This document shows, piece by piece, positions 1 through 64,000 of a stretch of DNA of 64,000 nucleotides (position 1 is the first letter of the stretch; the number at the start of each line of letters is the position of its first letter). A program made the translations under genes and the position numbers. The notes beneath the pieces were generated by a model that had not been told where the DNA came from, ran no database searches, and saw nothing but the letters and a program-made list of their open reading frames with translations. This DNA comes from Isoetes taiwanensis (Eukaryota; Streptophyta; Lycopodiopsida; Isoetales; Isoetaceae): positions 560,187 to 624,186 of the forward strand of contig JAJEKV010000110.1 of NCBI GenBank assembly GCA_021234155.1. The letters are read 5' to 3'.

Positions 1-2
1 TA

Positions 3-905
3 ATGGAAGTGGCCAACAGATGGGTCAACAAGAAGATTTGTGATGAGCATGGAGATTTTCCTGATAAGCCCTCGAAGGACTTCTTCAACAAAACCTACCT
101 TCGAGGCATGTCTAATCGCAGGGCTTCTCGGCTTCGATGAGATTTTGGAAGGAAAAACATCGTTAAGGTGCAAAGCGGATATCATGGCGGGTTTAATTGC
201 CCGCCAGCCATTGATATTAGAAGCCTCGACTTCATGCGGAAAGAGATTTTGTCATACGCCTCCCGCCGCCCGTAAAAGAATACACATTGTGGGAGGAGTT
301 GCTTTCGACTTTCCCGCTTTCCCGAACAAATGGATTCGGATATATCCGATTCGGATCTGAGAGTGCGTGAAAGCAAATTACAATAAGGAGCATGTTGTCG
401 GTAATTTGCCCGTTGCATTTCTAGAACCCATTAGATCGATTTTGAAACTTGAAGAGGCTATCAAGATCAAGGAGAAGAAAAAATGTTGTGCATGCTTTAA
501 CAAAGGAAGGGATTCCCACCTCCACTCCAAAGTTAATCGAGAATGCAACTATGGTGTTCATAGACTTTAGAGGATTCTCTCGCATTATGGGCGTGCAAGA
601 AATATATGGAACTCTTCACAAGAATATCCAAAGCATGACAACCGCTAACATTTATCACCTTGTCATTCGATGCGCCTCTGCCGAATTTGCCGGTTGCTTG
701 TACGACCAAAAACGATTCAAAGGGGGTCCCATATTTACAGAGGTACATATGACGAGCCGGGATGGGTGAACAAGAAAAGGGTGAAGGAATATCGATTACA
801 TCACCCATATGTGCATTAACGTAAGCGACTCCGTGGTCAACGCGATAATGCCGGAGCTGGAGCTTCGTTTGGCCGCAGTGAGCCCGCGCACCAAAGAGCA
901 CGCCC
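3..905 (+). pseudogene. Broken 5' part of a DNA-methyltransferase-like mobile gene
   Basis: Protein-like sequence runs through this stretch but switches frame repeatedly. The frame starting at 3 reads MEVANRWVNKKICDEHGDF and meets an in-frame TGA near 137, then continues in the same frame as coding-like sequence (GRKNIVKVQSGYHGGFNCPP) to a TAA near 271. A second block at 449-767 contains VFIDFRGFSR and CLYDQKRFKGGP, followed by a frame change. I infer it is the N-terminal part of the gene whose intact end lies at 906-1868, because the spacing and strand agree. I do not recognise the family of the N-terminal part. The beginning may lie outside the window. Confidence 0.45.
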
Positions 906-1868
906 TTGCCACCAATGCCTGTCAGTGGTGACGAAGATACTAATGACAAAATGAAGAAAAAATGGCAGACTTATTTCACGGGTAAACCCAGGTACAAGTT
1001 TGTCGGAATGGAAGGTGACCACGTGCTGAAGTGCCAGTTGAAGACATCATATGCTTACTACCTAGTTGACAAGCTTGTGCCCAAGGATGGTTGTGTTCTT
1101 GATTTCTTCTCAGCAGGTACTGCTTCCCGTGTCGCCTTAATGCAGGGAAAGAAAAGTATTGCTTTCGAAAGCCAGGGTAAAGTATGCCGATTTCTGAGGG
1201 CTTTCCTGGATAAGCTCGAAAAACTGGTCAGACAGGGCGCTGGGGAGACAGTTGAAGAGGATAAGGCAGAGCCTGTGAATGATCCTCAGGCGATCAATTT
1301 AAACATTACCCAGAGAACAGATATATCTAACATTGATACAATCTTGGATCAAATGGATGAGAAAAGCTATGAGGAACGAATGCAGGAAACGAAAAGACTT
1401 CTGGAGGCTACTGAGAAAGGTATTATTGCGCTAGAGCCCGTGTTTCAAAAATTGGGGGCTTTAAACAAAACATTTAATGCCTACATGCCTTTCTTGACAG
1501 GCGGGTCGAGTTTCGAATACGTAGGCATGGACGTGGACTCTGCCGCTCAAGAGGGTGAGCCATCAGGTACACAAGAGCATCAGGTTCCAGCAAAGAAAAA
1601 AACCAAACTCTTCCATGCACCCGATATCGCCTGTGCTGAGCAGAGTGGCGCATCTGTCGAAGGCAACCCCATGGATACTGAGATTGAAGGACCGGATCCA
1701 CATGTCCAACTCCTTGCGCAGGCCATGTCTGTAGAAATCCCAGAAGTAACAGGCTATACTGAGATGGACACAGAAGATCTTCTACAAAGGGGCCAGGAAC
1801 ATGTAGCTAGGATAGCTGCTGAGATAGGTGTTGTACCTGAGTCAGTATCGGAAACCCAGATGGACTAA
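906..1868 (+). CDS. C-terminal part of a DNA adenine/cytosine-N4 methyltransferase-like protein
   Basis: The 320-codon frame begins mid-protein. Near residues 46-72 it reads KTSYAYYLVDKLVP, then VLDFFSAGTASRVAL, then KKSIAFES. This resembles the C-terminal S-adenosylmethionine-binding half of beta-class N6/N4 DNA methyltransferases, where motif I (DPFxGSGT-like) follows the catalytic motif and is followed by a GR..IG.E-like strand. Here the usual DPF is DFF and the glycine run is AGTA. No DPPY-like catalytic motif is visible in frame; it would lie in the broken upstream part. The remaining 230 residues are acidic with a KKKTK patch and look disordered. An AATAAA lies about 50 bp after the stop. 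It is probably a mobile-element gene remnant rather than a host gene. It could be another Rossmann-like protein. Confidence 0.5.
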   Translation: MPPMPVSGDEDTNDKMKKKWQTYFTGKPRYKFVGMEGDHVLKCQLKTSYAYYLVDKLVPKDGCVLDFFSAGTASRVALMQGKKSIAFESQGKVCRFLRAFLDKLEKLVRQGAGETVEEDKAEPVNDPQAINLNITQRTDISNIDTILDQMDEKSYEERMQETKRLLEATEKGIIALEPVFQKLGALNKTFNAYMPFLTGGSSFEYVGMDVDSAAQEGEPSGTQEHQVPAKKKTKLFHAPDIACAEQSGASVEGNPMDTEIEGPDPHVQLLAQAMSVEIPEVTGYTEMDTEDLLQRGQEHVARIAAEIGVVPESVSETQMD

Positions 1869-2349
1869 TTTCTGCCCCTATGGCAAAGTAATGTACATTG
1901 AAAATGTTTGTGGAATAAAAATTACAATGCTTTGAAGTTTTCCAATCTTTGAGTTTTCTTACTATTTCAGTTTTGTTTTTTGTCTAAACTTTCCTTGACA
2001 CGACAGCTCAGAATGTTCGCCATCGCGATTCTCATTATCAATTTCATTTCTTTTTATCCACGTGTAGAGCTTAACGGAATTGTGATATTACATCCATGGG
2101 CTAGCTAGGCAGCTTCAAATCTTCGCTGTGGCGATCCTGCTGAGTATTTTCACTCTTTCTTGTGGACCGCTCTTACTCACAAAGGAGCTTGGGATAGCCT
2201 TATACATGTCAAAATCGGATACATCGCTGGTTGTGACAAAAAAACAGCGGAAAAAACGTCAACTTTTACTCTGCTGCAACCATTTACGGTGTCTTATAGA
2301 CAACCAAGAACCTATTTCATGCTAAACGAGAATTCCGAAATTCTCTAAT
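1869..2349. other. No gene seen; junction between the methyltransferase remnant and module A
   Basis: This stretch holds a possible polyadenylation signal (AATAAA near 1914) and no convincing frame. It is the join between two unrelated pieces. The minus-strand ParB-like gene of module A breaks off inside an intron at its right edge, so module A is truncated here. Confidence 0.5.
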
Positions 2350-3240
2350 TAATTAAATCGTGCTTACATGTGCTGCGTACAACTTGCGAACTTGAAGCAC
2401 CCTGACCCCATCTTCATTCTTTGGCGGTCGCTTGATAGTGCTTAAGGATAAAGAGATTGTTTGTTTCAGAAGCTTTGAATCATTCACACGTTTCAATATT
2501 GCACTTGATTTGTCTGAGGGTTTCATGACAATATCTGCCCCTGGAGCCTTCTGTAATGCTTCTGCTGATTCTCCAATAGTCAATTGTTTGGTCTTCCTTG
2601 ATTTTTTCGTAGGAGGCTCTGTGGTGGTGACCAAAGCGTGCCGTTTTCCTTTTCCTTTTGCCACAACTTCCTCCTCCTCTTCCTCTTCTTCTATCTCCTC
2701 CTGGTCCCTTTCTATATCTTCAACAGTACGTGGGTACCAGAGACCCTTCACAAGAGCTTTATCAGGACAAAGAATAACGGAGGATAAAATGTCTACTATA
2801 TCCTGCAGTCAAGCAATCTCAGTTAGCGTTCCTTGTGTATAAATTTATACGAGAAAGCAATGAACAAAAGAAAAGAGGTCATAGTACTCACGTAACCAAG
2901 TTTGTTATTCTCGGAAATGTACTCATACACATCTTTTGGCTTGCACATGCTTATTCTGAACATTGTAGTGTTCAAGCTGTACACAACCTCCCCTTCGTCA
3001 CTAATGCATGTCATATTAACTTCATCGTCGATGTGTGAAGCCACCAGACTTGTCATTTCTCCAGCTGGGTAATAATCATCTGCCTTAAACTTGGCCCTTC
3101 CTGTCTTGTGGCAAAGGTAAAGGTATGAATCAGTGGGGTAGCGTTCCCTAGCGCCCCTGTGTGTGTGCCATGTCACATCTCTGAGTTTGTAGGACTTTGG
3201 CTGTGGAGGTGGTGGCGGATTTTTGACTTTAAGTGTTATC
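2350..3240 (-). pseudogene. Module A: truncated ParB-like gene (N-terminal exons only)
   Basis: Two exons are visible on the minus strand. The upstream one (about 3235-2894) has a PPPPPQP run and reads through TDSYLYLCHKTGRAKFKADD and MCKPKDVYEYISENNKLGYV to a GTGAGT donor. After an intron containing one module-A palindrome (2837-2850), the second exon (2802-2368) starts DIVDILSSVILCPDKA. It has a run of acidic residues, a lysine-rich stretch (TKKSRKTKQ), and ends LQVRKLYAAH at a GTAAGC donor. The module-B paralog has the matching sequence LQVRKIYADH and continues into the ParB-like core, which is absent here. The gene is therefore cut off inside its next intron. The product is probably nuclear (basic stretches). 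Function is inferred from the paralog. Confidence 0.6.
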
Positions 3241-3453
3241 TTTTGGCTGAAAACGCACGAAAATCAGGCTTAAACACCGTTGAAAAAGGCAATAACACCA
3301 CTTTCTTTTGTAATTTTGTACTAAATATGTTGTTTTTGAGACGCTACTTTAGGTGTTATAACACAGCTTTTTCCCGTGATCTAGCTCTAAAAACACTGTA
3401 AATTTACAAAAACTGTGTAATTTCTTACCATTTTTTAAAGTTCTTAGCCTTAT
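3241..3453. other. Start of the divergent intergenic region of module A
   Basis: Non-coding or 5' intron sequence of the minus-strand gene; a likely acceptor TTTTCAG lies at its left edge. No other feature is seen. Confidence 0.35.
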
Positions 3454-4180
3454 CGGTATAAATTTATACCGAAAGAGGTCTCCACGGTAAAAATTTCTAC
3501 CGCAGAGTAACCCGCGGTATAAATTTATACCGTGGAGACCTCTTTCGGTATAAATTTATACAAGTTCGGCCTCCTGCTCGGTATAAATTTATACCGAGAA
3601 GAACTCACACGGTACAAAATTATATCGGGAGACGTCTTGCGGTACACCTCTACGCAATACATGTTCAGACCCGGTATAAATTTATACAGATGGGGTTCAG
3701 CCACTGTATAAATTTATATAGAAAGACCACGACCTAGAGAATGTCTAAACTTCTAAAAAAAAACTAAACTTGAAATGGTACGGGTTAGAAACTTACGTGG
3801 CCATGTCCGTATGAAGATCCTTATAGCTGCTGGAAGCCGAAAAAAAGGGCAAGTATAAAAGGCGGATCGCGAGCGCCTTCGAGCCAAGCCGCGTATACAG
3901 AAAATGAGCTCGCCTCCGCCTACCTTAAGTAGTATTTCCATTTGCTATTTCGTATATTTTCTGTCTATATGTTTATACATACAGCGATCTAAAGTTTTCG
4001 TATCAATTTGTATGCTTTCTGTATAAATTTATACCACTCTTGTCTCTTGTGCTTCTGCTCGGTATAAATTTATACGCTCCTTGTTTGCTTCCACTTTGCC
4101 ACTGTATAAATTTGAAGGCTTTTGGTATAAATTTATACCACTCTGCCTCTTGTGCTTCTCCACGGTATAAATTTATACCG
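3454..4180. repeat. Array of 16-18 bp TATAAATTTATA palindromes between divergent genes (module A)
   Basis: Perfect or near-perfect copies of CGGTATAAATTTATACCG occur at 3454-3471, 3485-3502 (two changes), 3515-3532, 3546-3562, 3579-3596, about 3610-3627 (degenerate), 3672-3688, 3704-3721, 4021-4034, 4060-4076, 4103-4113 (half site), 4123-4140 and 4162-4180. One more lies in the minus-strand intron at 2837-2850. Spacing is irregular. The copies at 3454-3562 are nested in a larger inverted repeat: arms 3454-3502 and 3515-3562, with the 13 bp connector AAAGAGGTCTCCA inverted between them. They fill the interval between the two divergent genes and stop about 20 bp before the plus-strand ATG. Either subterminal transposase sites or operators of a shared promoter would fit. 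Confidence 0.9.
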
Positions 4181-4200
4181 TCTGTGCCAGCGAGCTCACT

Positions 4201-7200
4201 ATGGCTGGAGAGAAGAGAGCGTCCGAGCCACCCCGTCCTGCTCGCCGGCTACCTCCACCAATGGTTTTCACACCAGCGGTTCCTGCTGGCCAGGAAACTT
4301 CTGACTCTGACACTCAGATCCTGTGCTTCGTTTGCCACCACCCATGCATTTCACTCCTCCAGAACACCCACCCAATCGTTTTACTCCAGCCGATCCCAGA
4401 CTCCCTCCTCCCGTTATTTTTAGTCCGTCTCCCTTGGTTCAGCCTAGACAGCCCACACGGTCGCAAATGACTCCAACACCATCCGTTGCACTGCAGGATG
4501 CCACTCCTAGTGAAAGTAGTCAGCACCATGCTACTCCTGTGTTTTACGAGACTTCTGGAGCTACTCAACTACGTCATCCGCCTCGACTTCTTTTTCCAAG
4601 GAAAAGGCAAACTTCTTCCACACAGGATCAACGTACACCTAGTCTCACTGCATCGACAAGTACAACGCCAGTTCCTATAATGTCGGATGAAGAAACACCT
4701 CATGTTGATATCTCAGACGAGGACCTGCCAAAGCCACAAGACTCTATGTTCGAATTCAAAGCTCCTGCAAGTAAGAATCTTAAGCGAAACTTACACAAGA
4801 AAGCATGTACAACCGTTAGAAGAAAGAAACTTATGGACGAGGCTCACTTGAGGGCAACACATACAAAGCACTGTTGTTCTCAACGTTGTATGCTTAAGAT
4901 TGGACTAAAGGAATTGAGGTTGATTCGTGATAGTTACAGTTCAATGACTCTGCTAGACCAAAGGGGCTACTTGGCCTTCAATATTAGGCCAGATTGTGGT
5001 GAGAAGTTTAGTTACACAGCTGGTGGCCACACCGTCTGTCAAACGGCCTTCAAATTGATTCATGCTTTAGGCAGCAGACGACTTGACCGCCTGAAGAAAA
5101 GGCTTGACAAGAATCCAGGCATCAATGACTACTGCCATTCAGGAGGCATAACCAGAGTTCATGCCCTTCAATGTGTTTCCTGGATGGAAGGTTTCTTTAA
5201 GGAGTCTTGTGAGAAACTCCCTAACAGCCCTATGTACCACTTGAGTGACAATTTCACGAAACAAGAAGTCTACGATAATTATAAGGAGATGTGTGTTGAG
5301 GCTGGAGAACGCTATGTCTGCTACTCTTACTTTACTGTGCTCTGGAAAAAAGAGTTTTCTCGCGTGTCCATTCCTAGAAAGCATAGGATGTCTGTTTGTG
5401 CTACATGCTCTGAATTAAAAGCTCAGAGACAAAATGCAAGGACACTTCACACTAAAAGTACGCTTCCAGGACGTGTTCTTGCCTAGTTCTACTTAAAAGT
5501 AGGTTCTTTCCTAAACTTGTTTTCATTTAAGATGCATTGAAAGAGAAACTGAACAAGCACAGAGAACAACAATCCTTAGAAAGGAGAAAATTGACAAAAC
5601 ATAGGAAGAAAGCACTGGAGCAACCACTCAACTACATATCGGTTGTTATTGATGGAATGGACCAGAAGAAGACCACCCTACCACACTTTGTCAATGTGCC
5701 TAAGGATGCTGCTGAAGAAGATTTCATACACCTGCATGTTGTTGGTGCTATGGTATTTAATGGAAAGCTATCTTGCAAGGCATTTTTGAACTATCCAAAC
5801 GTTCATGCTGATCCAAATCTGACTATCACAATTTTGAATAAGCTTCTTTCCAATCTAGAACATATACCACCGGTTCTGTACCTTCAGCTAGACAACACGA
5901 CAAGAGAAAATAAGAATCAAGCGTTGTTTGCTTACTGTGCTATGCTAATTGAGAAACAAATCTTCAAGAAGGTGAAGATTGGTTTCCTGCTTGTTGGTCA
6001 TACACACGATCAAATTGATCAGATGTTCAGTAGGTTCTCTAAACGTCTTGCTCGAAAAAAAGCGCTCAGTCTACCAGCAATGATTGAGGTTATCCAAGAT
6101 TCTTACAATCCTCATCCAGACATCGAGTTATTAGAAGAAACTTATGATTTTAAGGAATGGATTTTTCGGAGAGATCAACTAGGTCACTGTGCTATTGAGC
6201 CCTTGAGAAACATTACATTTCAGCATCAGATTAAAATTTCACTTGTAGATGGCAAGGCCATCTTACAAGGAAAGAAATATGCCACATCCTTGCAGTGGCA
6301 GCCAGCAGCAGGTATTCAATTCATTCGCACCATCCCCAATACTAGTTCCATGCTCTCTGCAGAGCAAATGCCTCTAAAAAGCTTGAAAGAAATCACAAAG
6401 AGTAAAAAGGAGGGAAGAGCATTTGACTCAAACAAATCATTGGATTATATTGAGACAAGTATTCAGTCCTGCTCTAACCACTTTGGGGAGGCAGATGCTT
6501 TATGGTGGCCTCAGTTTTTTTCTCGGCAACGTGACATGTTGCAAGCTTCATTACAAGGTCGAAGACCAGTTACATTCAACTGGCCATCTAGGCAAACTCT
6601 CCCTGTGCAAGTTGAGAATCAAGAGGAACAAGTAGAGATATTGGCTAGCTCAGATGAAGATGACAGAGCCATGTACACTGGCCCCAGACGCACGGCACAA
6701 CAAGTTGCTCGGGTATCTGGTTCAGACTCAGAGATTCAGAAAGGAATGCTCATAGCTGTCCCAGCTGATAATGATGAATCTGGGAAGCCATTCTGGCTAG
6801 CTAATGTACTGGAGGTAACAAGAGAGGATGGAATTCCCACTCAATTAAAAGTGCACTGGATGAGAACAAATTTGCCGCCAAACTTTCGGTGGGAGGAGTA
6901 TACTTTGGAGATGGTAAAAAGCGGGAGTGGGAAAGAGAGCAAAGTCCAAAGCAAGCACCTATGTCATAGATCTAACCGAAGTAAAGGTTCTTGCATATGA
7001 CTTTGTTACGATTGCTTTGCTAATAATAAGTTACGTATGGTCACTCAAACTTTAATAAGGTTAAAACGTGGATTAGACAAACAACCTAGAAAGGTGGCAA
7101 AAAAAGATGATGATGAAGACTCACTTGTAGACAGTGAGGAAGAAGATCGTTCGAGCACATCCAGTTTTGAGAGTGAAGCTGAGGATGAAGGCTCAAGTGA

Positions 7201-7307
7201 TCGAGGGAATAAATGAGTGGGAGGATGAGATGCATCCCGATCTTGCTTTGCAAAATGTAAGTTTGTCCGATGACTTCGAACATGTAAAGAAACGAAAAGT
7301 GCGGTGA
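4201..7307 (+). CDS. Module A: DUF7869-type DDE-like protein, nearly intact with frameshifts
   Basis: The chosen start (ATG at 4201) gives a proline-rich N terminus with repeated LPPP motifs. A frameshift near 4310 joins the main frame. Residues further on carry a zinc-ligand-like cluster (HTKHCCSQRCM), HTVCQTAFKLIHALG, and CATCSELKAQR. A short GT-AG intron (about 5458-5531) leads to the second exon. That exon holds three acidic motifs typical of RNase-H-fold transposases: VVIDGMDQKKT near 5640-5670, LQLDNTTREN near 5884, and GHTHDQIDQMFSRF near 5998. These match what I know of the DUF7869 family. A C-terminal domain (KGMLIAVPAD, then KPFWLANVLEV, then LKVHWMR) resembles a BAH/Tudor-like chromatin module. 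Frameshifts near 6945 and about 7200 precede an acidic tail ending KKRKVR (stop 7305-7307), a probable nuclear signal. Inferred role: the recombinase/transposase of the module. Confidence 0.65.
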
Positions 7308-7343
7308 TGATTGTCCGTCAAAATGTCCTATATTTTTGACAAT

Positions 7344-7348
7344 TTTGT
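7344..7348. repeat. Left target-site duplication TTTGT of the LTR retrotransposon
   Basis: TTTGT directly precedes the TG of the left LTR and is repeated at 18464-18468 directly after the CA of the right LTR. Confidence 0.9.
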
Positions 7349-7938
7349 TGTTAGTCCTGTGCCTCCTGGTACAGGACTATTCATGCATACAAATGTACGA
7401 GGTCAAGCTCAAGGATCCTCGATTCACCCGCGGGTCAGCCATCAAAGGCTCAGCCCGAAGACCAAGCGGCGAGACCACGCAATCAAAAGCCTTGTGGGTT
7501 TGTCAACAAGAGGCGCCGCTCGGACAAGTGACGGCCCGTCACCGCCAGCGTCGGCGTCCGGCGTTATTCTAGGCACTTCAAGAGGCACCGCCAACATTCA
7601 CCTGAATTAGGCCTCCTTCCGAGAGTCGCACCGAGATCGGTCGAGTGTCTATATTGGGCCAAAGGCCATTGTACTATATATATGAGTAGAGCTAGCACAT
7701 GAGTTTTTAGATGAGTTTTGAGTCTTGTCTCCTTTGGTTTTCTCTCTATTGCGAGAGCTCATGTATGTTCATCATTGATATCAAGGAAGCTTATCATTTC
7801 CTCTCATTTGTTCTGTTTTCTTCTTCTTCTTCTTCTTCTCTTCTTGCAAATCCCGTGACATAGTCCCAGGACTCTCTGTTAGATCCATGGGTCCTCCTGA
7901 GGAGAATGTCTTCGAGTTCCGAACCCGGACCCCAAACA
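7349..7938 (+). repeat. 5' LTR
   Basis: Runs from TGTTAG to CCCAAACA and matches 17878-18463 over its length with scattered substitutions and small indels. It starts with a hairpin (AGTCCTG and CAGGACT around a short loop) and has a TATATATATGAG box near 7675 as a likely promoter. I see no standard tRNA primer-binding site directly after it. Confidence 0.9.
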
Positions 7939-8779
7939 ACATGCAGCATGGCAGGATTGATTCCATCCTACTTTCTTACATAGCCATGTATGTCCGTAAC
8001 TTCACGCCCGGAGAAGAACTCCTTTCTCAACGGCCTCTCGCTTGGGCGCCATCGGCCTCCGGGGGAGGCCCCATTAGCGACATGTATGGATCACCTTATG
8101 ACATCGAGGGAGGCCATCTTGGTCTAGGAGGCTCGGTCGGCGCCACCTACCCCTCGTGTCTGTCTCGTCCCAGTTCCCGCCCCAAAGCGTGCAAACATTG
8201 CTCACAACCTCGGTCCCCCTCATCACTATCGAGCCTTATCGGGCTCAACCTTCTCAACCGTACTTTCATACCCTTGAACATGCCTACATCCATCATTCTT
8301 CAGGGCCATCGCCTCTTCCTTCACAACCATCATCTCCCGGGTGGGTACGGATATCCACCGCGTCTCCTTTGCGCCTACCGGGAATATCCTTTCCCTACGT
8401 TTCCCCACTTTGCCCTTCCTGTTTACAACCTTACGGATCTCAAAACCAATGCTCCGGCTACTTCCGTTTCTCAACCGTGATCACCCCTTCATCGGGGTCC
8501 TTCGGGCACCATGCCACATCCAACTCAACCTCAATATCGTCACTATCTCTTGTTCTGTCCAGCCCGGCACTTTCACATCTACCTTTCGGACTCTGGCCGA
8601 CTTATCCCACCTTTGGCAACCACGAAGGCAAACCGTTAGACCAAAGTGCTCGGGCCCACATGGAAGAATTTGAGGCTCTAGCTGTCCTAAATGGTCATCG
8701 CAACCTCAACTGAAATTCCACATCTTTTCCACCACCTGCGTGGCTCTCCTCATCAATGGCTCATGTCCAATAAAAGCCA

Positions 8780-9950
8780 TTGGAAACAAGACTGGTCGAA
8801 ATGAGAACTGCTTTTACGTCTCATTATGGGACCACGGATGATGATCAACTTCATCTCAAGCAACTCAATGAACTTCAACAAGAGCCCACGAGTGCAGGGA
8901 TTTTTTATGCGGATCGACTTCACATTCTGCTAAGTAAGCTCAAGGAGTACCCCACCGAGCCAGTTTTGGTGCGGTTTCTCCAAGGACTTCCTCCGGCTAT
9001 TCGACTCATGGTGAATACTGCGTCCCCAAGACTTTGGAGCGGGCTATCGACCTGTCAATCACTTTCGATCCAATGTTTCCTCCCGAGGCGTGGCTCTTCA
9101 AGAGCTCCCGTTCATTCCACTGTCATGGTTCCACAAACGGCTGTTTCAGCCTCAACACGCTCATCCATTGTTGATCCAAATCTGGTGCCATATTTGCAAA
9201 TACCAAGGCCATTTGGCAAATGAGTGCAACTCCACCAATGGCCCGCCTCATTGCAAGCGATGCAACATGTGCAATCATGCCACGGGAAGAGTGCACTTTC
9301 GCACTCATCCCACACCGTTCCGCAACAAAATGGTTTATCAAGTGCAAACCACACCTCAGCAACAATCGCACTATCAGCATCCACCACTTCAGGTGCAACC
9401 CACTCAACTCTATCAGCAACAGGAGCAACCACGGGGATCCAACCCACGTCCTCCTTTTGATCCTTCTAAAGCTTCGATGTTATCCTTTGTCCAAGAATGG
9501 GGTCATACCACCACGGCGTGTCCTCAACTTCCACAAGTTCAGGTACAGCTTCCTGGCACAAATCAGACCACCTCGGTCCGCCTCACGGCTTACCAACTCT
9601 GGATTGCTAATGGCAAACAAGGCCCGAGACCAGTTCTTAAGAAGCCACCAAGAGCGCCTCAGCAATCACGCTATCAACCAGCTCCAACAAATCAACCTCA
9701 GCTGGATCAACAAGCACAAGAGGAAATTTTTTGGGCACTTAATCCTCCAGTCCAAATAGTCAAATTGGGTTGGTTTAGTTTCACGCCCGGACCAAGGCAT
9801 CCGTCCCTTGACCATTATTCAATGGTAATTGCGCCACCCGCCTTTGCGGTTGACACCATTCCTCATGAGGACGAAAAAAGGTTCACTTTGCACCTGACTT
9901 GGCGAAGCTCATGCCACATGTCATGCCAAAAGTTCGCCAAAGCATTTTGA
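8780..9950 (+). pseudogene. Retrotransposon gag with CCHC zinc knuckle, frameshifted
   Basis: The frame at 8780 contains a retrotransposon-gag-like helical stretch (LKQLNELQQEP, then FLQGLPPAIRLMV). After a frameshift near 9030 a zinc-knuckle-like HICKYQGHLANEC appears near 9190, followed by a glutamine- and proline-rich region. In Ty3/gypsy elements gag forms the particle and the knuckle binds RNA. Several stops and shifts make it non-functional. Confidence 0.65.
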
Positions 9951-10339
9951 ACCTCATGCAAGGCTGCTTGAAGGCCGCACATTGGCAAATGTTCATGCCA
10001 CCACCGAGCTCAACAAAGACAAGATACCCCTTCCACATCTCAACCTCCACGCTCTCGGGCGTATCCCAATATTGCTGCCGAGGTTGACTTACTCAAAAGA
10101 AGTTCTTTGCTTCACTACCACGCACTCCAAAGCACCGTGGAACCCGCAGATCCTTTTTTCTCATGTGCCTCTAGAACTCCAAGAGGAGCTAGCCAAGATC
10201 AAAATTCCTTTAAGCTTGGCAACCATTTTGAAACTCGTCACTGCTCTCAAGGACCGGTTACCACTCCCAACCTGTTTTTAGTTGGGGTCGTAATACCTCT
10301 ACACCCACGGTCCATGCCACGGTGGGTAATCGCCAAGTC

Positions 10340-10640
10340 AACCATGTTCAAATAGATGGAGGTAGCGCTGATCAATCTCATCACGGATAAACTCATGAAC
10401 AAATGGGCATCACACAACTCTTTTCGTGCCCCCATATGACATCAAATTGGCTAATGGCCATATCCACGCGACCTCAAAGGCGTCACACCTCTTCTTCACA
10501 TCAACATCGGTGATCTCGGCTTCCCCATGGAATTTGGAGTTTGGAAAGTCTGGCGAAGATCCGGTGACTATGAAATGTTGGTCGCGGACCTTTTCTCCGC
10601 CGGGCAAAGAGTATCCATTCTTGGGGCCGCGGACCAGGTT
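10340..10640 (+). pseudogene. Retrotransposon aspartic protease remnant
   Basis: Near 10348 a VQIDGGSAD motif stands where retroviral-type proteases have D-[ST]-G. About 70 residues later, in shifting frames, sequence resembling the YEMLLGRPFL end of gypsy proteases appears (10560-10600). Frame changes within it mean no working enzyme. The call rests on position between gag and reverse transcriptase plus these two motifs. Confidence 0.45.
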
Positions 10641-11339
10641 AGTCATCACCGATGGTCATCTCAATGCCACCATGGACTTGCAAACGGCGGGATCATTTCT
10701 GTGACAATGCGGAATCCTCTCTCTCGCATACGCATTCGGAAGAAGCTCGAATATTTATCAAGTTCGGGCTCCACCGCGAGTCCGCCTGTCACATCCTATA
10801 CCCCCAGAATATCGATCCTTGGGGAGAAATGACTCTTGATCGGACCAGTCGGGTCTGCTTTGCTTGACCCTTACCGCTCCTTGCAATCGAATCCAACGTG
10901 TTGATCACTTTTCAGATGCTGCACCTCCCCGCAACTCCCCGTTGATGTACCGCGCCTGTCATGAAGCAACCTCTGGCTGGATGAAACCGAAACCCCTCTT
11001 TTTCACCACGCAAAGTGCCACGATCCGTTATGCTCCAACCTCCGGCACACATTGTCGGGATACTGAAGTAATACCCCATATTCGGACTCGGTCGAGATTG
11101 TGGACGCCGGCAACAATCAACTTGTCGCATTCTTTCGCAAATCTTCCGGCTCCTTATCGTATCAGGGCCGCCAAGCTGTTCAAAAATTCAAACACATTTT
11201 AAGCACGGAGTTCAGAGATCTTCTGGGAATCAACAAAAGCTTGGGGAACTCACCATTCCTACCAAATCTGATGCACGACCCGATTAGCAACGCGACAAGC
11301 ATCGCTCAACCCTAATTACCGTGATCGGCGTCCAAGGCG

Positions 11340-12085
11340 GAAATTGACAAACTCCTTGCTGCGGGGTTTGGTCTATGAGGTCAAACATTCTCAATGGGTG
11401 AGCCCCATCGTCATTGCCCTCAAACACAATGGTAAGATCCGGCGTCAGTGTGGACTATCGGAAACTCAACCGAGCCACGGGCGTGATCATTTTCCACTTC
11501 CCTTCACGTACCGGGTTACGGAGAGGTGGGCTGGACATGAGATGTACTCCTTCATGGATGGTTTTTCGGCTACAATCGGATCTCAATCAAAGAATCTGAT
11601 CAACTCAAGACTACTTTCACCACCCTCGTAAAGCACTTTTGCCTACAAGGTGGTTCCTTTTGGATTATCAAACTCTCCATCAACGTTTCAACGCATCATG
11701 CTCTTTTCATGATTTCATGAAGGAAAATCCCTTCTTGCAAATTTTTCAAGATGACTTCTCTGCCTACAGTTCCATGGCTGACCATTTGGATAAATTGGAA
11801 CTCGTCTTCCAGAAATGTGATGAGTCCGGCATTAGTCTCAATCCTGAGAAATGCACCTTTTGCGTCACCTCTGGTGTTCTGTTAGGCCATGTTGTCATGC
11901 AAAGCAGGTATCACCACAGATCCTGCCAAAATCAGTTGTGTGCTCAAGGCTCAAGCACCAGCCAATATCAAGGAGACACGCTCTTTCCTGGGTAAGGTCA
12001 ATTATTACTCCACCTTCATACCTGGACTAGCAGCCATTGCGCATCCCATTCATAAACTCACGGTGGACGAATCCACCCTGGCTTG
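11340..12085 (+). pseudogene. Ty3/gypsy reverse transcriptase, degenerate
   Basis: Fragments in three frames line up with gypsy reverse transcriptase: VKHSQWVSPIVIALKHNGKIR, then VDYRKLNRAT and DHFPLPF, then YSFMDGFS, and finally KETRSFLGKVNYYSTFIPG at 11960-12030, the typical end of the domain. The YxDD motif is not intact; the matching place reads IFQDDFSAYS near 11745. The frames are broken at least five times. Confidence 0.8.
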
Positions 12086-12149
12086 AATTCCCGTAGGATC
12101 TTTGCTCCAACAGTCTGAAGCTTTTGCTTACTCGTGCACCGGTTCTTGT

Positions 12150-12556
12150 TCCTCCTCAATGGGACAAACCCTTTCACGCTCATGTAGATGTCTCGGCGTT
12201 TGCTATTGGAGCTGTTCTTTCTCAAGAATATGATGCGCATTAATCGACACAAACCAAATCGCTTCGCGCCCGTAGAAAACTCAATTACAGCTGGCGCAAC
12301 TATTCTCGCCACCGCGGGCGTGAAGCTTTGGGTCTCATTTTACGTGTCCAACGCTTCACATTACCTTTTAGGCAGTCAAATCAAGTTCTTTGTGGACCAC
12401 CAAGCACTCCTCTATTTGATCAACAAGTCCACGCCCACGGTTAGCATTGCTCGTTGGGTCCTTCTTCTCCAAGAATTTGCTCCTTTTGAAATCGTTCATA
12501 AGGCGGAACAAATCTCATGTCGTCCCGGATTATCTTTCACGCATCCACACAGATGA
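12150..12556 (+). pseudogene. Retrotransposon RNase H, degenerate
   Basis: Starts with HVDVSAFAIGAVLSQEYDA in one frame near 12180 and continues in others through ATAGVKLWV and IKFFVDHQALLYLINKS to RWVLLLQEFAPFEIVHKA near 12450-12505. This is the standard order of the RNase H domain of Ty3/gypsy elements. Confidence 0.75.
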
Positions 12557-12858
12557 TCCCTCAACTGAGTCTCGGGACGCCTTTCCCGGATGCTCAGCTC
12601 TTTTTAGTCACGGCAACACCACATTGGTTCCATGATTTTCAGCAATGCCTCCTCACGGGTGCTCTTCCACCAGAAGACGCGAGACGCTCTCTCTCACATG
12701 GCGACAATCCCGTCGCCATCAATTTCTCAGAGAGGTCCGACTACACCATGGTTGCAGGACATCTCTACAAAAAAAGGGTAAGGACACCATCCTTCGACGC
12801 CGACTGTGTTCTACCTCATGAAGTTCGGATATTGTTCGAGAAGCTCATCAAGGGCTAG

Positions 12859-13900
12859 GTGGTGGTCATTTTCATGGTGACACCACGACGCAAAAATCCT
12901 TCTCGGCGGGTATTATTGGCCCACGCTCTTCAAAGATGCTCACGCCCACGCCCGCCGCGTGTGGCTTTGCCGGTGGTGGGGCCCCCACGACCCGTGGCGG
13001 CTCTTCCCTTGACGCCGGCCGCCACGCCCACTTCCCTTCAAAGAATGGGGAATGGACTTTGTGGGACCTATAGATCCTCTGCATTGGCACACCGCGCCCG
13101 TTACATTCTCAGTTCTCACCGACTCACGCTACCAAATGGGCGGAAGCTTGTGCACTTCCGGACAACACCGCAGCAAAGCACGGCTAGGGTCCTCTATCAA
13201 CAAATTATCACGCTTGATTCGGCTGCCCCACCTGAGCTGGTCGGTGACCGTGGTGTTCATTTCATCAATCATACTATCAAGGAGCTGACCCAATTATCTC
13301 CCATACATCATCACAAGAGCACACCTTACTATCCTCAAGGTAATGGTTTGGCGAAAAGCACCAACAAAACTCTGGTCACCATTCTCAAGAAAATTTGTGG
13401 CGCTTCCCGCATGCATTGGCGGACAAAACTTCCCTCTTTGTTCTTTGGGCCTACAATACTTGTTTCAAGATTGCTACCGGTCACACTCCTTTTAAATTGG
13501 TTTATGGTCGAAAGCTCTCATGCCGTTTGAATACATCCTTCCAACACTCCGTTTTTCAACCGGCTCTGCTCATAATCCACCTCTGCACTCAAAGAAAGGG
13601 TCTATCAATTAGAGCAGTTGGATGAACTTGAAGGGATGCTTATATTAAGTGTTCTTCATGGACAACAGTTGCAAAAATCTTTACATGACAAATGTCTCAA
13701 GACAAAAACATTCAAAGAAGGCGATTTGGTTCTTCTTTATGATTCCGTACAAAAATTTTCCGGGGTAAACTCAAGTTTCGTTGGCTTGGCCCTTATCAAA
13801 TTGTTCAAGTGGTTAGACCAAGCGTTTTCCAACCGGCGAATTAGATGGCACTCCATTACCTACATTGGTTAATGGTTTTCGCCTCAAAACATTTCATCAC
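12859..13900 (+). pseudogene. Retrotransposon integrase, degenerate
   Basis: Sequence near 13050 reads MDFVGPIDPLH. The catalytic-core segment with LVGDRGVHFINHTIKEL and HHHKSTPYYPQGNGLAKSTNKTL lies at 13230-13370, and AYNTCFKIATGHTPFKLVYGR follows in another frame. A C-terminal piece reading GDLVLLYDS and KFRWLGPYQI (13715-13810) corresponds to the GPY/F module. No chromodomain is recognisable. Frameshifts make it inactive. Confidence 0.8.
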
Positions 13901-14836
13901 CGTAAAGCGAGAATCAACAAACGATACGGTTCAAAGACGCAAACACCACGAAAAAGTGACTAGAAAGGCGGCATATTCTATTATAGTGGAGATTTTTTTT
14001 TTAAAATGTGGGCGCATGACCCGGCTAATTTCGCTATGGGCAATCGCCCCTATATACAAAAACGGGCTCTCGAGCCCTATCTACTAAGTCCTAAGAGGAA
14101 AAACCCTCTACTCGGGTTCGGAGCGGAGGTGATCTGGAGGAGATGGTAGAGGTTACGCTCGGGATCCCAGCCCGAGGTGCGTAACCACCTCCATCCCGTT
14201 GGTCTTCGGTCGGGATGTTCAGCCATCCCGCACACCAGCCCCATTCGAATGCCACGGTTGTGGCGCCGCCAGGGTCCGAACAATTCATCTTGCGGGTAAT
14301 CCACTCACGGCGGTTCGTGGGCATAGTGCGGTCCTCGTTCAAACCAGCGGCGGCCATATCTTGGCGCCATCGGATGCCTTCGTTACTCGGTTCGTCTTAT
14401 ATAGCCAACGAGGAACTCCTTGTCGGCGTGGACCAATCACACAAATCGCCAACGTGTTTGCAATGCAAGGCTATTTCTAAAATGAGAATCTTTTCTCCCG
14501 CCGCATATCTAGCCATGGTACCTTCTGACACATTCCTTCTAATGATATCCCACTTCGAGTTGCCCGGCATTGAATGCAATTTCTTCTTTTCACGCCCGTC
14601 GAACATTAATGTGTGTCCTTTGCCCACCACATCCGATCCTTCTTTCACGTCTCATCCTCACCGTTCATTGCTTCTCCCTTTACGTTTTTTGGGACTTAGC
14701 CAAATTTTTGCCTCTCAATACACTTGCTTGGCATCTTTTTCGACACTGGCACCATCAAGCGGCTCGGTTTACGCCCTCTTCATACCTCTTCGCCTCCAGT
14801 TGTGCGCCCTAAAAACCTTTTCGTTCTTCTGCGCCC

Positions 14837-17533
14837 TTGTCCTCCGTGCTCGACTTTCGTCCTCCGCCTTTGAATCACTCTTCGTTTCTGCAAATCGTTA
14901 CCATGGCTGCCCCAAGATTTTCTACACTTCAAGCTACTGCTCCCAAGGATCCGGCTCTTTTTGCATCTGTATCCTTCTTGACGCCCACTTTCCGTGAAGC
15001 CCTTGTTGGCCCAAATAAAGAAGTCGCTGAACGACACAAGCTTTACGAATTCTCTCAAATGGAACTTCCGGCTCCAAATCCTGACCAGTTGACCTTCGCC
15101 ATCGCCAATATCGTTAACGACCCGCGCCAAGCTACACCACTTGTGGTCGATGGCACCACCATTTTACTGACTCAACATTTGATTTCTGAGGGTATTTCAT
15201 ATTCCCTTGCACACCCCTTGTTTATCATGGTCTGCGCCATCGGAGGATAGTTTGGTGCACCTGCTTATCATGCCAATGTCCATCGTCTGACCAATATCGA
15301 CAAGCCTCACGAAACCTTTGTTAAATTTCTGTGGCGCAAGTTCCTTGGGTATTCTATCAAGAACACCCATATCAATAAGCCTTTCTATAACCTGGTCCTC
15401 ACTGCTACACACTCCAACCACCACATAGATTGGCCCCAAATGATGTTCTATCATCTTCTCCAAAAGTGGACCGCCTTGAGGTGCCACTTCCATTTCTGAA
15501 GTTTCTGTGGGAGGCCACTTTCAAGCCCTCATCCGTCATTACTTCCCTCCCACACCACAAAATTCTCATAATTCCACTCAGCGGTCCCTTCCAATGACTA
15601 ACCGAGCTGGCACTTCACGCCCTTCTTCCCCTGGTCATGTCCAAAGTCCGCACACCCATGTCACTGTCTCCTCCTCCGCTACACCATCCAGTTCACACCA
15701 TCTTTCCCAAACCTCACAAACCGGGGCAACGGCCCGGCTCCACCACCACAACACCCTCGTCGGTTGTTGTATCAATGATCGGCGGGATGCTCAAGTTGCT
15801 ACTCTCCGTTACAAGAATCCCAAGGCGCTCTTATGAGCGGGGTTCAACGGGCACTAGAGGCCTCGATGCGGTACACGGGACCTTCAAGCTGCCCTTTGCC
15901 CAAGTTGCAACTTTGGAGGCCAAACTTCAAGACAAGCACGAAGCTCTCTTACGGGCTCATACGGATCTCAAAAAGTGCACAAGATCAAGTCAGCCAACTT
16001 GCGGATCAACGGGCTCGGCTCAATCAGAAATTCAGAATTTATTGGAGCACAACAAGTCAAAGCCGCTCTCACGAGTACCAAGGGCCTTGAGATATTGCTA
16101 AGCTCAACGCCTTGTACTCCGAACTTTGTGAAAATTTCAGCACTCAAGTTCAAAACCTTTCAGCACGGGACGCTCAAGTTGCCTCCTTGACGGCTCAGCT
16201 TTCTACACAGACCTCTCAGCTCACCTCTCTTCAAGATCAGCTTACAGAGGTGCGAAAAAAAAGATCTTGGATGGCGGAGAGATTGCGTGCCCCGTCTCAA
16301 TACTCAGGAAATCCTCCTCCCGAGTCAACACTTCTCGAAAGCGGGTCCGTGACCCGATCCGCTTCTTTGCTAGAACGGGACAACCGGATACGTGATCTTG
16401 AACAACAGCTACAGCAAGCTATTCAGTCTGCTGATGAGGCTCAAGCAAAACTTGACGGCCATACCGCCATTCTTAACAGAATGCCTTTTGACTTCCCAGT
16501 TCCTTCCTGCTATCACGATTATGTGGTTGCTCGCCGCCACCTCTTCCTTTCGAAGTGGCATGCGGCCGATGGACCTGTGGATATTCCCCTGAGCAGTGCA
16601 GATTTTCTTCGGATTTGGCCAGAACTCTCCATTGAAGACAAAGGGTTGTGCTGTGCCCTTGTGGTCTTTGATCTCATACACTGTGCCGATCCCGACTTTA
16701 TCACCTTGAGTGGTTCAGCCCATGGCTTACATATTTCATGATTTCTATCACGGGTGATACAGGGAACACTTGGAAATGGGCCGCGCCCGGCTCTTTCGGG
16801 GTGACCCCAGCGTGCAATGGGTGCCGGGATAACAATCCATATCTTGCGGATCCTGCTCAGACCCAAACTCTTCATCAGGAGTACATGCCTGAGCTTGCCA
16901 ATCATTTGTCTCTCTGGCGGGCGGAAGCGGCTGCAACAGATAAGGAAGTATCTAGGACATCCAGGGATCTTCCCTATGCACAAATTTATATCGCAGCACC
17001 TCATGGGTTACAATCAATTCTGAGCTCACATTGGATAGCAAGGCGGTCCCCCACGGGATGGGATAGCCCTCCTGTCAACTCTCAACTCTCGGCTTCTCTT
17101 TGGGATCGTTGGTGTCAAGCTCTTGATCCGGATCTTGTCGATCAATTCAGGGAGACGCTCGGCAACCCATACGGGCATGGTTCCTTCTCCCTATGCTTCC
17201 CCTGGCGTACCTCCGCCCCGGGTTCTTAATTCTAATTGGCGCCTCCCTTTTGGACCAAGGTCATGGATGGTCATGCTTGGGATGGACACCACCTCGGATC
17301 TCGACGGATCTCGGTGGGATCCACGCTTTGTTCGCCGCTCACATTGGGAAGAAGGTGCCACTCTGGATACCACCACGAATTGGATCTACATTGCTAATGG
17401 CGTGGTTGGCAAACGGCCGCCGGATGCGCTTCATGGTCTTGACACCTTCTTGCGAGAATGCCACCACCTCACACGATCCTTGATCCATCTTCAAAGCGAG
17501 GATTTTGTGCTGCTCTCAAATGCATTTTGCTAA
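14837..17533 (+). pseudogene. Extra ORF(s) of the retrotransposon between integrase and 3' LTR
   Basis: Plus-strand frames continue after integrase for almost 3.9 kb. The segment beginning at 14904 (MAAPRFSTLQATAPKDP) runs cleanly to 15249. A broken proline-rich part follows, then 16112-16741 with a strong coiled coil (heptad-rich AQLSTQTSQLTSLQDQL and IRDLEQQLQQAIQSADEAQ), then WDSPPVNSQLSASLWDRWCQ near 17060. Athila and Tat relatives of Ty3/gypsy also have an additional gene here, some described as env-like. I see no signal peptide or clear membrane segment in this one and do not assign a function. Confidence 0.5.
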
Positions 17534-17868
17534 GCTCCTTAAATCGGCGGCGTCCCATTTTTCTTTGCAATCCGAATGCGATTAATGATTGCCTTTGGCC
17601 TCGGACTGTCTCCTTATGGAATGTCGGTACATTTCTTGAGGGCGCCCATCTTTGCCCTTGAAGACATGAAATGCGCTCTCGCTTTCTTATTGATCACGGA
17701 TCCACGCCCTTGGCCAAAACACTCCTCCGCTCTTCAAACCGCCCGGGGATCTCATTAGCCCGATTACCATAATGGTGCCCCTCCTCACTCCCGTGAGGAT
17801 CACTTTCGAACAGATGGCTTCCCGCCCTCGAAACACTTCCTCCTTTTTCTTCACTCACGAGTGTCGTT

Positions 17869-17877
17869 TGGTGGGGG
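17869..17877 (+). other. Polypurine tract of the retrotransposon
   Basis: A G-rich run (GGTGGGGG) lies directly before the TG of the 3' LTR, where second-strand synthesis is primed in this class. Confidence 0.6.
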
Positions 17878-18463
17878 TGTTAGTCCTGTGCCTCCTGGTA
17901 CAGGACTATTCATGCATACAACAGACCAGGTCAAGCTCAAGGATCCTCAGTCGGCCACGGGTCAGCCATCAAAGGCTCGTGAAAGACCAAGCGGCCGGAC
18001 CACACGCGGCCAAAGCCCATGGCCCGTCAACAAGAGGCGCTCGGACAAGTGGCGGCCCGTCACCGCCCAGCGTCGGCGTCAGGCGTTATTCTAGGCACTT
18101 CAAGAGGCACCGCCAACATTCACCGTCGGGCCTCCTTCCAGGAGTCGGCACCGAGATCAGTCAGAGTGTCTATATTGGGCCAAAGGCCATTGTACTATAT
18201 ATATGAGTAGAGCTAGCACATGAGTTTTTAGATGAGTTTTGAGTCTTGTCTCCTTTCAGTTTTTCTCTCTATTGCGAGAGCTTATGTATGTTCATCATTG
18301 ATATCAAGGAAGCTTATCATTTTCCTCTCATTTGTTCTGTTTTCTTCTTCTTCTTCTCTTCTTGCAAATCCCGCGTGACATAGTCCCCCGGACTCTCCTG
18401 TTAGATCCACGGGTCCTCACAGAGGGCTGTCTTCCAGGAGTTCCCGAACCCAGACCCCAAACA
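17878..18463 (+). repeat. 3' LTR
   Basis: Matches the 5' LTR end to end, starting TGTTAG and ending AAACA, and is followed by the TTTGT duplication. Confidence 0.9.
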
Positions 18464-18468
18464 TTTGT

Positions 18469-18804
18469 TCATAATTTTGTACAATTTTCACAACTTGAAT
18501 ATATCACTTCTTTGTCACTCTACTACCCTTGCTATTTTTTTTATTGCCCCTTTTTTGCCACACTTTATATAAGTAACTATTTTTGGTTCTAAATTAGGAG
18601 GATAAAAAATGCTGTTTAAAATTTTTGCATGTGAGTTATGTTCAATCAACCCCTCAAAAAAGGTACCTAAATTAACTAAATTGTCACACCTGTCACAAAA
18701 AAATCTAAAAAATGGACTTTTTTAAGGGAATTTTAGGGAATCTTTCAAAGATTCCTTTTGAAGTGCGTTTCCAGCAAATAAGTGCGTTTCATTTTAAACT
18801 TTGT
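18469..18804. other. Displaced right end of module A
   Basis: This is the part of module A pushed away by the retrotransposon. Its last 100 bp (about 18705-18804) match the right end of module B (about 24835-24922) in the same orientation: GGGAATCTTT, then ATTCCTTTT, then two CGTTTC-type motifs and AACTTTGTT at the edge. No gene. Confidence 0.65.
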
Positions 18805-18810
18805 TACATG

Positions 18811-18931
18811 CCTTCCTTCACATGGGCAATGTGTATTCCGGAATACACATTGCTTGTCTCTAGAATATCATTGTGTATTCCGGAATACACAATGCCCATG
18901 TGAAGAAAGGTATGTGTATTCTGGAATACAC
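18811..18931. repeat. Nested inverted repeat with GTGTATTCCGGAATACAC palindromes (module B left flank)
   Basis: Arms 18811-18852 and 18869-18910 are inverted copies of each other (about 39 of 42 positions) with a 16 bp loop. Each arm contains the perfect 18 bp palindrome GTGTATTCCGGAATACAC (18831-18848 and 18873-18890). A third copy with one change lies at 18914-18931. It sits between the end of module A and the stop codon of the module-B ParB-like gene and may be the left terminus of B. Confidence 0.9.
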
Positions 18932-18997
18932 TATCTACCCCGATGTTTTTGGGATTGGGACTCTAACGTCTAAAGAGTAAAGTTTGTGGCAGAGATC

Positions 18998-20699
18998 TTA
19001 CTTGTGCAATTCCTTTGACATTTCTTCTAGGCTAAACTCTTTATCAACAACTTTTTGGAGAAGCCGCTCCAGAAGCTCTGTGTCGGAGAAGCCCTGCATT
19101 TCTCGCCAGACGGTAATGGTCATTTCTTTTTTGGGCACGTCAGATGATTTTTTCTTGGCTGTCTCCTTGCCCTTGCTCTTTAACTCCCCTCGTTCGAACA
19201 TTGTAAATATCTCGTCCTGGAGTTCCCAAATCTGTTCAAAAAGATTTCACGTGAGATAGTTGATTTGTTATTCTGGAATACGTTTTGTGCTTACCTTGCC
19301 ATCTCTAAAAGCTAATTGGAACCAGTTATCGTGGCCAATGAGAGACTGCCTTTTATTGGCCTCGTCATATTTCAGGCAGCATTCAATGGCACACACCTCC
19401 TTAAGCTCCAAGGAAAACGTTGGCTTCTTCAGGTCCTCACCGTACTTTTCCTTGAAAATTACGTACTCCCTGTGCATGAACCGGATCTTGTCGACGAAGC
19501 TCATCTTTAGTTTGTACTCGTTGTCAGCATTGTGGGTGTTGGCAACGATTTTTGTTTCTTCATCGGTAAGACCACAGTAGACAGCGCAGAGGACGGAGAG
19601 GTACCTCGGGTTCTTCTTCTCTTTATAAAGTTGCCTTCTTGCCTTGAAGCTTTGATTTCCTCCCAAGACATAGTGAGTGTAGGTGTCTGCGTTTTCTCTG
19701 TCATAGTCCTGGGGGGTTTTGCACTGCTCCCTGTCAACAAGGACAACTATTGGGGCCACATGAGCATTTGGATTGCTCCTTATTCTGTCTTTCAGGTTCC
19801 TCAAGTGATCGGCGTAAATTTTGCGAACCTGAAGTGGCCTTTCACCAGCTTCATTTTTCGGTGGAAGCTTCATACAAGTGACTGGCAAATAAATGACACC
19901 TTGCACAAACTTGTGCAGATTAATCTCTTCCATTTTCTCAGATGTTTTATCAACTTTTTTTTCTTTGATAGCAACACCAGATGCTTTGCCCTTCCCCTTC
20001 TTCTTCTTAGGTTCCTCAGGAGCATCTTCTGCTGTAACCAAAGCCGTTTGCTTTTTTTTAGGCTCTTTAGCAGCAACGGTTTGCCTTGGCCGCTTCTTTG
20101 GTGGTGGTGACGGTGGTCTTTCTTCGGACTGTGATGGACTCCCAGATGGTGATGATGCACTGCTCGGGCTCTCTGTCTTCCCCTTGTTCTGACTCGCTGT
20201 AGGGGAAGTCCTCGCTCGTTGTGCTTCGAACGTAGTTAATGATGGCATAGAGCGACTTCTTGTTCAGGTAGTGAGAAACATACTTATAAAGAGGATGTGG
20301 ATTTACTTTCACCACTCTAAGGTAGGATTCATCAACATGAATAAAGCCTTGGGATGTCTGAAAAGACAGTCTCCCTACCTGACCGGACTCCCCAGCTACT
20401 TCACTCACGGCCTGGATGGTGTCCATGCAGACAAATTCCCTGTCATCGTACCTTTTGGTTCCAGGGCTCCGACAGACATGTAGGAAAGTAAGGGTGTTGT
20501 ACTTTCCAGAAGTACCCCTTGTAAAGAACCATTGAGTTTGGAAGTTTTCGTAGATAGTAGGCGCAGCTGACTCCTCAAGCCTTCTCTGTGGGTGCAGTTT
20601 CTGTGGGATTTTAAGGGGCCTCTTCTGTTGTTTCTTGCTGTTGTCTTGTCTATGCAAATTGTTTGTAAACACGACCTTGTTAGAGAAAACAGTGGCCAA
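18998..20699 (-). CDS. Module B: ParB/sulfiredoxin-like domain protein
   Basis: The 5' part (20699-about 20130) includes TFLHVCRSPGTKRYDD and YLRVVKVNPHPLYKYVSHYL. A frame change near 20130-20200 leads into a basic, proline-rich linker and then the core (about 19830-19430): LQVRKIYADHL, APIVVLVDREQ, YTHYVLGGNQSFKARRQL, LSVLCAVYCGLTDEE, ANTHN. This order (PI-V strand, GGxxSFxARRxL in place of ParB's GERRxRA, then a LTDEE..N.HN helix) matches the ParB/sulfiredoxin-like fold. An intron (19295-19232) separates the last exon, which ends MSKELHK with a TAA at 18998-19000. The true start is uncertain, since no ATG fits the left end cleanly. ParB-like proteins bind or cut DNA, or hydrolyse CTP, in bacteria; the role here is unknown. 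The frame change may be a mutation or a missed intron. Confidence 0.55.
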
Positions 20700-21275
20700 A
20701 AACTATTCTAGAATACAAAATGTCTTGCAAAAAGGGAAAAAAGAGGGCAAAAAGAGGACAAAAATGCCAAAAAAGCACTGCAATCTTGACAAAGAAACAG
20801 GTCTAAACAAGCTTTAAAGGCAGGAAAAACGCCTAAAATAACTAAAAAACTCATGGAAAAGTAACCTTTCGCCTTCGAGTGAAGGCCAAAGTGTATTCCG
20901 GAATACACTTTCGCCTTCGAGAGAAGGCGATAGTGTATTCGGGAATAAGAAACAGACATGCAAATGATTGTACGTTGTACTTTCTTACTGACCTGTCTAT
21001 GTTTTCTCTATGTGAATCGGAATACAGTCTCTGAATATTATAATCGAAGGCGCTGGCACTGGCGACCTGAGCTCCGAGACTGGAATACGCAACTGAAGGC
21101 GCCGAAATTTCTTTTTAAATGTATCATTTTCGTCTTGCTCTTTTTCTATGTGAAGCGGAATACGTTTAGCTTTACTATCCTACTCCTGTGTATTCCAGAA
21201 TAGCTTTTATTTTGACTTTCACTTGATTAGTACTGGAACTTCTACTTGTACTACGTGGGCGTGTATTCGGGAATA
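20700..21275. repeat. Palindrome and hairpin cluster between divergent genes (module B)
   Basis: One perfect GTGTATTCCGGAATACAC lies at 20891-20908. Variants or half sites lie at 20704-20717, 20933-20947, near 21013, 21073, 21158, 21187 and 21261, and one is in the intron at 19269-19282. Two 16 bp hairpins (GCCTTCGAGTGAAGGC and a one-base variant) flank the perfect copy at about 20871 and 20912. The position, between the ParB-like gene and the ATG of the DUF7869-type gene (21336), is the same as that of the TATAAATTTATA array in module A. Confidence 0.85.
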
Positions 21276-21335
21276 AGAAAAGCTCTGCACTACAGAAAGT
21301 TTCTCAAATCTCTTTACTATTTTGCAGTTGTTAAG

Positions 21336-24300
21336 ATGACGAACCGCTTCGTGAACAAGCTTCCACCACCTTTTGTTGTCTCAAGCTCGTCTAGTTCTGA
21401 GGACACGCTTGGGAACAACGTCATTTCTAGTGAAGACCGGCATTCTCCGACTCCTACCTCTACTTCATCGTTGTTGCTTCTCGAAGACACACCGAGTCCA
21501 GCACGTAACAGACTTCCACCACCCTTCCAACCGTCACCAAGTCCTGTAGACAGCACACTGGCATCTCCTTCCAAAGCATCACCACCAGTTCGGAGCATGT
21601 TGCCACCACCCTTTGTTCCATCCCCGGGACCACCTACAGAAGCTCCACAACAATGGGTGTTCAAGAACAAGCTACCCCCTCCCCCCCCTCCCATTTGTTG
21701 CTTCGCCCCCTTCATCCAAACATACAAGGAACACAGAAAGTAAAGAAGACTGTGAGATTCACTACAATTTCTCTCACCAGGACTTCACTATAAATGAGGG
21801 CGGCTCCGGCATGCACTCCTCTTCACACAACAACGGTTGTGACACATGGATTCTTGAGAATTCGATCCGCTCTAAAGGAGATGTTTGCAAGAACTCCTTT
21901 TCAAGATGGTACAAAAACGGTGATGCCACAACCTCTTATGGGCCATCACCATCCTTTAACACTTGTACCCCAGCCTATTCCGGAACAACTTCCGTGGTCT
22001 GTTTTCCTCTACAAGCACACCACTTTCGGGACGAGGAAGTCACCCCGAGTAGAAGTTTCATCGAAGATGAAGACACCAACGAGGAACAAAGAGATTACAT
22101 GTTCTCGAGCCAATCTTCAAAGAAATTCAAGGTGGATTTTGGTTTGAGGGCTTGCTCCTCTGTAAGAAGAAGAAATCTTATGGATGAACACAAAATGATG
22201 AGACTTTTGAGAACTAAATGCTGCTCATTGGGTTGCATCAACAGATTTAACATGGCTAAATTACGAAAGATTAGAGACAACTTCTGGTTCCATGACATTG
22301 GCGGACCCGAAATGCCTACTTAGCTTATCATGTAAGACCGGACCGCAACACCTTCTTGCACTACATTAACCGTCAAGAAGTTTGCCAGAAATGCTTTATG
22401 GTTGTCCACCGTTTAGGGTCCACCAGAATGTCTAGAATACACAAAAGTATAGACTAAAATCCAGCAATCGATGATCATTATGGACCAAGAAGAGTTGTAA
22501 CCATGCATGCCCTTGCTGCTGTGTCATGGATGGAGAAATATTTTAGAGAAACATGTGAGAAGCTACCTAACAGACAACATGTATCATTTAACGATAACAT
22601 CACCAAAAAGATGTTTTTAATGAGTACAAAGAGACTTGCACTTTCGGCTTGACATCTCTTACTCACACTTCACGGTGTGGAAAAGTGAATTCGGTCTTGT
22701 GAAAATTCCTAGAAAACATAGAATGTCTGTTTGCTTGAGGTGTGCAGAATTAAAGAGTCAACGAGAAACTGCAAAGACAGAGGTCGAAAGAAGTAAGCTC
22801 ATGTTCTCCAATCTCTCACTTGTTTCAGAGAAAATGCTTTGACCTGATTTCTTCTACAGATATTGTGCAACAGAACCTTGCCAGACATCGTGAACAACAA
22901 GCGTGAGAGAAAGAAAGCTTGCCAAGCATAGAAAAAAAAAGCTCTTGAACGTCCACTTTGCACATATGCATTGTGATTGATGGAATGGACCAAAAAAACA
23001 ACTCTACCACATTTCTTGAACATTCCTAAAGATGTGCGGAGGAATGTTTTGTTAAGGTCCACCTTGTAGGAGCTATGGTCTTCAAAGGAAGTCTAAAGTG
23101 CAAAGTATTTTTGGCGTATCCAAACTTGCATGGTGACCCGAACCTCACAATTACAATTCTTAACAAGGTCCCAATGCGAGCAAGAGCAATTACCACCGGC
23201 TTTATCTGCAACTTGACAATACTACAAGGGAGAACAAGAATCAAACACTCTTTGCGTACTGTGCCATGTTAGTGGAGTTAGGGATCTTTAGAAAAGTGAA
23301 GCTCGGTTTCTTACTTGTAGGCCACACTCATGATCAGATTGACCAAATGTTCAGCAGATTTTTGCGCCTTAGAAGGAAGAAGGCTTTCTGTCTTCCTTCT
23401 TTAGTTCGAATTATTGAAGATTCTTACACCCCTACTCCAGTGGTCGATCTTCTTAAAGAGACTGCTGATTTCAGAGAGTTTGTTTTCTCTCAACGTTCAA
23501 ACAGAGAACAAGTTGTGAACAAGTTGAATGATCTCACCTTTCAACATCATATCAAGTTCTACTTGAAGGATGGCCAAAGCTTCTTACAGGGGAAGAAGTA
23601 TACCACAACTAAGGACTGGAGTCCACCAGAGGGATTACGCTTCCTTAAATATATTCCAGACACTTCCTTCATAGAACGTGCTGAGCAACTTCCTCTCAAA
23701 ATCCTAAGGAGTCCAAGCGTAAAGAAAAGTACCCCGAGTCATCCTTAAAAGCCATTGAAAATAGAATTTCCTCGGGCTTTACGTTACTTCTTAGAAGAAG
23801 ATCGGATGTGGTGGAGTAATTTCTTTCTCGAACGAAAAAATTGTTGTACAAAATATAGCTCTAAGACAGTTGCAAGAACCATTTCAATGGCCTAACACCT
23901 TCCATCAACCCCAAAGACCAAAGCGGGTCCAAGCGGTGCTACATTTGCACCTACTTGATGAAGACGAGGAGGACCGAGTCATGTACCTCGGACCAAGGCG
24001 CAGAATGAGCCTCAAGGTAATATCACGAAAATTGCCAAAGGTATGCTAATTGCTCTTCCGACCGAGGAGGATGACAAAGGTCGGCCCGCTTACGGATATC
24101 AAAAGTGCTTGACCGCGGTCAAGGAGGAAGGCTTAGTCACTAAACTCAAGATTCATTGGCTTGCAACACGCTCAGAAAATGCTTTTGAAGGTAGATATGA
24201 GTTAGAAATGAGAAGCCAAGGAAAAGGGAGAAAGTCCAAGAAGGTGGGTTGTAGGGACGAGCTGAACCTTAATGACGTGACTATATTGTGCTATGATTTT

Positions 24301-24549
24301 AAATTGAAATCTGACAATCGTCTACGTCAGAAGACTATCGATTTGCTTAAAAAAGCTTGTAATTATGAAGAAGATGATGAAGAAGGTGGTGACAATGCTT
24401 CACCGTCTGTTGATAGTGATGAGGAAGATAACTCAAGCACTTCCTCGAGTGACAGTGAAAGAAGTGAAGGTGATGACGATGGCATAAATGAATATGAAAA
24501 CGTCCTGGATCCCTCTCTCGTCACTCCTCACACTTTTGCACATAACTGA
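21336..24549 (+). pseudogene. Module B: DUF7869-type DDE-like protein, decayed
   Basis: Starts MTNRFVNKLPPPFVV at 21336, with four LPPP motifs in the first 110 residues. It then matches module A through LRTKCCSLGCINRF, a broken middle (in-frame stops near 22321 and 22456), SWMEKYFRETCEKLPN, IPRKHRMSVCLRCAELKSQR, the first acidic motif VIDGMDQK near 22975 (frameshifted on both sides), LTITILNKV near 23145, and GHTHDQIDQMFSRF near 23320. The chromatin-module-like end (KGMLIALPTEED, LKIHWLATR) and acidic tail finish at 24549. The same intron position as module A lies near 22800-22860. At least five frame breaks make it non-functional, so any activity on B's palindromes would need another copy. 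Confidence 0.75.
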
Positions 24550-24922
24550 GTCTTAGAAAAAGACTGTAAATTTTGCATGTGAATATGAAGATTCTATCTT
24601 CAAATTTTGAGAATACTACAGTTTCAGTTACAGACTTACTTCAATTTTTTGTTAAATATTTTATCCTCTGAAATTAGAGTTTCTCTCTTAAAACATACTT
24701 TAAGAACATTCTATTTGCTAAGAAAAGTGACACTTTAAAAAGTCAATTCTTTAAGTTGCAAAAAAAAATTAGTCATTTGGGGGTCAAAATAGAATTTCAT
24801 GCATCCTTTTTTTTTTAACCTCGTTTTACCTCCTTTTTGTAAAAAAAAAAGGGAATCTTTGAGGAATATTCCTTTTACTCTCGTTTCAATGATTTGCTCT
24901 CGTTTAATACGCAACTTTGTTC
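24550..24922. other. Right flank and terminus of module B
   Basis: No gene. Contains A/T runs and a short near-palindrome (GGAATATTCC near 24864). Its last 90 bp resemble the right end of module A. The edge is fixed at about 24922 because the next base begins sequence shared with 33928 onward. Confidence 0.6.
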
Positions 24923-25711
24923 CTCACAAATTTATGCATAAACGAACATACAGCAGGGCCACATGAATGACCATCAGTTTGAAGAGACGTTCTGGAAATT
25001 TTCACAACATCTGAGGTTGTAAAGCTGAAATTATTGCGTCGAAAGCAATTCCAGGAACCTGCATTCAAAGTTTGTTGTCATTGTGCTACAACAGCAAAAT
25101 GCAATGAGCAAGCACTAACCTCTCAATATGTCTGCTTCTGCCATGCAAGCCTGAGCTATCAAAGTGATATATCCCTGGTTTATATCTCTGTGCGAGACAC
25201 GCGCGGCTTACAATCAGAAAACAGGTCCAGTGATGTCCATCACAAGCAGGCACAAACATATACTGGCATTTATCCAGATTCACATGTTTCCTTATTGTTT
25301 TGTAACTATTTGTGTCCTTGGACAATGTCGAGTGAAAAAGAGGGTCAAAGAAATAAAAGGGATGGCTCATTCCTTGGAGCATCAAGTAGTATTCCATGTA
25401 TCTGCAAACATATATATATGATGGCACAATCCTGATGATCACAAATCAGATGAAAGTATCACCTTGAGAAGAGGAGGATCAATTGACCATTGAACCACTG
25501 CGTATCAGCTTCCAAAATTTTGATGTCGGTGGAGCTAATCACGATAGTTTCAGTTCCACTCAGCACCACTTCCAAATGTGTATGTGGCTTTAGATAGACA
25601 GGGACTGCTGAAGCTCTATCATCTCTAGTTCTAAACACACACGAGAACATTTGCTCACAATCCATTCAAATATTTTAAATTGAAAAAGTACAACACATAT
25701 CATAGAAAACT
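24923..25711 (-). pseudogene. Ulp1-type SUMO protease fragment, copy 1
   Basis: This is a minus-strand fragment with high identity to 33928-34700 and to the Ulp1 part of the third copy. It contains the Ulp1 (C48) landmarks: QWFNGQLILL substrate strand, MFVPACDGHHWTCFLIV (catalytic His), YHFDSSGLHG (catalytic Asp) and QTDGHSCGPAVCSFMHKF (oxyanion Gln region and catalytic Cys) at the edge near 24935-24990. A likely intron near 25400-25455 separates two exons. Ulp1 enzymes remove SUMO from proteins and are common passengers in plant transposons. The RING and phosphatase parts present in the other copies are missing, and module B abuts the Cys end directly. Confidence 0.75.
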
Positions 25712-26040
25712 TCTTCAGGGTAACACCAATATATACTAGTGACAACTAACTACTTTACAAAGTAGGCAGAAGTGGTACCACTAAGACAAGCAAGAACTCT
25801 TACAACTGCAAGGTCTCTTCATGAAAACATCGTTCCAGGTATAGTGCTGGACATAAAACTTTTTTTCTAAATATTTGGCACTTATGACAACTCAACTTTT
25901 CACTACTTCATATACATGCTTAAATAAACTAGGCCAAAAGTATTCAGCTCTTAAAAATTTTCTTTGCAGTTGTATCATAAAACTTATTGCAGTCTCGTTT
26001 TTGCAGTTGTATCAATAAAGCTTATTGCACTTGGATTCAA
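25712..26040. other. No gene seen
   Basis: AT-rich sequence without a credible frame. A short duplicated phrase (TTTGCAGTTGTATCA near 25965 and 26000) is the only structure noticed. Confidence 0.4.
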
Positions 26041-26400
26041 TTTTATTTATTCTCACCCCACCACACTCCATCATCTATCCCACCACTAAATTTCATCCAC
26101 CATAGACTACCACCACATCTTTGCGACCACCACATTTATCACCACATTTCAAACACACCATCTCCCACCACCACATGCAACCCCTCCACCACCACCACCA
26201 CACTCCACCATGTCCCACACCACACCCCTCCACCACACTCCACCACCACCACCACCACCACCACACTCCACCACACCACACTCCACAACACCACATCACA
26301 CCACCACCACCACACCCCACCACCACACTCCTTCAAAGACCACCACACTCCACTCCACCACACCATACCATCACACACCACCACCACCACCCTGCACAAT
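26041..26400. repeat. (CCA)n-rich low-complexity tract
   Basis: About 360 bp almost free of G on the plus strand, made of CCA, CACCA and CCACACTCCA units. Long open frames on both strands are a by-product of the repeat. Confidence 0.9.
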
Positions 26401-26552
26401 GTTAGTGTTCATTTCATGCAGATGCTATTGTTCAAGAGGTTTAAGGACCAACATCCACAAATTAAGATTCGTCTTCGAGCTTTTGAGAAGCTAAAACCCT
26501 AGTTTGTTGTGAAATTGAAGGACTTCAATAGTTCTTTGCTGCATTCAAAGAC

Positions 26553-28262
26553 GTGAGGATGCAAATGCTAATGGATGGACTCAATGGGATGAGAACCAAA
26601 CATCCGAAGAATTGCACTTGCACCTGCGATGTTTGCAGATCACATGAACTTGGTCAATGCAGGGCACACCAGCATAAAATTGCAAGTACAGGAAGCCTGT
26701 GGAGATCTATATTGTGTCCAAAGAGTGAATTAGATGAGTTTCACAAGAAGGCGTGCATCCTTGGAGATTGTGAGCTGTGTGGAATCAAGAAGTTTCAGAT
26801 CTGTCCCATGGAAGAAAGTGGCAGTAACAGGAAAGTGAAATGGGAGTACATTGACTATGAAAAAAGAGAACGTCTCGAGTTCTGGTAGGAGGTAGGAGAC
26901 TGACTCATCAGTACAATGAGACAGAACCCAAGGAACCTGTAGATAAACTGAAAGAGCATCTAAAAATCTTTCCACTGCATAATTTCAGGTACCAATGGCA
27001 GGCAAAACAATTTAAGGAGCTTCTGGAGAATCTCCCAGCCGATGCATGTCTTTCGGTAGTGGATTTTACAGAGAACTATACATTCAAGGAGCAAGAGGAG
27101 GTGCAGTCGATGCGCTGGGTCAATAACCAGATTATTATTTTGGTTCAAATAATATATCAGTACGACTCAGTGACAGATGAGATTATCAAGGAAACACATT
27201 ACTATGTATCAGATGATAGGGAACACGATACTTTGTTCGTGCAACACTGCTTCATGAAGCACCACAAATATCTGGTGCAGAAAGGAAGGGTGCCAAAGAG
27301 ACATTATGTGTTTTCAGATGGTGCAGCATCTCAATTCAAGGTTTCTAGACCACTTTACTTTGTGGCTAGGTACACAAACGACACTGATGTCTATATGATG
27401 TAGAATTTTTTTGGTTCTAACTACGGGAAAGGTGAACACGATGGCAAAGCTGCTGAGTTGAAGAGATGGTTAAGACAACTGCAATTAAAATACAACAGCA
27501 TAAAATTGGGTAATGCTCATGAAGTGGTAGAAGTTGCCGAAGAGATGTTTACTTGTGGAACATCCGAGTGGATGAACACATCTGAAACCAGCAAGAGGAA
27601 AAATATAAAAAGGTTCTTTTGGGAACTCAAGGTGGAGGATATAGATAGAAAGAAAGCATGGGGTGCAGAAAGGATTTTGGACACTAGGTAGATCCATTGT
27701 GTACATGCATTCAATCCTGAATCTCCATTGCAGTTGCACACGAGGGAACTTTCATGCTTCTGCAGCTATTGCTTGGATGGCATGTGGGATAGTTGTGTGA
27801 ACAAGCACTATGTTGATGTTTGGAAACTTCAAGTTATTGTACCATCCTCCAATGTGCATGCTGAATTGAGGACCGTAAATCCAGCAGGTCCTTGTTCTCC
27901 TCCAATCCCACGATGTTAGCAGAGGCACTTAGAGTTGGTGATAATTTTGCTGTTCGTTGCTCCGAAAGGGAATGATGAGGGTTCTGAATTTTGGATTCTG
28001 ATGTGCACAAAACCAAAATGGATAGTGGAGAAAGACTTCCAACTCAATGGAACATGGTACCTCGCCGGTAATAGTGTCATAGAAGGTATATGTTACAAGA
28101 AGGGCGCAAGATCAACCGTTAGCTATGATCTTTGTAGTAAAGACGCCTTAGGCATAGTATTCACAACACAGATCTGTGCAATCAGACTTCACATGCCACC
28201 AACTAAATGTCAAAACAGGACTGTATATAGGCTGGATCCTTTAGGCGAGGAGAAAATTTTAT
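26553..28262 (+). pseudogene. DDE-like transposase pseudogene of a second, DFTENY/SDGAASQFK type
   Basis: Coding sequence can be followed in pieces. A cysteine-rich start (CTCTCDVCRSHELGQC, then HKKACILGDCELCG) ends in TAG at 26886. The core carries three acidic motifs, VVDFTENYTFKEQ (about 27056), YVFSDGAASQFK (about 27305) and YGKGEHDGKAAELKRWL (about 27420), with a TAG at 27401. After another TAG at 27689 come RELSCFCSYCLDGMWDSCVNKHYVDVW and, in a new frame, a BAH-like end with NGTWYLAGNSVIEGICY and ending about 28262. The order resembles the DUF7869-type genes (cysteine-rich head, D-D-D/E core, chromatin-module-like tail), suggesting a distant relation. Multiple stops mean it is dead. I do not know a formal family name. 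Confidence 0.65.
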
Positions 28263-28659
28263 AGAATTTACCCAAAGTTCTTTCTGATGAGGATAAAATA
28301 TAAAATCATTCTGTAATTTTCAGAACTCATCTGAAGTTTTGTGCTTCAGCTGTGAAAATGAGTTGGTCTTGATTTCTTTTGAAGATTTGAATTTTTTTAA
28401 ACACTTGATTCCTTTGTTTGTGAGATGAATTGAATATGAATTTTCATTCAAATGAATTGAGGTTACAGTAACAATTATGTACATAAGAAAGATATACAGT
28501 GATTTTAAAGTACGAGGTGACTCATGCACCTACATACTTCCCAATATATATGTTCCTCTCAGTTCCAGCTTTTGTTGCTTCTAATCTTAAAATTTCAAGC
28601 ATGAACACTCTAACATCAACTAGATCCTGGTCTGAAATGTCCACAACCTGCAGTTAAGT
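28263..28659. other. No gene seen
   Basis: AT-rich, no coding signal recognised. Confidence 0.4.
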
Positions 28660-31600
28660 GTAATTCTCAAAACCATTGCCAAGAGTTAGTTAGGCTCACT
28701 TGTTAGTTACGATGCCTCTCCTTCATATACCCTTTCTTCCCTTTTCATCTTCATCAGCTCATCTGTGTTCTCCTCTTGTCGGCTCTCCCTTTAGCCTACT
28801 TCCTTTTGGTCGGCATAGTTTTTGATGGAACCCTTCGTCCTCGCATCTCTTTTGAGATGCCGTCAGCTTCTGCTCTACTTTTCGGGTTTTTCTTGTGGTT
28901 GCCTTGGCCATCTCAAGTTTGAAGTTTACGTGGCTTCTTCGAGTTAAGCCATCCGCTATTTAGGGTCAAGTATGGCTTCTTGTCCGACACCACAGTTTCG
29001 GACATTTTGTGCAACCCGTTCTTATTTTGGGCAGATTTCAGGCATTTTGTGCAACCCATTCTTATTTGGGCATTTATTTTTGCGGTTTTTCCAGCAAGAA
29101 GTGCAAAACCGCATCAAGGGCATTCCAGTAGAACCTATTTTTGTTTGGGCATTAAAATTTGTTTGTTTGGGCCTTTTCTCTGCAGATTTCCCAACCAAGG
29201 CGTGCAAATGCAAATCGGTCATTTTATTTTGAGAAGTGTTCTATTTTCTCGTCATAAGCCTTATTCCTTTTTGGATTTGGTGCGGATCATCATTCGATTC
29301 TTCTCCATCCCCTTTCCGTCATCCGAAAGCCCTTAACAAAAATTGCCTGATCTGAACTAGTCTATTGAAAAATCTAGGTGGATACATGGATTTGTTGCTT
29401 GGCCGGATCTTTGCTTGTGTATTTTCTCGAAAGATATTTGCTGTTGGGAGTGCAAGAGATGATTTGCGAGAATCGGGGTTTCGTGGCCCTAATAAAGCAT
29501 GGTGCGGACTGCTTTGCATAGCACCGGCTTGCTCTTAGGCATTCACACAATGCCGCATTTTAGATATGGCGGCAGGTTGCTTTGAAATGCCAAAGAAACC
29601 ATGTTATATGGCTATTAAGATGAGCATACGACTGATAGGAAGCCCGGTGCTCTGTCCCCCGAGTGATCTTCCAACAAAGAATGTAGGACCAAGGGATGAC
29701 GATTCAAAAAAGATGCAGGTTGCCGATGTGCTTCTAATCGGATGAGTAACATAATCTTGGGGCCATTTTTGCAATGTGTGTGACCTTGTTTTGCCCTACG
29801 CTTTTATGATGAGCAACATAAAGGGATTTAGCTTGATAACTTGGCGATTCTACACTCTTCCATGGAGCAAACAAAATTGGGCTGGTAGCGGCCCGTGTGT
29901 GTGTTACTAGTGAGTATCAAGACCCTAAGGAAGCGACAATCTGAACTTTGCTACACATTATCATGGCTTTGAGGGCGAAGACGTCCTTCTCAACCAGATC
30001 AAGCCGTGGAACAGAGATAACACTTTTTTTACCCAAGGAAAATAGAGACCCAAGAAAAAGCAGTTAGTCTTGACACCGCGATCCATTTCGGATAAGCATT
30101 CTTTTCCAATTCTCATTCTTGAGATTTTCTCTTTCTATTTCTATCCATTTCTCGCCTTCTTTCATTCTTAAGAGTTTCTTCTTTAATTTAATTCTTCATT
30201 CCTTCCCTTGCTTTGTTGCATTGTCAAGCTTTGATTGGTCTTCTCCTTTATTTCCTAAGCACATTTGTGATTTCTGAAGAGTGTTTTTAAGCTTGTTGTG
30301 ACAAGAATTCTTCTTGGACTTCTCATGGGGTTGAGTAAGCCTGTGATTTAAGTTTGATATGACCAACGCTTCTTCTTATGTAGACGCCTTATTTGTGTTC
30401 TTAGTGCAGGCCATTCTCCTTTGTTCACTTTCGGCAGTTTGGTACCCATCCACGGTTGGAAGTCTTGACTATTTTGCATTAGATTTGGCATGGACCATGA
30501 TGAAAGATACCTTCTAGTTCTTTAAACCTTGTTCCCCTATTATTTCTCATTTTGGTCTGTGTCTAGCCTTCAATAACTCTTGAAGTATTGACCAAACCTC
30601 AACTTGTCTAATTGTGATACATATTCTTGAGATGCATATTCTTGAGATGCTTGGCATGTTTCCTTTTCATTCGTGGCATTTTTAGATGATGTGCGCTTTT
30701 GAACTTCAATGATGCAAGAGTTAGAACATTTCGTTCCAAAGTGGCATTTATGGCTAGGTTGTGCATCAATTTAAATCATGTCTAAGCATGTCTACAGTTC
30801 CTAGTCATAGAGCTTATTCTTCAACATTGCAATGACAATTTGGCACTTTTTGCAACTCTATTTTACCCAATATTTCTTAAATTGCAGCTTTTGAACGAGC
30901 CTTTATGGATAGAACCTTGTTAAGTTGCCAACCTTTGCATATTTATGAATTCACGAGTACTTTTTATTTAGTGCCAACTTATGTTTGACCCTTCATAATA
31001 GCATAGTTTAGTTGTAGCTCCTCATGATTTTTTATCATTATTTTCTAATGCCTCTTTCTGTGTCTTGGCAGTATTTTCATAAGATGGGTTATTTTGAGCA
31101 TTTGAAGGTAGGGATAATGGTAGTCATACTTGACCTAGACAGTTTTCTTGTTTTTATGTTGATTGTCGCATGCATACAAGAGGCCGGGATTGAGGTGTTT
31201 TTTCTGTAGATCCTTCACATTCCTTGTGGATGTATTAATCATTTTTATAGGTTCTTTTGTATGGTTGATAAGTGTCCATCTTATATAGGTTCTTTCGTAT
31301 GGCAGATCTTTTATTCAAATATTTAGGATTTTCTGGGTATACCATGGATGGTGTTGTTGAGTTGCTTGAATTGGAGAGATGTTTACTAACCTTGGTGCCT
31401 TTGTTGACCTAATGATATATTGAAGGACTGCTTCCTTGGCCATCCTTGCAACAATGGTTTTCCTTTTCAACAATTACTAGTATCTCCGTCAGAGCTCATG
31501 AACATGTGTGCGTGTATGTTGCTCCCAATCACAATCACAATCATACAAGCTCAATCATAATGGTTTAAATTTGAACCGATCTAATTCTTAATCGATACGG

Positions 31601-32587
31601 AATGGAAATGGAAGCCATTGGAGCTTGGTTAATAATTACCAAGAGTTTCTACTTAAATCTTATGCTTATCTTTAGCCGCAAGGGATTTCTAGTTTACCAA
31701 AGTTGTTATTAATTAATTTGGACAGTGGACATGTTTGTGATGTTGTTGGGATGATATTTGTCAACGTTTGAGAGAAAGTCGGCAATTTAAAATGAGACAC
31801 TTGATGGTCTTTATAAATTTTATCTAGACCCTTGTACATTCTTTACGAAGATGGGTTTGTGACTCTTTGTATCACAGGGGCCCTAGTAGTAAAGTTTATT
31901 TTCAAGATTTCCCACCAATTTCAGCCTCGTTTTAGTTTTATCTTGATAACATTAATATCTAGACCTTATGTGCCCATGTTATATTCAGAATCCAATCTTC
32001 AACTTTAGCCTTTCGACCTTTCGTCTTTCTATAACCCTTGCCTTTCCTTTACTCAAAAGTCCATAGATATGATGCCATTGGATTTGATGAGGTATTGAGG
32101 TGTTATTGCCTGTTTAGTCCCTAGCTGTATATTTAAAACCTGACTAATATTTTGGGATTCTCTATAAATACCATGGATGGTGACGATGAGTTGCTTGGAT
32201 TGGAGATACGTTTACTAGCTTTGGTGCCTTTGTAGACCTGATGATATATATTGAAAGGCTATTTGGCTTGCTTGGCCTCATTCCTAGAACTGGTGTTTAT
32301 GGAAGCCTTTACCATACTATGACGAGATGTTGTCAAGTACGGTGTTTTTCTTCAATATTTCTGATAGAATTATGCTTTCCCATCCTTGCAACAATGGTTT
32401 TCCTTTTCAACAATTACTAGTATCTCCTGCCGTGGGCTAGGGCCCTTCGACCCCTAAGCCCCTAGACTTACTGCCTTTGTTTTTCAGCATTGTTGTACAT
32501 TGTGTTATTTAGTGGAGACACCCAGATGGGGCTTTTCTTTCAGTTTCTCTCTCCATGTGAGTTGCTTGCTGGTTTTGAGAATTGAAC
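28660..32587 (+). mobile_element. Non-coding element, unit 1 of a head-to-tail pair sharing termini
   Basis: Its first about 150 bp (from TGTAATTCTCAAAACC) recur at 32614, and its last about 120 bp (ending GGTTTTGAGAATTGAAC) recur at 33780-33832. The two ends are partly inverted relative to each other (AATTCTCAAAACC and GGTTTTGAGAATT). Inside, a block at about 31325-31495 is repeated at about 32155-32430 (shared phrases TACCATGGATGGTG and CATCCTTGCAACAATGG). No coding domain is recognised. It may be a large LTR or a non-autonomous element. Strand is arbitrary. Confidence 0.5.
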
Positions 32588-32613
32588 TTATCTTCGTATC
32601 ACGATAAGAAGAT
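32588..32613. repeat. Spacer hairpin between the paired elements
   Basis: CTTATCTTC and GAAGATAAG form an inverted repeat that almost fills the 26 bp between the two units. Confidence 0.6.
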
Positions 32614-32765
32614 AAGTGTAATTCTCAAAACCATTGCCAAGAGTTAGTTAGGCTCACTTATTAGTTACGATGCCTCTCCTTCATATACCCTTTCTTCCCT
32701 TTTCATCTTCATCAGCTCATCTGTGTTCTCCTCTTGTCGACTCTCCCTTTAGCCCTACTTCCCAC

Positions 32766-32822
32766 CCGCCCACCCAAGACCCACCCACCCCACCCACCCA
32801 CCCCACCCACCCACCCACCCAT
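32766..32822. repeat. (CCCA)n microsatellite
   Basis: CCCACC units in a C/A-only run. Confidence 0.85.
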
Positions 32823-32939
32823 ATGTCCACCTCATATGTGCAAGTTTTGTTAGTGGAGCATAGTAGCTCAAGCAACATTAGCATGTGGCTAATGTGTGGC
32901 TCGCATGCTGTGGTGCATGCTTTGTTTTGGTGAAGCTTT

Positions 32940-33105
32940 GTGGTTCGAGCAGCATTAGCATGTGGCTAATGTGTGGCTCTTTGTGGCATGGTGGCCTTGA
33001 GTTGGGCAGCATTAGCATGGTGGCTAATGTGTGGCCTTTTGTGGCATGGTGGCCTTGAGTTGAGCAGCATTAGCATGATGGCTAATGTGTGGCTCTTTGT
33101 GTGGC
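32940..33105. repeat. Minisatellite, about 58 bp unit, three copies
   Basis: Each unit carries GCAGCATTAGCATG, TGGCTAATGTGTGGC and TGTGGCATGGTGGCCTTGAG. A partial earlier copy is at 32870-32910. Confidence 0.8.
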
Positions 33106-33169
33106 CTTGTGTGGCTATTATTGTGGCATTGTGGCTCTTGAGCTTGAGCATTGTGACTTTTGTTGTGGT

Positions 33170-33305
33170 CTAGTGCCTAGTTGGAGGCCTAGTGCATGGT
33201 TGGGGCCGTTGTGCCTGGTTGAGGCCTGTGTGCCTGGTTGAGGCTTTGTGCCTGGTTGGAGGCCCTAGTGCCTGGTTGGAGGCCTTGGTGCCTGGATGGC
33301 CTTGG
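33170..33305. repeat. Minisatellite, about 20-22 bp unit, six or more copies
   Basis: Units of the type GTGCCTGGTTGGAGGCC with variations; G/T-rich plus strand. Confidence 0.8.
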
Positions 33306-33627
33306 TGGCTTTTGGTTCGTCTTTCTTGTGTATGCAGGGTTTAGCGTGGATGTTTGGAAGAGAGCTTTGGATTTGAAGCACAAGATGAAGATCTATGGAG
33401 AAGACAATTCAAACTTGTTTCGTCTTTGGCAACTTCATTGCTGTAATGTATTTTCACCCAATAAGGCTAGTCAACATGAGGGTACAAGATCTATTATGTT
33501 TTTGGACCTAGCATTTGTTAGTGATCCCATTATTGTCAGGGTTTTTCCTCGAAAACCCGAAAGGGCGAGGTTTTTTAATCCCGGCCATAATGGTTTCACT
33601 AACTTGCTATCAGTATGTGTGGCAGCT

Positions 33628-33785
33628 TGTTGTACATTGTGTTATTTAGTGGAGACACCCAGATGGGGCTTTTCTTGATCAGCATTGTTGTACATTGTGT
33701 TATTTAGTGGAGACACCCAGATGGGGCTTCAGCATTGTTGTACATTGTGTTATTTAGTGGAGACACCCAGATGGGGCTTTTCTTT
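33628..33785. repeat. Tandem repeat, about 50 bp unit, three copies
   Basis: The phrase TTGTACATTGTGTTATTTAG followed by TGGAGACACCCAGATGGGGC occurs three times; a fourth copy is at 32490-32540 in unit 1. Confidence 0.85.
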
Positions 33786-33927
33786 CAGTTTCTCTCTCCA
33801 TGTGAGTTGCTTGCTGGTTTTGAGAATTGAACCACACTTTGTCAATAACAGAGTTTGGTTTGTCTGTTGCATTTGAGTTGACTTACTAGATCAGACAACA
33901 ATATATTCACTCCTTTCATGTACCCCC

Positions 33928-36660
33928 TCACAAATTTGTGCATAAACGAACATACAGCAGGGCCACATGAATGACCATCAGTTTGAAGAGATGTTCTGGA
34001 AATTTTCACAACATCTGAGGTTGTAAAGCTGAAATTATTGCATCAAAAGCAATTCCAGGAACCTGCATTCAAAGTTTGTTGTCATTGTGCTACAACAGCA
34101 AAATGCAATGAGCAAGCACAACCCTCTCAATATGTCTGCTTCTGCCATGCAAGCCCGAGCTATCAAAGTGATATATCCCTGGTTTATATCTCTGTGCGAG
34201 ACACGCGCGGCTTACAATCAGAAAACAGGTCCAGTGATGTCCATCACAAGCAGGCACAAACATGTACTGGCATTTATCCAGATTCACATGTTTCCTTATT
34301 GTTTTGTAACTATTTGTGTCCTTGGACAATGTCGAGTGAAAAAGAGGGTCAAAGAAATAAAAGGGATGGCTCATTCCTTGGAGCATCAAGTAGTATTCCA
34401 TGTATCTGCAAATATATGTATATGATGGCACAATCCTGATGATCACAAATCGGATGAAAATATCACCTTAAGAAGAGAAGGATCAATTGACCATTCAACC
34501 ACTGCGTATCAGCTTCCAAAATTTTGATGTTGGTGGAGCTAATCACGATAGTTTCAGTTCCACTCAGCACCACTTCTAAATGTGTATGTGGCTTTTTAGA
34601 TAGACAGGGACTGCCGAAGCTCTATCATCTCTAGTTCTAAACACCATTCAAATATTTTAAATTGAAAAAGTACAACACATATCATAGAAAACTTTTTATT
34701 TATATTGACTTTCAAAGAGTTTTACAAGATTCATTTATGAAAATACTTGTCGAGTATTTTCATGCAGTTGCGCGACTCTTCAGAATCCCACATGTTCCAC
34801 ATTTGATTTTCCTTCACATAAGCAGACACACTTTCTGCAGCCAGAAGTCCTTCCAGCCATGGTTTGAGTTGCTCCAAAAGGAAATTAGAATCCAAGCAAC
34901 ACTATTTGGACATATCATGGTATTTGGCTGATTGGCGGTTGGCAGAACCCTTATATCTGCTGTCATCTATCAACAATGTGTTTTTCACTTGGTATTTCCA
35001 ATATTTCTGGTACACTTTGGACAGATCCTTAAGGAAAATTGGCTTATTAACCACTTTTAATTTTGTGTTGGTGCAGTCATCCTGATTCCAAATAAAAAGA
35101 AATCTGCCCTTATATTCCTGCAGCAACTTTCTCATCAACAAGTCAACATTACTCGTAGTCATGCTGGACTACAATGCAATCTCAAATTTTGAAAAATATC
35201 ATTCTAAAAGGCCTGTAATCCAGGCCTGGAAACTGCTGTCTTTTGAAGGTTCAATTTCTGGAGGGTCACTTCTGGCTCGGCCGATGCATGGATCCTCTCT
35301 TTCAAGTCATAAAACTTGCCTAAAACCCCATTAAAATCTAGAACAAGGAGAATTTCAGTTAACCTCTTGGTTTTTCTTGGTTGAGGTTGTATTGGGCTTG
35401 ATGAGCAAACTGCATCTTATTCAGGATCCGGGATTTCTTTGTCAACTTCATCACCTGCATCCGCCTGTGGCTCGTGTTCAGCAGCAAAACTTTTGTTTGG
35501 TGAAGGATCCCGTGCAGAATGAATATCAAGGGAATTAATTTCCCCCCCAAAACAGATGCACTGGGAATCTCGCAGTTGCAGTAGCATTTATCTCTGTAAC
35601 ATAATTGAAATGAGGAAGACCAAAGAAAAATACAAAAAAATAAATCATGTGTGGCATCGATACTTACTTGATACGACTGCATTCAGTTCACTATCCAAAT
35701 TTCGTTTTGGATTCTCCACGCTCTCAGCAGATGGGATTGACTTTGAAGTATCAAATGGGGTGAATTCTAGGTGCACCCGGGAGGTATTTTGCAGTCTTAT
35801 AACTGATCGAGGCATGGATAACTGTTGGATATCCTTGGTCTCAAATTTCTGCAATTCTGCAAACACTAAATCAGTAGACCTGTGACAACATCAGTAAACA
35901 TTAGTTAAGGCACTTACTTGTGTCTATTGGTTTTTGTGGTATCTCTCGAACACCAAAAGCCATGTCTCATACATAATGTGGGCACAACTGGGGCTGCAGC
36001 AGGTTCTAGAGTGTCTGTAAAACAAATCCAAAATCAATAGAGTCTGCAGACGAGAATTAAAGATGATAATATTTACCTCAAATGGTGTAATAGACATGGA
36101 ATATGATACTGGTGACTGCATTCTGCTATCACAACTGGCAACATTTTACCCTCCCATTTCAGACACTGTCCGCAAAATGGACAACCTTCATCACCCTCTT
36201 CTTCTGCCTCAGGAAGCATTGGAAGTGCAGGATCTAAAGAAGTGTCATGACCACTACGCTCAGAAAAAATCTCAAATCTTTGCATTCGAGGTTGCAGCTC
36301 CAGCAGTAAGGCTTCACATGCCTTTAGCTCAATTTCAGTTTCTTCTAGTTTCTTATTTAATTGATTCAGCCCAGGCAACACTGTACCATTTAGCTCTTCA
36401 TCCTTTAGTTCACTTACAACCCGAACACCCTCTGCTGCTTTCGGATTTGCTGTCATGAGTGATTGCCATCTGTGCAAATCAGCTCTAATTTCTGATGCTT
36501 TATGCTCCATCAACTCAATCTTTCTTTTGATATCATTTAGCCATGTCAAAAGACAAAAAGAGTGTGAAATCTGAAAATTGACAAACTTGGCATTGCAAAA
36601 GAGGGATTGGGTGTCTAAAGGCAGCTTATCTCCCATTAATAAGAAAGTTTTGTCTCCCAC
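33928..36660 (-). pseudogene. RING - FCP1-like phosphatase - Ulp1 protease multidomain gene, copy 2
   Basis: Reading the minus strand, a coiled coil (IKRKIELMEHKASEIRADLH; LNQLNKKLEETEIELKACEA) comes first. A RING-like finger follows: CPFCGQC and CSHQYHIPC near 36110-36190, then, after an intron, TCCSPSC near 35990. An FCP1-like HAD phosphatase comes next, with the nucleophile motif LLVLDFNGVLGKFY at 35311-35350, a shifted VSRPGLQAF, SSMTTSNVDLLMRKL near 35150 and NTLLIDDSRYKGSANRQS near 34960. Last is a Ulp1 domain with His (CDGHHW, 34229-34252), Asp (FDSSG, about 34150-34176) and Cys (DGHSCGPAVC, about 33961-33985). Introns with GT-AG borders are visible. Frame changes between the phosphatase halves suggest decay. 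Ulp1 removes SUMO; FCP1-like enzymes dephosphorylate RNA polymerase II tails or related targets. Carriage of all three on a repeated segment points to a mobile-element origin. Confidence 0.65.
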
Positions 36661-37076
36661 CTCTGAAGATGATGAGATAGGTGAGGATAAAATTAAGCCC
36701 TCGTTGTCTTTGGCAGATTATGTTGTAAAATCAGAGGAGAGAAGTATTTCAGCTCACAAGCTTGAAAATGCAAGATACATAGCAAATAAAAATAAAGCTG
36801 TGAGTTCTACTGGCTACCATTTCAAGTGGGGTAATCAGGCAGGAGACTAAAAATATTGCAGAACCTCTTGAAGTTGGTAACAGAGAAATCACTGTAGAAC
36901 AGCCTCAAGGCAGTGGTAAGATTGCCAGAGATTTTCAAACAAGAGGACCATATGAAGAAATAGAAGAAAACAAGGACTCTTTGACAGCTAGACTAATGTC
37001 ATTGGCTCTGGCTTCGACCATTCTCAACTTTCGGAGCAAAAATAAATCTTAACCTTGAAGAGCAAGTTGATGAGGT
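36578..37076 (+). pseudogene. Divergent coding exon next to the RING-phosphatase-Ulp1 gene, copy 2
   Basis: A plus-strand frame reads LSPTSEDDEIGEDKIKPSLS and HKLENARYIANKNKAVSSTG, shifts near 36835, and continues EPLEVGNREITVEQPQG and EENKDSLTARLMSLALAS to EEQVDE at a GTAAGT donor. The sequence is acidic and low in hydrophobic residues. Not recognised. The shift is shared with copy 3 and so predates the duplication; a further single-base loss near 37015 is specific to this copy. Confidence 0.4.
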
Positions 37077-37199
37077 AAGTTTTTTCAGATATTTTGTTTT
37101 ACAAGCTTGCAACACATCAATTTGATGGTTGCTATGACTATAACATGTGCTATTAGAAGAAGTAACGTGATGATAATAACAACCAGACATTGTACAAAG

Positions 37200-37720
37200 C
37201 TAATTCAACAAAGCACTTAAAGGACGGCTCGACCCGATCCAAATTGCCCCGCACCGATCCATAGCATGACACGTGGCATACTTTGTAAGTCCGGCGCGCG
37301 CAACAATTTTACTCGACTTCCCACTTTTTTACTAGACGTTACATCGTTTTACTCCGCGTTCTATTTTTATCCGTTGTTCTCATTGCCGTCCGCCACGCGG
37401 CACTACCGGATTGGACTTAGTCGACCTTTATGTTAGGGCAAAGGCCCATGGCTTTTTACGCCCGATCAAAGCGGGCCTCCGGCGCCGTAGCGTCGGCCTT
37501 TCCCGGCGTAAAACAGGCCAGGGGGCCTTTCCCTTATATAAAATAGCAGCTAGCACAAAATAGCAGCTATTATGTCCTACGCACATAAGCATCCACTAAA
37601 AAAACAAACTAGCGGCGGCGACTGCGGTCGCGATAAATTCTTGTCTAGACATATACTAGTAAACGTGTGCCCGGCGTTGCCGGGCTATTGTCTTAGCCTG
37701 TTTTTTTACTCGGCCTTTAA
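37200..37720. mobile_element. GC-richer non-autonomous segment with Helitron-like 3' hairpin
   Basis: Compositionally distinct from its surroundings and repeated at 41420-41832. Contains short inverted pieces (GGCAAAGGCC and GGCCTTTCCC). It ends with the hairpin GCCCGGCGTTGCCGGGC at 37669-37685, preceded by ACTAGTAAACGTGT. Plant Helitrons commonly end in such a hairpin about 10 bp before CTRR. Here the following bases are TATTGTCTTAG, so the terminal CTRR is not clean. Confidence 0.4.
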
Positions 37721-38067
37721 CGTCTATATATGTACCTTTCGATAACATCACGTGTTGATATTGGCAAGAATGGACATTATTTGCGAGACAGTTATTATTG
37801 TCTCCGAGCCAACCCTAAAGCATTGCTCATGGGACTTCAAATAAAGAAATGCTTTGATTCTACTTCTTTACCGCCACCTATTGTATCAATGGTTGTATTT
37901 AAAATGATAGTATGACTTGAGTCAAAATTAGAGCCAGAGAAGTGCAAGGCCCTTCGGCTACATATTAATTCTACAACTCCTCATATTTCCAAGACAAGAA
38001 TTTTTGGCTATGGACTTTTTAGTTCACATATAGCCTTTCTCTGTACAAAATCCCTTTACATACCAAC
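37721..38067. other. No gene seen
   Basis: Single-copy AT-rich spacer between the second and third copies of the repeated gene. Confidence 0.4.
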
Positions 38068-40865
38068 CATGCAAGCCCGAGCTATCAAAGTGATATATCC
38101 CTGGTTTATATCTCTGTGCGAGACACGCGCGGCTTACAATCAGAAAACAGGTCCAGTGATGTCCATCACAAGCAGGCACAAACATGTACTGGCATTTATC
38201 CAGATTCACATGTTTCCTTATTGTTTTGTAACTATTTGTGTCCTTGGACAATGTCGAGTGAAAAAGAGGGTCAAAGAAATAAAAGGGATGGCTCATTCCT
38301 TGGAGCATCAAGTAGTAGGGTGAAAGCATGTTAGGGTGTCCCTTAAAAAGTATTATTTAGTGACTAAAAAAGTACCTAAAAAGGTACCCAGGACTGGGTA
38401 CTGGGTACCTGTGTAATATGTCAATAAAAGGTTAACACGTCCTTGACTTTTATTTTGGACTTTTGTACTAGTTTTAATGAAAAGAAAAATGAGAAAGTAC
38501 CCAGTTCTGAAGTACCTAGTGTATGTACTTTTGCAGGTTCCAAAAGTGGTACACCCTAACATGCTTTTACCCGGTATTCCATGTATCTGCAAATATATGT
38601 ATATGATGGCACAATCCTGATCATCACAAATCAGATGAAAGTATCACCTTGAGAAGAGGAGGATCAATTGACCGTTGAACCACTGCGTATCACCTTCCAA
38701 AATTTTGATGTTGGTGGAGCTAATCACGACAGTTTCAGTTCCACTCAGCACCACTTCTAAATGTGTATGTGGCTTTTTAGATAGACAGGGACTGCCGAAG
38801 CTCTATCATCTCTAGTTCTAAACACACACGAGAACATTTGCTCACAATCCATTCAAATATTTTAAATTGAAAAAGTACAACACATATCATAGAAAACTTT
38901 TTATTTATATTGACTTTCAAAGAGTTTTACAAGATGCATTTATGAAAATACTTGTCGAGTATTTTCATGCAGTTGCGCGACTCTTCAGAATCCCACATGT
39001 TCCACATTTGATTTTCCTTGACATAAGCAGGCACACTTTCTGCAGCCAGAAGTCCTTCCAGCCATGGTTTGAGTTGCTCCAAAAGGAAATTAGAATCCAA
39101 GCAACACTATTTGGACATATCATGGTATTTGGCTGATTGGCGGTTGGCAGAACCCTTATATCTGCTGTCATCTATCAACAATGTGTTTTTCACTTGGTAT
39201 TTCCAGTATTTCTGGTACACTTTGGACAGATCCTTAAGGAAAATTGGCTTATTAACCACTTTTAATTTTGTGTTGGTGCAGCCATCCTGATTCCAAATAA
39301 AAAGAAATCTGCCCTTATATTCCTGCAGCAACTTTCTCATCAACAAGTCAACATTACTCGTAGTCATGCTGGACTACAATGCAATCTCAAATTTTGAAAA
39401 ATACCATTCTAAGAACGCCTGTAATCCAGGCCTGGAAACTGCTGTCTTTTGAAGGTTCAATTTCTGGAGGGTCACTTCTGGCTCGGCCGATGCATGGATC
39501 CTCTCTTTCAAGTCATAAAACTTGCCTAAAACCCCATTAAAATCTAGAACAAGGAGAATTTCAGTTAACCTCTTGGTTTTTCTTGGTTGAGGTTGTATTG
39601 GGCTTGATGAGCAAACTGCATCTTATTCAGGATCCGGGGTTTCTTTGTCAACTTCATCACCTGCATCCGCCTGTGGCTCATGTTCAGCAGCAAAACTTTT
39701 GTTTGGTGAAGGATCCCGTGCAGAATGAATACCAAGGGAATTAATTTCCCCCCCAAAACAGATGCACTGGGAATCTCGCAGTTGCAGTAGCATTTATCTC
39801 TGTAACATAATTGAAATGAGGAAGACCAAAGAAAAATACAAAAAAATAAATCATGTGTGGCATCGATACTTACTTGATAATGAACATTCATTCACTATCC
39901 AAATTTCGTTTTGGATTCTCCACGCCTCGGCCAGATGGGATTGACTTTGAAGTATCAAATGGGGTGAATTCTAGGTGCACCCGGGAGGTATTTTGCAGTC
40001 TTATAACTGATCGAGGCATGGATAACTGTTGGATATCCTTGGTCTCAAATTTACGCAATTCTGCAAACACTAAATCGAGAGACTGTGACAACATCGAAGA
40101 AACATTAGTTAAGGCACTTACTTGTGTCTATTGGTTTTTGTGGTATCTCTCGAACACCAAAAGCCATGTCTCAGACATAATGTGGGCACAACTAGGGCTG
40201 CAGCAGGTTCTAGAGTGTCTGTAAAACAAATCCAAAATCAATAGAGTCTGCAGACGAGAATTAAAGATGATAATATTTACCTCAAATGGTGTAATAGACA
40301 TGGAATATGATACTGGTGACTGCATTCTGCTATCACAACTGGCAACATTTTACCCTCCCATTTCAGACACTGTCCGCAAAATGGACAACCTTCATCACCC
40401 TCTTCTTCTGCCTCAGGAAGCATTGGAAGTGCAGGATCTAAAGAAGTGTCATGACCACTACGCTCAGAAAAAATCTCAAATCTTTGCATTCGAGGTTGCA
40501 GCTCCAGCAGTAAGGCTTCACATGCCTTTAGCTCAATTTCAGTTTCTTCTAGTTTCTTATTTAATTGATTCAGCCCAGGCAACACTGTACCATTTAGCTC
40601 TTCATCCTTTAGTTCACTTACAACCCGAACACCCTCTGGCGCTTTGGTTCTTTGTCATGAGTGATTGCCATCTGTGCAAATCAGCTCTAATTTCTGATGC
40701 TTTATGCTCCATCAACTCAATCTTTCTTTTGATATCATTTTATAGCCATGTCAAAAGACAAAAAGAGTGTGAAATCTGAAAATTGACAAACTTGGCATTG
40801 CAAAAGAGGGATTGGGTGTCTAAAGGCAGCTTATCTCCCATTAATAAGAAAGTTTTGTCTCCCAC
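38068..40865 (-). pseudogene. RING - FCP1-like phosphatase - Ulp1 gene, copy 3
   Basis: Nearly identical to 34147-36660 over the shared length, in the same order and orientation. The left end starts inside the Ulp1 domain: the catalytic Cys segment and the end of the gene are missing, while the His and Asp segments (about 38080-38170) remain. The MITE at 38318-38573 interrupts it. The RING finger (about 40310-40395) and phosphatase (about 39107-39555, LLVLDFNGV at the far side) are retained. Relative to copy 2 it has small changes near 39880 and 40640. It cannot encode a working protease because the Cys box is lost. Confidence 0.65.
38318..38573. mobile_element. MITE (256 bp) inserted in copy 3
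   Basis: Terminal inverted repeats of 22 bp with one mismatch begin GGGTGAAAGCATGTTAGG at 38318 and end CCTAACATGCTTTTACCC at 38572. GTA stands on both sides (38315-38317 and 38574-38576), with one extra G inside the right border. Copies 1 and 2 give the uninterrupted site (AGTAGTATTCCATG). A 3 bp duplication and GGG-type ends fit a PIF/Harbinger-like MITE, though the usual TWA target is not present. Confidence 0.85.
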
Positions 40866-41288
40866 CTCTGAAGATGATGAGATAGGTGAGGATAAAATTA
40901 AGCCCTCGTTGTCTTTGGCAGATTATGTTGTAAAATCAGAGGAGAGAAGTATTTCAGCTCACAAGCTTGAAAATGCAAGATACATAGCAAATAAAAATAA
41001 AGCTGTGAGTTCTACTGGCTACCATTTCAAGTGGGGTAATCAGGCAGGAGACTAAAAATATTGCAGAACCTCTTGAAGTTGGTAACAGAGAAATCACTGT
41101 AGAACAGCCTCAAGGCAGTGGTAAGATTGCCAGAGATATAAATTTTCAAACAAGAGGACCATATGAAGAAATAGAAGAAAACAAGGACTCTTTGACAGCT
41201 AGACTAATGTCATTGGCTCTGGCTTCGGACCATTCTCAACTTTCGGAGCAAAAAATAAATCTTAACCTTGAAGAGCAAGTTGATGAGG
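40783..41288 (+). pseudogene. Divergent coding exon, copy 3
   Basis: Same as 36578-37076, with the full GKIARDINFQTRGPYEEIEE segment and the same GTAAGT donor at about 41287. The two copies share the frame change after HFKWGNQ. Confidence 0.4.
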
Positions 41289-41419
41289 TAAGTTTTTTCA
41301 GATATTTTGTTTTACAAGCTTGCAACACATCAATTTGATGGTTGCTATGACTATAACATGTGCTATTAGAAGAAGTAACGTGATGATAATAACAACCAGA
41401 CATTGTACAAAGCTAATTC

Positions 41420-41832
41420 AACAAAGCACTTAAAGGACGGCTCGACCCGATCCAGCCGTCTGCACCAGTCATAGCATGACACGTGGCATACTTTGTAAGT
41501 CTGAAAGCGCGCAACAATTTTACTCGACTTCCCACTTTTTTTACTAGACGTTACATCGTTTTTTACTCCGCGTTCTGTTTTTTTATCTGTTGTTCTGCTG
41601 TCGTCCGCCACGTGGCACGGCTGGATTGGACTTAGTCGACCTTTATGTTAGGGCAAAGGCCCCCTGGCCTGTTTTCTGCCCAGTCAAGCAGGCCTCCGCG
41701 CTCTACGCGTCAGCCAGCTTTCCCGGGCAGAAAACAGGCCAGGGGGCCTTTCCCTTATACAAAACAGCAGCTAGCACAAAATAGCAAATATACATAAGCA
41801 TCCACTAAAAAAACAAACTAGCGGCGGCGTAT
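41420..41832. mobile_element. GC-richer non-autonomous segment, second copy, 3' end missing
   Basis: Parallels 37200-37620, starting GGACGGCTCGACCCGATCC and ending at GCGGCGGCG. The Helitron-like hairpin of the first copy is absent, so homology stops just before it. Confidence 0.5.
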
Positions 41833-44800
41833 ATAATGCGTTTCTTATTTTCCATTGTTTTTGTCCCCCTCTATTTTTTCCGCGCCGCAATCTACTTTAA
41901 TGTTTTGATGCCACGTATTTTTCAGAACCATCTTCTCCGTCGACGCTGCGAATGCAGTCTCCTCCGCTTGATGGCATGTGTAGATTAGGGATGAAGCCTG
42001 CTGGAATGGCTTTCTAGAGCATTTCTCTTTTTGAAGGGTACCGCATAGCACAGCCGCTGTTTCGCATCTCTTCCAGGTGCGGCAATTAGTGTTTCAAAGA
42101 ATTTGATTTGAAGGCAATGTTTTCGGTACTCAGCCGTTAGTAGTATAGAGTACGGGTGGAGCAGACGCTGCCTGCAGTTTCTTAGTTTCTAATAGTTGAT
42201 CCTAAGTTTCCTTAAAACTTAAAAATCCTTTGATGGCGATGGCGAACGAGATCGTTCTGGGCCACATTCATGGCAAGCCCCATTTTTTCTGTATTTCCGT
42301 TTGTCCTTTATCTTCTTCCTGAGGAGCATTTTTGCGCAGCTTTAGTTAAAGATTGCCTGCAATCCTTGATGTCGGGGATCAACGGACGAACTTCATGGGT
42401 TAGCACTTTACTGTTTAGATTACTACGATTTGTACACAGCTCTCTTTCAAGCGTATTTGAAAACTCCGGCTTGCGAACAGAATTTGTAAGTTTCCATGGA
42501 CTGAATGTTCTGTTAAAAGTATCCAGGTACATGTGATCTAAGCAGCCCAAAACTGTATATCCACAGTTCTATGAGGTTACTAGTGAAAAAATATGAAGCC
42601 AACGTCGTCTGCCATGGATAATGCTTCTTCTAGTTTGCCGGATTTGGAATGCAAATAAAAAATTTGCATGCCTCCCTTATCTTCCATAATCCATCTTCAG
42701 TTTTCTGTTATAAATGGCATGAACATAGTTTTCGTAGCAGGTTGATCAACCTCAACATCTCTGCTGGATGGCGGACCTCCATTGTTTTTGACCAGCCTTG
42801 CAATCTTTCTTTAGCATGTTCGACATCCGTGACTGACCTCTTTCTGATTCTGTATATGGCATTTGCCGTTTCTAAAGCATTGACAGGGGTTTTTGCAAAT
42901 AGGTAAAAGAATTTCTTCCTGCTTTATGCAAATGTTTCAGGATTCTCCTTTTTAGCTTTCAACTTTTGTTGGGGTGCATACAACAGAACTTTTTCCTATG
43001 TCACAGCCTTTATTCTTGAAATAGATACCTTTGTCAGGCCATCACTGGAAGATCTGTTACTTTGCAGCCTCAGTTTTGTCAGCTGCTCGAGTCGTGATTG
43101 ATGTAATTTAATGCGTTTGGTTTTTTCTTTAGGTTAGCATCAACAACATGCGCTAGGATGAGTTGTGACGATGGTTCTCTGCTAAGGAAGATCAAAGGGC
43201 GCATCTGAGAACAATCTTCTCGAATTTTCTTGTTTGTGACCCAAGATCAGGAAAAATTCAAGGATTTGGATGCCAAATTCCTCTGCCCAATTTGTTTATA
43301 GGTGAGCTTCTGCATTTCGGCAATTTTTGTTCTTGATTTTGTTCCTGCTTTGCATCCTTTGCATAACATATTTCTCAAAAATCTTCGTCTCTGGCTGATT
43401 TCATTCAGTTTTGAGCATTTGGGTGCATTGTTTTTTAGAAGATTATGACTCTTTCCATTTTATGCATATTTTAGCATTTGGGTGCATTGTTTTTCAAATG
43501 TTTGACTCTTTCCATTTTATGCATTGACTTCCTTATTATCTCAGAGCTGTTAAAAATATGCAGGAAGTAGCAGATCTTTAGCACATGGCGAAGACAGATC
43601 CATTGATCAACCCTGGCACTGGCTAATATCTAAAGCGACATCATTTTTAGGCACTTTAAGTTATTCATCAGCACTTTACATTTGATATTTCAGGTAGACT
43701 GTAGAGAGAAAAGATTCACTGCTCTGTTTTGGATTGCAAGAATTCGAATCTTCCTCCAGCTATGGCAATAGCCTGATTAGACCACCTATGGCACATATTT
43801 TGTCTGATCGAATGGTTGCAGATTCAAAACATTGGCTTTCTACCTCCTCCGGCTTCCCAAGCTTTTACCAATGCTTCCCCTTTTTGCTGCCTACTCTTAT
43901 TTCTTTTAATAAAGGTTTGTCTTTTTCAAGACCCTGTTCCATTCTACCCGCTTTTTTTCTTCTTTTTATAATCTTTTCCACCAGTGGAATTCTATAGAGG
44001 CAGTCAAAATAAAGGAATGACGTCTAATAATAACATTCTGGCATGGATAGGTTGATCTCCACCTGCGCCTGAAAGCAAGCTATCTAAATAGCCAATTTGC
44101 ATATAAGTTTCTCCATAAATTTGCAGGTTTATTAGTTATCTGAACTTTATTCAATCTTCTAAATATAGTAAATTGACATTTGAGGCCATTTCATATTTTG
44201 TGTTTTGTTTTTTCTATTTTCATTTGCTCCAATTACTATATGTTGTATTGCCAATCGAATCTGTAAACTATGTGCCAGTTTTACCACTACCTGGTCCTGA
44301 TCCTGAGCTACCGTTAGACTACAAATCCGTTTTGTGACTCATTATGATATCTATTCTAACAAGAGTTGGCATTATATGGACTGTTGACTACCCTGTGAAT
44401 CGTTATGATATCTTCCAGCATTGACCCAGTTACCAACTACAACTAATACGCAAAGAAAAGTCAAATTCAATTTTTTCTCAGTGTTTGTTTAGTGCCAATG
44501 TAGAAGTGTCGAAGACACAGAAACAGTGTATTAGGAATAGTTATTATGGCAATTGAAACTTGCATGAATTATTGGATTGGCTTGAAATCGCATTTCTTTA
44601 AATTGTGCAAGGAAATATGCCTGGGTGGAAGGTAGTAACTCAATGTGGTTATTTCAATGCATGCAGTCCAAATCCACTAGTAGTGCATGTTTGTTTTTTT
44701 ACCTCTGAGTCGTTTTCAAACGACATTTGGCAAATAATCGTGTTATCTTTATGATCAAAGAGCCTAAGATTGATCTGCACAATGAAGTGTATAATGATCT

Positions 44801-46005
44801 TTGTATAGAATGCTCACAGCCATAAAGAATGTTGTGGTTAGGATCCTAAGACTGATATGCACAGTTATGTCTGCATACATCTTTGAACTTAGGATTAATG
44901 GTTCTGTTCTAGATCTTATATTTGTCTTGAAGAGATTGCAATTAGTTTCTAGAAGAAATGAGAATGGCCTATTTTTAGAATTCAGTTATGTGTTTTGAAG
45001 GCGTTTAGAGTACAAAATATAATTTTATGTTTGACTTCTGTTCCTTTCAATTTCTAGGGTTAATGATCTTTTGTTTGCACAATCCATAGGTTAGAATTGA
45101 GATCGAAGTGTTTGATAACTGGGTGAACATTGGTTTTGTGTTGTTCTGACTGTGAACAACAAACTATTTGCACACCCAGGATGCCATAGTGGCCATGAGA
45201 ATCGTATTCTACATAACTTAACTTGTGTGCCCCATTTTGCAAGCCCATAGCTGAGGCCCATTTTACAAAATGGGAGGTTTAAGCCCCATTTTGCAAGCCC
45301 ATAGCTGAGATAATTTTTGACTTGATACAAAAATCTACTTTGCCATGAGTTGGGTAAGAGAAATGTTCGCAGCGGCCTTGGCCGCCACGATAAATTTCTT
45401 GTAGAGATAATACATATGAAGAATCGTATCTATATACGATAAGGATTTTCAATTGTTTGAGGAAGTATTGGTATGGGTCTAACGTATGTTGCTGAGCTGG
45501 ATTACGATGAAGGAGTAGTAGCTCTCGCATGTGAATAGAAGAGCCGCCTCTGTCTGTTGGAGCAGGATATGTTGTAAGCGTGGGCACCATCCATTTTTTA
45601 TATATTTTTTTTGCTCTATTTTCTTGCCTCTTATCAAGCTTCCGGTGAAACACAGAGGTTCAATTCCGATGAGCTTGGTTTGTTTTGATATTCATCACAT
45701 TTTTTGTTTGCCGTGAATAGAAACAAGAAATTTAATGCTGATTGACAACCATTGAATGAGAATTTTTTGTCTGCATTGTCTTGATGGGGTCAGAACATGG
45801 CTGTTTGACCCCATCTTCATTTGAAGGGAAGGGCCCAGGTCAGGAAGCCTCATATGTGATACTAGTATACTACTCCTCATGAAATTCCGTAAATTAATGG
45901 CTGAAAAAATTTTAAATATACCCCAAACGATAAATGGAACATGCCACAAATTATTATATACTTTGTTCAATACAAGTAAAAATGAATATTGTCCAATACG
46001 TGTTT
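41833..46005. other. Long region without a recognised gene
   Basis: AT-rich with short ORFs only. Small tandem duplications occur at about 43414-43535 (70 bp unit, TTTGGGTGCATTG) and 45230-45310 (GCCCATAGCTGAG). A GC hairpin (GCGGCC-TT-GGCCGC) lies near 45373, followed by CGATAAATTTCTTGT, which resembles sequence at 37629-37645. A possible short exon starting MAMANEIVLGHIHGK lies at 42234-42280, with nothing supporting it. Confidence 0.5.
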
Positions 46006-47226
46006 CTAGGGCATGATCAGGTGGCCAAAAGCAGGGGTTTCAGCTTCCATATGAGTCGTAGCTTTATACCTGTGAGCATCTTCTGAAGCAGTAAAGAGCT
46101 CCCACAATGCCGAACCAAAGGAAGGGTCTGCAGCATCAACTTTAAACGGGATTATTTGGTGCCCATTTGCCGGAATAATCATTTTTGCAGATGAAGAAGC
46201 TTTGGCCAAAAGATTCGAGCCCTCAACGCTAGTTATTTCGTACTCTGTATTCACTGTCTTAATCTCAAAGGTATTTTCATTTTCTATCTTCAAGCTCATC
46301 ACTGCACAGGGCTGGTTGCTTTCGTCGTACTCAAACACCACTTTGTGAATGCTAGTTTTAGGCTCAGCTAATATTGGCACTTCCCCTGATTTCTCTGCAT
46401 ACACTTTATACATTCCATAGAAGTTTTCTTTGAACCAAAACTCCATTTTGAGAGTAAAAGGTAGGAGTTTTCCTGGACCAAGTTCAGGATGTGCTGCCAT
46501 AATATCCTTCATAAGAATTGGTAAAGGAATCTTGACTCTGTCTTCGCTATTTGCTCTTACCGAGACATTGTTTTCAACCTTTCTTTTTAAAATTTGCTTC
46601 TTATGTGCCTCCATTATTATGTTACTATAAACCAGCTGAACAGGCAATGCATTTTGATTCTTGACTCTGAAGATAAGGTAAATATTTGCTTCAACTGGTG
46701 ATATGGAAGAGTAATGCAGTCCATTCACAAAGCCAGTCGGGCGGTTGAAGCCTAGGGTTCTTCCTATCCCCAAACCATCATCCACAATAGTTAAAAATCT
46801 TTTCACCCTTTGAGAACTTACCCCAAAAGCACCATTTATGGCTTCTCTAAAGTTGAAATGTGCTCTCATTGCATAGGGGACCACTTGCCTTTCCACACTA
46901 CTTGATGGAGTAGCTTGATAAGCAAAACTCAGTGGCACAGTTATTAGCTCTGAAGAATGGGGATTAAAGCAATATGAGTACTCTACCTTTTTTGTGATTA
47001 CTATTTTCTTGTTGTCATCTTCTGGAGCCAAGTCTTCTAGCTCGAAGTCGATGTCGACCAGCTCCAACGACAATCCATTGGGATTTTCAAATTCTACATC
47101 CACATCCATATCTGCTTCTTCTGTGGTCACCAATTTGAAGTTTAGACCTGTGATATCGGCCTTAGGTTGGTTGTAGAAGCTAACTTCTTTGTAACCAATT
47201 TCATTTCCAGATGCTTCCATCTCCAA
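46006..47226 (-). CDS. LEA_2 / WHy-domain desiccation-type protein, single exon
   Basis: A clean 406-codon frame starts MEMEASGNEIGYKEVSF and ends FGHLIMP. Three similar beta-rich repeats are visible, each with the WHy/LEA_2 pattern of an apolar strand, an N-x-[NF] turn and a V-L-x-S-x-x strand: about residues 30-130 (VDVEFENPNGLSLELVDID), 180-290 (ANIYLIFRVKNQNALPVQLVYS) and 295-395 (VMSLKIENENTFEIKTVNTEY). No signal peptide or membrane segment is seen, so it is probably cytosolic or nuclear. LEA_2 proteins accumulate on drying, cold or pathogen stress and are thought to protect proteins or membranes. It is the only ORF over 400 codons here with no interruption and no transposon features, and is the best host-gene candidate. 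No introns or close neighbours; a TATA-like ATAATATT lies upstream near 47260. Confidence 0.85.
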   Translation of the reverse strand: MEMEASGNEIGYKEVSFYNQPKADITGLNFKLVTTEEADMDVDVEFENPNGLSLELVDIDFELEDLAPEDDNKKIVITKKVEYSYCFNPHSSELITVPLSFAYQATPSSSVERQVVPYAMRAHFNFREAINGAFGVSSQRVKRFLTIVDDGLGIGRTLGFNRPTGFVNGLHYSSISPVEANIYLIFRVKNQNALPVQLVYSNIIMEAHKKQILKRKVENNVSVRANSEDRVKIPLPILMKDIMAAHPELGPGKLLPFTLKMEFWFKENFYGMYKVYAEKSGEVPILAEPKTSIHKVVFEYDESNQPCAVMSLKIENENTFEIKTVNTEYEITSVEGSNLLAKASSSAKMIIPANGHQIIPFKVDAADPSFGSALWELFTASEDAHRYKATTHMEAETPAFGHLIMP

Positions 47227-50200
47227 ATTGAATATCCGATTTCACCAACACTGCTGCAATATTATGTTGAAATAATTGCTATACAAAGCAGATAAGAACC
47301 TTGCCTAACAAACAGGTTTTACGCCTGTACTTATATGTGCAAATGTATTCTGATTTTATTTGTCGTCCAAGCTAGTTTCTAACCAAGATTGTTCAAAAGG
47401 AAAGGCATAAAGCCTTTTGTACATCCAAGGTAAGCATCTAGCTTAAGTTACGTTGCTTAAATAATCAAAAGGCATCTGTTATGCATCCTCTTTAAGGATA
47501 GCAGTAAAATTCAAAAATTTATCTCAAAGCATAGTACAACAAAAAGAGTAAAGTGTTATTGTGTAAATGGCATCTCTTAATATGATGTAAGTTGATACGG
47601 TTCTATTATACTCTTGCATCTATGAAAATAAAAATGGCGGGCTTCATTAAGTTAAACTAAACAAATGCTTATAAAAGTTGGACATTGTAATTATTTCCAT
47701 GGCAGTGTTTAATACGTCATACCATCATTTAAAATTGATATTATTTATATTTTTTAAGATAAAAGAAAAAACATGTTCAAAACCATTAGCAAGATCTTGG
47801 CCCCTCGCGTTTTTCTTTCTCTTGTTTATACTCTAGAGTGCGTATACAGTGTTTGAATAATCAGTTGTTGCTAGCATGGGATTGTAATGAAACATTGTAA
47901 TACGTGAGCTTATAGTCTCTTATGTAAGGTTGAGCGAGCTGTACGCTATTTTTGTTGTAGAAGGGGTATTTGCTTAGATTTGAATTGTAGTCGTTAAAAA
48001 GACCCTTTACGTCCAAAAAGTCAACATATTATAAACTTATCTAAACAAAATAAAAGGTACTCAAAAGTCAATGTAACGGGGAGGGGAACTGACAATCCAT
48101 TTGTGTAGTTCCGTTGCCTCTTCCCTCACGCGTCAAACGTCAAACAGTTTCAATAATAAATTACCATGTTGTTCCCCAATTGATAAATAAGGTGAGCTCG
48201 ATCATGTTTGTGTCTTCTGTTTCTATCTTTTGTGTAGATTACCTTTGGATTAATTTGTCTTTAATAAAACTTTTTCTTTGTACCTCCTTTGGAGTACCTT
48301 CCGTTGGTCATATAGTCATCAACACCATGAGGTGTTTGTGACCAATTTTTTTACTTGATCAAACCACTTTCCAAGATCTTTGGTTTGCTTAGATTCAAGC
48401 ATCGTTAAATATGGCAATCTTTCTTCCTTCAGCTTCTTAACTCGATTGATAAAATCCAAGACGCAATGCTTCAGTTTCTAATGGAAGGAAACCCATTTCT
48501 GCCAGGAGCAAGTCATATGGCATTTGGCGTGGCCTAAAGGAATCAAGTCTTCATTTGGCATGGCCTATATTGGTTTGTTTCTGTTTGGTCATTTTGCTCC
48601 CCAAGTGGGGATTGCTAGCCCTTAATATATGACACACTTTTGTGGGAAGTTGTCGGTTGTTGTAAGTTGCACGCAATATTATTACATAATCACTTTGTCT
48701 GTTTTTTCACATTATTACATAGTCACTTTGTCTGCTTTATTTGATTAGTGTACAATAAACAATCAATTGGCCAGAGTGATGTAATTGCCAAATACACCAT
48801 GAATATCCGCATAAAATAATCGTTCCTTCAACTTATATATGAAATGTGCGTATAGTGAGTAGAGCTGCTCAATCTTGAGCTGGAACATGAAAAGGAAGTC
48901 CTATCCATAGAAGAATAATTGATTTTGATTTCCTTCGAAAATTGTCGATCTTGCAAAGGAGAGGATATTTTCAGTAAGCAGTTGAGCTGAAATATTGATC
49001 TATTTGAAACACATGGAATAATATGTAAATTTCTATCACTATTATGCTAATATCACAAATTATATCAGTAACATCAGCTTATGAAGAAAATCTCATTCTT
49101 GAGCACATTCATGAAAACACATGGTGTTCATGAAACATCTGGCAGTTTTTACGCATGAATGAAAATGAGCTAAAATCGAACCATATCATTTGCTTTGAAT
49201 GTTGCAAGAAAAAGAGCGTGGCATCAATATTTGGGTGGATTGTTGCATCTGGTCAAACATTTTACACATAGGATCTCCTATGTTCATAAAATGCTCTATA
49301 AGGTTGTGGTAGATATTGGCTCTTCCAACATAGCAAATGGCAGGATATACCACCTTCTTTATGTCTGCAATGACAATACACATCAAACACATGCATTAGA
49401 AATAAAAAATGAACCACACAAACAGAAAAAAAAATGCATTATAAATCTAAAGCAATCAATCTGCTAAAACAGATCAGAACAAAAAGATAGATGGCAAACC
49501 TCATCTCTTATATTATGAGATTATGTTTTTTCACATGACATTTGCTTTGGCGTTCATACACAAAGCATAGTTGATGGCAGTGTGTGATGCATTCTTTTAA
49601 AGTCCTTGAGTAGCATGCTATTTGCCAAAAACGTAGTGCAAGAAGAAGGCCAAATTTGTGGGCTTATTAAGAATCTATTATTTTGGGGCATAGAAAGTTT
49701 ACTTCCATGATAATAATGGTTTTAGCTCATGTTTGATAATAAGGGTGCCATGTTTTTAAACATAGTGCAGGCTCCTTTGTATTCATAGTACAGTAGAGAC
49801 ATTAAGGTATGCTTCCATGTAAAAGTAATTCATAAGCAGCTTATTTTTTGTAAACCAAGGTCAAGCTTGCATTTACAATTTATAAAATCTCTTCCTACAA
49901 AGGAGTACTGGCCTGATTATATTCATGAAGAATGTCTCTATATCTTGCATGGTTTTCAGTAACGGAAGCTATTGTAAAAGAGCACATCAATCCTGTAAAC
50001 AGCAAAAGCCACCTAATCAACAATGCTTACCAGAACACAAAAGCCAAGCCTTTTTGGATAAAGATGTGTTGGTAATAAATAACATTCGAATTATTTACCT
50101 CATGTAGAAATATAAGGGAACTCTTAAAAGTAGAGCGACATAAATCTTACCTCAGTCTTGCCAAGAAACAACTGGAAAGCTTGCATCATAAGTTCTAGTC

Positions 50201-51179
50201 ATCTTTTAACATCCAAGAGAAGAAAGACAAATAATCGGCTTGCATAAGTTCTTTAACATCCAAGAGAAGGTAGACCAATCATTGGAAGTCATGTCCCTAT
50301 AAAACAATACATGGCACATATGAAAACCTGGATAAAAACACATAGCACCACATTGCTATAGACATAGTCATCGCAAATATTGGCATCACAAGGTGAATTG
50401 AGGGCGATTTTTTACTATAGTCATAAAATAAGACTGTCACATTAAGATATAACACCGACTCCAAATCAAACAAGGTGTTGCGCATGGAGGGTTGCCTTAC
50501 AGTGGCCCGAGAATGTGTTTTGATGTTTCTTGTTGTCGTTTCGTTTTCATGGTTCTTGTTGGGTCATTTTATGTGTCGGGGCTTATTAATAGTTTGAACG
50601 TGGGGTTTTGTTTTGTGTTGTTTTATTTTGTGTTTGAATTGTACATGGACCAAGAAGAGGCTGGCAAAGCTCAGTGCCATACCTAGACCAATTAGGATTG
50701 ACGTGATTATGATCTTTGTCTAAAATATATTAGCTATTTATGAAGAATGCTTTTTGTAGTTATATTAGTAATGGAAATTGTACAGGGCCTGTATGAATAT
50801 ATGCTTTCATTTTCTTAGTGAATGCATACAAATATTAAGAATAGAGTACCCAATGGTACAAAAGGACCAATTCGTGCTTTGGTAATATAACAATCCCATT
50901 TCGAATATGTGTGTTTAAGTGCCTTGATGGTGTAGTAATCCTATTTTTAATATGCACGTTTAACTTGGTTGATGTCAGTTAATTTTGGCCAGTAAGGGGG
51001 CAAAAGAATCGAGGCCTCGCTTTGGAGGCCAACTTGTATTTTCTTGAGAAAAAATTGTGTTTGACCAGTACTTTTGAATGTAATTTCCTACTGTTTTGTT
51101 GGAAACAGGACTTCTTGTCCTGCTACCTCCATATGTAACCCTTTGATGTTTTCAATAAATCAACGTTATTTTCACCATA
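47227..51179. other. Long region without a recognised gene
   Basis: AT-rich intergenic DNA. Short tandem duplications are present at about 48680-48745 (CACTTTGTCTG) and 50165-50285 (TTTAACATCCAAGAGAAG). No domains are seen on either strand. Confidence 0.5.
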
Positions 51180-52440
51180 GTTACGGAGTAAAGCACGGGG
51201 GGGAGTGGGGGTCCACAGTGACTGGGTTATGAGGCATGGCAAAAATATGGCAAACATTACATGTTAATACGTTACTCCCAAGTTTGCACTAATAATATAT
51301 TAAAGGCAAGGGATAACCATTGAAAGAGGAAAGATATATACCTAGGGACCTTTATTCTTATTGGAAAGGTGGTTGCACAACAAGGATGGGTCGAGACATC
51401 ATTGGGAAGGAAGGAGGGAGGGAAGGAAGGAAAGAAGGAAGGAAGGAAGGAAGGTTCTTTTATCGGCCGCGGAGGCCAATTGGTCTATGGGACCCAAATT
51501 ACACGGGTGCAGCAAGCCCGTTGCTACCCGGATTAAAAAACCCCCTTACGAGGGAAAAACCGTCGCAGCAACAAGCCTGCTGGCAGGTGTACAAATATAC
51601 ATATACACATGAATTCCCGGCACCTCAGGTAGGCGCGCGGGGACAGAGGTGAGTCCGCAGATCCAAAACCTCCTGGAGGTAGGAGCCAAGGGATCGAACT
51701 GACGGCATATTGAGTAGCTCGTGCAGTGGCAGACCAGGTCGCACCAAGAGGGCGTAGCGAGCCCGAATCTGACTATAGGCTGGACAGCTCTGAAAGGCAT
51801 GGCTTTCATCCTCAACAACCTCTCCAAGGGGCAACACTGACAAAGCCTGTCCTGGCGCGGCTCTCCAATCCACCGACCCGTCTCAGGTCGAAGATGGTGG
51901 GCCCCTGTTCGAATGGACGCGACTGAGAATGCAGGTAGAGTTGTGGGCCTCGAACCAGGGTGGGGTTTATGTGCTGTTTGTAGTGTGCCATCTTTACCTG
52001 TTCCAGAGCATTGTGGTCCCAGAGCTTCCCCAGGAAACAAGAGTCCAAGTACCCCCTCAGCCTATCCCGACTGGCGTCTGTGTGCACCTGGACGCACCTA
52101 TGTGCCTCTATGTTCCAGCGCGCTAGCCACTGGGCTCTCTTGTCCTTCCAACAAGCCCTGAGTCGTTGCGGGCTCATCGCCACAGCGTAAGCCAAGTGCG
52201 GGAGCCGAGTGTCGCCCATGCTGGCCACCTTCTGGAAATAAATAATGTGTCTATCGACTGCAGGGGTATGAATCCTGTCTTCTGCAACAAGATCTGATAT
52301 GGAACTGAGGGCTTGACCCCAAGTGCCCGCGTCAAAAATGCCTTCCGGACCTGCTCCAAGTCGTTCCAAGTCGCCAGGGAGAAAGGTGGAACTAATGTTC
52401 AAACAAAGGCCATCTATTAATATCCTAAAAGGGCCTGTAA
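51180..52440. repeat. Segment duplicated at 54640-54930, interrupted by a LINE
   Basis: 51180-51412 and 52384-52440 match 54640-54930 as one continuous block (shared GGGTTATGAGGCATGGCAAA and GGCCATCTATTAATAT). The part in between is the inserted LINE. Confidence 0.8.
51412..52384 (-). mobile_element. LINE 3' end, 5'-truncated, with (TTCC)n tail
   Basis: On the minus strand the ORF2 end is seen in two frames: LPHLAYAVAMSPQRLRACW and RDRLRGYLDSCFLGKLWDH, then, shifted, PLGEVVEDESHAFQSCPAYS. The latter is the C-terminal zinc-knuckle region typical of plant L1-like ORF2. After the stop near 51625 comes a 3' untranslated part and a GGAA repeat at 51405-51450, which is the (TTCC)n tail read on the plus strand. 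The paralogous block at 54837 shows the empty site (TTGGGAAAAAAGTGG); GGGA-type sequence borders both ends. Confidence 0.75.
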
Positions 52441-53197
52441 TATAAAAGGCAACATCGAGACCTATTTTTATAAAAGGGTGAAGGTTGGATATTTTGGAAG
52501 AAAAAGGGCTTGCCTTTTTCAAGGAGGCAATGAAAATATATAACGGGAGCATCGACCGACCTATTAATGGGGGAGATTACAGATGGACAACATGGAACAG
52601 TAACTCTTGGACTGTGAATAGTGGCTTTGGACAGAGAATAGAGGATCGTGGGCACCTATCGGCTTGAGGAAATCAGAGTTGCAGCGAACTGCTTACGGTG
52701 GCAGACCCTTGCGCATTCCAGAAGATTGATAGGAGGGATTTCAACAAAAATTGAGTTAATGCAGGAACTGGCCGACCTTCTGCTCAAACTTGCTTGTCCT
52801 TAATATGATGTTGATTTTTGCATACCAACATAGCATCAGAGACCAACATACTTTCTGAACCTGAGACTTGGATAAGAGTGGCCGTCCAACTCAGATGAAG
52901 ATCCACCGATTTGTCTACTATGGAGAACCTTAAGTCATTCTGAAGCGAGTGGCAGATTTCTAGTCCAGAGGTGGATCCTTCTTATTGGATAAGCGGGATG
53001 TTATTTTTTGTTCAAGAGCTATGCGGAGTAGCCTGAGATTTGTATGTTAAGCCAGCTGCATTGCCATAACCATGTGGACTCGGTTGGGCCGTGTAATCCA
53101 AACGATTTATCTGATATATATATTATAATTGGATCTTGTTCTTCACTTGTGATGCTGTTGATCAATTATTTAGCTTCCCGAAATCAATGAATCGTAT
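52441..53197. other. No gene seen; possible LTR remnant
   Basis: No coding signal. If the primer-binding-site-like sequence at 53199 is real, the end of a 5' LTR would lie here. Confidence 0.35.
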
Positions 53198-53198
53198 C

Positions 53199-53210
53199 AA
53201 GTGGAATCAG
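53199..53210 (+). other. Initiator-tRNA-Met primer-binding-site-like sequence
   Basis: TGGAATCAGAGC differs at one base from TGGTATCAGAGC, the usual plant retrotransposon primer site. No matching second LTR or coding region is seen in the window. Confidence 0.4.
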
Positions 53211-54639
53211 AGCAGAGGTTGCGATTCTTATGGAATTTATGGGCTGTGGGAACATCATCGGGATTTTAAATTTCTACTTTTGATTTAAATCAAAGAAGAC
53301 GGTACTAGTGGTGGTATTATATTCCAAGGTTTGCGAAATATTAAGAATATTGCAAGCTTGTGCTGCAAGTGTGAATGGGTTTAACTTTGTCAAAGAAGTG
53401 TTGGGGCAAAGTATATGGATGCACTGGCGAATCTTGGGAGTGTGGCGTCCAAAGTGGAGACTTGGAGTTCTGGAGTCCCAAGAACCTGTGTGACTTTGGG
53501 ATAAAAGACTTTGTGCATGATGAAGAATCATATTGTTCTGGTATATGGGTATTGAAAGTATGGTGGATTTGGCGACTATTGCTGCAAGCGAGGCTAGAGC
53601 ATCAGTAACAGAGAAAGAAGAGAAAAACTCGGAGCTTTCGTGGAGAATGCTCGAAGTATATGGGATTGACTTGTTGTGAACAAGTTCGGGTTAATGGGGA
53701 TTATGGAATAATAAAAGCGAGAGTTGGATTGTCGTGGAAAAAGCTTGTCTTAGAGATAAGTAAACACCTGTTGTACAACATTGCGCTCTGCTTTGTCATA
53801 ATAGCCGAACTACCTGCCATAACCTCCTGCCATCTTTAGAAGTCTATCTTGACCATCTAGGGCTATATAACTTCCAATCTTTAAACCTGAGTATGAGAAC
53901 CGCAAAAGCATCTTGCTTGAGATTGCGGAGTCAGATTGTGGTGATGTGAGAGGCCGAATGGCCATGGGGGGTCATTTATATGAATATTTGACTTTGGAAG
54001 TCACTTATATTAACACGACCTTATTTGCAGATTGGCTTAGTGATAAGCATTGGGGAGGGGAGGACTTTATGTACAAGCTATCAAGAATACAGACGCAAAA
54101 AAAAATTGGATGTGGAATCTCAAATTGTTTCCTATGGGACAGACTTATGGGTAAAGTTTGCAAGTTGATTTTCTTTATACGGAATGAAGAGTAAAATTTT
54201 ATTTCTTGTATGCCGCCATGGTAGATTAATAATTACGATTGCAATGTAATAGGCCTGAACATGGTGGCACTAATTGTGAATGCCTCTTGGTAGATCAGCA
54301 ATTGTGCTGCAGCGCAATAGGCTTGAACAAGGGTGCATGATGTATATTTTTGAAGAGCGGTAATTGTGGTTGCAACACAGCAGGCCTGACAAAAATTGCA
54401 TCCGTATCGCGGAGATACAATTGTTTTAAAAGAATAGGGACGCGGAGGTGCCAAAGATATATGGTACTGCGGAAGTACAATAACATATATAATCATTTCT
54501 TGAGTTTGCAGGTTTAAGAAACTCCAAGATGCACGTTGATTGTGGAACAACCACCTTGAGAAGGGATGGACTAAATTGGAGCGTATTTGCACGATCGTTA
54601 GACGATCTTTTTGAGAAGGGATGGATTGATATGTAGTAA
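53211..54639. repeat. Unrecognised sequence with a three-copy repeat of about 66 bp
   Basis: No gene. At about 54222-54395 three related units contain GCAATGTAATAGGCCTGAAC, GCAGCGCAATAGGCTTGAAC and GCAACACAGCAGGCCTGAC. Their conserved core ends RGGCYTGAAC. Confidence 0.5.
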
Positions 54640-54930
54640 AGTACGGGGGGAGTGATCCACGACAACTGGGTTATGAGGCATGGCAAAAATATGGCAAATA
54701 TTACATGTTAATGTGTTACTCCCAAGTTTGCCTAATAATATATTAAAGGCAAGGGATAACCATTGAAGGGGGAGACATATATATGTAGGAACCTTTATTC
54801 TTATTGGAAAAGTGGTTGCACAACAAGGATGGGGTCGAGATATCATTGGGAAAAAAGTGGAACTAATGTCTAAACCAAGGCCATCTATTAATATGTTAAA
54901 AGGGGCTTCGAACTATTACAATGGAAAAGG
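54640..54930. repeat. Uninterrupted copy of the 51180-52440 segment
   Basis: Provides the pre-insertion sequence for the LINE at 51412-52384. It ends at the tail of a second LINE-like insertion. Confidence 0.8.
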
Positions 54931-54939
54931 GCCTTAAAT

Positions 54940-55531
54940 ATAAAAGATAAGATAAGATAAGATAAGATAAGTTTTTTATCGTCCACGAGAACCCTATCAG
55001 GTTATGGGACCCAAACAAAGAAAAGAGGGTGTGAGCCCCCTACAGAACAAAAAGGCATAAGCCTAAACAAAGCACAACAAGGAGACAAAGCCCCGTAACA
55101 AAACATGAAAGAAATAACAAAAAGAACTAACTGATACGGCACTATACATATCCCAGCCAAGGGTTCTCATGCCAATGGTCGCGAATGATAGCCGTGCCCC
55201 CTCTGTACACTGCCCATTTGTTCTGCATCTGAGCCTCTTAGACTTTGCACAACTTCCCCCGTCGCCTAGTTAACTGTACAGGGGAGAGATCCTCCTGAAC
55301 AAAGAATCTAGTATTCTTCAAATGACTGCCGTGCTGGAGCACATATACTGTCCTGAGAGGTGCTGAAGTGTAGGACTATATGACGAGGTATGTCCGGTCT
55401 CTAGGCCCCAACTCGCTGGGTTGTGGCAATACTAGGCTGCTGAATATGCATGATATCAGTGAAAAAATTTGCAGCTTGTTCAACATCTGAGCAACAATCT
55501 GTTTCAGGTAGCCCTGCTATGCGCAGATTGC
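54940..55531 (-). mobile_element. LINE-like element with (CTTAT)n tail
   Basis: On the plus strand it starts with five ATAAG repeats (54945-54970), then a segment similar to the 3' end of the first LINE (TTTTATCG, then TATGGGACCCAAA). The minus strand at 55330-55146 reads FVQEDLSPVQLTRRRGKL and NKWAVYRGGTAIIRDHW to a stop, resembling the C-terminal end of an L1-like ORF1. This suggests a non-autonomous element with a LINE ORF1 end joined to a LINE 3' end. Confidence 0.5.
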
Positions 55532-55860
55532 ACTACAAGAGAATAACGGTTCTGCGTCAGGAAAATCGTCAGATATTCTTCACAAAACAGGCAAGTGCCC
55601 GGACCCTAGTGGCTAACGATTTGCCTGACGACTATTATCTGACGATAAAACGTCAGAATTTTCGTCAGAAATATCGTCAGGTTTATCGTCGATAAAACGT
55701 CAGAATTTTCGTCAGAAATATCGTCAGGTTTATCGTCAGGTTTCTGACGATTTTGCATCAAAACAAACGTCATGAAAAACGTCACAAAAATCGTCACACT
55801 TTTCGTCACTATATTCGTCATCGCAAACGTCAGCAATTTCGTCAATAATATCGTCACTGC
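55532..55860. mobile_element. CACTA (En/Spm-like) terminus with CGTCA subterminal repeats
   Basis: CACTACAAGAGAATAACGG at 55532 matches the conserved CACTA end. About 20 copies of CGTCA or TGACG follow within 300 bp, in both orientations, often as TCGTCAGAAAT or ACGTCAGAATTTT. A 47 bp unit is duplicated in tandem at 55644-55690 and 55691-55737. Subterminal repeats are transposase sites in this superfamily. The opposite terminus is not found in the window. Confidence 0.8.
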
Positions 55861-55912
55861 TTTTTGTATTGCTTTTTGTATTGCTAGTGCTTTTTGTATT
55901 GCTTTTTGTATA
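55860..55912. repeat. TTTTTGTATTGC tandem repeat
   Basis: Four to five copies of a 12 bp unit. Confidence 0.8.
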
Positions 55913-56088
55913 AATATATATTATTGGATGGCGTCGATTAGAGAACAAATGATCCAGGTTTACTTTCAGCACAGGATTATGCAAACTATGAAGGCAACAA
56001 ACAGAACAAAAGAAAATAAGACAAGGAAGAAAAATGAGATAAAATATCTTTCATTATTAATGCACAAGGAGTTCATATCATCATTGCT

Positions 56089-56130
56089 AACTAGGAACAG
56101 TGCCCAGCGTTGCTGGGCATAAGCTGAGGG
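56089..56130 (+). mobile_element. Helitron-like 3' terminus
   Basis: CTAGGAACAGT precedes the hairpin GCCCAGCGTTGCTGGGC (56102-56118), followed by ATAAGCTGA. It matches the hairpin at 37669-37685 in layout and in the GCGTTGC loop. CTGA fits the CTRR end rule. The 5' end was not located. Confidence 0.5.
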
Positions 56131-56249
56131 CCTTTAAATAATAGAATATAACAATGAGAGAAGAGAGCAATAATAATCCAAAATCTCCATTGTTAAAGCT
56201 GCAAGTTTCGTTCTTGGGTGTTTCTCCCTCTCATGCTACTCACGCTCAT

Positions 56250-57555
56250 CGCAATGCTTCCCTTTTCCTTTTCCTTTTACTTGTCTTCCTTACACGTTTT
56301 ACTTTTTTTCTTTTCCATCCCCCAACCCCACCCCACACCTCCCCTCCCCAACCTGGCTTCCCTTTCCTTTCTTCCTTTTTTCCTTTCTCTTTTCTTGATG
56401 GACTTCTTCTTTTCCCTCTACCTCCTTTTCCCATCCTTTGCCTCTTTTCCCTTTTGTTGTGCTCTATTTCCCTTTCCTTCCCCTTTCCCCCTTCATATCC
56501 TTTTTGCTTTCACGTTTTTCATGCCATTTTCAACTCATTTTTCCTCCTCCCATTTTTCGAGTACCCGTTTTCCTCTTTTTCTCCTTTTTTTCCCCATTCC
56601 CCATGCCCTTCCCCCCTTCCATTTTTTCGTTTCTCTCTTCCTTTTTTGTCGTGTCCTTTTTTCCAGGCTCTCTTTCTCTCTTTTTTCCCTCCCTTTATCT
56701 TTTTCCTTTCCCTTTCCCTTTCCCTTTCTCTTTTTCCATGCCTTTTATCCCTTCCCTTCACCCCACCTTTTCCTTTTCTCTTTTTCTCCCCTCCTTTTTC
56801 CTCCTTTCCCCAGCCTTTCTCTCTTCTCATTTTTCCGGTGCCTTTTTCCTCTTCACTTCCCCTTCCCTTTTGCTTTTCACCCTTTCCCTTTTCCCACGTC
56901 ATTTTTTCCTTCCCTTTTTTTCTTTCCTCATGCTTTCCCTCTTCTCTTTTTTTGCCTTGCCCTTTTTCTATTCCCTTTTTCCATGCTCTGTTTCGCTCCG
57001 CTTTACCCTTTTTTCCACCCTTTTCCTCTTCAGTTTTTTCCCGTGCCTTTTTTCTCTTCCCTTTTTTCATGTTTTTTTTTTTTTGCTCCTCTTTTTCCCT
57101 TTCTTCACCCTTTTCCTCTTTCCCTTCCCTTTTCTACGTGCCCTTTCCCCATTCCTCTTTTTCCTTTCCCTCTTAGCCTTCTTTCTCGTGTCCTTTTCCC
57201 CAGGTTCCCTTTCCCCCTCCCATTTTCCTTTTCCTTTTCCTTTCCCTATACCCTTTTTCCGTGCCCTTCTCCTCACCATTTTCCTATTCCCTTTTTTCCC
57301 TCCCCCTTTCCTCTTTTCTCCACCCTCTCTCTCTTACCCTTTTCCCCTGCCCTTTCCCTTTCCCTTTCCCTTTTCTCATGCCATTTTTGCCTTCGCTTTT
57401 TCCCTTCCATCACCTTTTCCCCCTTTCTCTTTTTTCCATGCCCTTTTCCCTTCCCTTTCTCATTTTCACTTTTTCTCCTGCCTTTTTTTCCCTTCGTATT
57501 CCCCCTTTTCTTCTTCCTTTACCTTTTCCTCTCTCTCTCCCCCCTCCCCCGGGGG
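56250..57555. repeat. 1.3 kb polypyrimidine tract
   Basis: The plus strand is almost only C and T (CCCTTTTTCC-type units), with isolated CATGCC interruptions recurring roughly every 50-150 bp. It looks like a degenerate minisatellite. Three long open frames on the plus strand and purine-strand frames opposite are artefacts of composition. Confidence 0.95.
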
Positions 57556-57739
57556 GGCAACATCCAAAAGATCAAAGAATGACCAATCATGGTAATGGGA
57601 AGTCGTTGGATAAATCTCGGTCTTCGAATGCAATTCGATGATCTCAACCATTCAAATTAGGGCTTGATACAACACGTTAAAACATTATAATATAAGATAA
57701 ATCTGCCAATATCGTCACATGTTGGAATTTAGTCCGTCT

Positions 57740-59327
57740 ATATCTACTGTCTTTGGTAGAAAAATAAACTGCTCAACATCAACCGCTGGATAAAGAACAG
57801 ATGGGCAGATCCCTTTGGCCATCAAGCTTCTGAATGTTTTCTGAAATGTAGCTGCAGTAAATTTACTATTCATCAACACATGGTCTGCCATACCTGCAAT
57901 GCATAAAGATCTAGTCTTATTATGCAAGTTTTAAGATCAAGTCCTCGCATACAAAATTTCAATCATCAGATATACAATATTAACAAATAACTCAACCATG
58001 CTACCTGTAGTAGTTTCTTCGAGCCAATCAATGGGTCCCATATATACCTTTTGCAATATGGTATCATGATGCGCAAGGAGCAAATCTGGAAAATGGCAAT
58101 AAAAATGACACGGAAACCCGAATAAAGGGAGATGACCACATGAAAATATTTCACATAATTTACTAGACTAATTGTGCCCAAACACCTTCCTCACCTTGGA
58201 TGACCTTATAAGTTTTAATATTGGTATTACAGTAGAGACTTGATCCACAAGCACAATATCAAATGTGGGCGGAAACGCAAATTAAAGAAAGGGCCACAAT
58301 GATGCATCTTATATATGCACAAAAGAGCATGCAATTTGTGAAATAGATGTCGGGGCACAAAAGCACCATAAACACTCAACGAAAGCTTCCTTCATTGGTT
58401 GAAGTTCAATAATGATTGTGTGCCAAAGAAGATAATCGACAAGGACTCGGCAATCAATAAAGCTGGAAACAACAAAAACTCCAAAGAATTGCATCCATTC
58501 TTTGGATCGATAGAAAAACCTATCTCACGAAAGTGGGCTGCTTTAGTTCCATATAATTTCAACCTTGCAAAACCTATCATACGAGGGCTATGCGAACCAC
58601 GTCAAAGATAATTATTTAATGTCGGCATGCAACAACGGCATGTTAATATTTAAAATACGCCTTGTATCATTGCAAATGCACGTCCTTATGTTGACTAAAA
58701 AAATCTTTTCGGGATCAGCCCGAGCTAAGAGTAAGATTTCATGATGCATAAGCGTAAAGACCATGTTGTCCCACATCGTCCATGTTTTCATTTGTCAAAT
58801 AACTTAGTTCTCGCAAAAGTCAAGCATTGTGAGGGCGCATCTACAAATTTGAAACCCGAATCGAGTCCAAACAACGCATTTTAGACAACATACCATCAAT
58901 TGTTTCCTCAAAACAACGCTTTTGGTCATGATATCTTTGTAAAGATATGAACATGATGCCCATAAGCTTTTAGTTTCGTTCTTTGCATCAACTATGGGCC
59001 TTCTGCACCTCCTATAAAAACACGAATGTATCATCGGGCCTTTCAGAAGCACTCTATCAACATGTCCAACAAAACTAAAAGCGTTCCCAACAAACAAGCA
59101 TGCATCCCATTTTACGCTTTCTTACTTATACCCTAATGTTTCAACTCGTTCGAAATTTAAGAATATGCAATTAATAATGATTAAAAGAATAGGAAATACA
59201 AACAAACAAAAATCAAGCGCACAAAAAGACATTAGAAGATCAAAATTTAAGAAAATGATGGATGAAACATACCTATTCCAAGATCCGGATGGAAAATCGT
59301 TATACGCATAGAGCAAGTAGGGGCCAT
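57740..59327 (-). pseudogene. ALG2: ALG2-like mannosyltransferase gene, 5' half, frameshifted
   Basis: ALG2 adds the second and third mannoses to dolichol-linked oligosaccharide at the ER. Exon 1 (59327-59273) reads MAPTCSMRITIFHPDLGIG to a GTATGT donor. Exon 2 (59011-58894) gives GGAE, a one-base shift with a TAG, then AYGHHVHIFT, a shift, and YHDQKRCFEETIDG. Exon 3 (about 58391-58195) gives SLSVYGAFVPRHLFHKLHAL, a shift, and FDIVLVDQVSTVIPILKLIRSSK. Exon 4 (about 58110-58005) gives CHFPDLLLAHHDTILQKVYMG and DWLEETTT. Exon 5 (from 57893) gives GMADHVLMNSKFTAATFQK and CPSVLYPAVDVEQF. Intron phases and order match the family. The C-terminal glycosyltransferase half (about 180 residues) is missing; low-complexity and transposon DNA stands in its place. 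Several indels show it is dead. Confidence 0.85.
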
Positions 59328-59701
59328 GAACTCAGCTAAAAGTGCTGCCCTAAAGTCTTGGCGCATGTGCGGTCTTGCTAGCTCTAATCTGTAAAATTCA
59401 ATACAAAATACTTACTTATCTCCTTGGGGCAGATTCACAACCAAAAAGAAGGGATTCACAACCAAAAGGCCGGCCACAGATTCGCCATGCCGATTCATTA
59501 AACTGAAAAACATTTTTAGATTAAGCACAAAGCACAAATAACAGACCTTTTCTTCAAGAATAGCACGAAGTTCCACTTTTGCACAAATTTCAGGGCATAT
59601 TTGCACAAATCCGGTTGTTTTTAGGGCAGGCCGATCTGGCTATATGCCCTCATGGGCGGCCGTTTTGGTGCCACAGGCATTCGCCACATTCACCATGTTT
59701 T
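59328..59701. other. No gene seen
   Basis: Between the ALG2 start and the telo-box pair; nothing recognised. Confidence 0.4.
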
Positions 59702-59741
59702 GAAACCCTAAATCGATTTCTCAAACCCTAAATCGATTTCT
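59702..59741. promoter_or_regulatory. Tandem telo-box motif
   Basis: A 20 bp unit containing AAACCCTAA is present twice (motifs at 59703-59711 and 59723-59731). Telo-boxes occur in promoters of plant genes active in dividing cells. It lies about 320 bp before the ATG of the recombinase gene and about 375 bp from the ALG2 start, so either could be its partner. Confidence 0.6.
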
Positions 59742-59957
59742 GAAATGGCTACGAAAATTTTAGAATGTTTACATTACATTTTTGCCACTAAGATACTTCA
59801 CCAAAATTAAATTTCGTGCCATTTTCAAATCCTTGCCAAATTTGCAAAGGACCAAGACAAGTATGATGTATCTTTGTACGCCCGGTGGTCCGCGATTCGG
59901 CGTGGACGGTGACGGTCACCGGTCCACGTCGGAATGCGGGACCAGCTGGCGTGCCAG

Positions 59958-59975
59958 CACAACATGGTAACTGGG
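59958..59975 (-). repeat. Left arm of an 18 bp inverted repeat around the recombinase gene
   Basis: CACAACATGGTAACTGGG is the exact reverse complement of 63122-63139. A third copy (16 of the 18 bases, CAGTTACCATGTTGTG) lies in the second orientation at 60505-60520. Confidence 0.85.
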
Positions 59976-60025
59976 AGCAAAAATTTTGCTGGCATTTTTT
60001 TTGTTCTTTCTTCGATCGAGCAGCT

Positions 60026-62130
60026 ATGGCACCGACGGAGCGTTCTTCTCGCCCCCCTGCTCCATCCTTTGGCGTGCGCCGAGCCAAAGCCATAGCAAGG
60101 CAAAATATGCGAGCTATGGCGCAAGGAGGCAGTGCTGCATTTTTTGCTTTTCACGCTTGTTATTTGGGAAGTTTTCTTATGTTCTTGGTATTTTCTTCAG
60201 TTTTGCAAGGCGCTGAGCCTTCTATCGACTCTTCTCGACATTCTTTAGGTAATATTTCTGTTTTCATTCGATCTTTGTTGAATTTATTAAATGTAACTTG
60301 TTTTCTTGATAAATGCAGGTGCAAATGGAAGTCTAGTCGCGGATTCAAGCTCTTCTGGCGATTCGGCGTGCCTGAACCTAGGTATTGATGGTTTAGGTCT
60401 TTGATTTTGCTGTTCTTTTTTGTTACAGGTTATAATATTGTCTGCATGCAGGTGAAAACTTGGTTAGCGCAGCTGTAGAGTCATCTCAGCCGACTATGGC
60501 GACTCAGTTACCATGTTGTGTGATGGGGATTCATCTATTAATTTAGGTAAATTTGTAATTTTGTGTTGCATGTCTATTTTTTCTTATGTATTTGTCTAAT
60601 CTTTGTTGCATGCAGCTCGGGATGTAGCTGTTGCACCTGTTCTTGTGGATCCGAGGACAAATGAAGGTAAAGCATTTTCTTTCTTTGTTATTTTATCTTG
60701 TTTTTTCGTTTGTTTCTAATCATTATATCTTTTGTTTGTTATTTAGGAGATTTGTTCACTGGGAAAGAAAATGAAGTGACTGATTGTCCTTCATTTAGTC
60801 TTGGGGATATTGTTACTCCTATAGAAAACATTGCTGATCCTGCTAGTTCTATGGAGAAGGCTGGTATTCCTATGGAGAAGATTTCTGATTTCGAACAGAA
60901 TGGAAAGAGGCCCTTAAATTTGTCTGGAATTAAAGATTTAGACCCGGAATTAGTTGAGAAGGTTAATGCAGCTGGTCCGAATGCTTCAGAAGGAAAGGAT
61001 GATTGGGCAAGGGGTCGTTTTGACGCATGGAGAGTTCTGAATAATATTCCAATTCAAGCTCCAATTGAGGAGATTCCTCTCAATGAATTAGCTGATATGC
61101 TTGAAAAATTTATACTTTGTGTGCATCGGCAAGATGGTCGGAGATATCCTCCAGATTCGTAAGTATTTTGAATTTGTTTTTGTTGTATTTCTTTTAATTT
61201 TTTTTCCACTGTGTTCTGAATTCCAGATTTTGCAGTTTGCAGAATCTGTTTCGTACGTTCAATAGAATATTGAGGAGAGCACAAGATGCCAGAATTTTGC
61301 AAACTAGGAAGGATGAGAAATTGATAGACATTTACCATGATGTCAATTTCTTAAGGGCACGAAAAGCATTAGAAGTTGCCATGGAACAGTCTGCTACTGC
61401 AGGTGCACTTCCGACACGGAAAAAAAGTGATATTCTGAGTAGGGAAGATCAGAATAGAATCTTGGCACATCCTATGCATCAGGTCAACACTGCTACAGGT
61501 CTTCAAAAGCGTTTTGCTTTTTATTGTATGACTCGATTTCTGATACGAGGTGTTGGAGAGTTACGGAAGGTACGAGATTTCCAACTTAATATTGGCAGGG
61601 ATTTTGTTAGAGAATACATAGAGTACTGTGAGACAACAAGCAAAAATTGGCATGGTGGGATAAACAAGTGTAGGCCAGAGGATTTTAGGGAACCAGTGAG
61701 ATGCTATGAGGCTGACGTTATAGAGACATGGAGACATCTTGAGGGCCATCTTCCATCGTATGAAGTGAAGGATAAGATTGGGGGAAGATTTGTATTTCTG
61801 CAGGCTATTAACAAGTTCAGGACTTGGGTATGGTATAATACGAACCATACAAGCACTAAGAGTATTTCGTTATGGCTGCGTGAGATGACAGAAGTGTGTG
61901 GAATTAAGGGTAATTTCACTAATAAAAAGTTGCAGTCTCTGAATGATCACTCGGATAATACATTTACGGTGTTCCAATTGAAGTTGGAATGGAGATTACA
62001 GTCACAAGAATCGAGAATCTTACAAAAGCGGTATGATCGATCCGGTATTGTTCGCGGCGGCCGCAATGGATGTTCTGCGATGCAGTATTGTGTTATAGAG
62101 ATGCGTTCCGCAGTAATGTGGAAAATTTAA
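60026..62130 (+). pseudogene. Crypton-like (DUF3504-type) tyrosine recombinase gene
   Basis: The start at 60026 (MAPTERSSRPPAPSFGVRR) is followed by short exons separated by small introns, each with ...LG or ...NLG before a phase-1 GT donor: 60026-60249, about 60320-60381, 60452-60546, about 60617-60667. A larger exon starts at about 60748 and ends PDS at 61159. The recombinase domain begins there (RFDAWRVLNNIP, DMLEKFILCVHRQDG) and, after an intron, continues with FLIRGVGELRKVRDFQ (first Arg) and TTSKNWHGGINK (Lys region). The expected H-x-x-R box reads TNKKLQSLND, and a frameshift near 61970 moves the last part (VPIEVGMEITVTRIENL, then YDRSG with the Tyr) out of frame. Such recombinases move Cryptons by site-specific strand exchange. 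This copy is inactive: His and Arg are replaced and the frame is broken. An earlier one-base shift lies near 60520. Confidence 0.65.
60505..60520 (+). repeat. Internal copy of the 18 bp inverted-repeat core
   Basis: CAGTTACCATGTTGTG inside the third short exon, same orientation as the right arm; the exon's reading frame is lost just after it. Confidence 0.75.
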
Positions 62131-63121
62131 ATGTTGGATTGATTTGGATCGAAAGTGCGAAAGGCTGGATTTGGCTGGCGGTCGGATGAGAAGTCATTGG
62201 TTGACATTACTAATGTTGGATCTCGTAAATCTTCCCCGTGAAATTGATGGCCCAGTATTGCAAGGATTTAGACATTACGTTAGATCAAAGTCCAAAGATC
62301 AAAGCGGTACTTTCAGTTGTTCTCTTGGGTGTGGATCGTCCGTCTTAGAAGTTAAATGGTGGCAATATATCATTTTCAGGTAATAAAATTGAAAAAATTA
62401 TCATTCAGGTTAGTAATACGTCTGATGCAAGAGATTTCGCGAAGAAATTGTGAGTATGTATTTTTTATTTGCTTGATTTTGTGCTTTTTTCTTATTTTTG
62501 TTTCTGTTTAGGTGTGTGGAGGGCGCAGTTTATGATCATAAGGATGGCGCAGTGTAGTTTACAAGTTTTTGGTGATAACGATGGCGCAGTTTTCATGTAA
62601 GTTTATTTAATTTATCTTTTGATATATGTAGCTTTATCTGATGTATGTTTTGAATTGCAGGTTTGTGTTCAGACACTTGATTGGCTGCAGATGTTAGTGA
62701 TTTCGATGGCAATTTTCTTCTATTGCGATGATCTGATCTTCAATTTTCTGAAGTCAATCAGAAACTGGTCCAATCTTTTCAATGTGTGAAGTTTTTTTGA
62801 TGGCAAACTATTGCTACAATGGCCAAACTTTTGTGACTTTGAACTTTGTGTAAAAACTTTGTGTACTGTGAACTGTGATTTGAATATGAACTATGAATAT
62901 GAACTGTGTAAATACTGCCTTTGTGAACTTTGTGTGATTTGAATATGAATTGTGAACTTGTGTAAAAACTGTGTTTTTAAGGTTTTGAACTTTGAGAAAA
63001 TTTTACCGGTTGTAGCCTGTAAAGAATCCAACAGGACGGAATTGGCATCCCCTTTTCCATTCCGGAATGTAGGGGTGTGCCACGTGGCACGATGACATTC
63101 ACTCTCAGGAAAATAATGCGA
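62131..63121. other. 3' region of the recombinase gene; no further domain
   Basis: A short frame at 62144-62383 is not recognised. Around 62800-62990 a phrase (TGTGAACTTTGTGT, TTTGAATATGAA) repeats irregularly. A CACGTG-centred palindrome (GTGCCACGTGGCAC) lies at about 63077-63090. Confidence 0.4.
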
Positions 63122-63139
63122 CCCAGTTACCATGTTGTG
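63122..63139 (+). repeat. Right arm of the 18 bp inverted repeat
   Basis: CCCAGTTACCATGTTGTG, exact inverse of 59958-59975. Confidence 0.85.
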
Positions 63140-64000
63140 CCATCGTATGCATGGCCAAGCCACTAAAATTAATCATAGAACGGCATTCTACAAACTTTGC
63201 ACTAGTTTTTACCCTCGGCAAAATATGAGCACCCAAAGTAATCATTATTCTCCCTCTACTAAATCACACCTTTGTACAAAATCAAAAGCCAACACAATTT
63301 CACATACGTACGAAAGGCATATATAAAACCTCTTTTACAAAAATTGAAAGTTGTAAGTAAAAGGCATAAAACATTACCTTTTTACTGTTTTGTCCATAAT
63401 GCTTTGTTGACAATCCATGAATTGGTTCTCCTCCCTACAATAATGTAGATAGAGCTTCAACGTTGGATACTCACATTAGATTTAAAACTATCAAGGTAAG
63501 TTGTGTGCATGCAAATGAAAAATTGCAAAAGGTAAGCTCACATTAGATTTAAAAATATCAAGGTAAGTTGTGTGCATGCAAATGAAAATTTGGAAAAAGT
63601 AAGCCCGTGGCATACATGCAAAAGTCACAAGCATGCAAAGAACAATAAAGCAAGTGTTCAATCACGGTGCCTATGTATTACAGATAACCATGCTGCCATT
63701 GTACAAACACGGTGCCATTGCATTTTAGGCAACCATTGCATTATAGGAGATAATCCCTATTGCCAAAATGACCAGTGACCTTGAGCCTTGACCTTATGTG
63801 ACCACTTCATATTCCCGTAGAACATTTGAACTTTTGGGTTTTAAAATTCTAAAAATTACACATGTCCAGTGCATAGTGCACAAATGTTTTTTCAACCAAA
63901 CCCTCATCCTATTGTACTGCCATAGTCACTTTGAAAGATGTAAAGATTGAGAATACTTCAAATATTAAACCAATCAATCAATGCTTGCAATGACATCGCA
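63140..64000. repeat. No gene; one tandem duplication
   Basis: A 64-67 bp unit is duplicated at about 63470-63535 and 63537-63600 (shared CATTAGATTTAAAA and GTTGTGTGCATGCAAATGAA). Otherwise unremarkable to the window edge. Confidence 0.7.

Follow-up and report, generated by a model that had tools for sequence, protein, structure and literature searches.

Comparable systems described before

The Sola-1 element Sola1-1_Ec32 of the brown alga Ectocarpus, 21.5 kb long, carries its transposase on one strand and, on the other, a single fused protein of 1104 aa that combines a ParB-like domain with a DNA methyltransferase domain (4mC or 6mA); the available text of its description suggests that the transposon encoding such a protein may be bound and modified by it, cites similar proteins encoded by transposons of green and red algae (Iyer 2011, Petroll 2025), and makes no mention of palindrome arrays (PMC12477816, 2025). 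Target duplications of 4 bp are described for Sola2 in the available part of PMC3627910. VANDAL elements, which are of the MuDR type (PMC12730594), encode the accessory protein VANC, and according to the accessible sections of PMC5735166 the corresponding short, element-specific motifs cluster in noncoding parts, with protein and motif varying by family; the VANC21 motif YAGTATTAY is non-palindromic and arrayed in one orientation, and neither a methyltransferase nor a ParB-like domain is named in those sections. Similarly, bacterial-type 4mC is described as a mark in a eukaryote, the bdelloid rotifer (PMC8885841), and fungal DNA transposons encode TET/JBP dioxygenases proposed to counter silencing (PMC12730594).

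The Isoetes taiwanensis element analysed here resembles Sola1-1_Ec32 in having its transposase on one strand and ParB-like and methyltransferase parts on the other; it resembles VANDAL elements in having one motif per lineage, in noncoding parts, which changes with the element. With the rotifer system it would share a bacterial-type mark in a eukaryote, and with the fungal transposons a DNA-modifying enzyme carried by a DNA transposon with a proposed anti-silencing role, although the fungal enzymes oxidize methylcytosine and the word ParB is absent from that paper. The initial annotation of this locus knew of no described eukaryotic element pairing a ParB-like protein with a DUF7869-type one. 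Because of the Ectocarpus element the kind of element is already known, whereas a paper describing this land plant element was not found in the open-access literature searched. As far as that literature goes, what is added here is a land plant host, complete ends, an empty site, nesting, a BAH-like domain and, above all, lineage-specific palindrome arrays.

A nested locus and a recurring transposon family

We use "the window" for the whole stretch of DNA analysed (64,000 nucleotides, C920:560187-624186), from a searched genome of 1.66 Gb in 1110 contigs; the region read around the locus spans 77 kb and covers the left parts of E1 and E2 outside the window. Parts of three copies of one DNA transposon type (E0, E1 and E2) lie in the window and are nested on three levels, E2 containing E1, which in turn contains E0 and an LTR retrotransposon. 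Domain matches, translations and motif counts place the two copies of the initial annotation, their gene order and their palindromes where it had put them. Its head-to-tail layout was mistaken, since E1 lies within E2, as seen from the break in E2 with its 4-bp overlap and from the terminal inverted repeats (TIRs) of E1.

E2 has a net length of ~8.2 kb and begins at C920:547182, 31.8 kb to the left of window position 18806. Its left part (C920:547182-549269) is separated from its right-hand part (18806..24921, plus strand), which resumes at 18806 with the 4-bp overlap ACAT; correspondingly, the similarity of copy B of the same family to E2 stops at L079:2168 and resumes at window 18806, with the same overlap and with E1 in between. 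The right TIR of E2, AACAAAGTTGCGTATTAAACGAGAG (read inward), occupies 24897..24921 (minus strand) and is followed by the target duplication CCTC (24922..24925), whose other copy is at C920:547178-547181. Since the joined flanks of E2, with one CCTC, align gap-free over 136 bp to a paralogous empty site with a single CCTC at 33850..33985 (plus strand), the insertion and its duplication are directly visible. This empty site is supplied by one piece of a locally duplicated region adjoining E2, the pieces of which are 94-100% identical (24922-25715, 33926-34697, 34393-37620, 38067-38317 and 38574-41829). Position 18806 as the true left end of E2 was rejected, as copies B, C and D extend further to the left and carry the methyltransferase there.

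The left end of E1 is at C920:549270, and its right-hand part (2366..18805, plus strand) is delimited by the break in the E2 alignment and by the TIRs AACAAGGTTTAAAATGAAACGCACTTATTT and AACAAAGTTTAAAATGAAACGCACTTATTT; the right TIR lies at 18776..18805 (minus strand), followed by the E1 target duplication ACAT at 18806-18809. The right ends of E1 and E2 are homologous, both terminating in AACTTTGTT, at 18805 and 24921, and copies A, B and D lose similarity to E2 at 24921. An interpretation of AACTTTGTT as a 9-bp duplication was rejected, as the homology of these three copies runs through the end motif to 24921. The LTR retrotransposon within E1 is no part of the element (7349..18463, plus strand; LTRs at 7349-7938 and 17878-18463, 87% identical) and is flanked by TTTGT duplications at 7344-7348 and 18464-18468; a related piece lies left of the element in the stretch around copy A.

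E0 is a diverged third copy of ~10.1 kb (C920:552464-562551), inverted relative to E1, with repeats beginning AAGCACGATTT. Its end in the window (1..2365, minus strand) was defined by the TIR pair, the TIR there being AAGCACGATTTAATTAATTAGAGAA (read inward), and by the 4-bp ACAT duplication, which the same comparison placed at 2366..2369; the insertion, in opposite orientation, cuts the ParB-like gene of E1 at 2365/2366. Assignment of 1-1868 to E1 was rejected, this sequence belonging to E0.

Four further copies (A-D) were read from 16-kb stretches of the same genome. The gene order of the family is DNA methyltransferase (minus), ParB-like gene (minus), palindromes and DUF7869 transposase (plus). 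Two of them are complete, B with 8471 bp and D with 8274 bp, and have the left end 5'-AACACGATTGCAAATTAAACGGGAG and the inverted right end AACAAAGTTGCGTATTAAACGGGAG; copy A is without its left end, where the methyltransferase would lie, and copy C without its right end. Both ends served as DNA queries against the same genome, with 40 matches listed for each and more candidates beyond, and the listed matches yielded nine pairs of left and right ends in matching orientation, eight of ~8-9.7 kb and one of 30 kb. A perfect 4-bp target duplication flanks 10 of the 11 paired copies (the nine pairs plus B and D; GCAT, TTCA, TTTG, TATT, TGAA, TCCT, ATAT, ACAT, TTGA and TATT) and is absent only from the C1019 pair, and 4-bp duplications also flank all three copies at the locus. 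TIRs are present in B, D, E0 and E1. With the TIRs and fixed-length target duplications by which DNA transposons are recognised, and with the empty site of E2, the family is well supported as DNA transposons of ~8-8.5 kb with terminal inverted repeats. VANDAL/MuDR target duplications are 9 bp long, against 4 bp here; the 4-bp length fits the Sola superfamily.

The divergent ParB-like/DUF7869 pair recurs in all three copies at the locus and in all four further copies, and ParB-like matches in this genome number at least 123 (123 scored of 4710 candidates). Scanning contigs of bacterial genomes provided a second source, eight DUF7869 loci (L001-L008) in a metagenome-assembled genome (MAG) labelled Trichormus; a divergent ParB-like gene and methyltransferase matches were found in 5/5 contigs reaching far enough upstream, with a different palindrome in the spacer. 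L001, L002 and L005 were left out of this count, their contigs starting 0.5-0.6 kb before the transposase frame. By the MAG label, the second source is probably DNA of the fern Azolla, which we take to be the host of Trichormus azollae. This recurrence, together with the TIRs and target duplications, bears out the proposal that the pair belongs to one transposon type. In the bacterial MAG record (uncultured Trichormus, CAKZGI), contigs L001-L008 and L014-L021 resemble plant DNA; retrotransposon-like frames occur on some second-source contigs (L003), and L009-L013 are diverged DUF7869-like pieces on other MAG contigs (22-47% identity), perhaps from other eukaryotes.

Three coding parts of the element

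The E1 transposase gene (4323..6997, plus strand) consists of two open frames, 4323-5483 and 5537-6997, probably separated by a short intron, the second frame matching DUF7869 (PF25273, E=2.7e-53, 180.9 bits; Pfam cut-off 26 bits). Its E2 counterpart (21300..24549, plus strand), recognised from a PF25273 match and translations, has broken frames, the fragment at 23266-23745 still scoring E=5.1e-23 and 82.1 bits against the same cut-off, and E0 retains DUF7869 fragments at reg 7591-7858 (minus). A DUF7869 relative models as a DDE/RNase H-like fold with a BAH-like domain, in agreement with the DDE-like label of the initial annotation. The acidic residues D39, D119 and D161 of the second E1 frame (codons at 5651, 5891 and 6017) are invariant in 15/15 aligned proteins; in a 68-row alignment that includes fragments, D161 is invariant, D119 conserved in at least 90% and D39 in less than 90%. 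By its predicted fold and conserved acidic residues, DUF7869 is a DDE/RNase H-fold transposase family, and this unnamed family would thereby acquire a definite function, that of a DDE transposase. The transposase frame of E1 is open except for its tail; because frames are broken in A, B, D and E2, the E2-type copies may have been moved in trans or may be dead.

DUF7869 matches were listed in a liverwort, a fern, a lancelet, a sea urchin, a brittle star, an acorn worm, a bivalve and a sponge; the top-scoring named match among those listed was from the liverwort Riccia sorocarpa, with Adiantum proteins present as well. One Adiantum nelumboides gene model (P0034) combines DUF7869 with an rve integrase domain, probably because two neighbouring transposons were annotated as a single gene. 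DUF7869 relatives numbered 0 in viral contigs, and there was no match in phages.

The module had been described as comprising two genes, which is wrong because a DNA amino-methyltransferase belongs to the unit as a third coding part that the initial annotation had missed. In the window it is represented by the diverged C-terminal part of the E0 enzyme (906..1868, plus strand; AdoMet motif VLDFFSAGTAS), which falls below the PF01555 cut-off (E=0.064; a 71-aa piece, E=0.014, 15.7 bits). Pieces from copy D (E=3.8e-17, 63.4 bits) and from the second source (32.9 bits) exceed this cut-off of 26.7 bits, whereas PF01555 was not matched by pieces confined to the DLPY/DIPY half. Of the methylase motifs I and IV, DLPY and DAFSGSGT are present in copies B and D, and copy C has DAFSGSRT. 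Taken together, these features point to a bacterial-type DNA amino-methyltransferase of the N6-adenine or N4-cytosine type.

The 5' exons of the E1 ParB-like gene (2370..3240, minus strand) run from 3240 to 2887 and from 2807 to 2370, with splice sites assigned by eye, up to the cut made by E0; the rest was located by tblastn at L079 5351-4292. In E2 the gene (18998..20699, minus strand) extends from 20699 to ~20160 and from 20248 to 19295, overlapping in different frames, followed by a GT-AG intron (19294-19232) and a last exon from 19231 to 18998 ending in ELHK and a stop. The E0 ParB-like part (L052 ~3680-5000, motif ISGNHSICAAQRLL) is found immediately outside the left edge of the window, on the same strand as the E0 methyltransferase, and the ParB-like core profile aligns to it with an hhalign probability of 82.7.

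The ParB label of this protein is weak. The E2 protein matches NCBIfam TIGR03764 below cut-off (E=4.6e-4), and all 4/4 own-genome proteins do so at E=4.6e-4 to 1.8e-3, far below the curated cut-off; TIGR03764 gave no match in 2/2 second-source proteins or in P0121. ParB_N (PF02195) had no match at E <= 10 in 6/6 proteins or pieces, HMMER filters dropping most weak matches. The structure model (mean pLDDT 44.4) was too poor for fold assignment, and structure searches with it returned nothing informative. Against two bacterial ParB proteins, hhalign of the ParB-like profile gave probabilities of 0.4 and 0.2, compared with 0.1-0.7 for five controls. What survives of the earlier ParB-like designation is accordingly the sub-threshold NCBIfam similarity, in the face of the absent Pfam match and the poor model. 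Among 5.8 billion proteins none of 1564 candidates reached E <= 0.001, and a longer query at E <= 10 in the protein search matched one protein, from Adiantum nelumboides. ParB-like relatives numbered 0 in viral contigs, P0121 had no match in phages, and the best plasmid match (E=0.5) was to an unannotated stretch. Sequence searches among solved structures yielded only Na/K-ATPase beta, at E 0.35 or worse, and nucleoplasmin, at E=0.0012, the latter taken as low-complexity.

The median dN/dS of the ParB-like gene in this genome was 0.17 across 19 copies (141/171 pairs kept), a sample that favours intact copies because they were chosen for long open frames. Pairs were dropped if dS was saturated or near zero, which left 2/15 pairs for the second-source ParB-like gene and 13/21 pairs for DUF7869; the second-source values were given no weight.

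Lineage-specific palindromes and their possible reader

Two palindromes characterize the locus, motif A (GTATAAATTTATAC) in E1 and motif B (GTATTCCGGAATAC) in E2. Motif A occurs 10 times in the window, always within 2837-4178, and motif B three times, always inside E2, with 0 of either in 100 shuffles. One motif A copy lies in the probable intron of the E1 ParB-like gene (2837..2850); between the divergent genes is an array, CGGTATAAATTTATACCG, with a ~31-bp period (3453..3730), and a second group of four lies upstream of the transposase gene (4021..4181). The E2 palindromes lie in the ParB-like/methyltransferase spacer (18826..18929; two exact, one with a mismatch) and between the divergent genes (20888..20947). 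All 18 copies of motif A in the 77-kb region belong to E1: the window holds ten of them (spacer and probable intron) and the left part of E1 eight, of which four lie between ParB-like exon matches and four are unassigned with respect to exons. Motif B occurs four times there, all in E2. Two motif A copies at L056 4803 and 4996, ~2 kb outside the E2-type copy B, perhaps belong to a neighbouring E1-type element.

Among the best 30 of the 123 own ParB-like loci, E2 included, 29 contain motif B (117 copies; L035 is without), located upstream of the ParB-like gene as well as in the spacer separating it from the methyltransferase; palindromes lie downstream of the ParB-like gene in 12/12 loci L023-L034. 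E0 has no perfect palindrome array, and its spacer contains 11 GCGATC (shuffle mean 1.84, maximum 6). In the second source a third palindrome type, with half-sites GTCGATGC/GTCGATAC within 22-23-nt palindromes, occupies the spacer between both genes, regularly spaced at ~51 bp in L006 and L007, while L003 and L004 have a smaller number at irregular distances. In these four contigs 61/61 half-sites lie in the spacer between the genes; in L001, L002, L005 and L008, the transposase frame has 11 upstream of it (five in L001, six in L005) and one downstream (L001), one lies inside a frame (L008), and L002 has none. The palindromes are thus lineage-specific, with one motif per element lineage, in noncoding parts, changing with the element.

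We propose, with a probability of roughly 0.55, that the ParB-like/methyltransferase protein recognises the element's own palindromes, marks or occupies the DNA, and counters host silencing in a VANC-like manner. The DUF7869 DDE transposase, with its C-terminal BAH-like domain, would insert the element and generate the 4-bp target duplication, and the opposite strand would supply the ParB-like protein and the adjacent DNA amino-methyltransferase, as one or two proteins. These would read the palindromes found in the spacers and introns of the element itself, and binding or marking of this DNA would protect the activity of both divergent promoters from host silencing. A more specific version, which we regard as tentative, is that each lineage's ParB-like methyltransferase and its cognate array co-evolve, a 6mA/4mC label on the element's own copies allowing them to escape silencing.

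Internal repeats are often bound by transposases, and the arrays precede the transposase gene; it is therefore conceivable, if unlikely, that the palindromes are transposase binding sites comparable to CACTA/Ac subterminal repeats, with an unrelated ParB-like/methyltransferase gene. However, the exact palindromes are internal, the nearest lying ~0.5 kb from the left end of E1 and 2 kb and 4 kb from the left and right ends of E2, which argues against an end-binding role, and they also occur in the ParB-like/methyltransferase spacer. Somewhat less probable is a role of the protein in transposition itself, through timing by methylation or ParB-like holding of DNA: ParB proteins spread outward from palindromes and Tn10 is controlled by Dam methylation, but no exact palindrome was found at the element ends in the E0-E2 region. 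We consider it improbable that the palindromes are promoter elements for a host transcription factor; their position between divergent genes would suit this, yet E1 and E2 differ in palindrome within one genome and the second source has a third, so the palindrome type tracks the element, not the host. Equally improbable is a passenger gene without a role in the element, of the sort suggested by the accessory genes, mostly of unknown function, that giant algal transposons carry (PMC12477816, available text), given its constant orientation relative to the transposase across the three diverged copies at the locus, the second source and Ectocarpus, its low dN/dS, and copies A and B, where the ParB-like frame is open and the transposase frame broken.

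The palindrome-reading role proposed above bears on a wider question. The use of 6mA/4mC in plants is disputed, and a family with this many ParB-like matches, intact methyltransferase motifs and candidate target sites makes the question directly testable. If the proposal is true, the anti-silencing logic of VANDAL elements would have been assembled once more, this time from bacterial components.

Elsewhere in the window, an open frame at 36076-36660 (minus strand) matches RING-H2 weakly and below cut-off (E=8.4e-4), a 297-aa open frame at 61237-62127 (plus strand) has no Pfam match at E <= 1, and a long pyrimidine-rich stretch of CCCTTT-type low complexity (56154-57595) produces spurious long open frames. 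A LEA_2-type late embryogenesis abundant protein gene is located at 46009-47226 (minus strand; PF03168, E=6.7e-12), and a 20-bp unit beginning AAACCCTAAA, which resembles the plant telomere repeat, is present in about two copies at 59703-59745.
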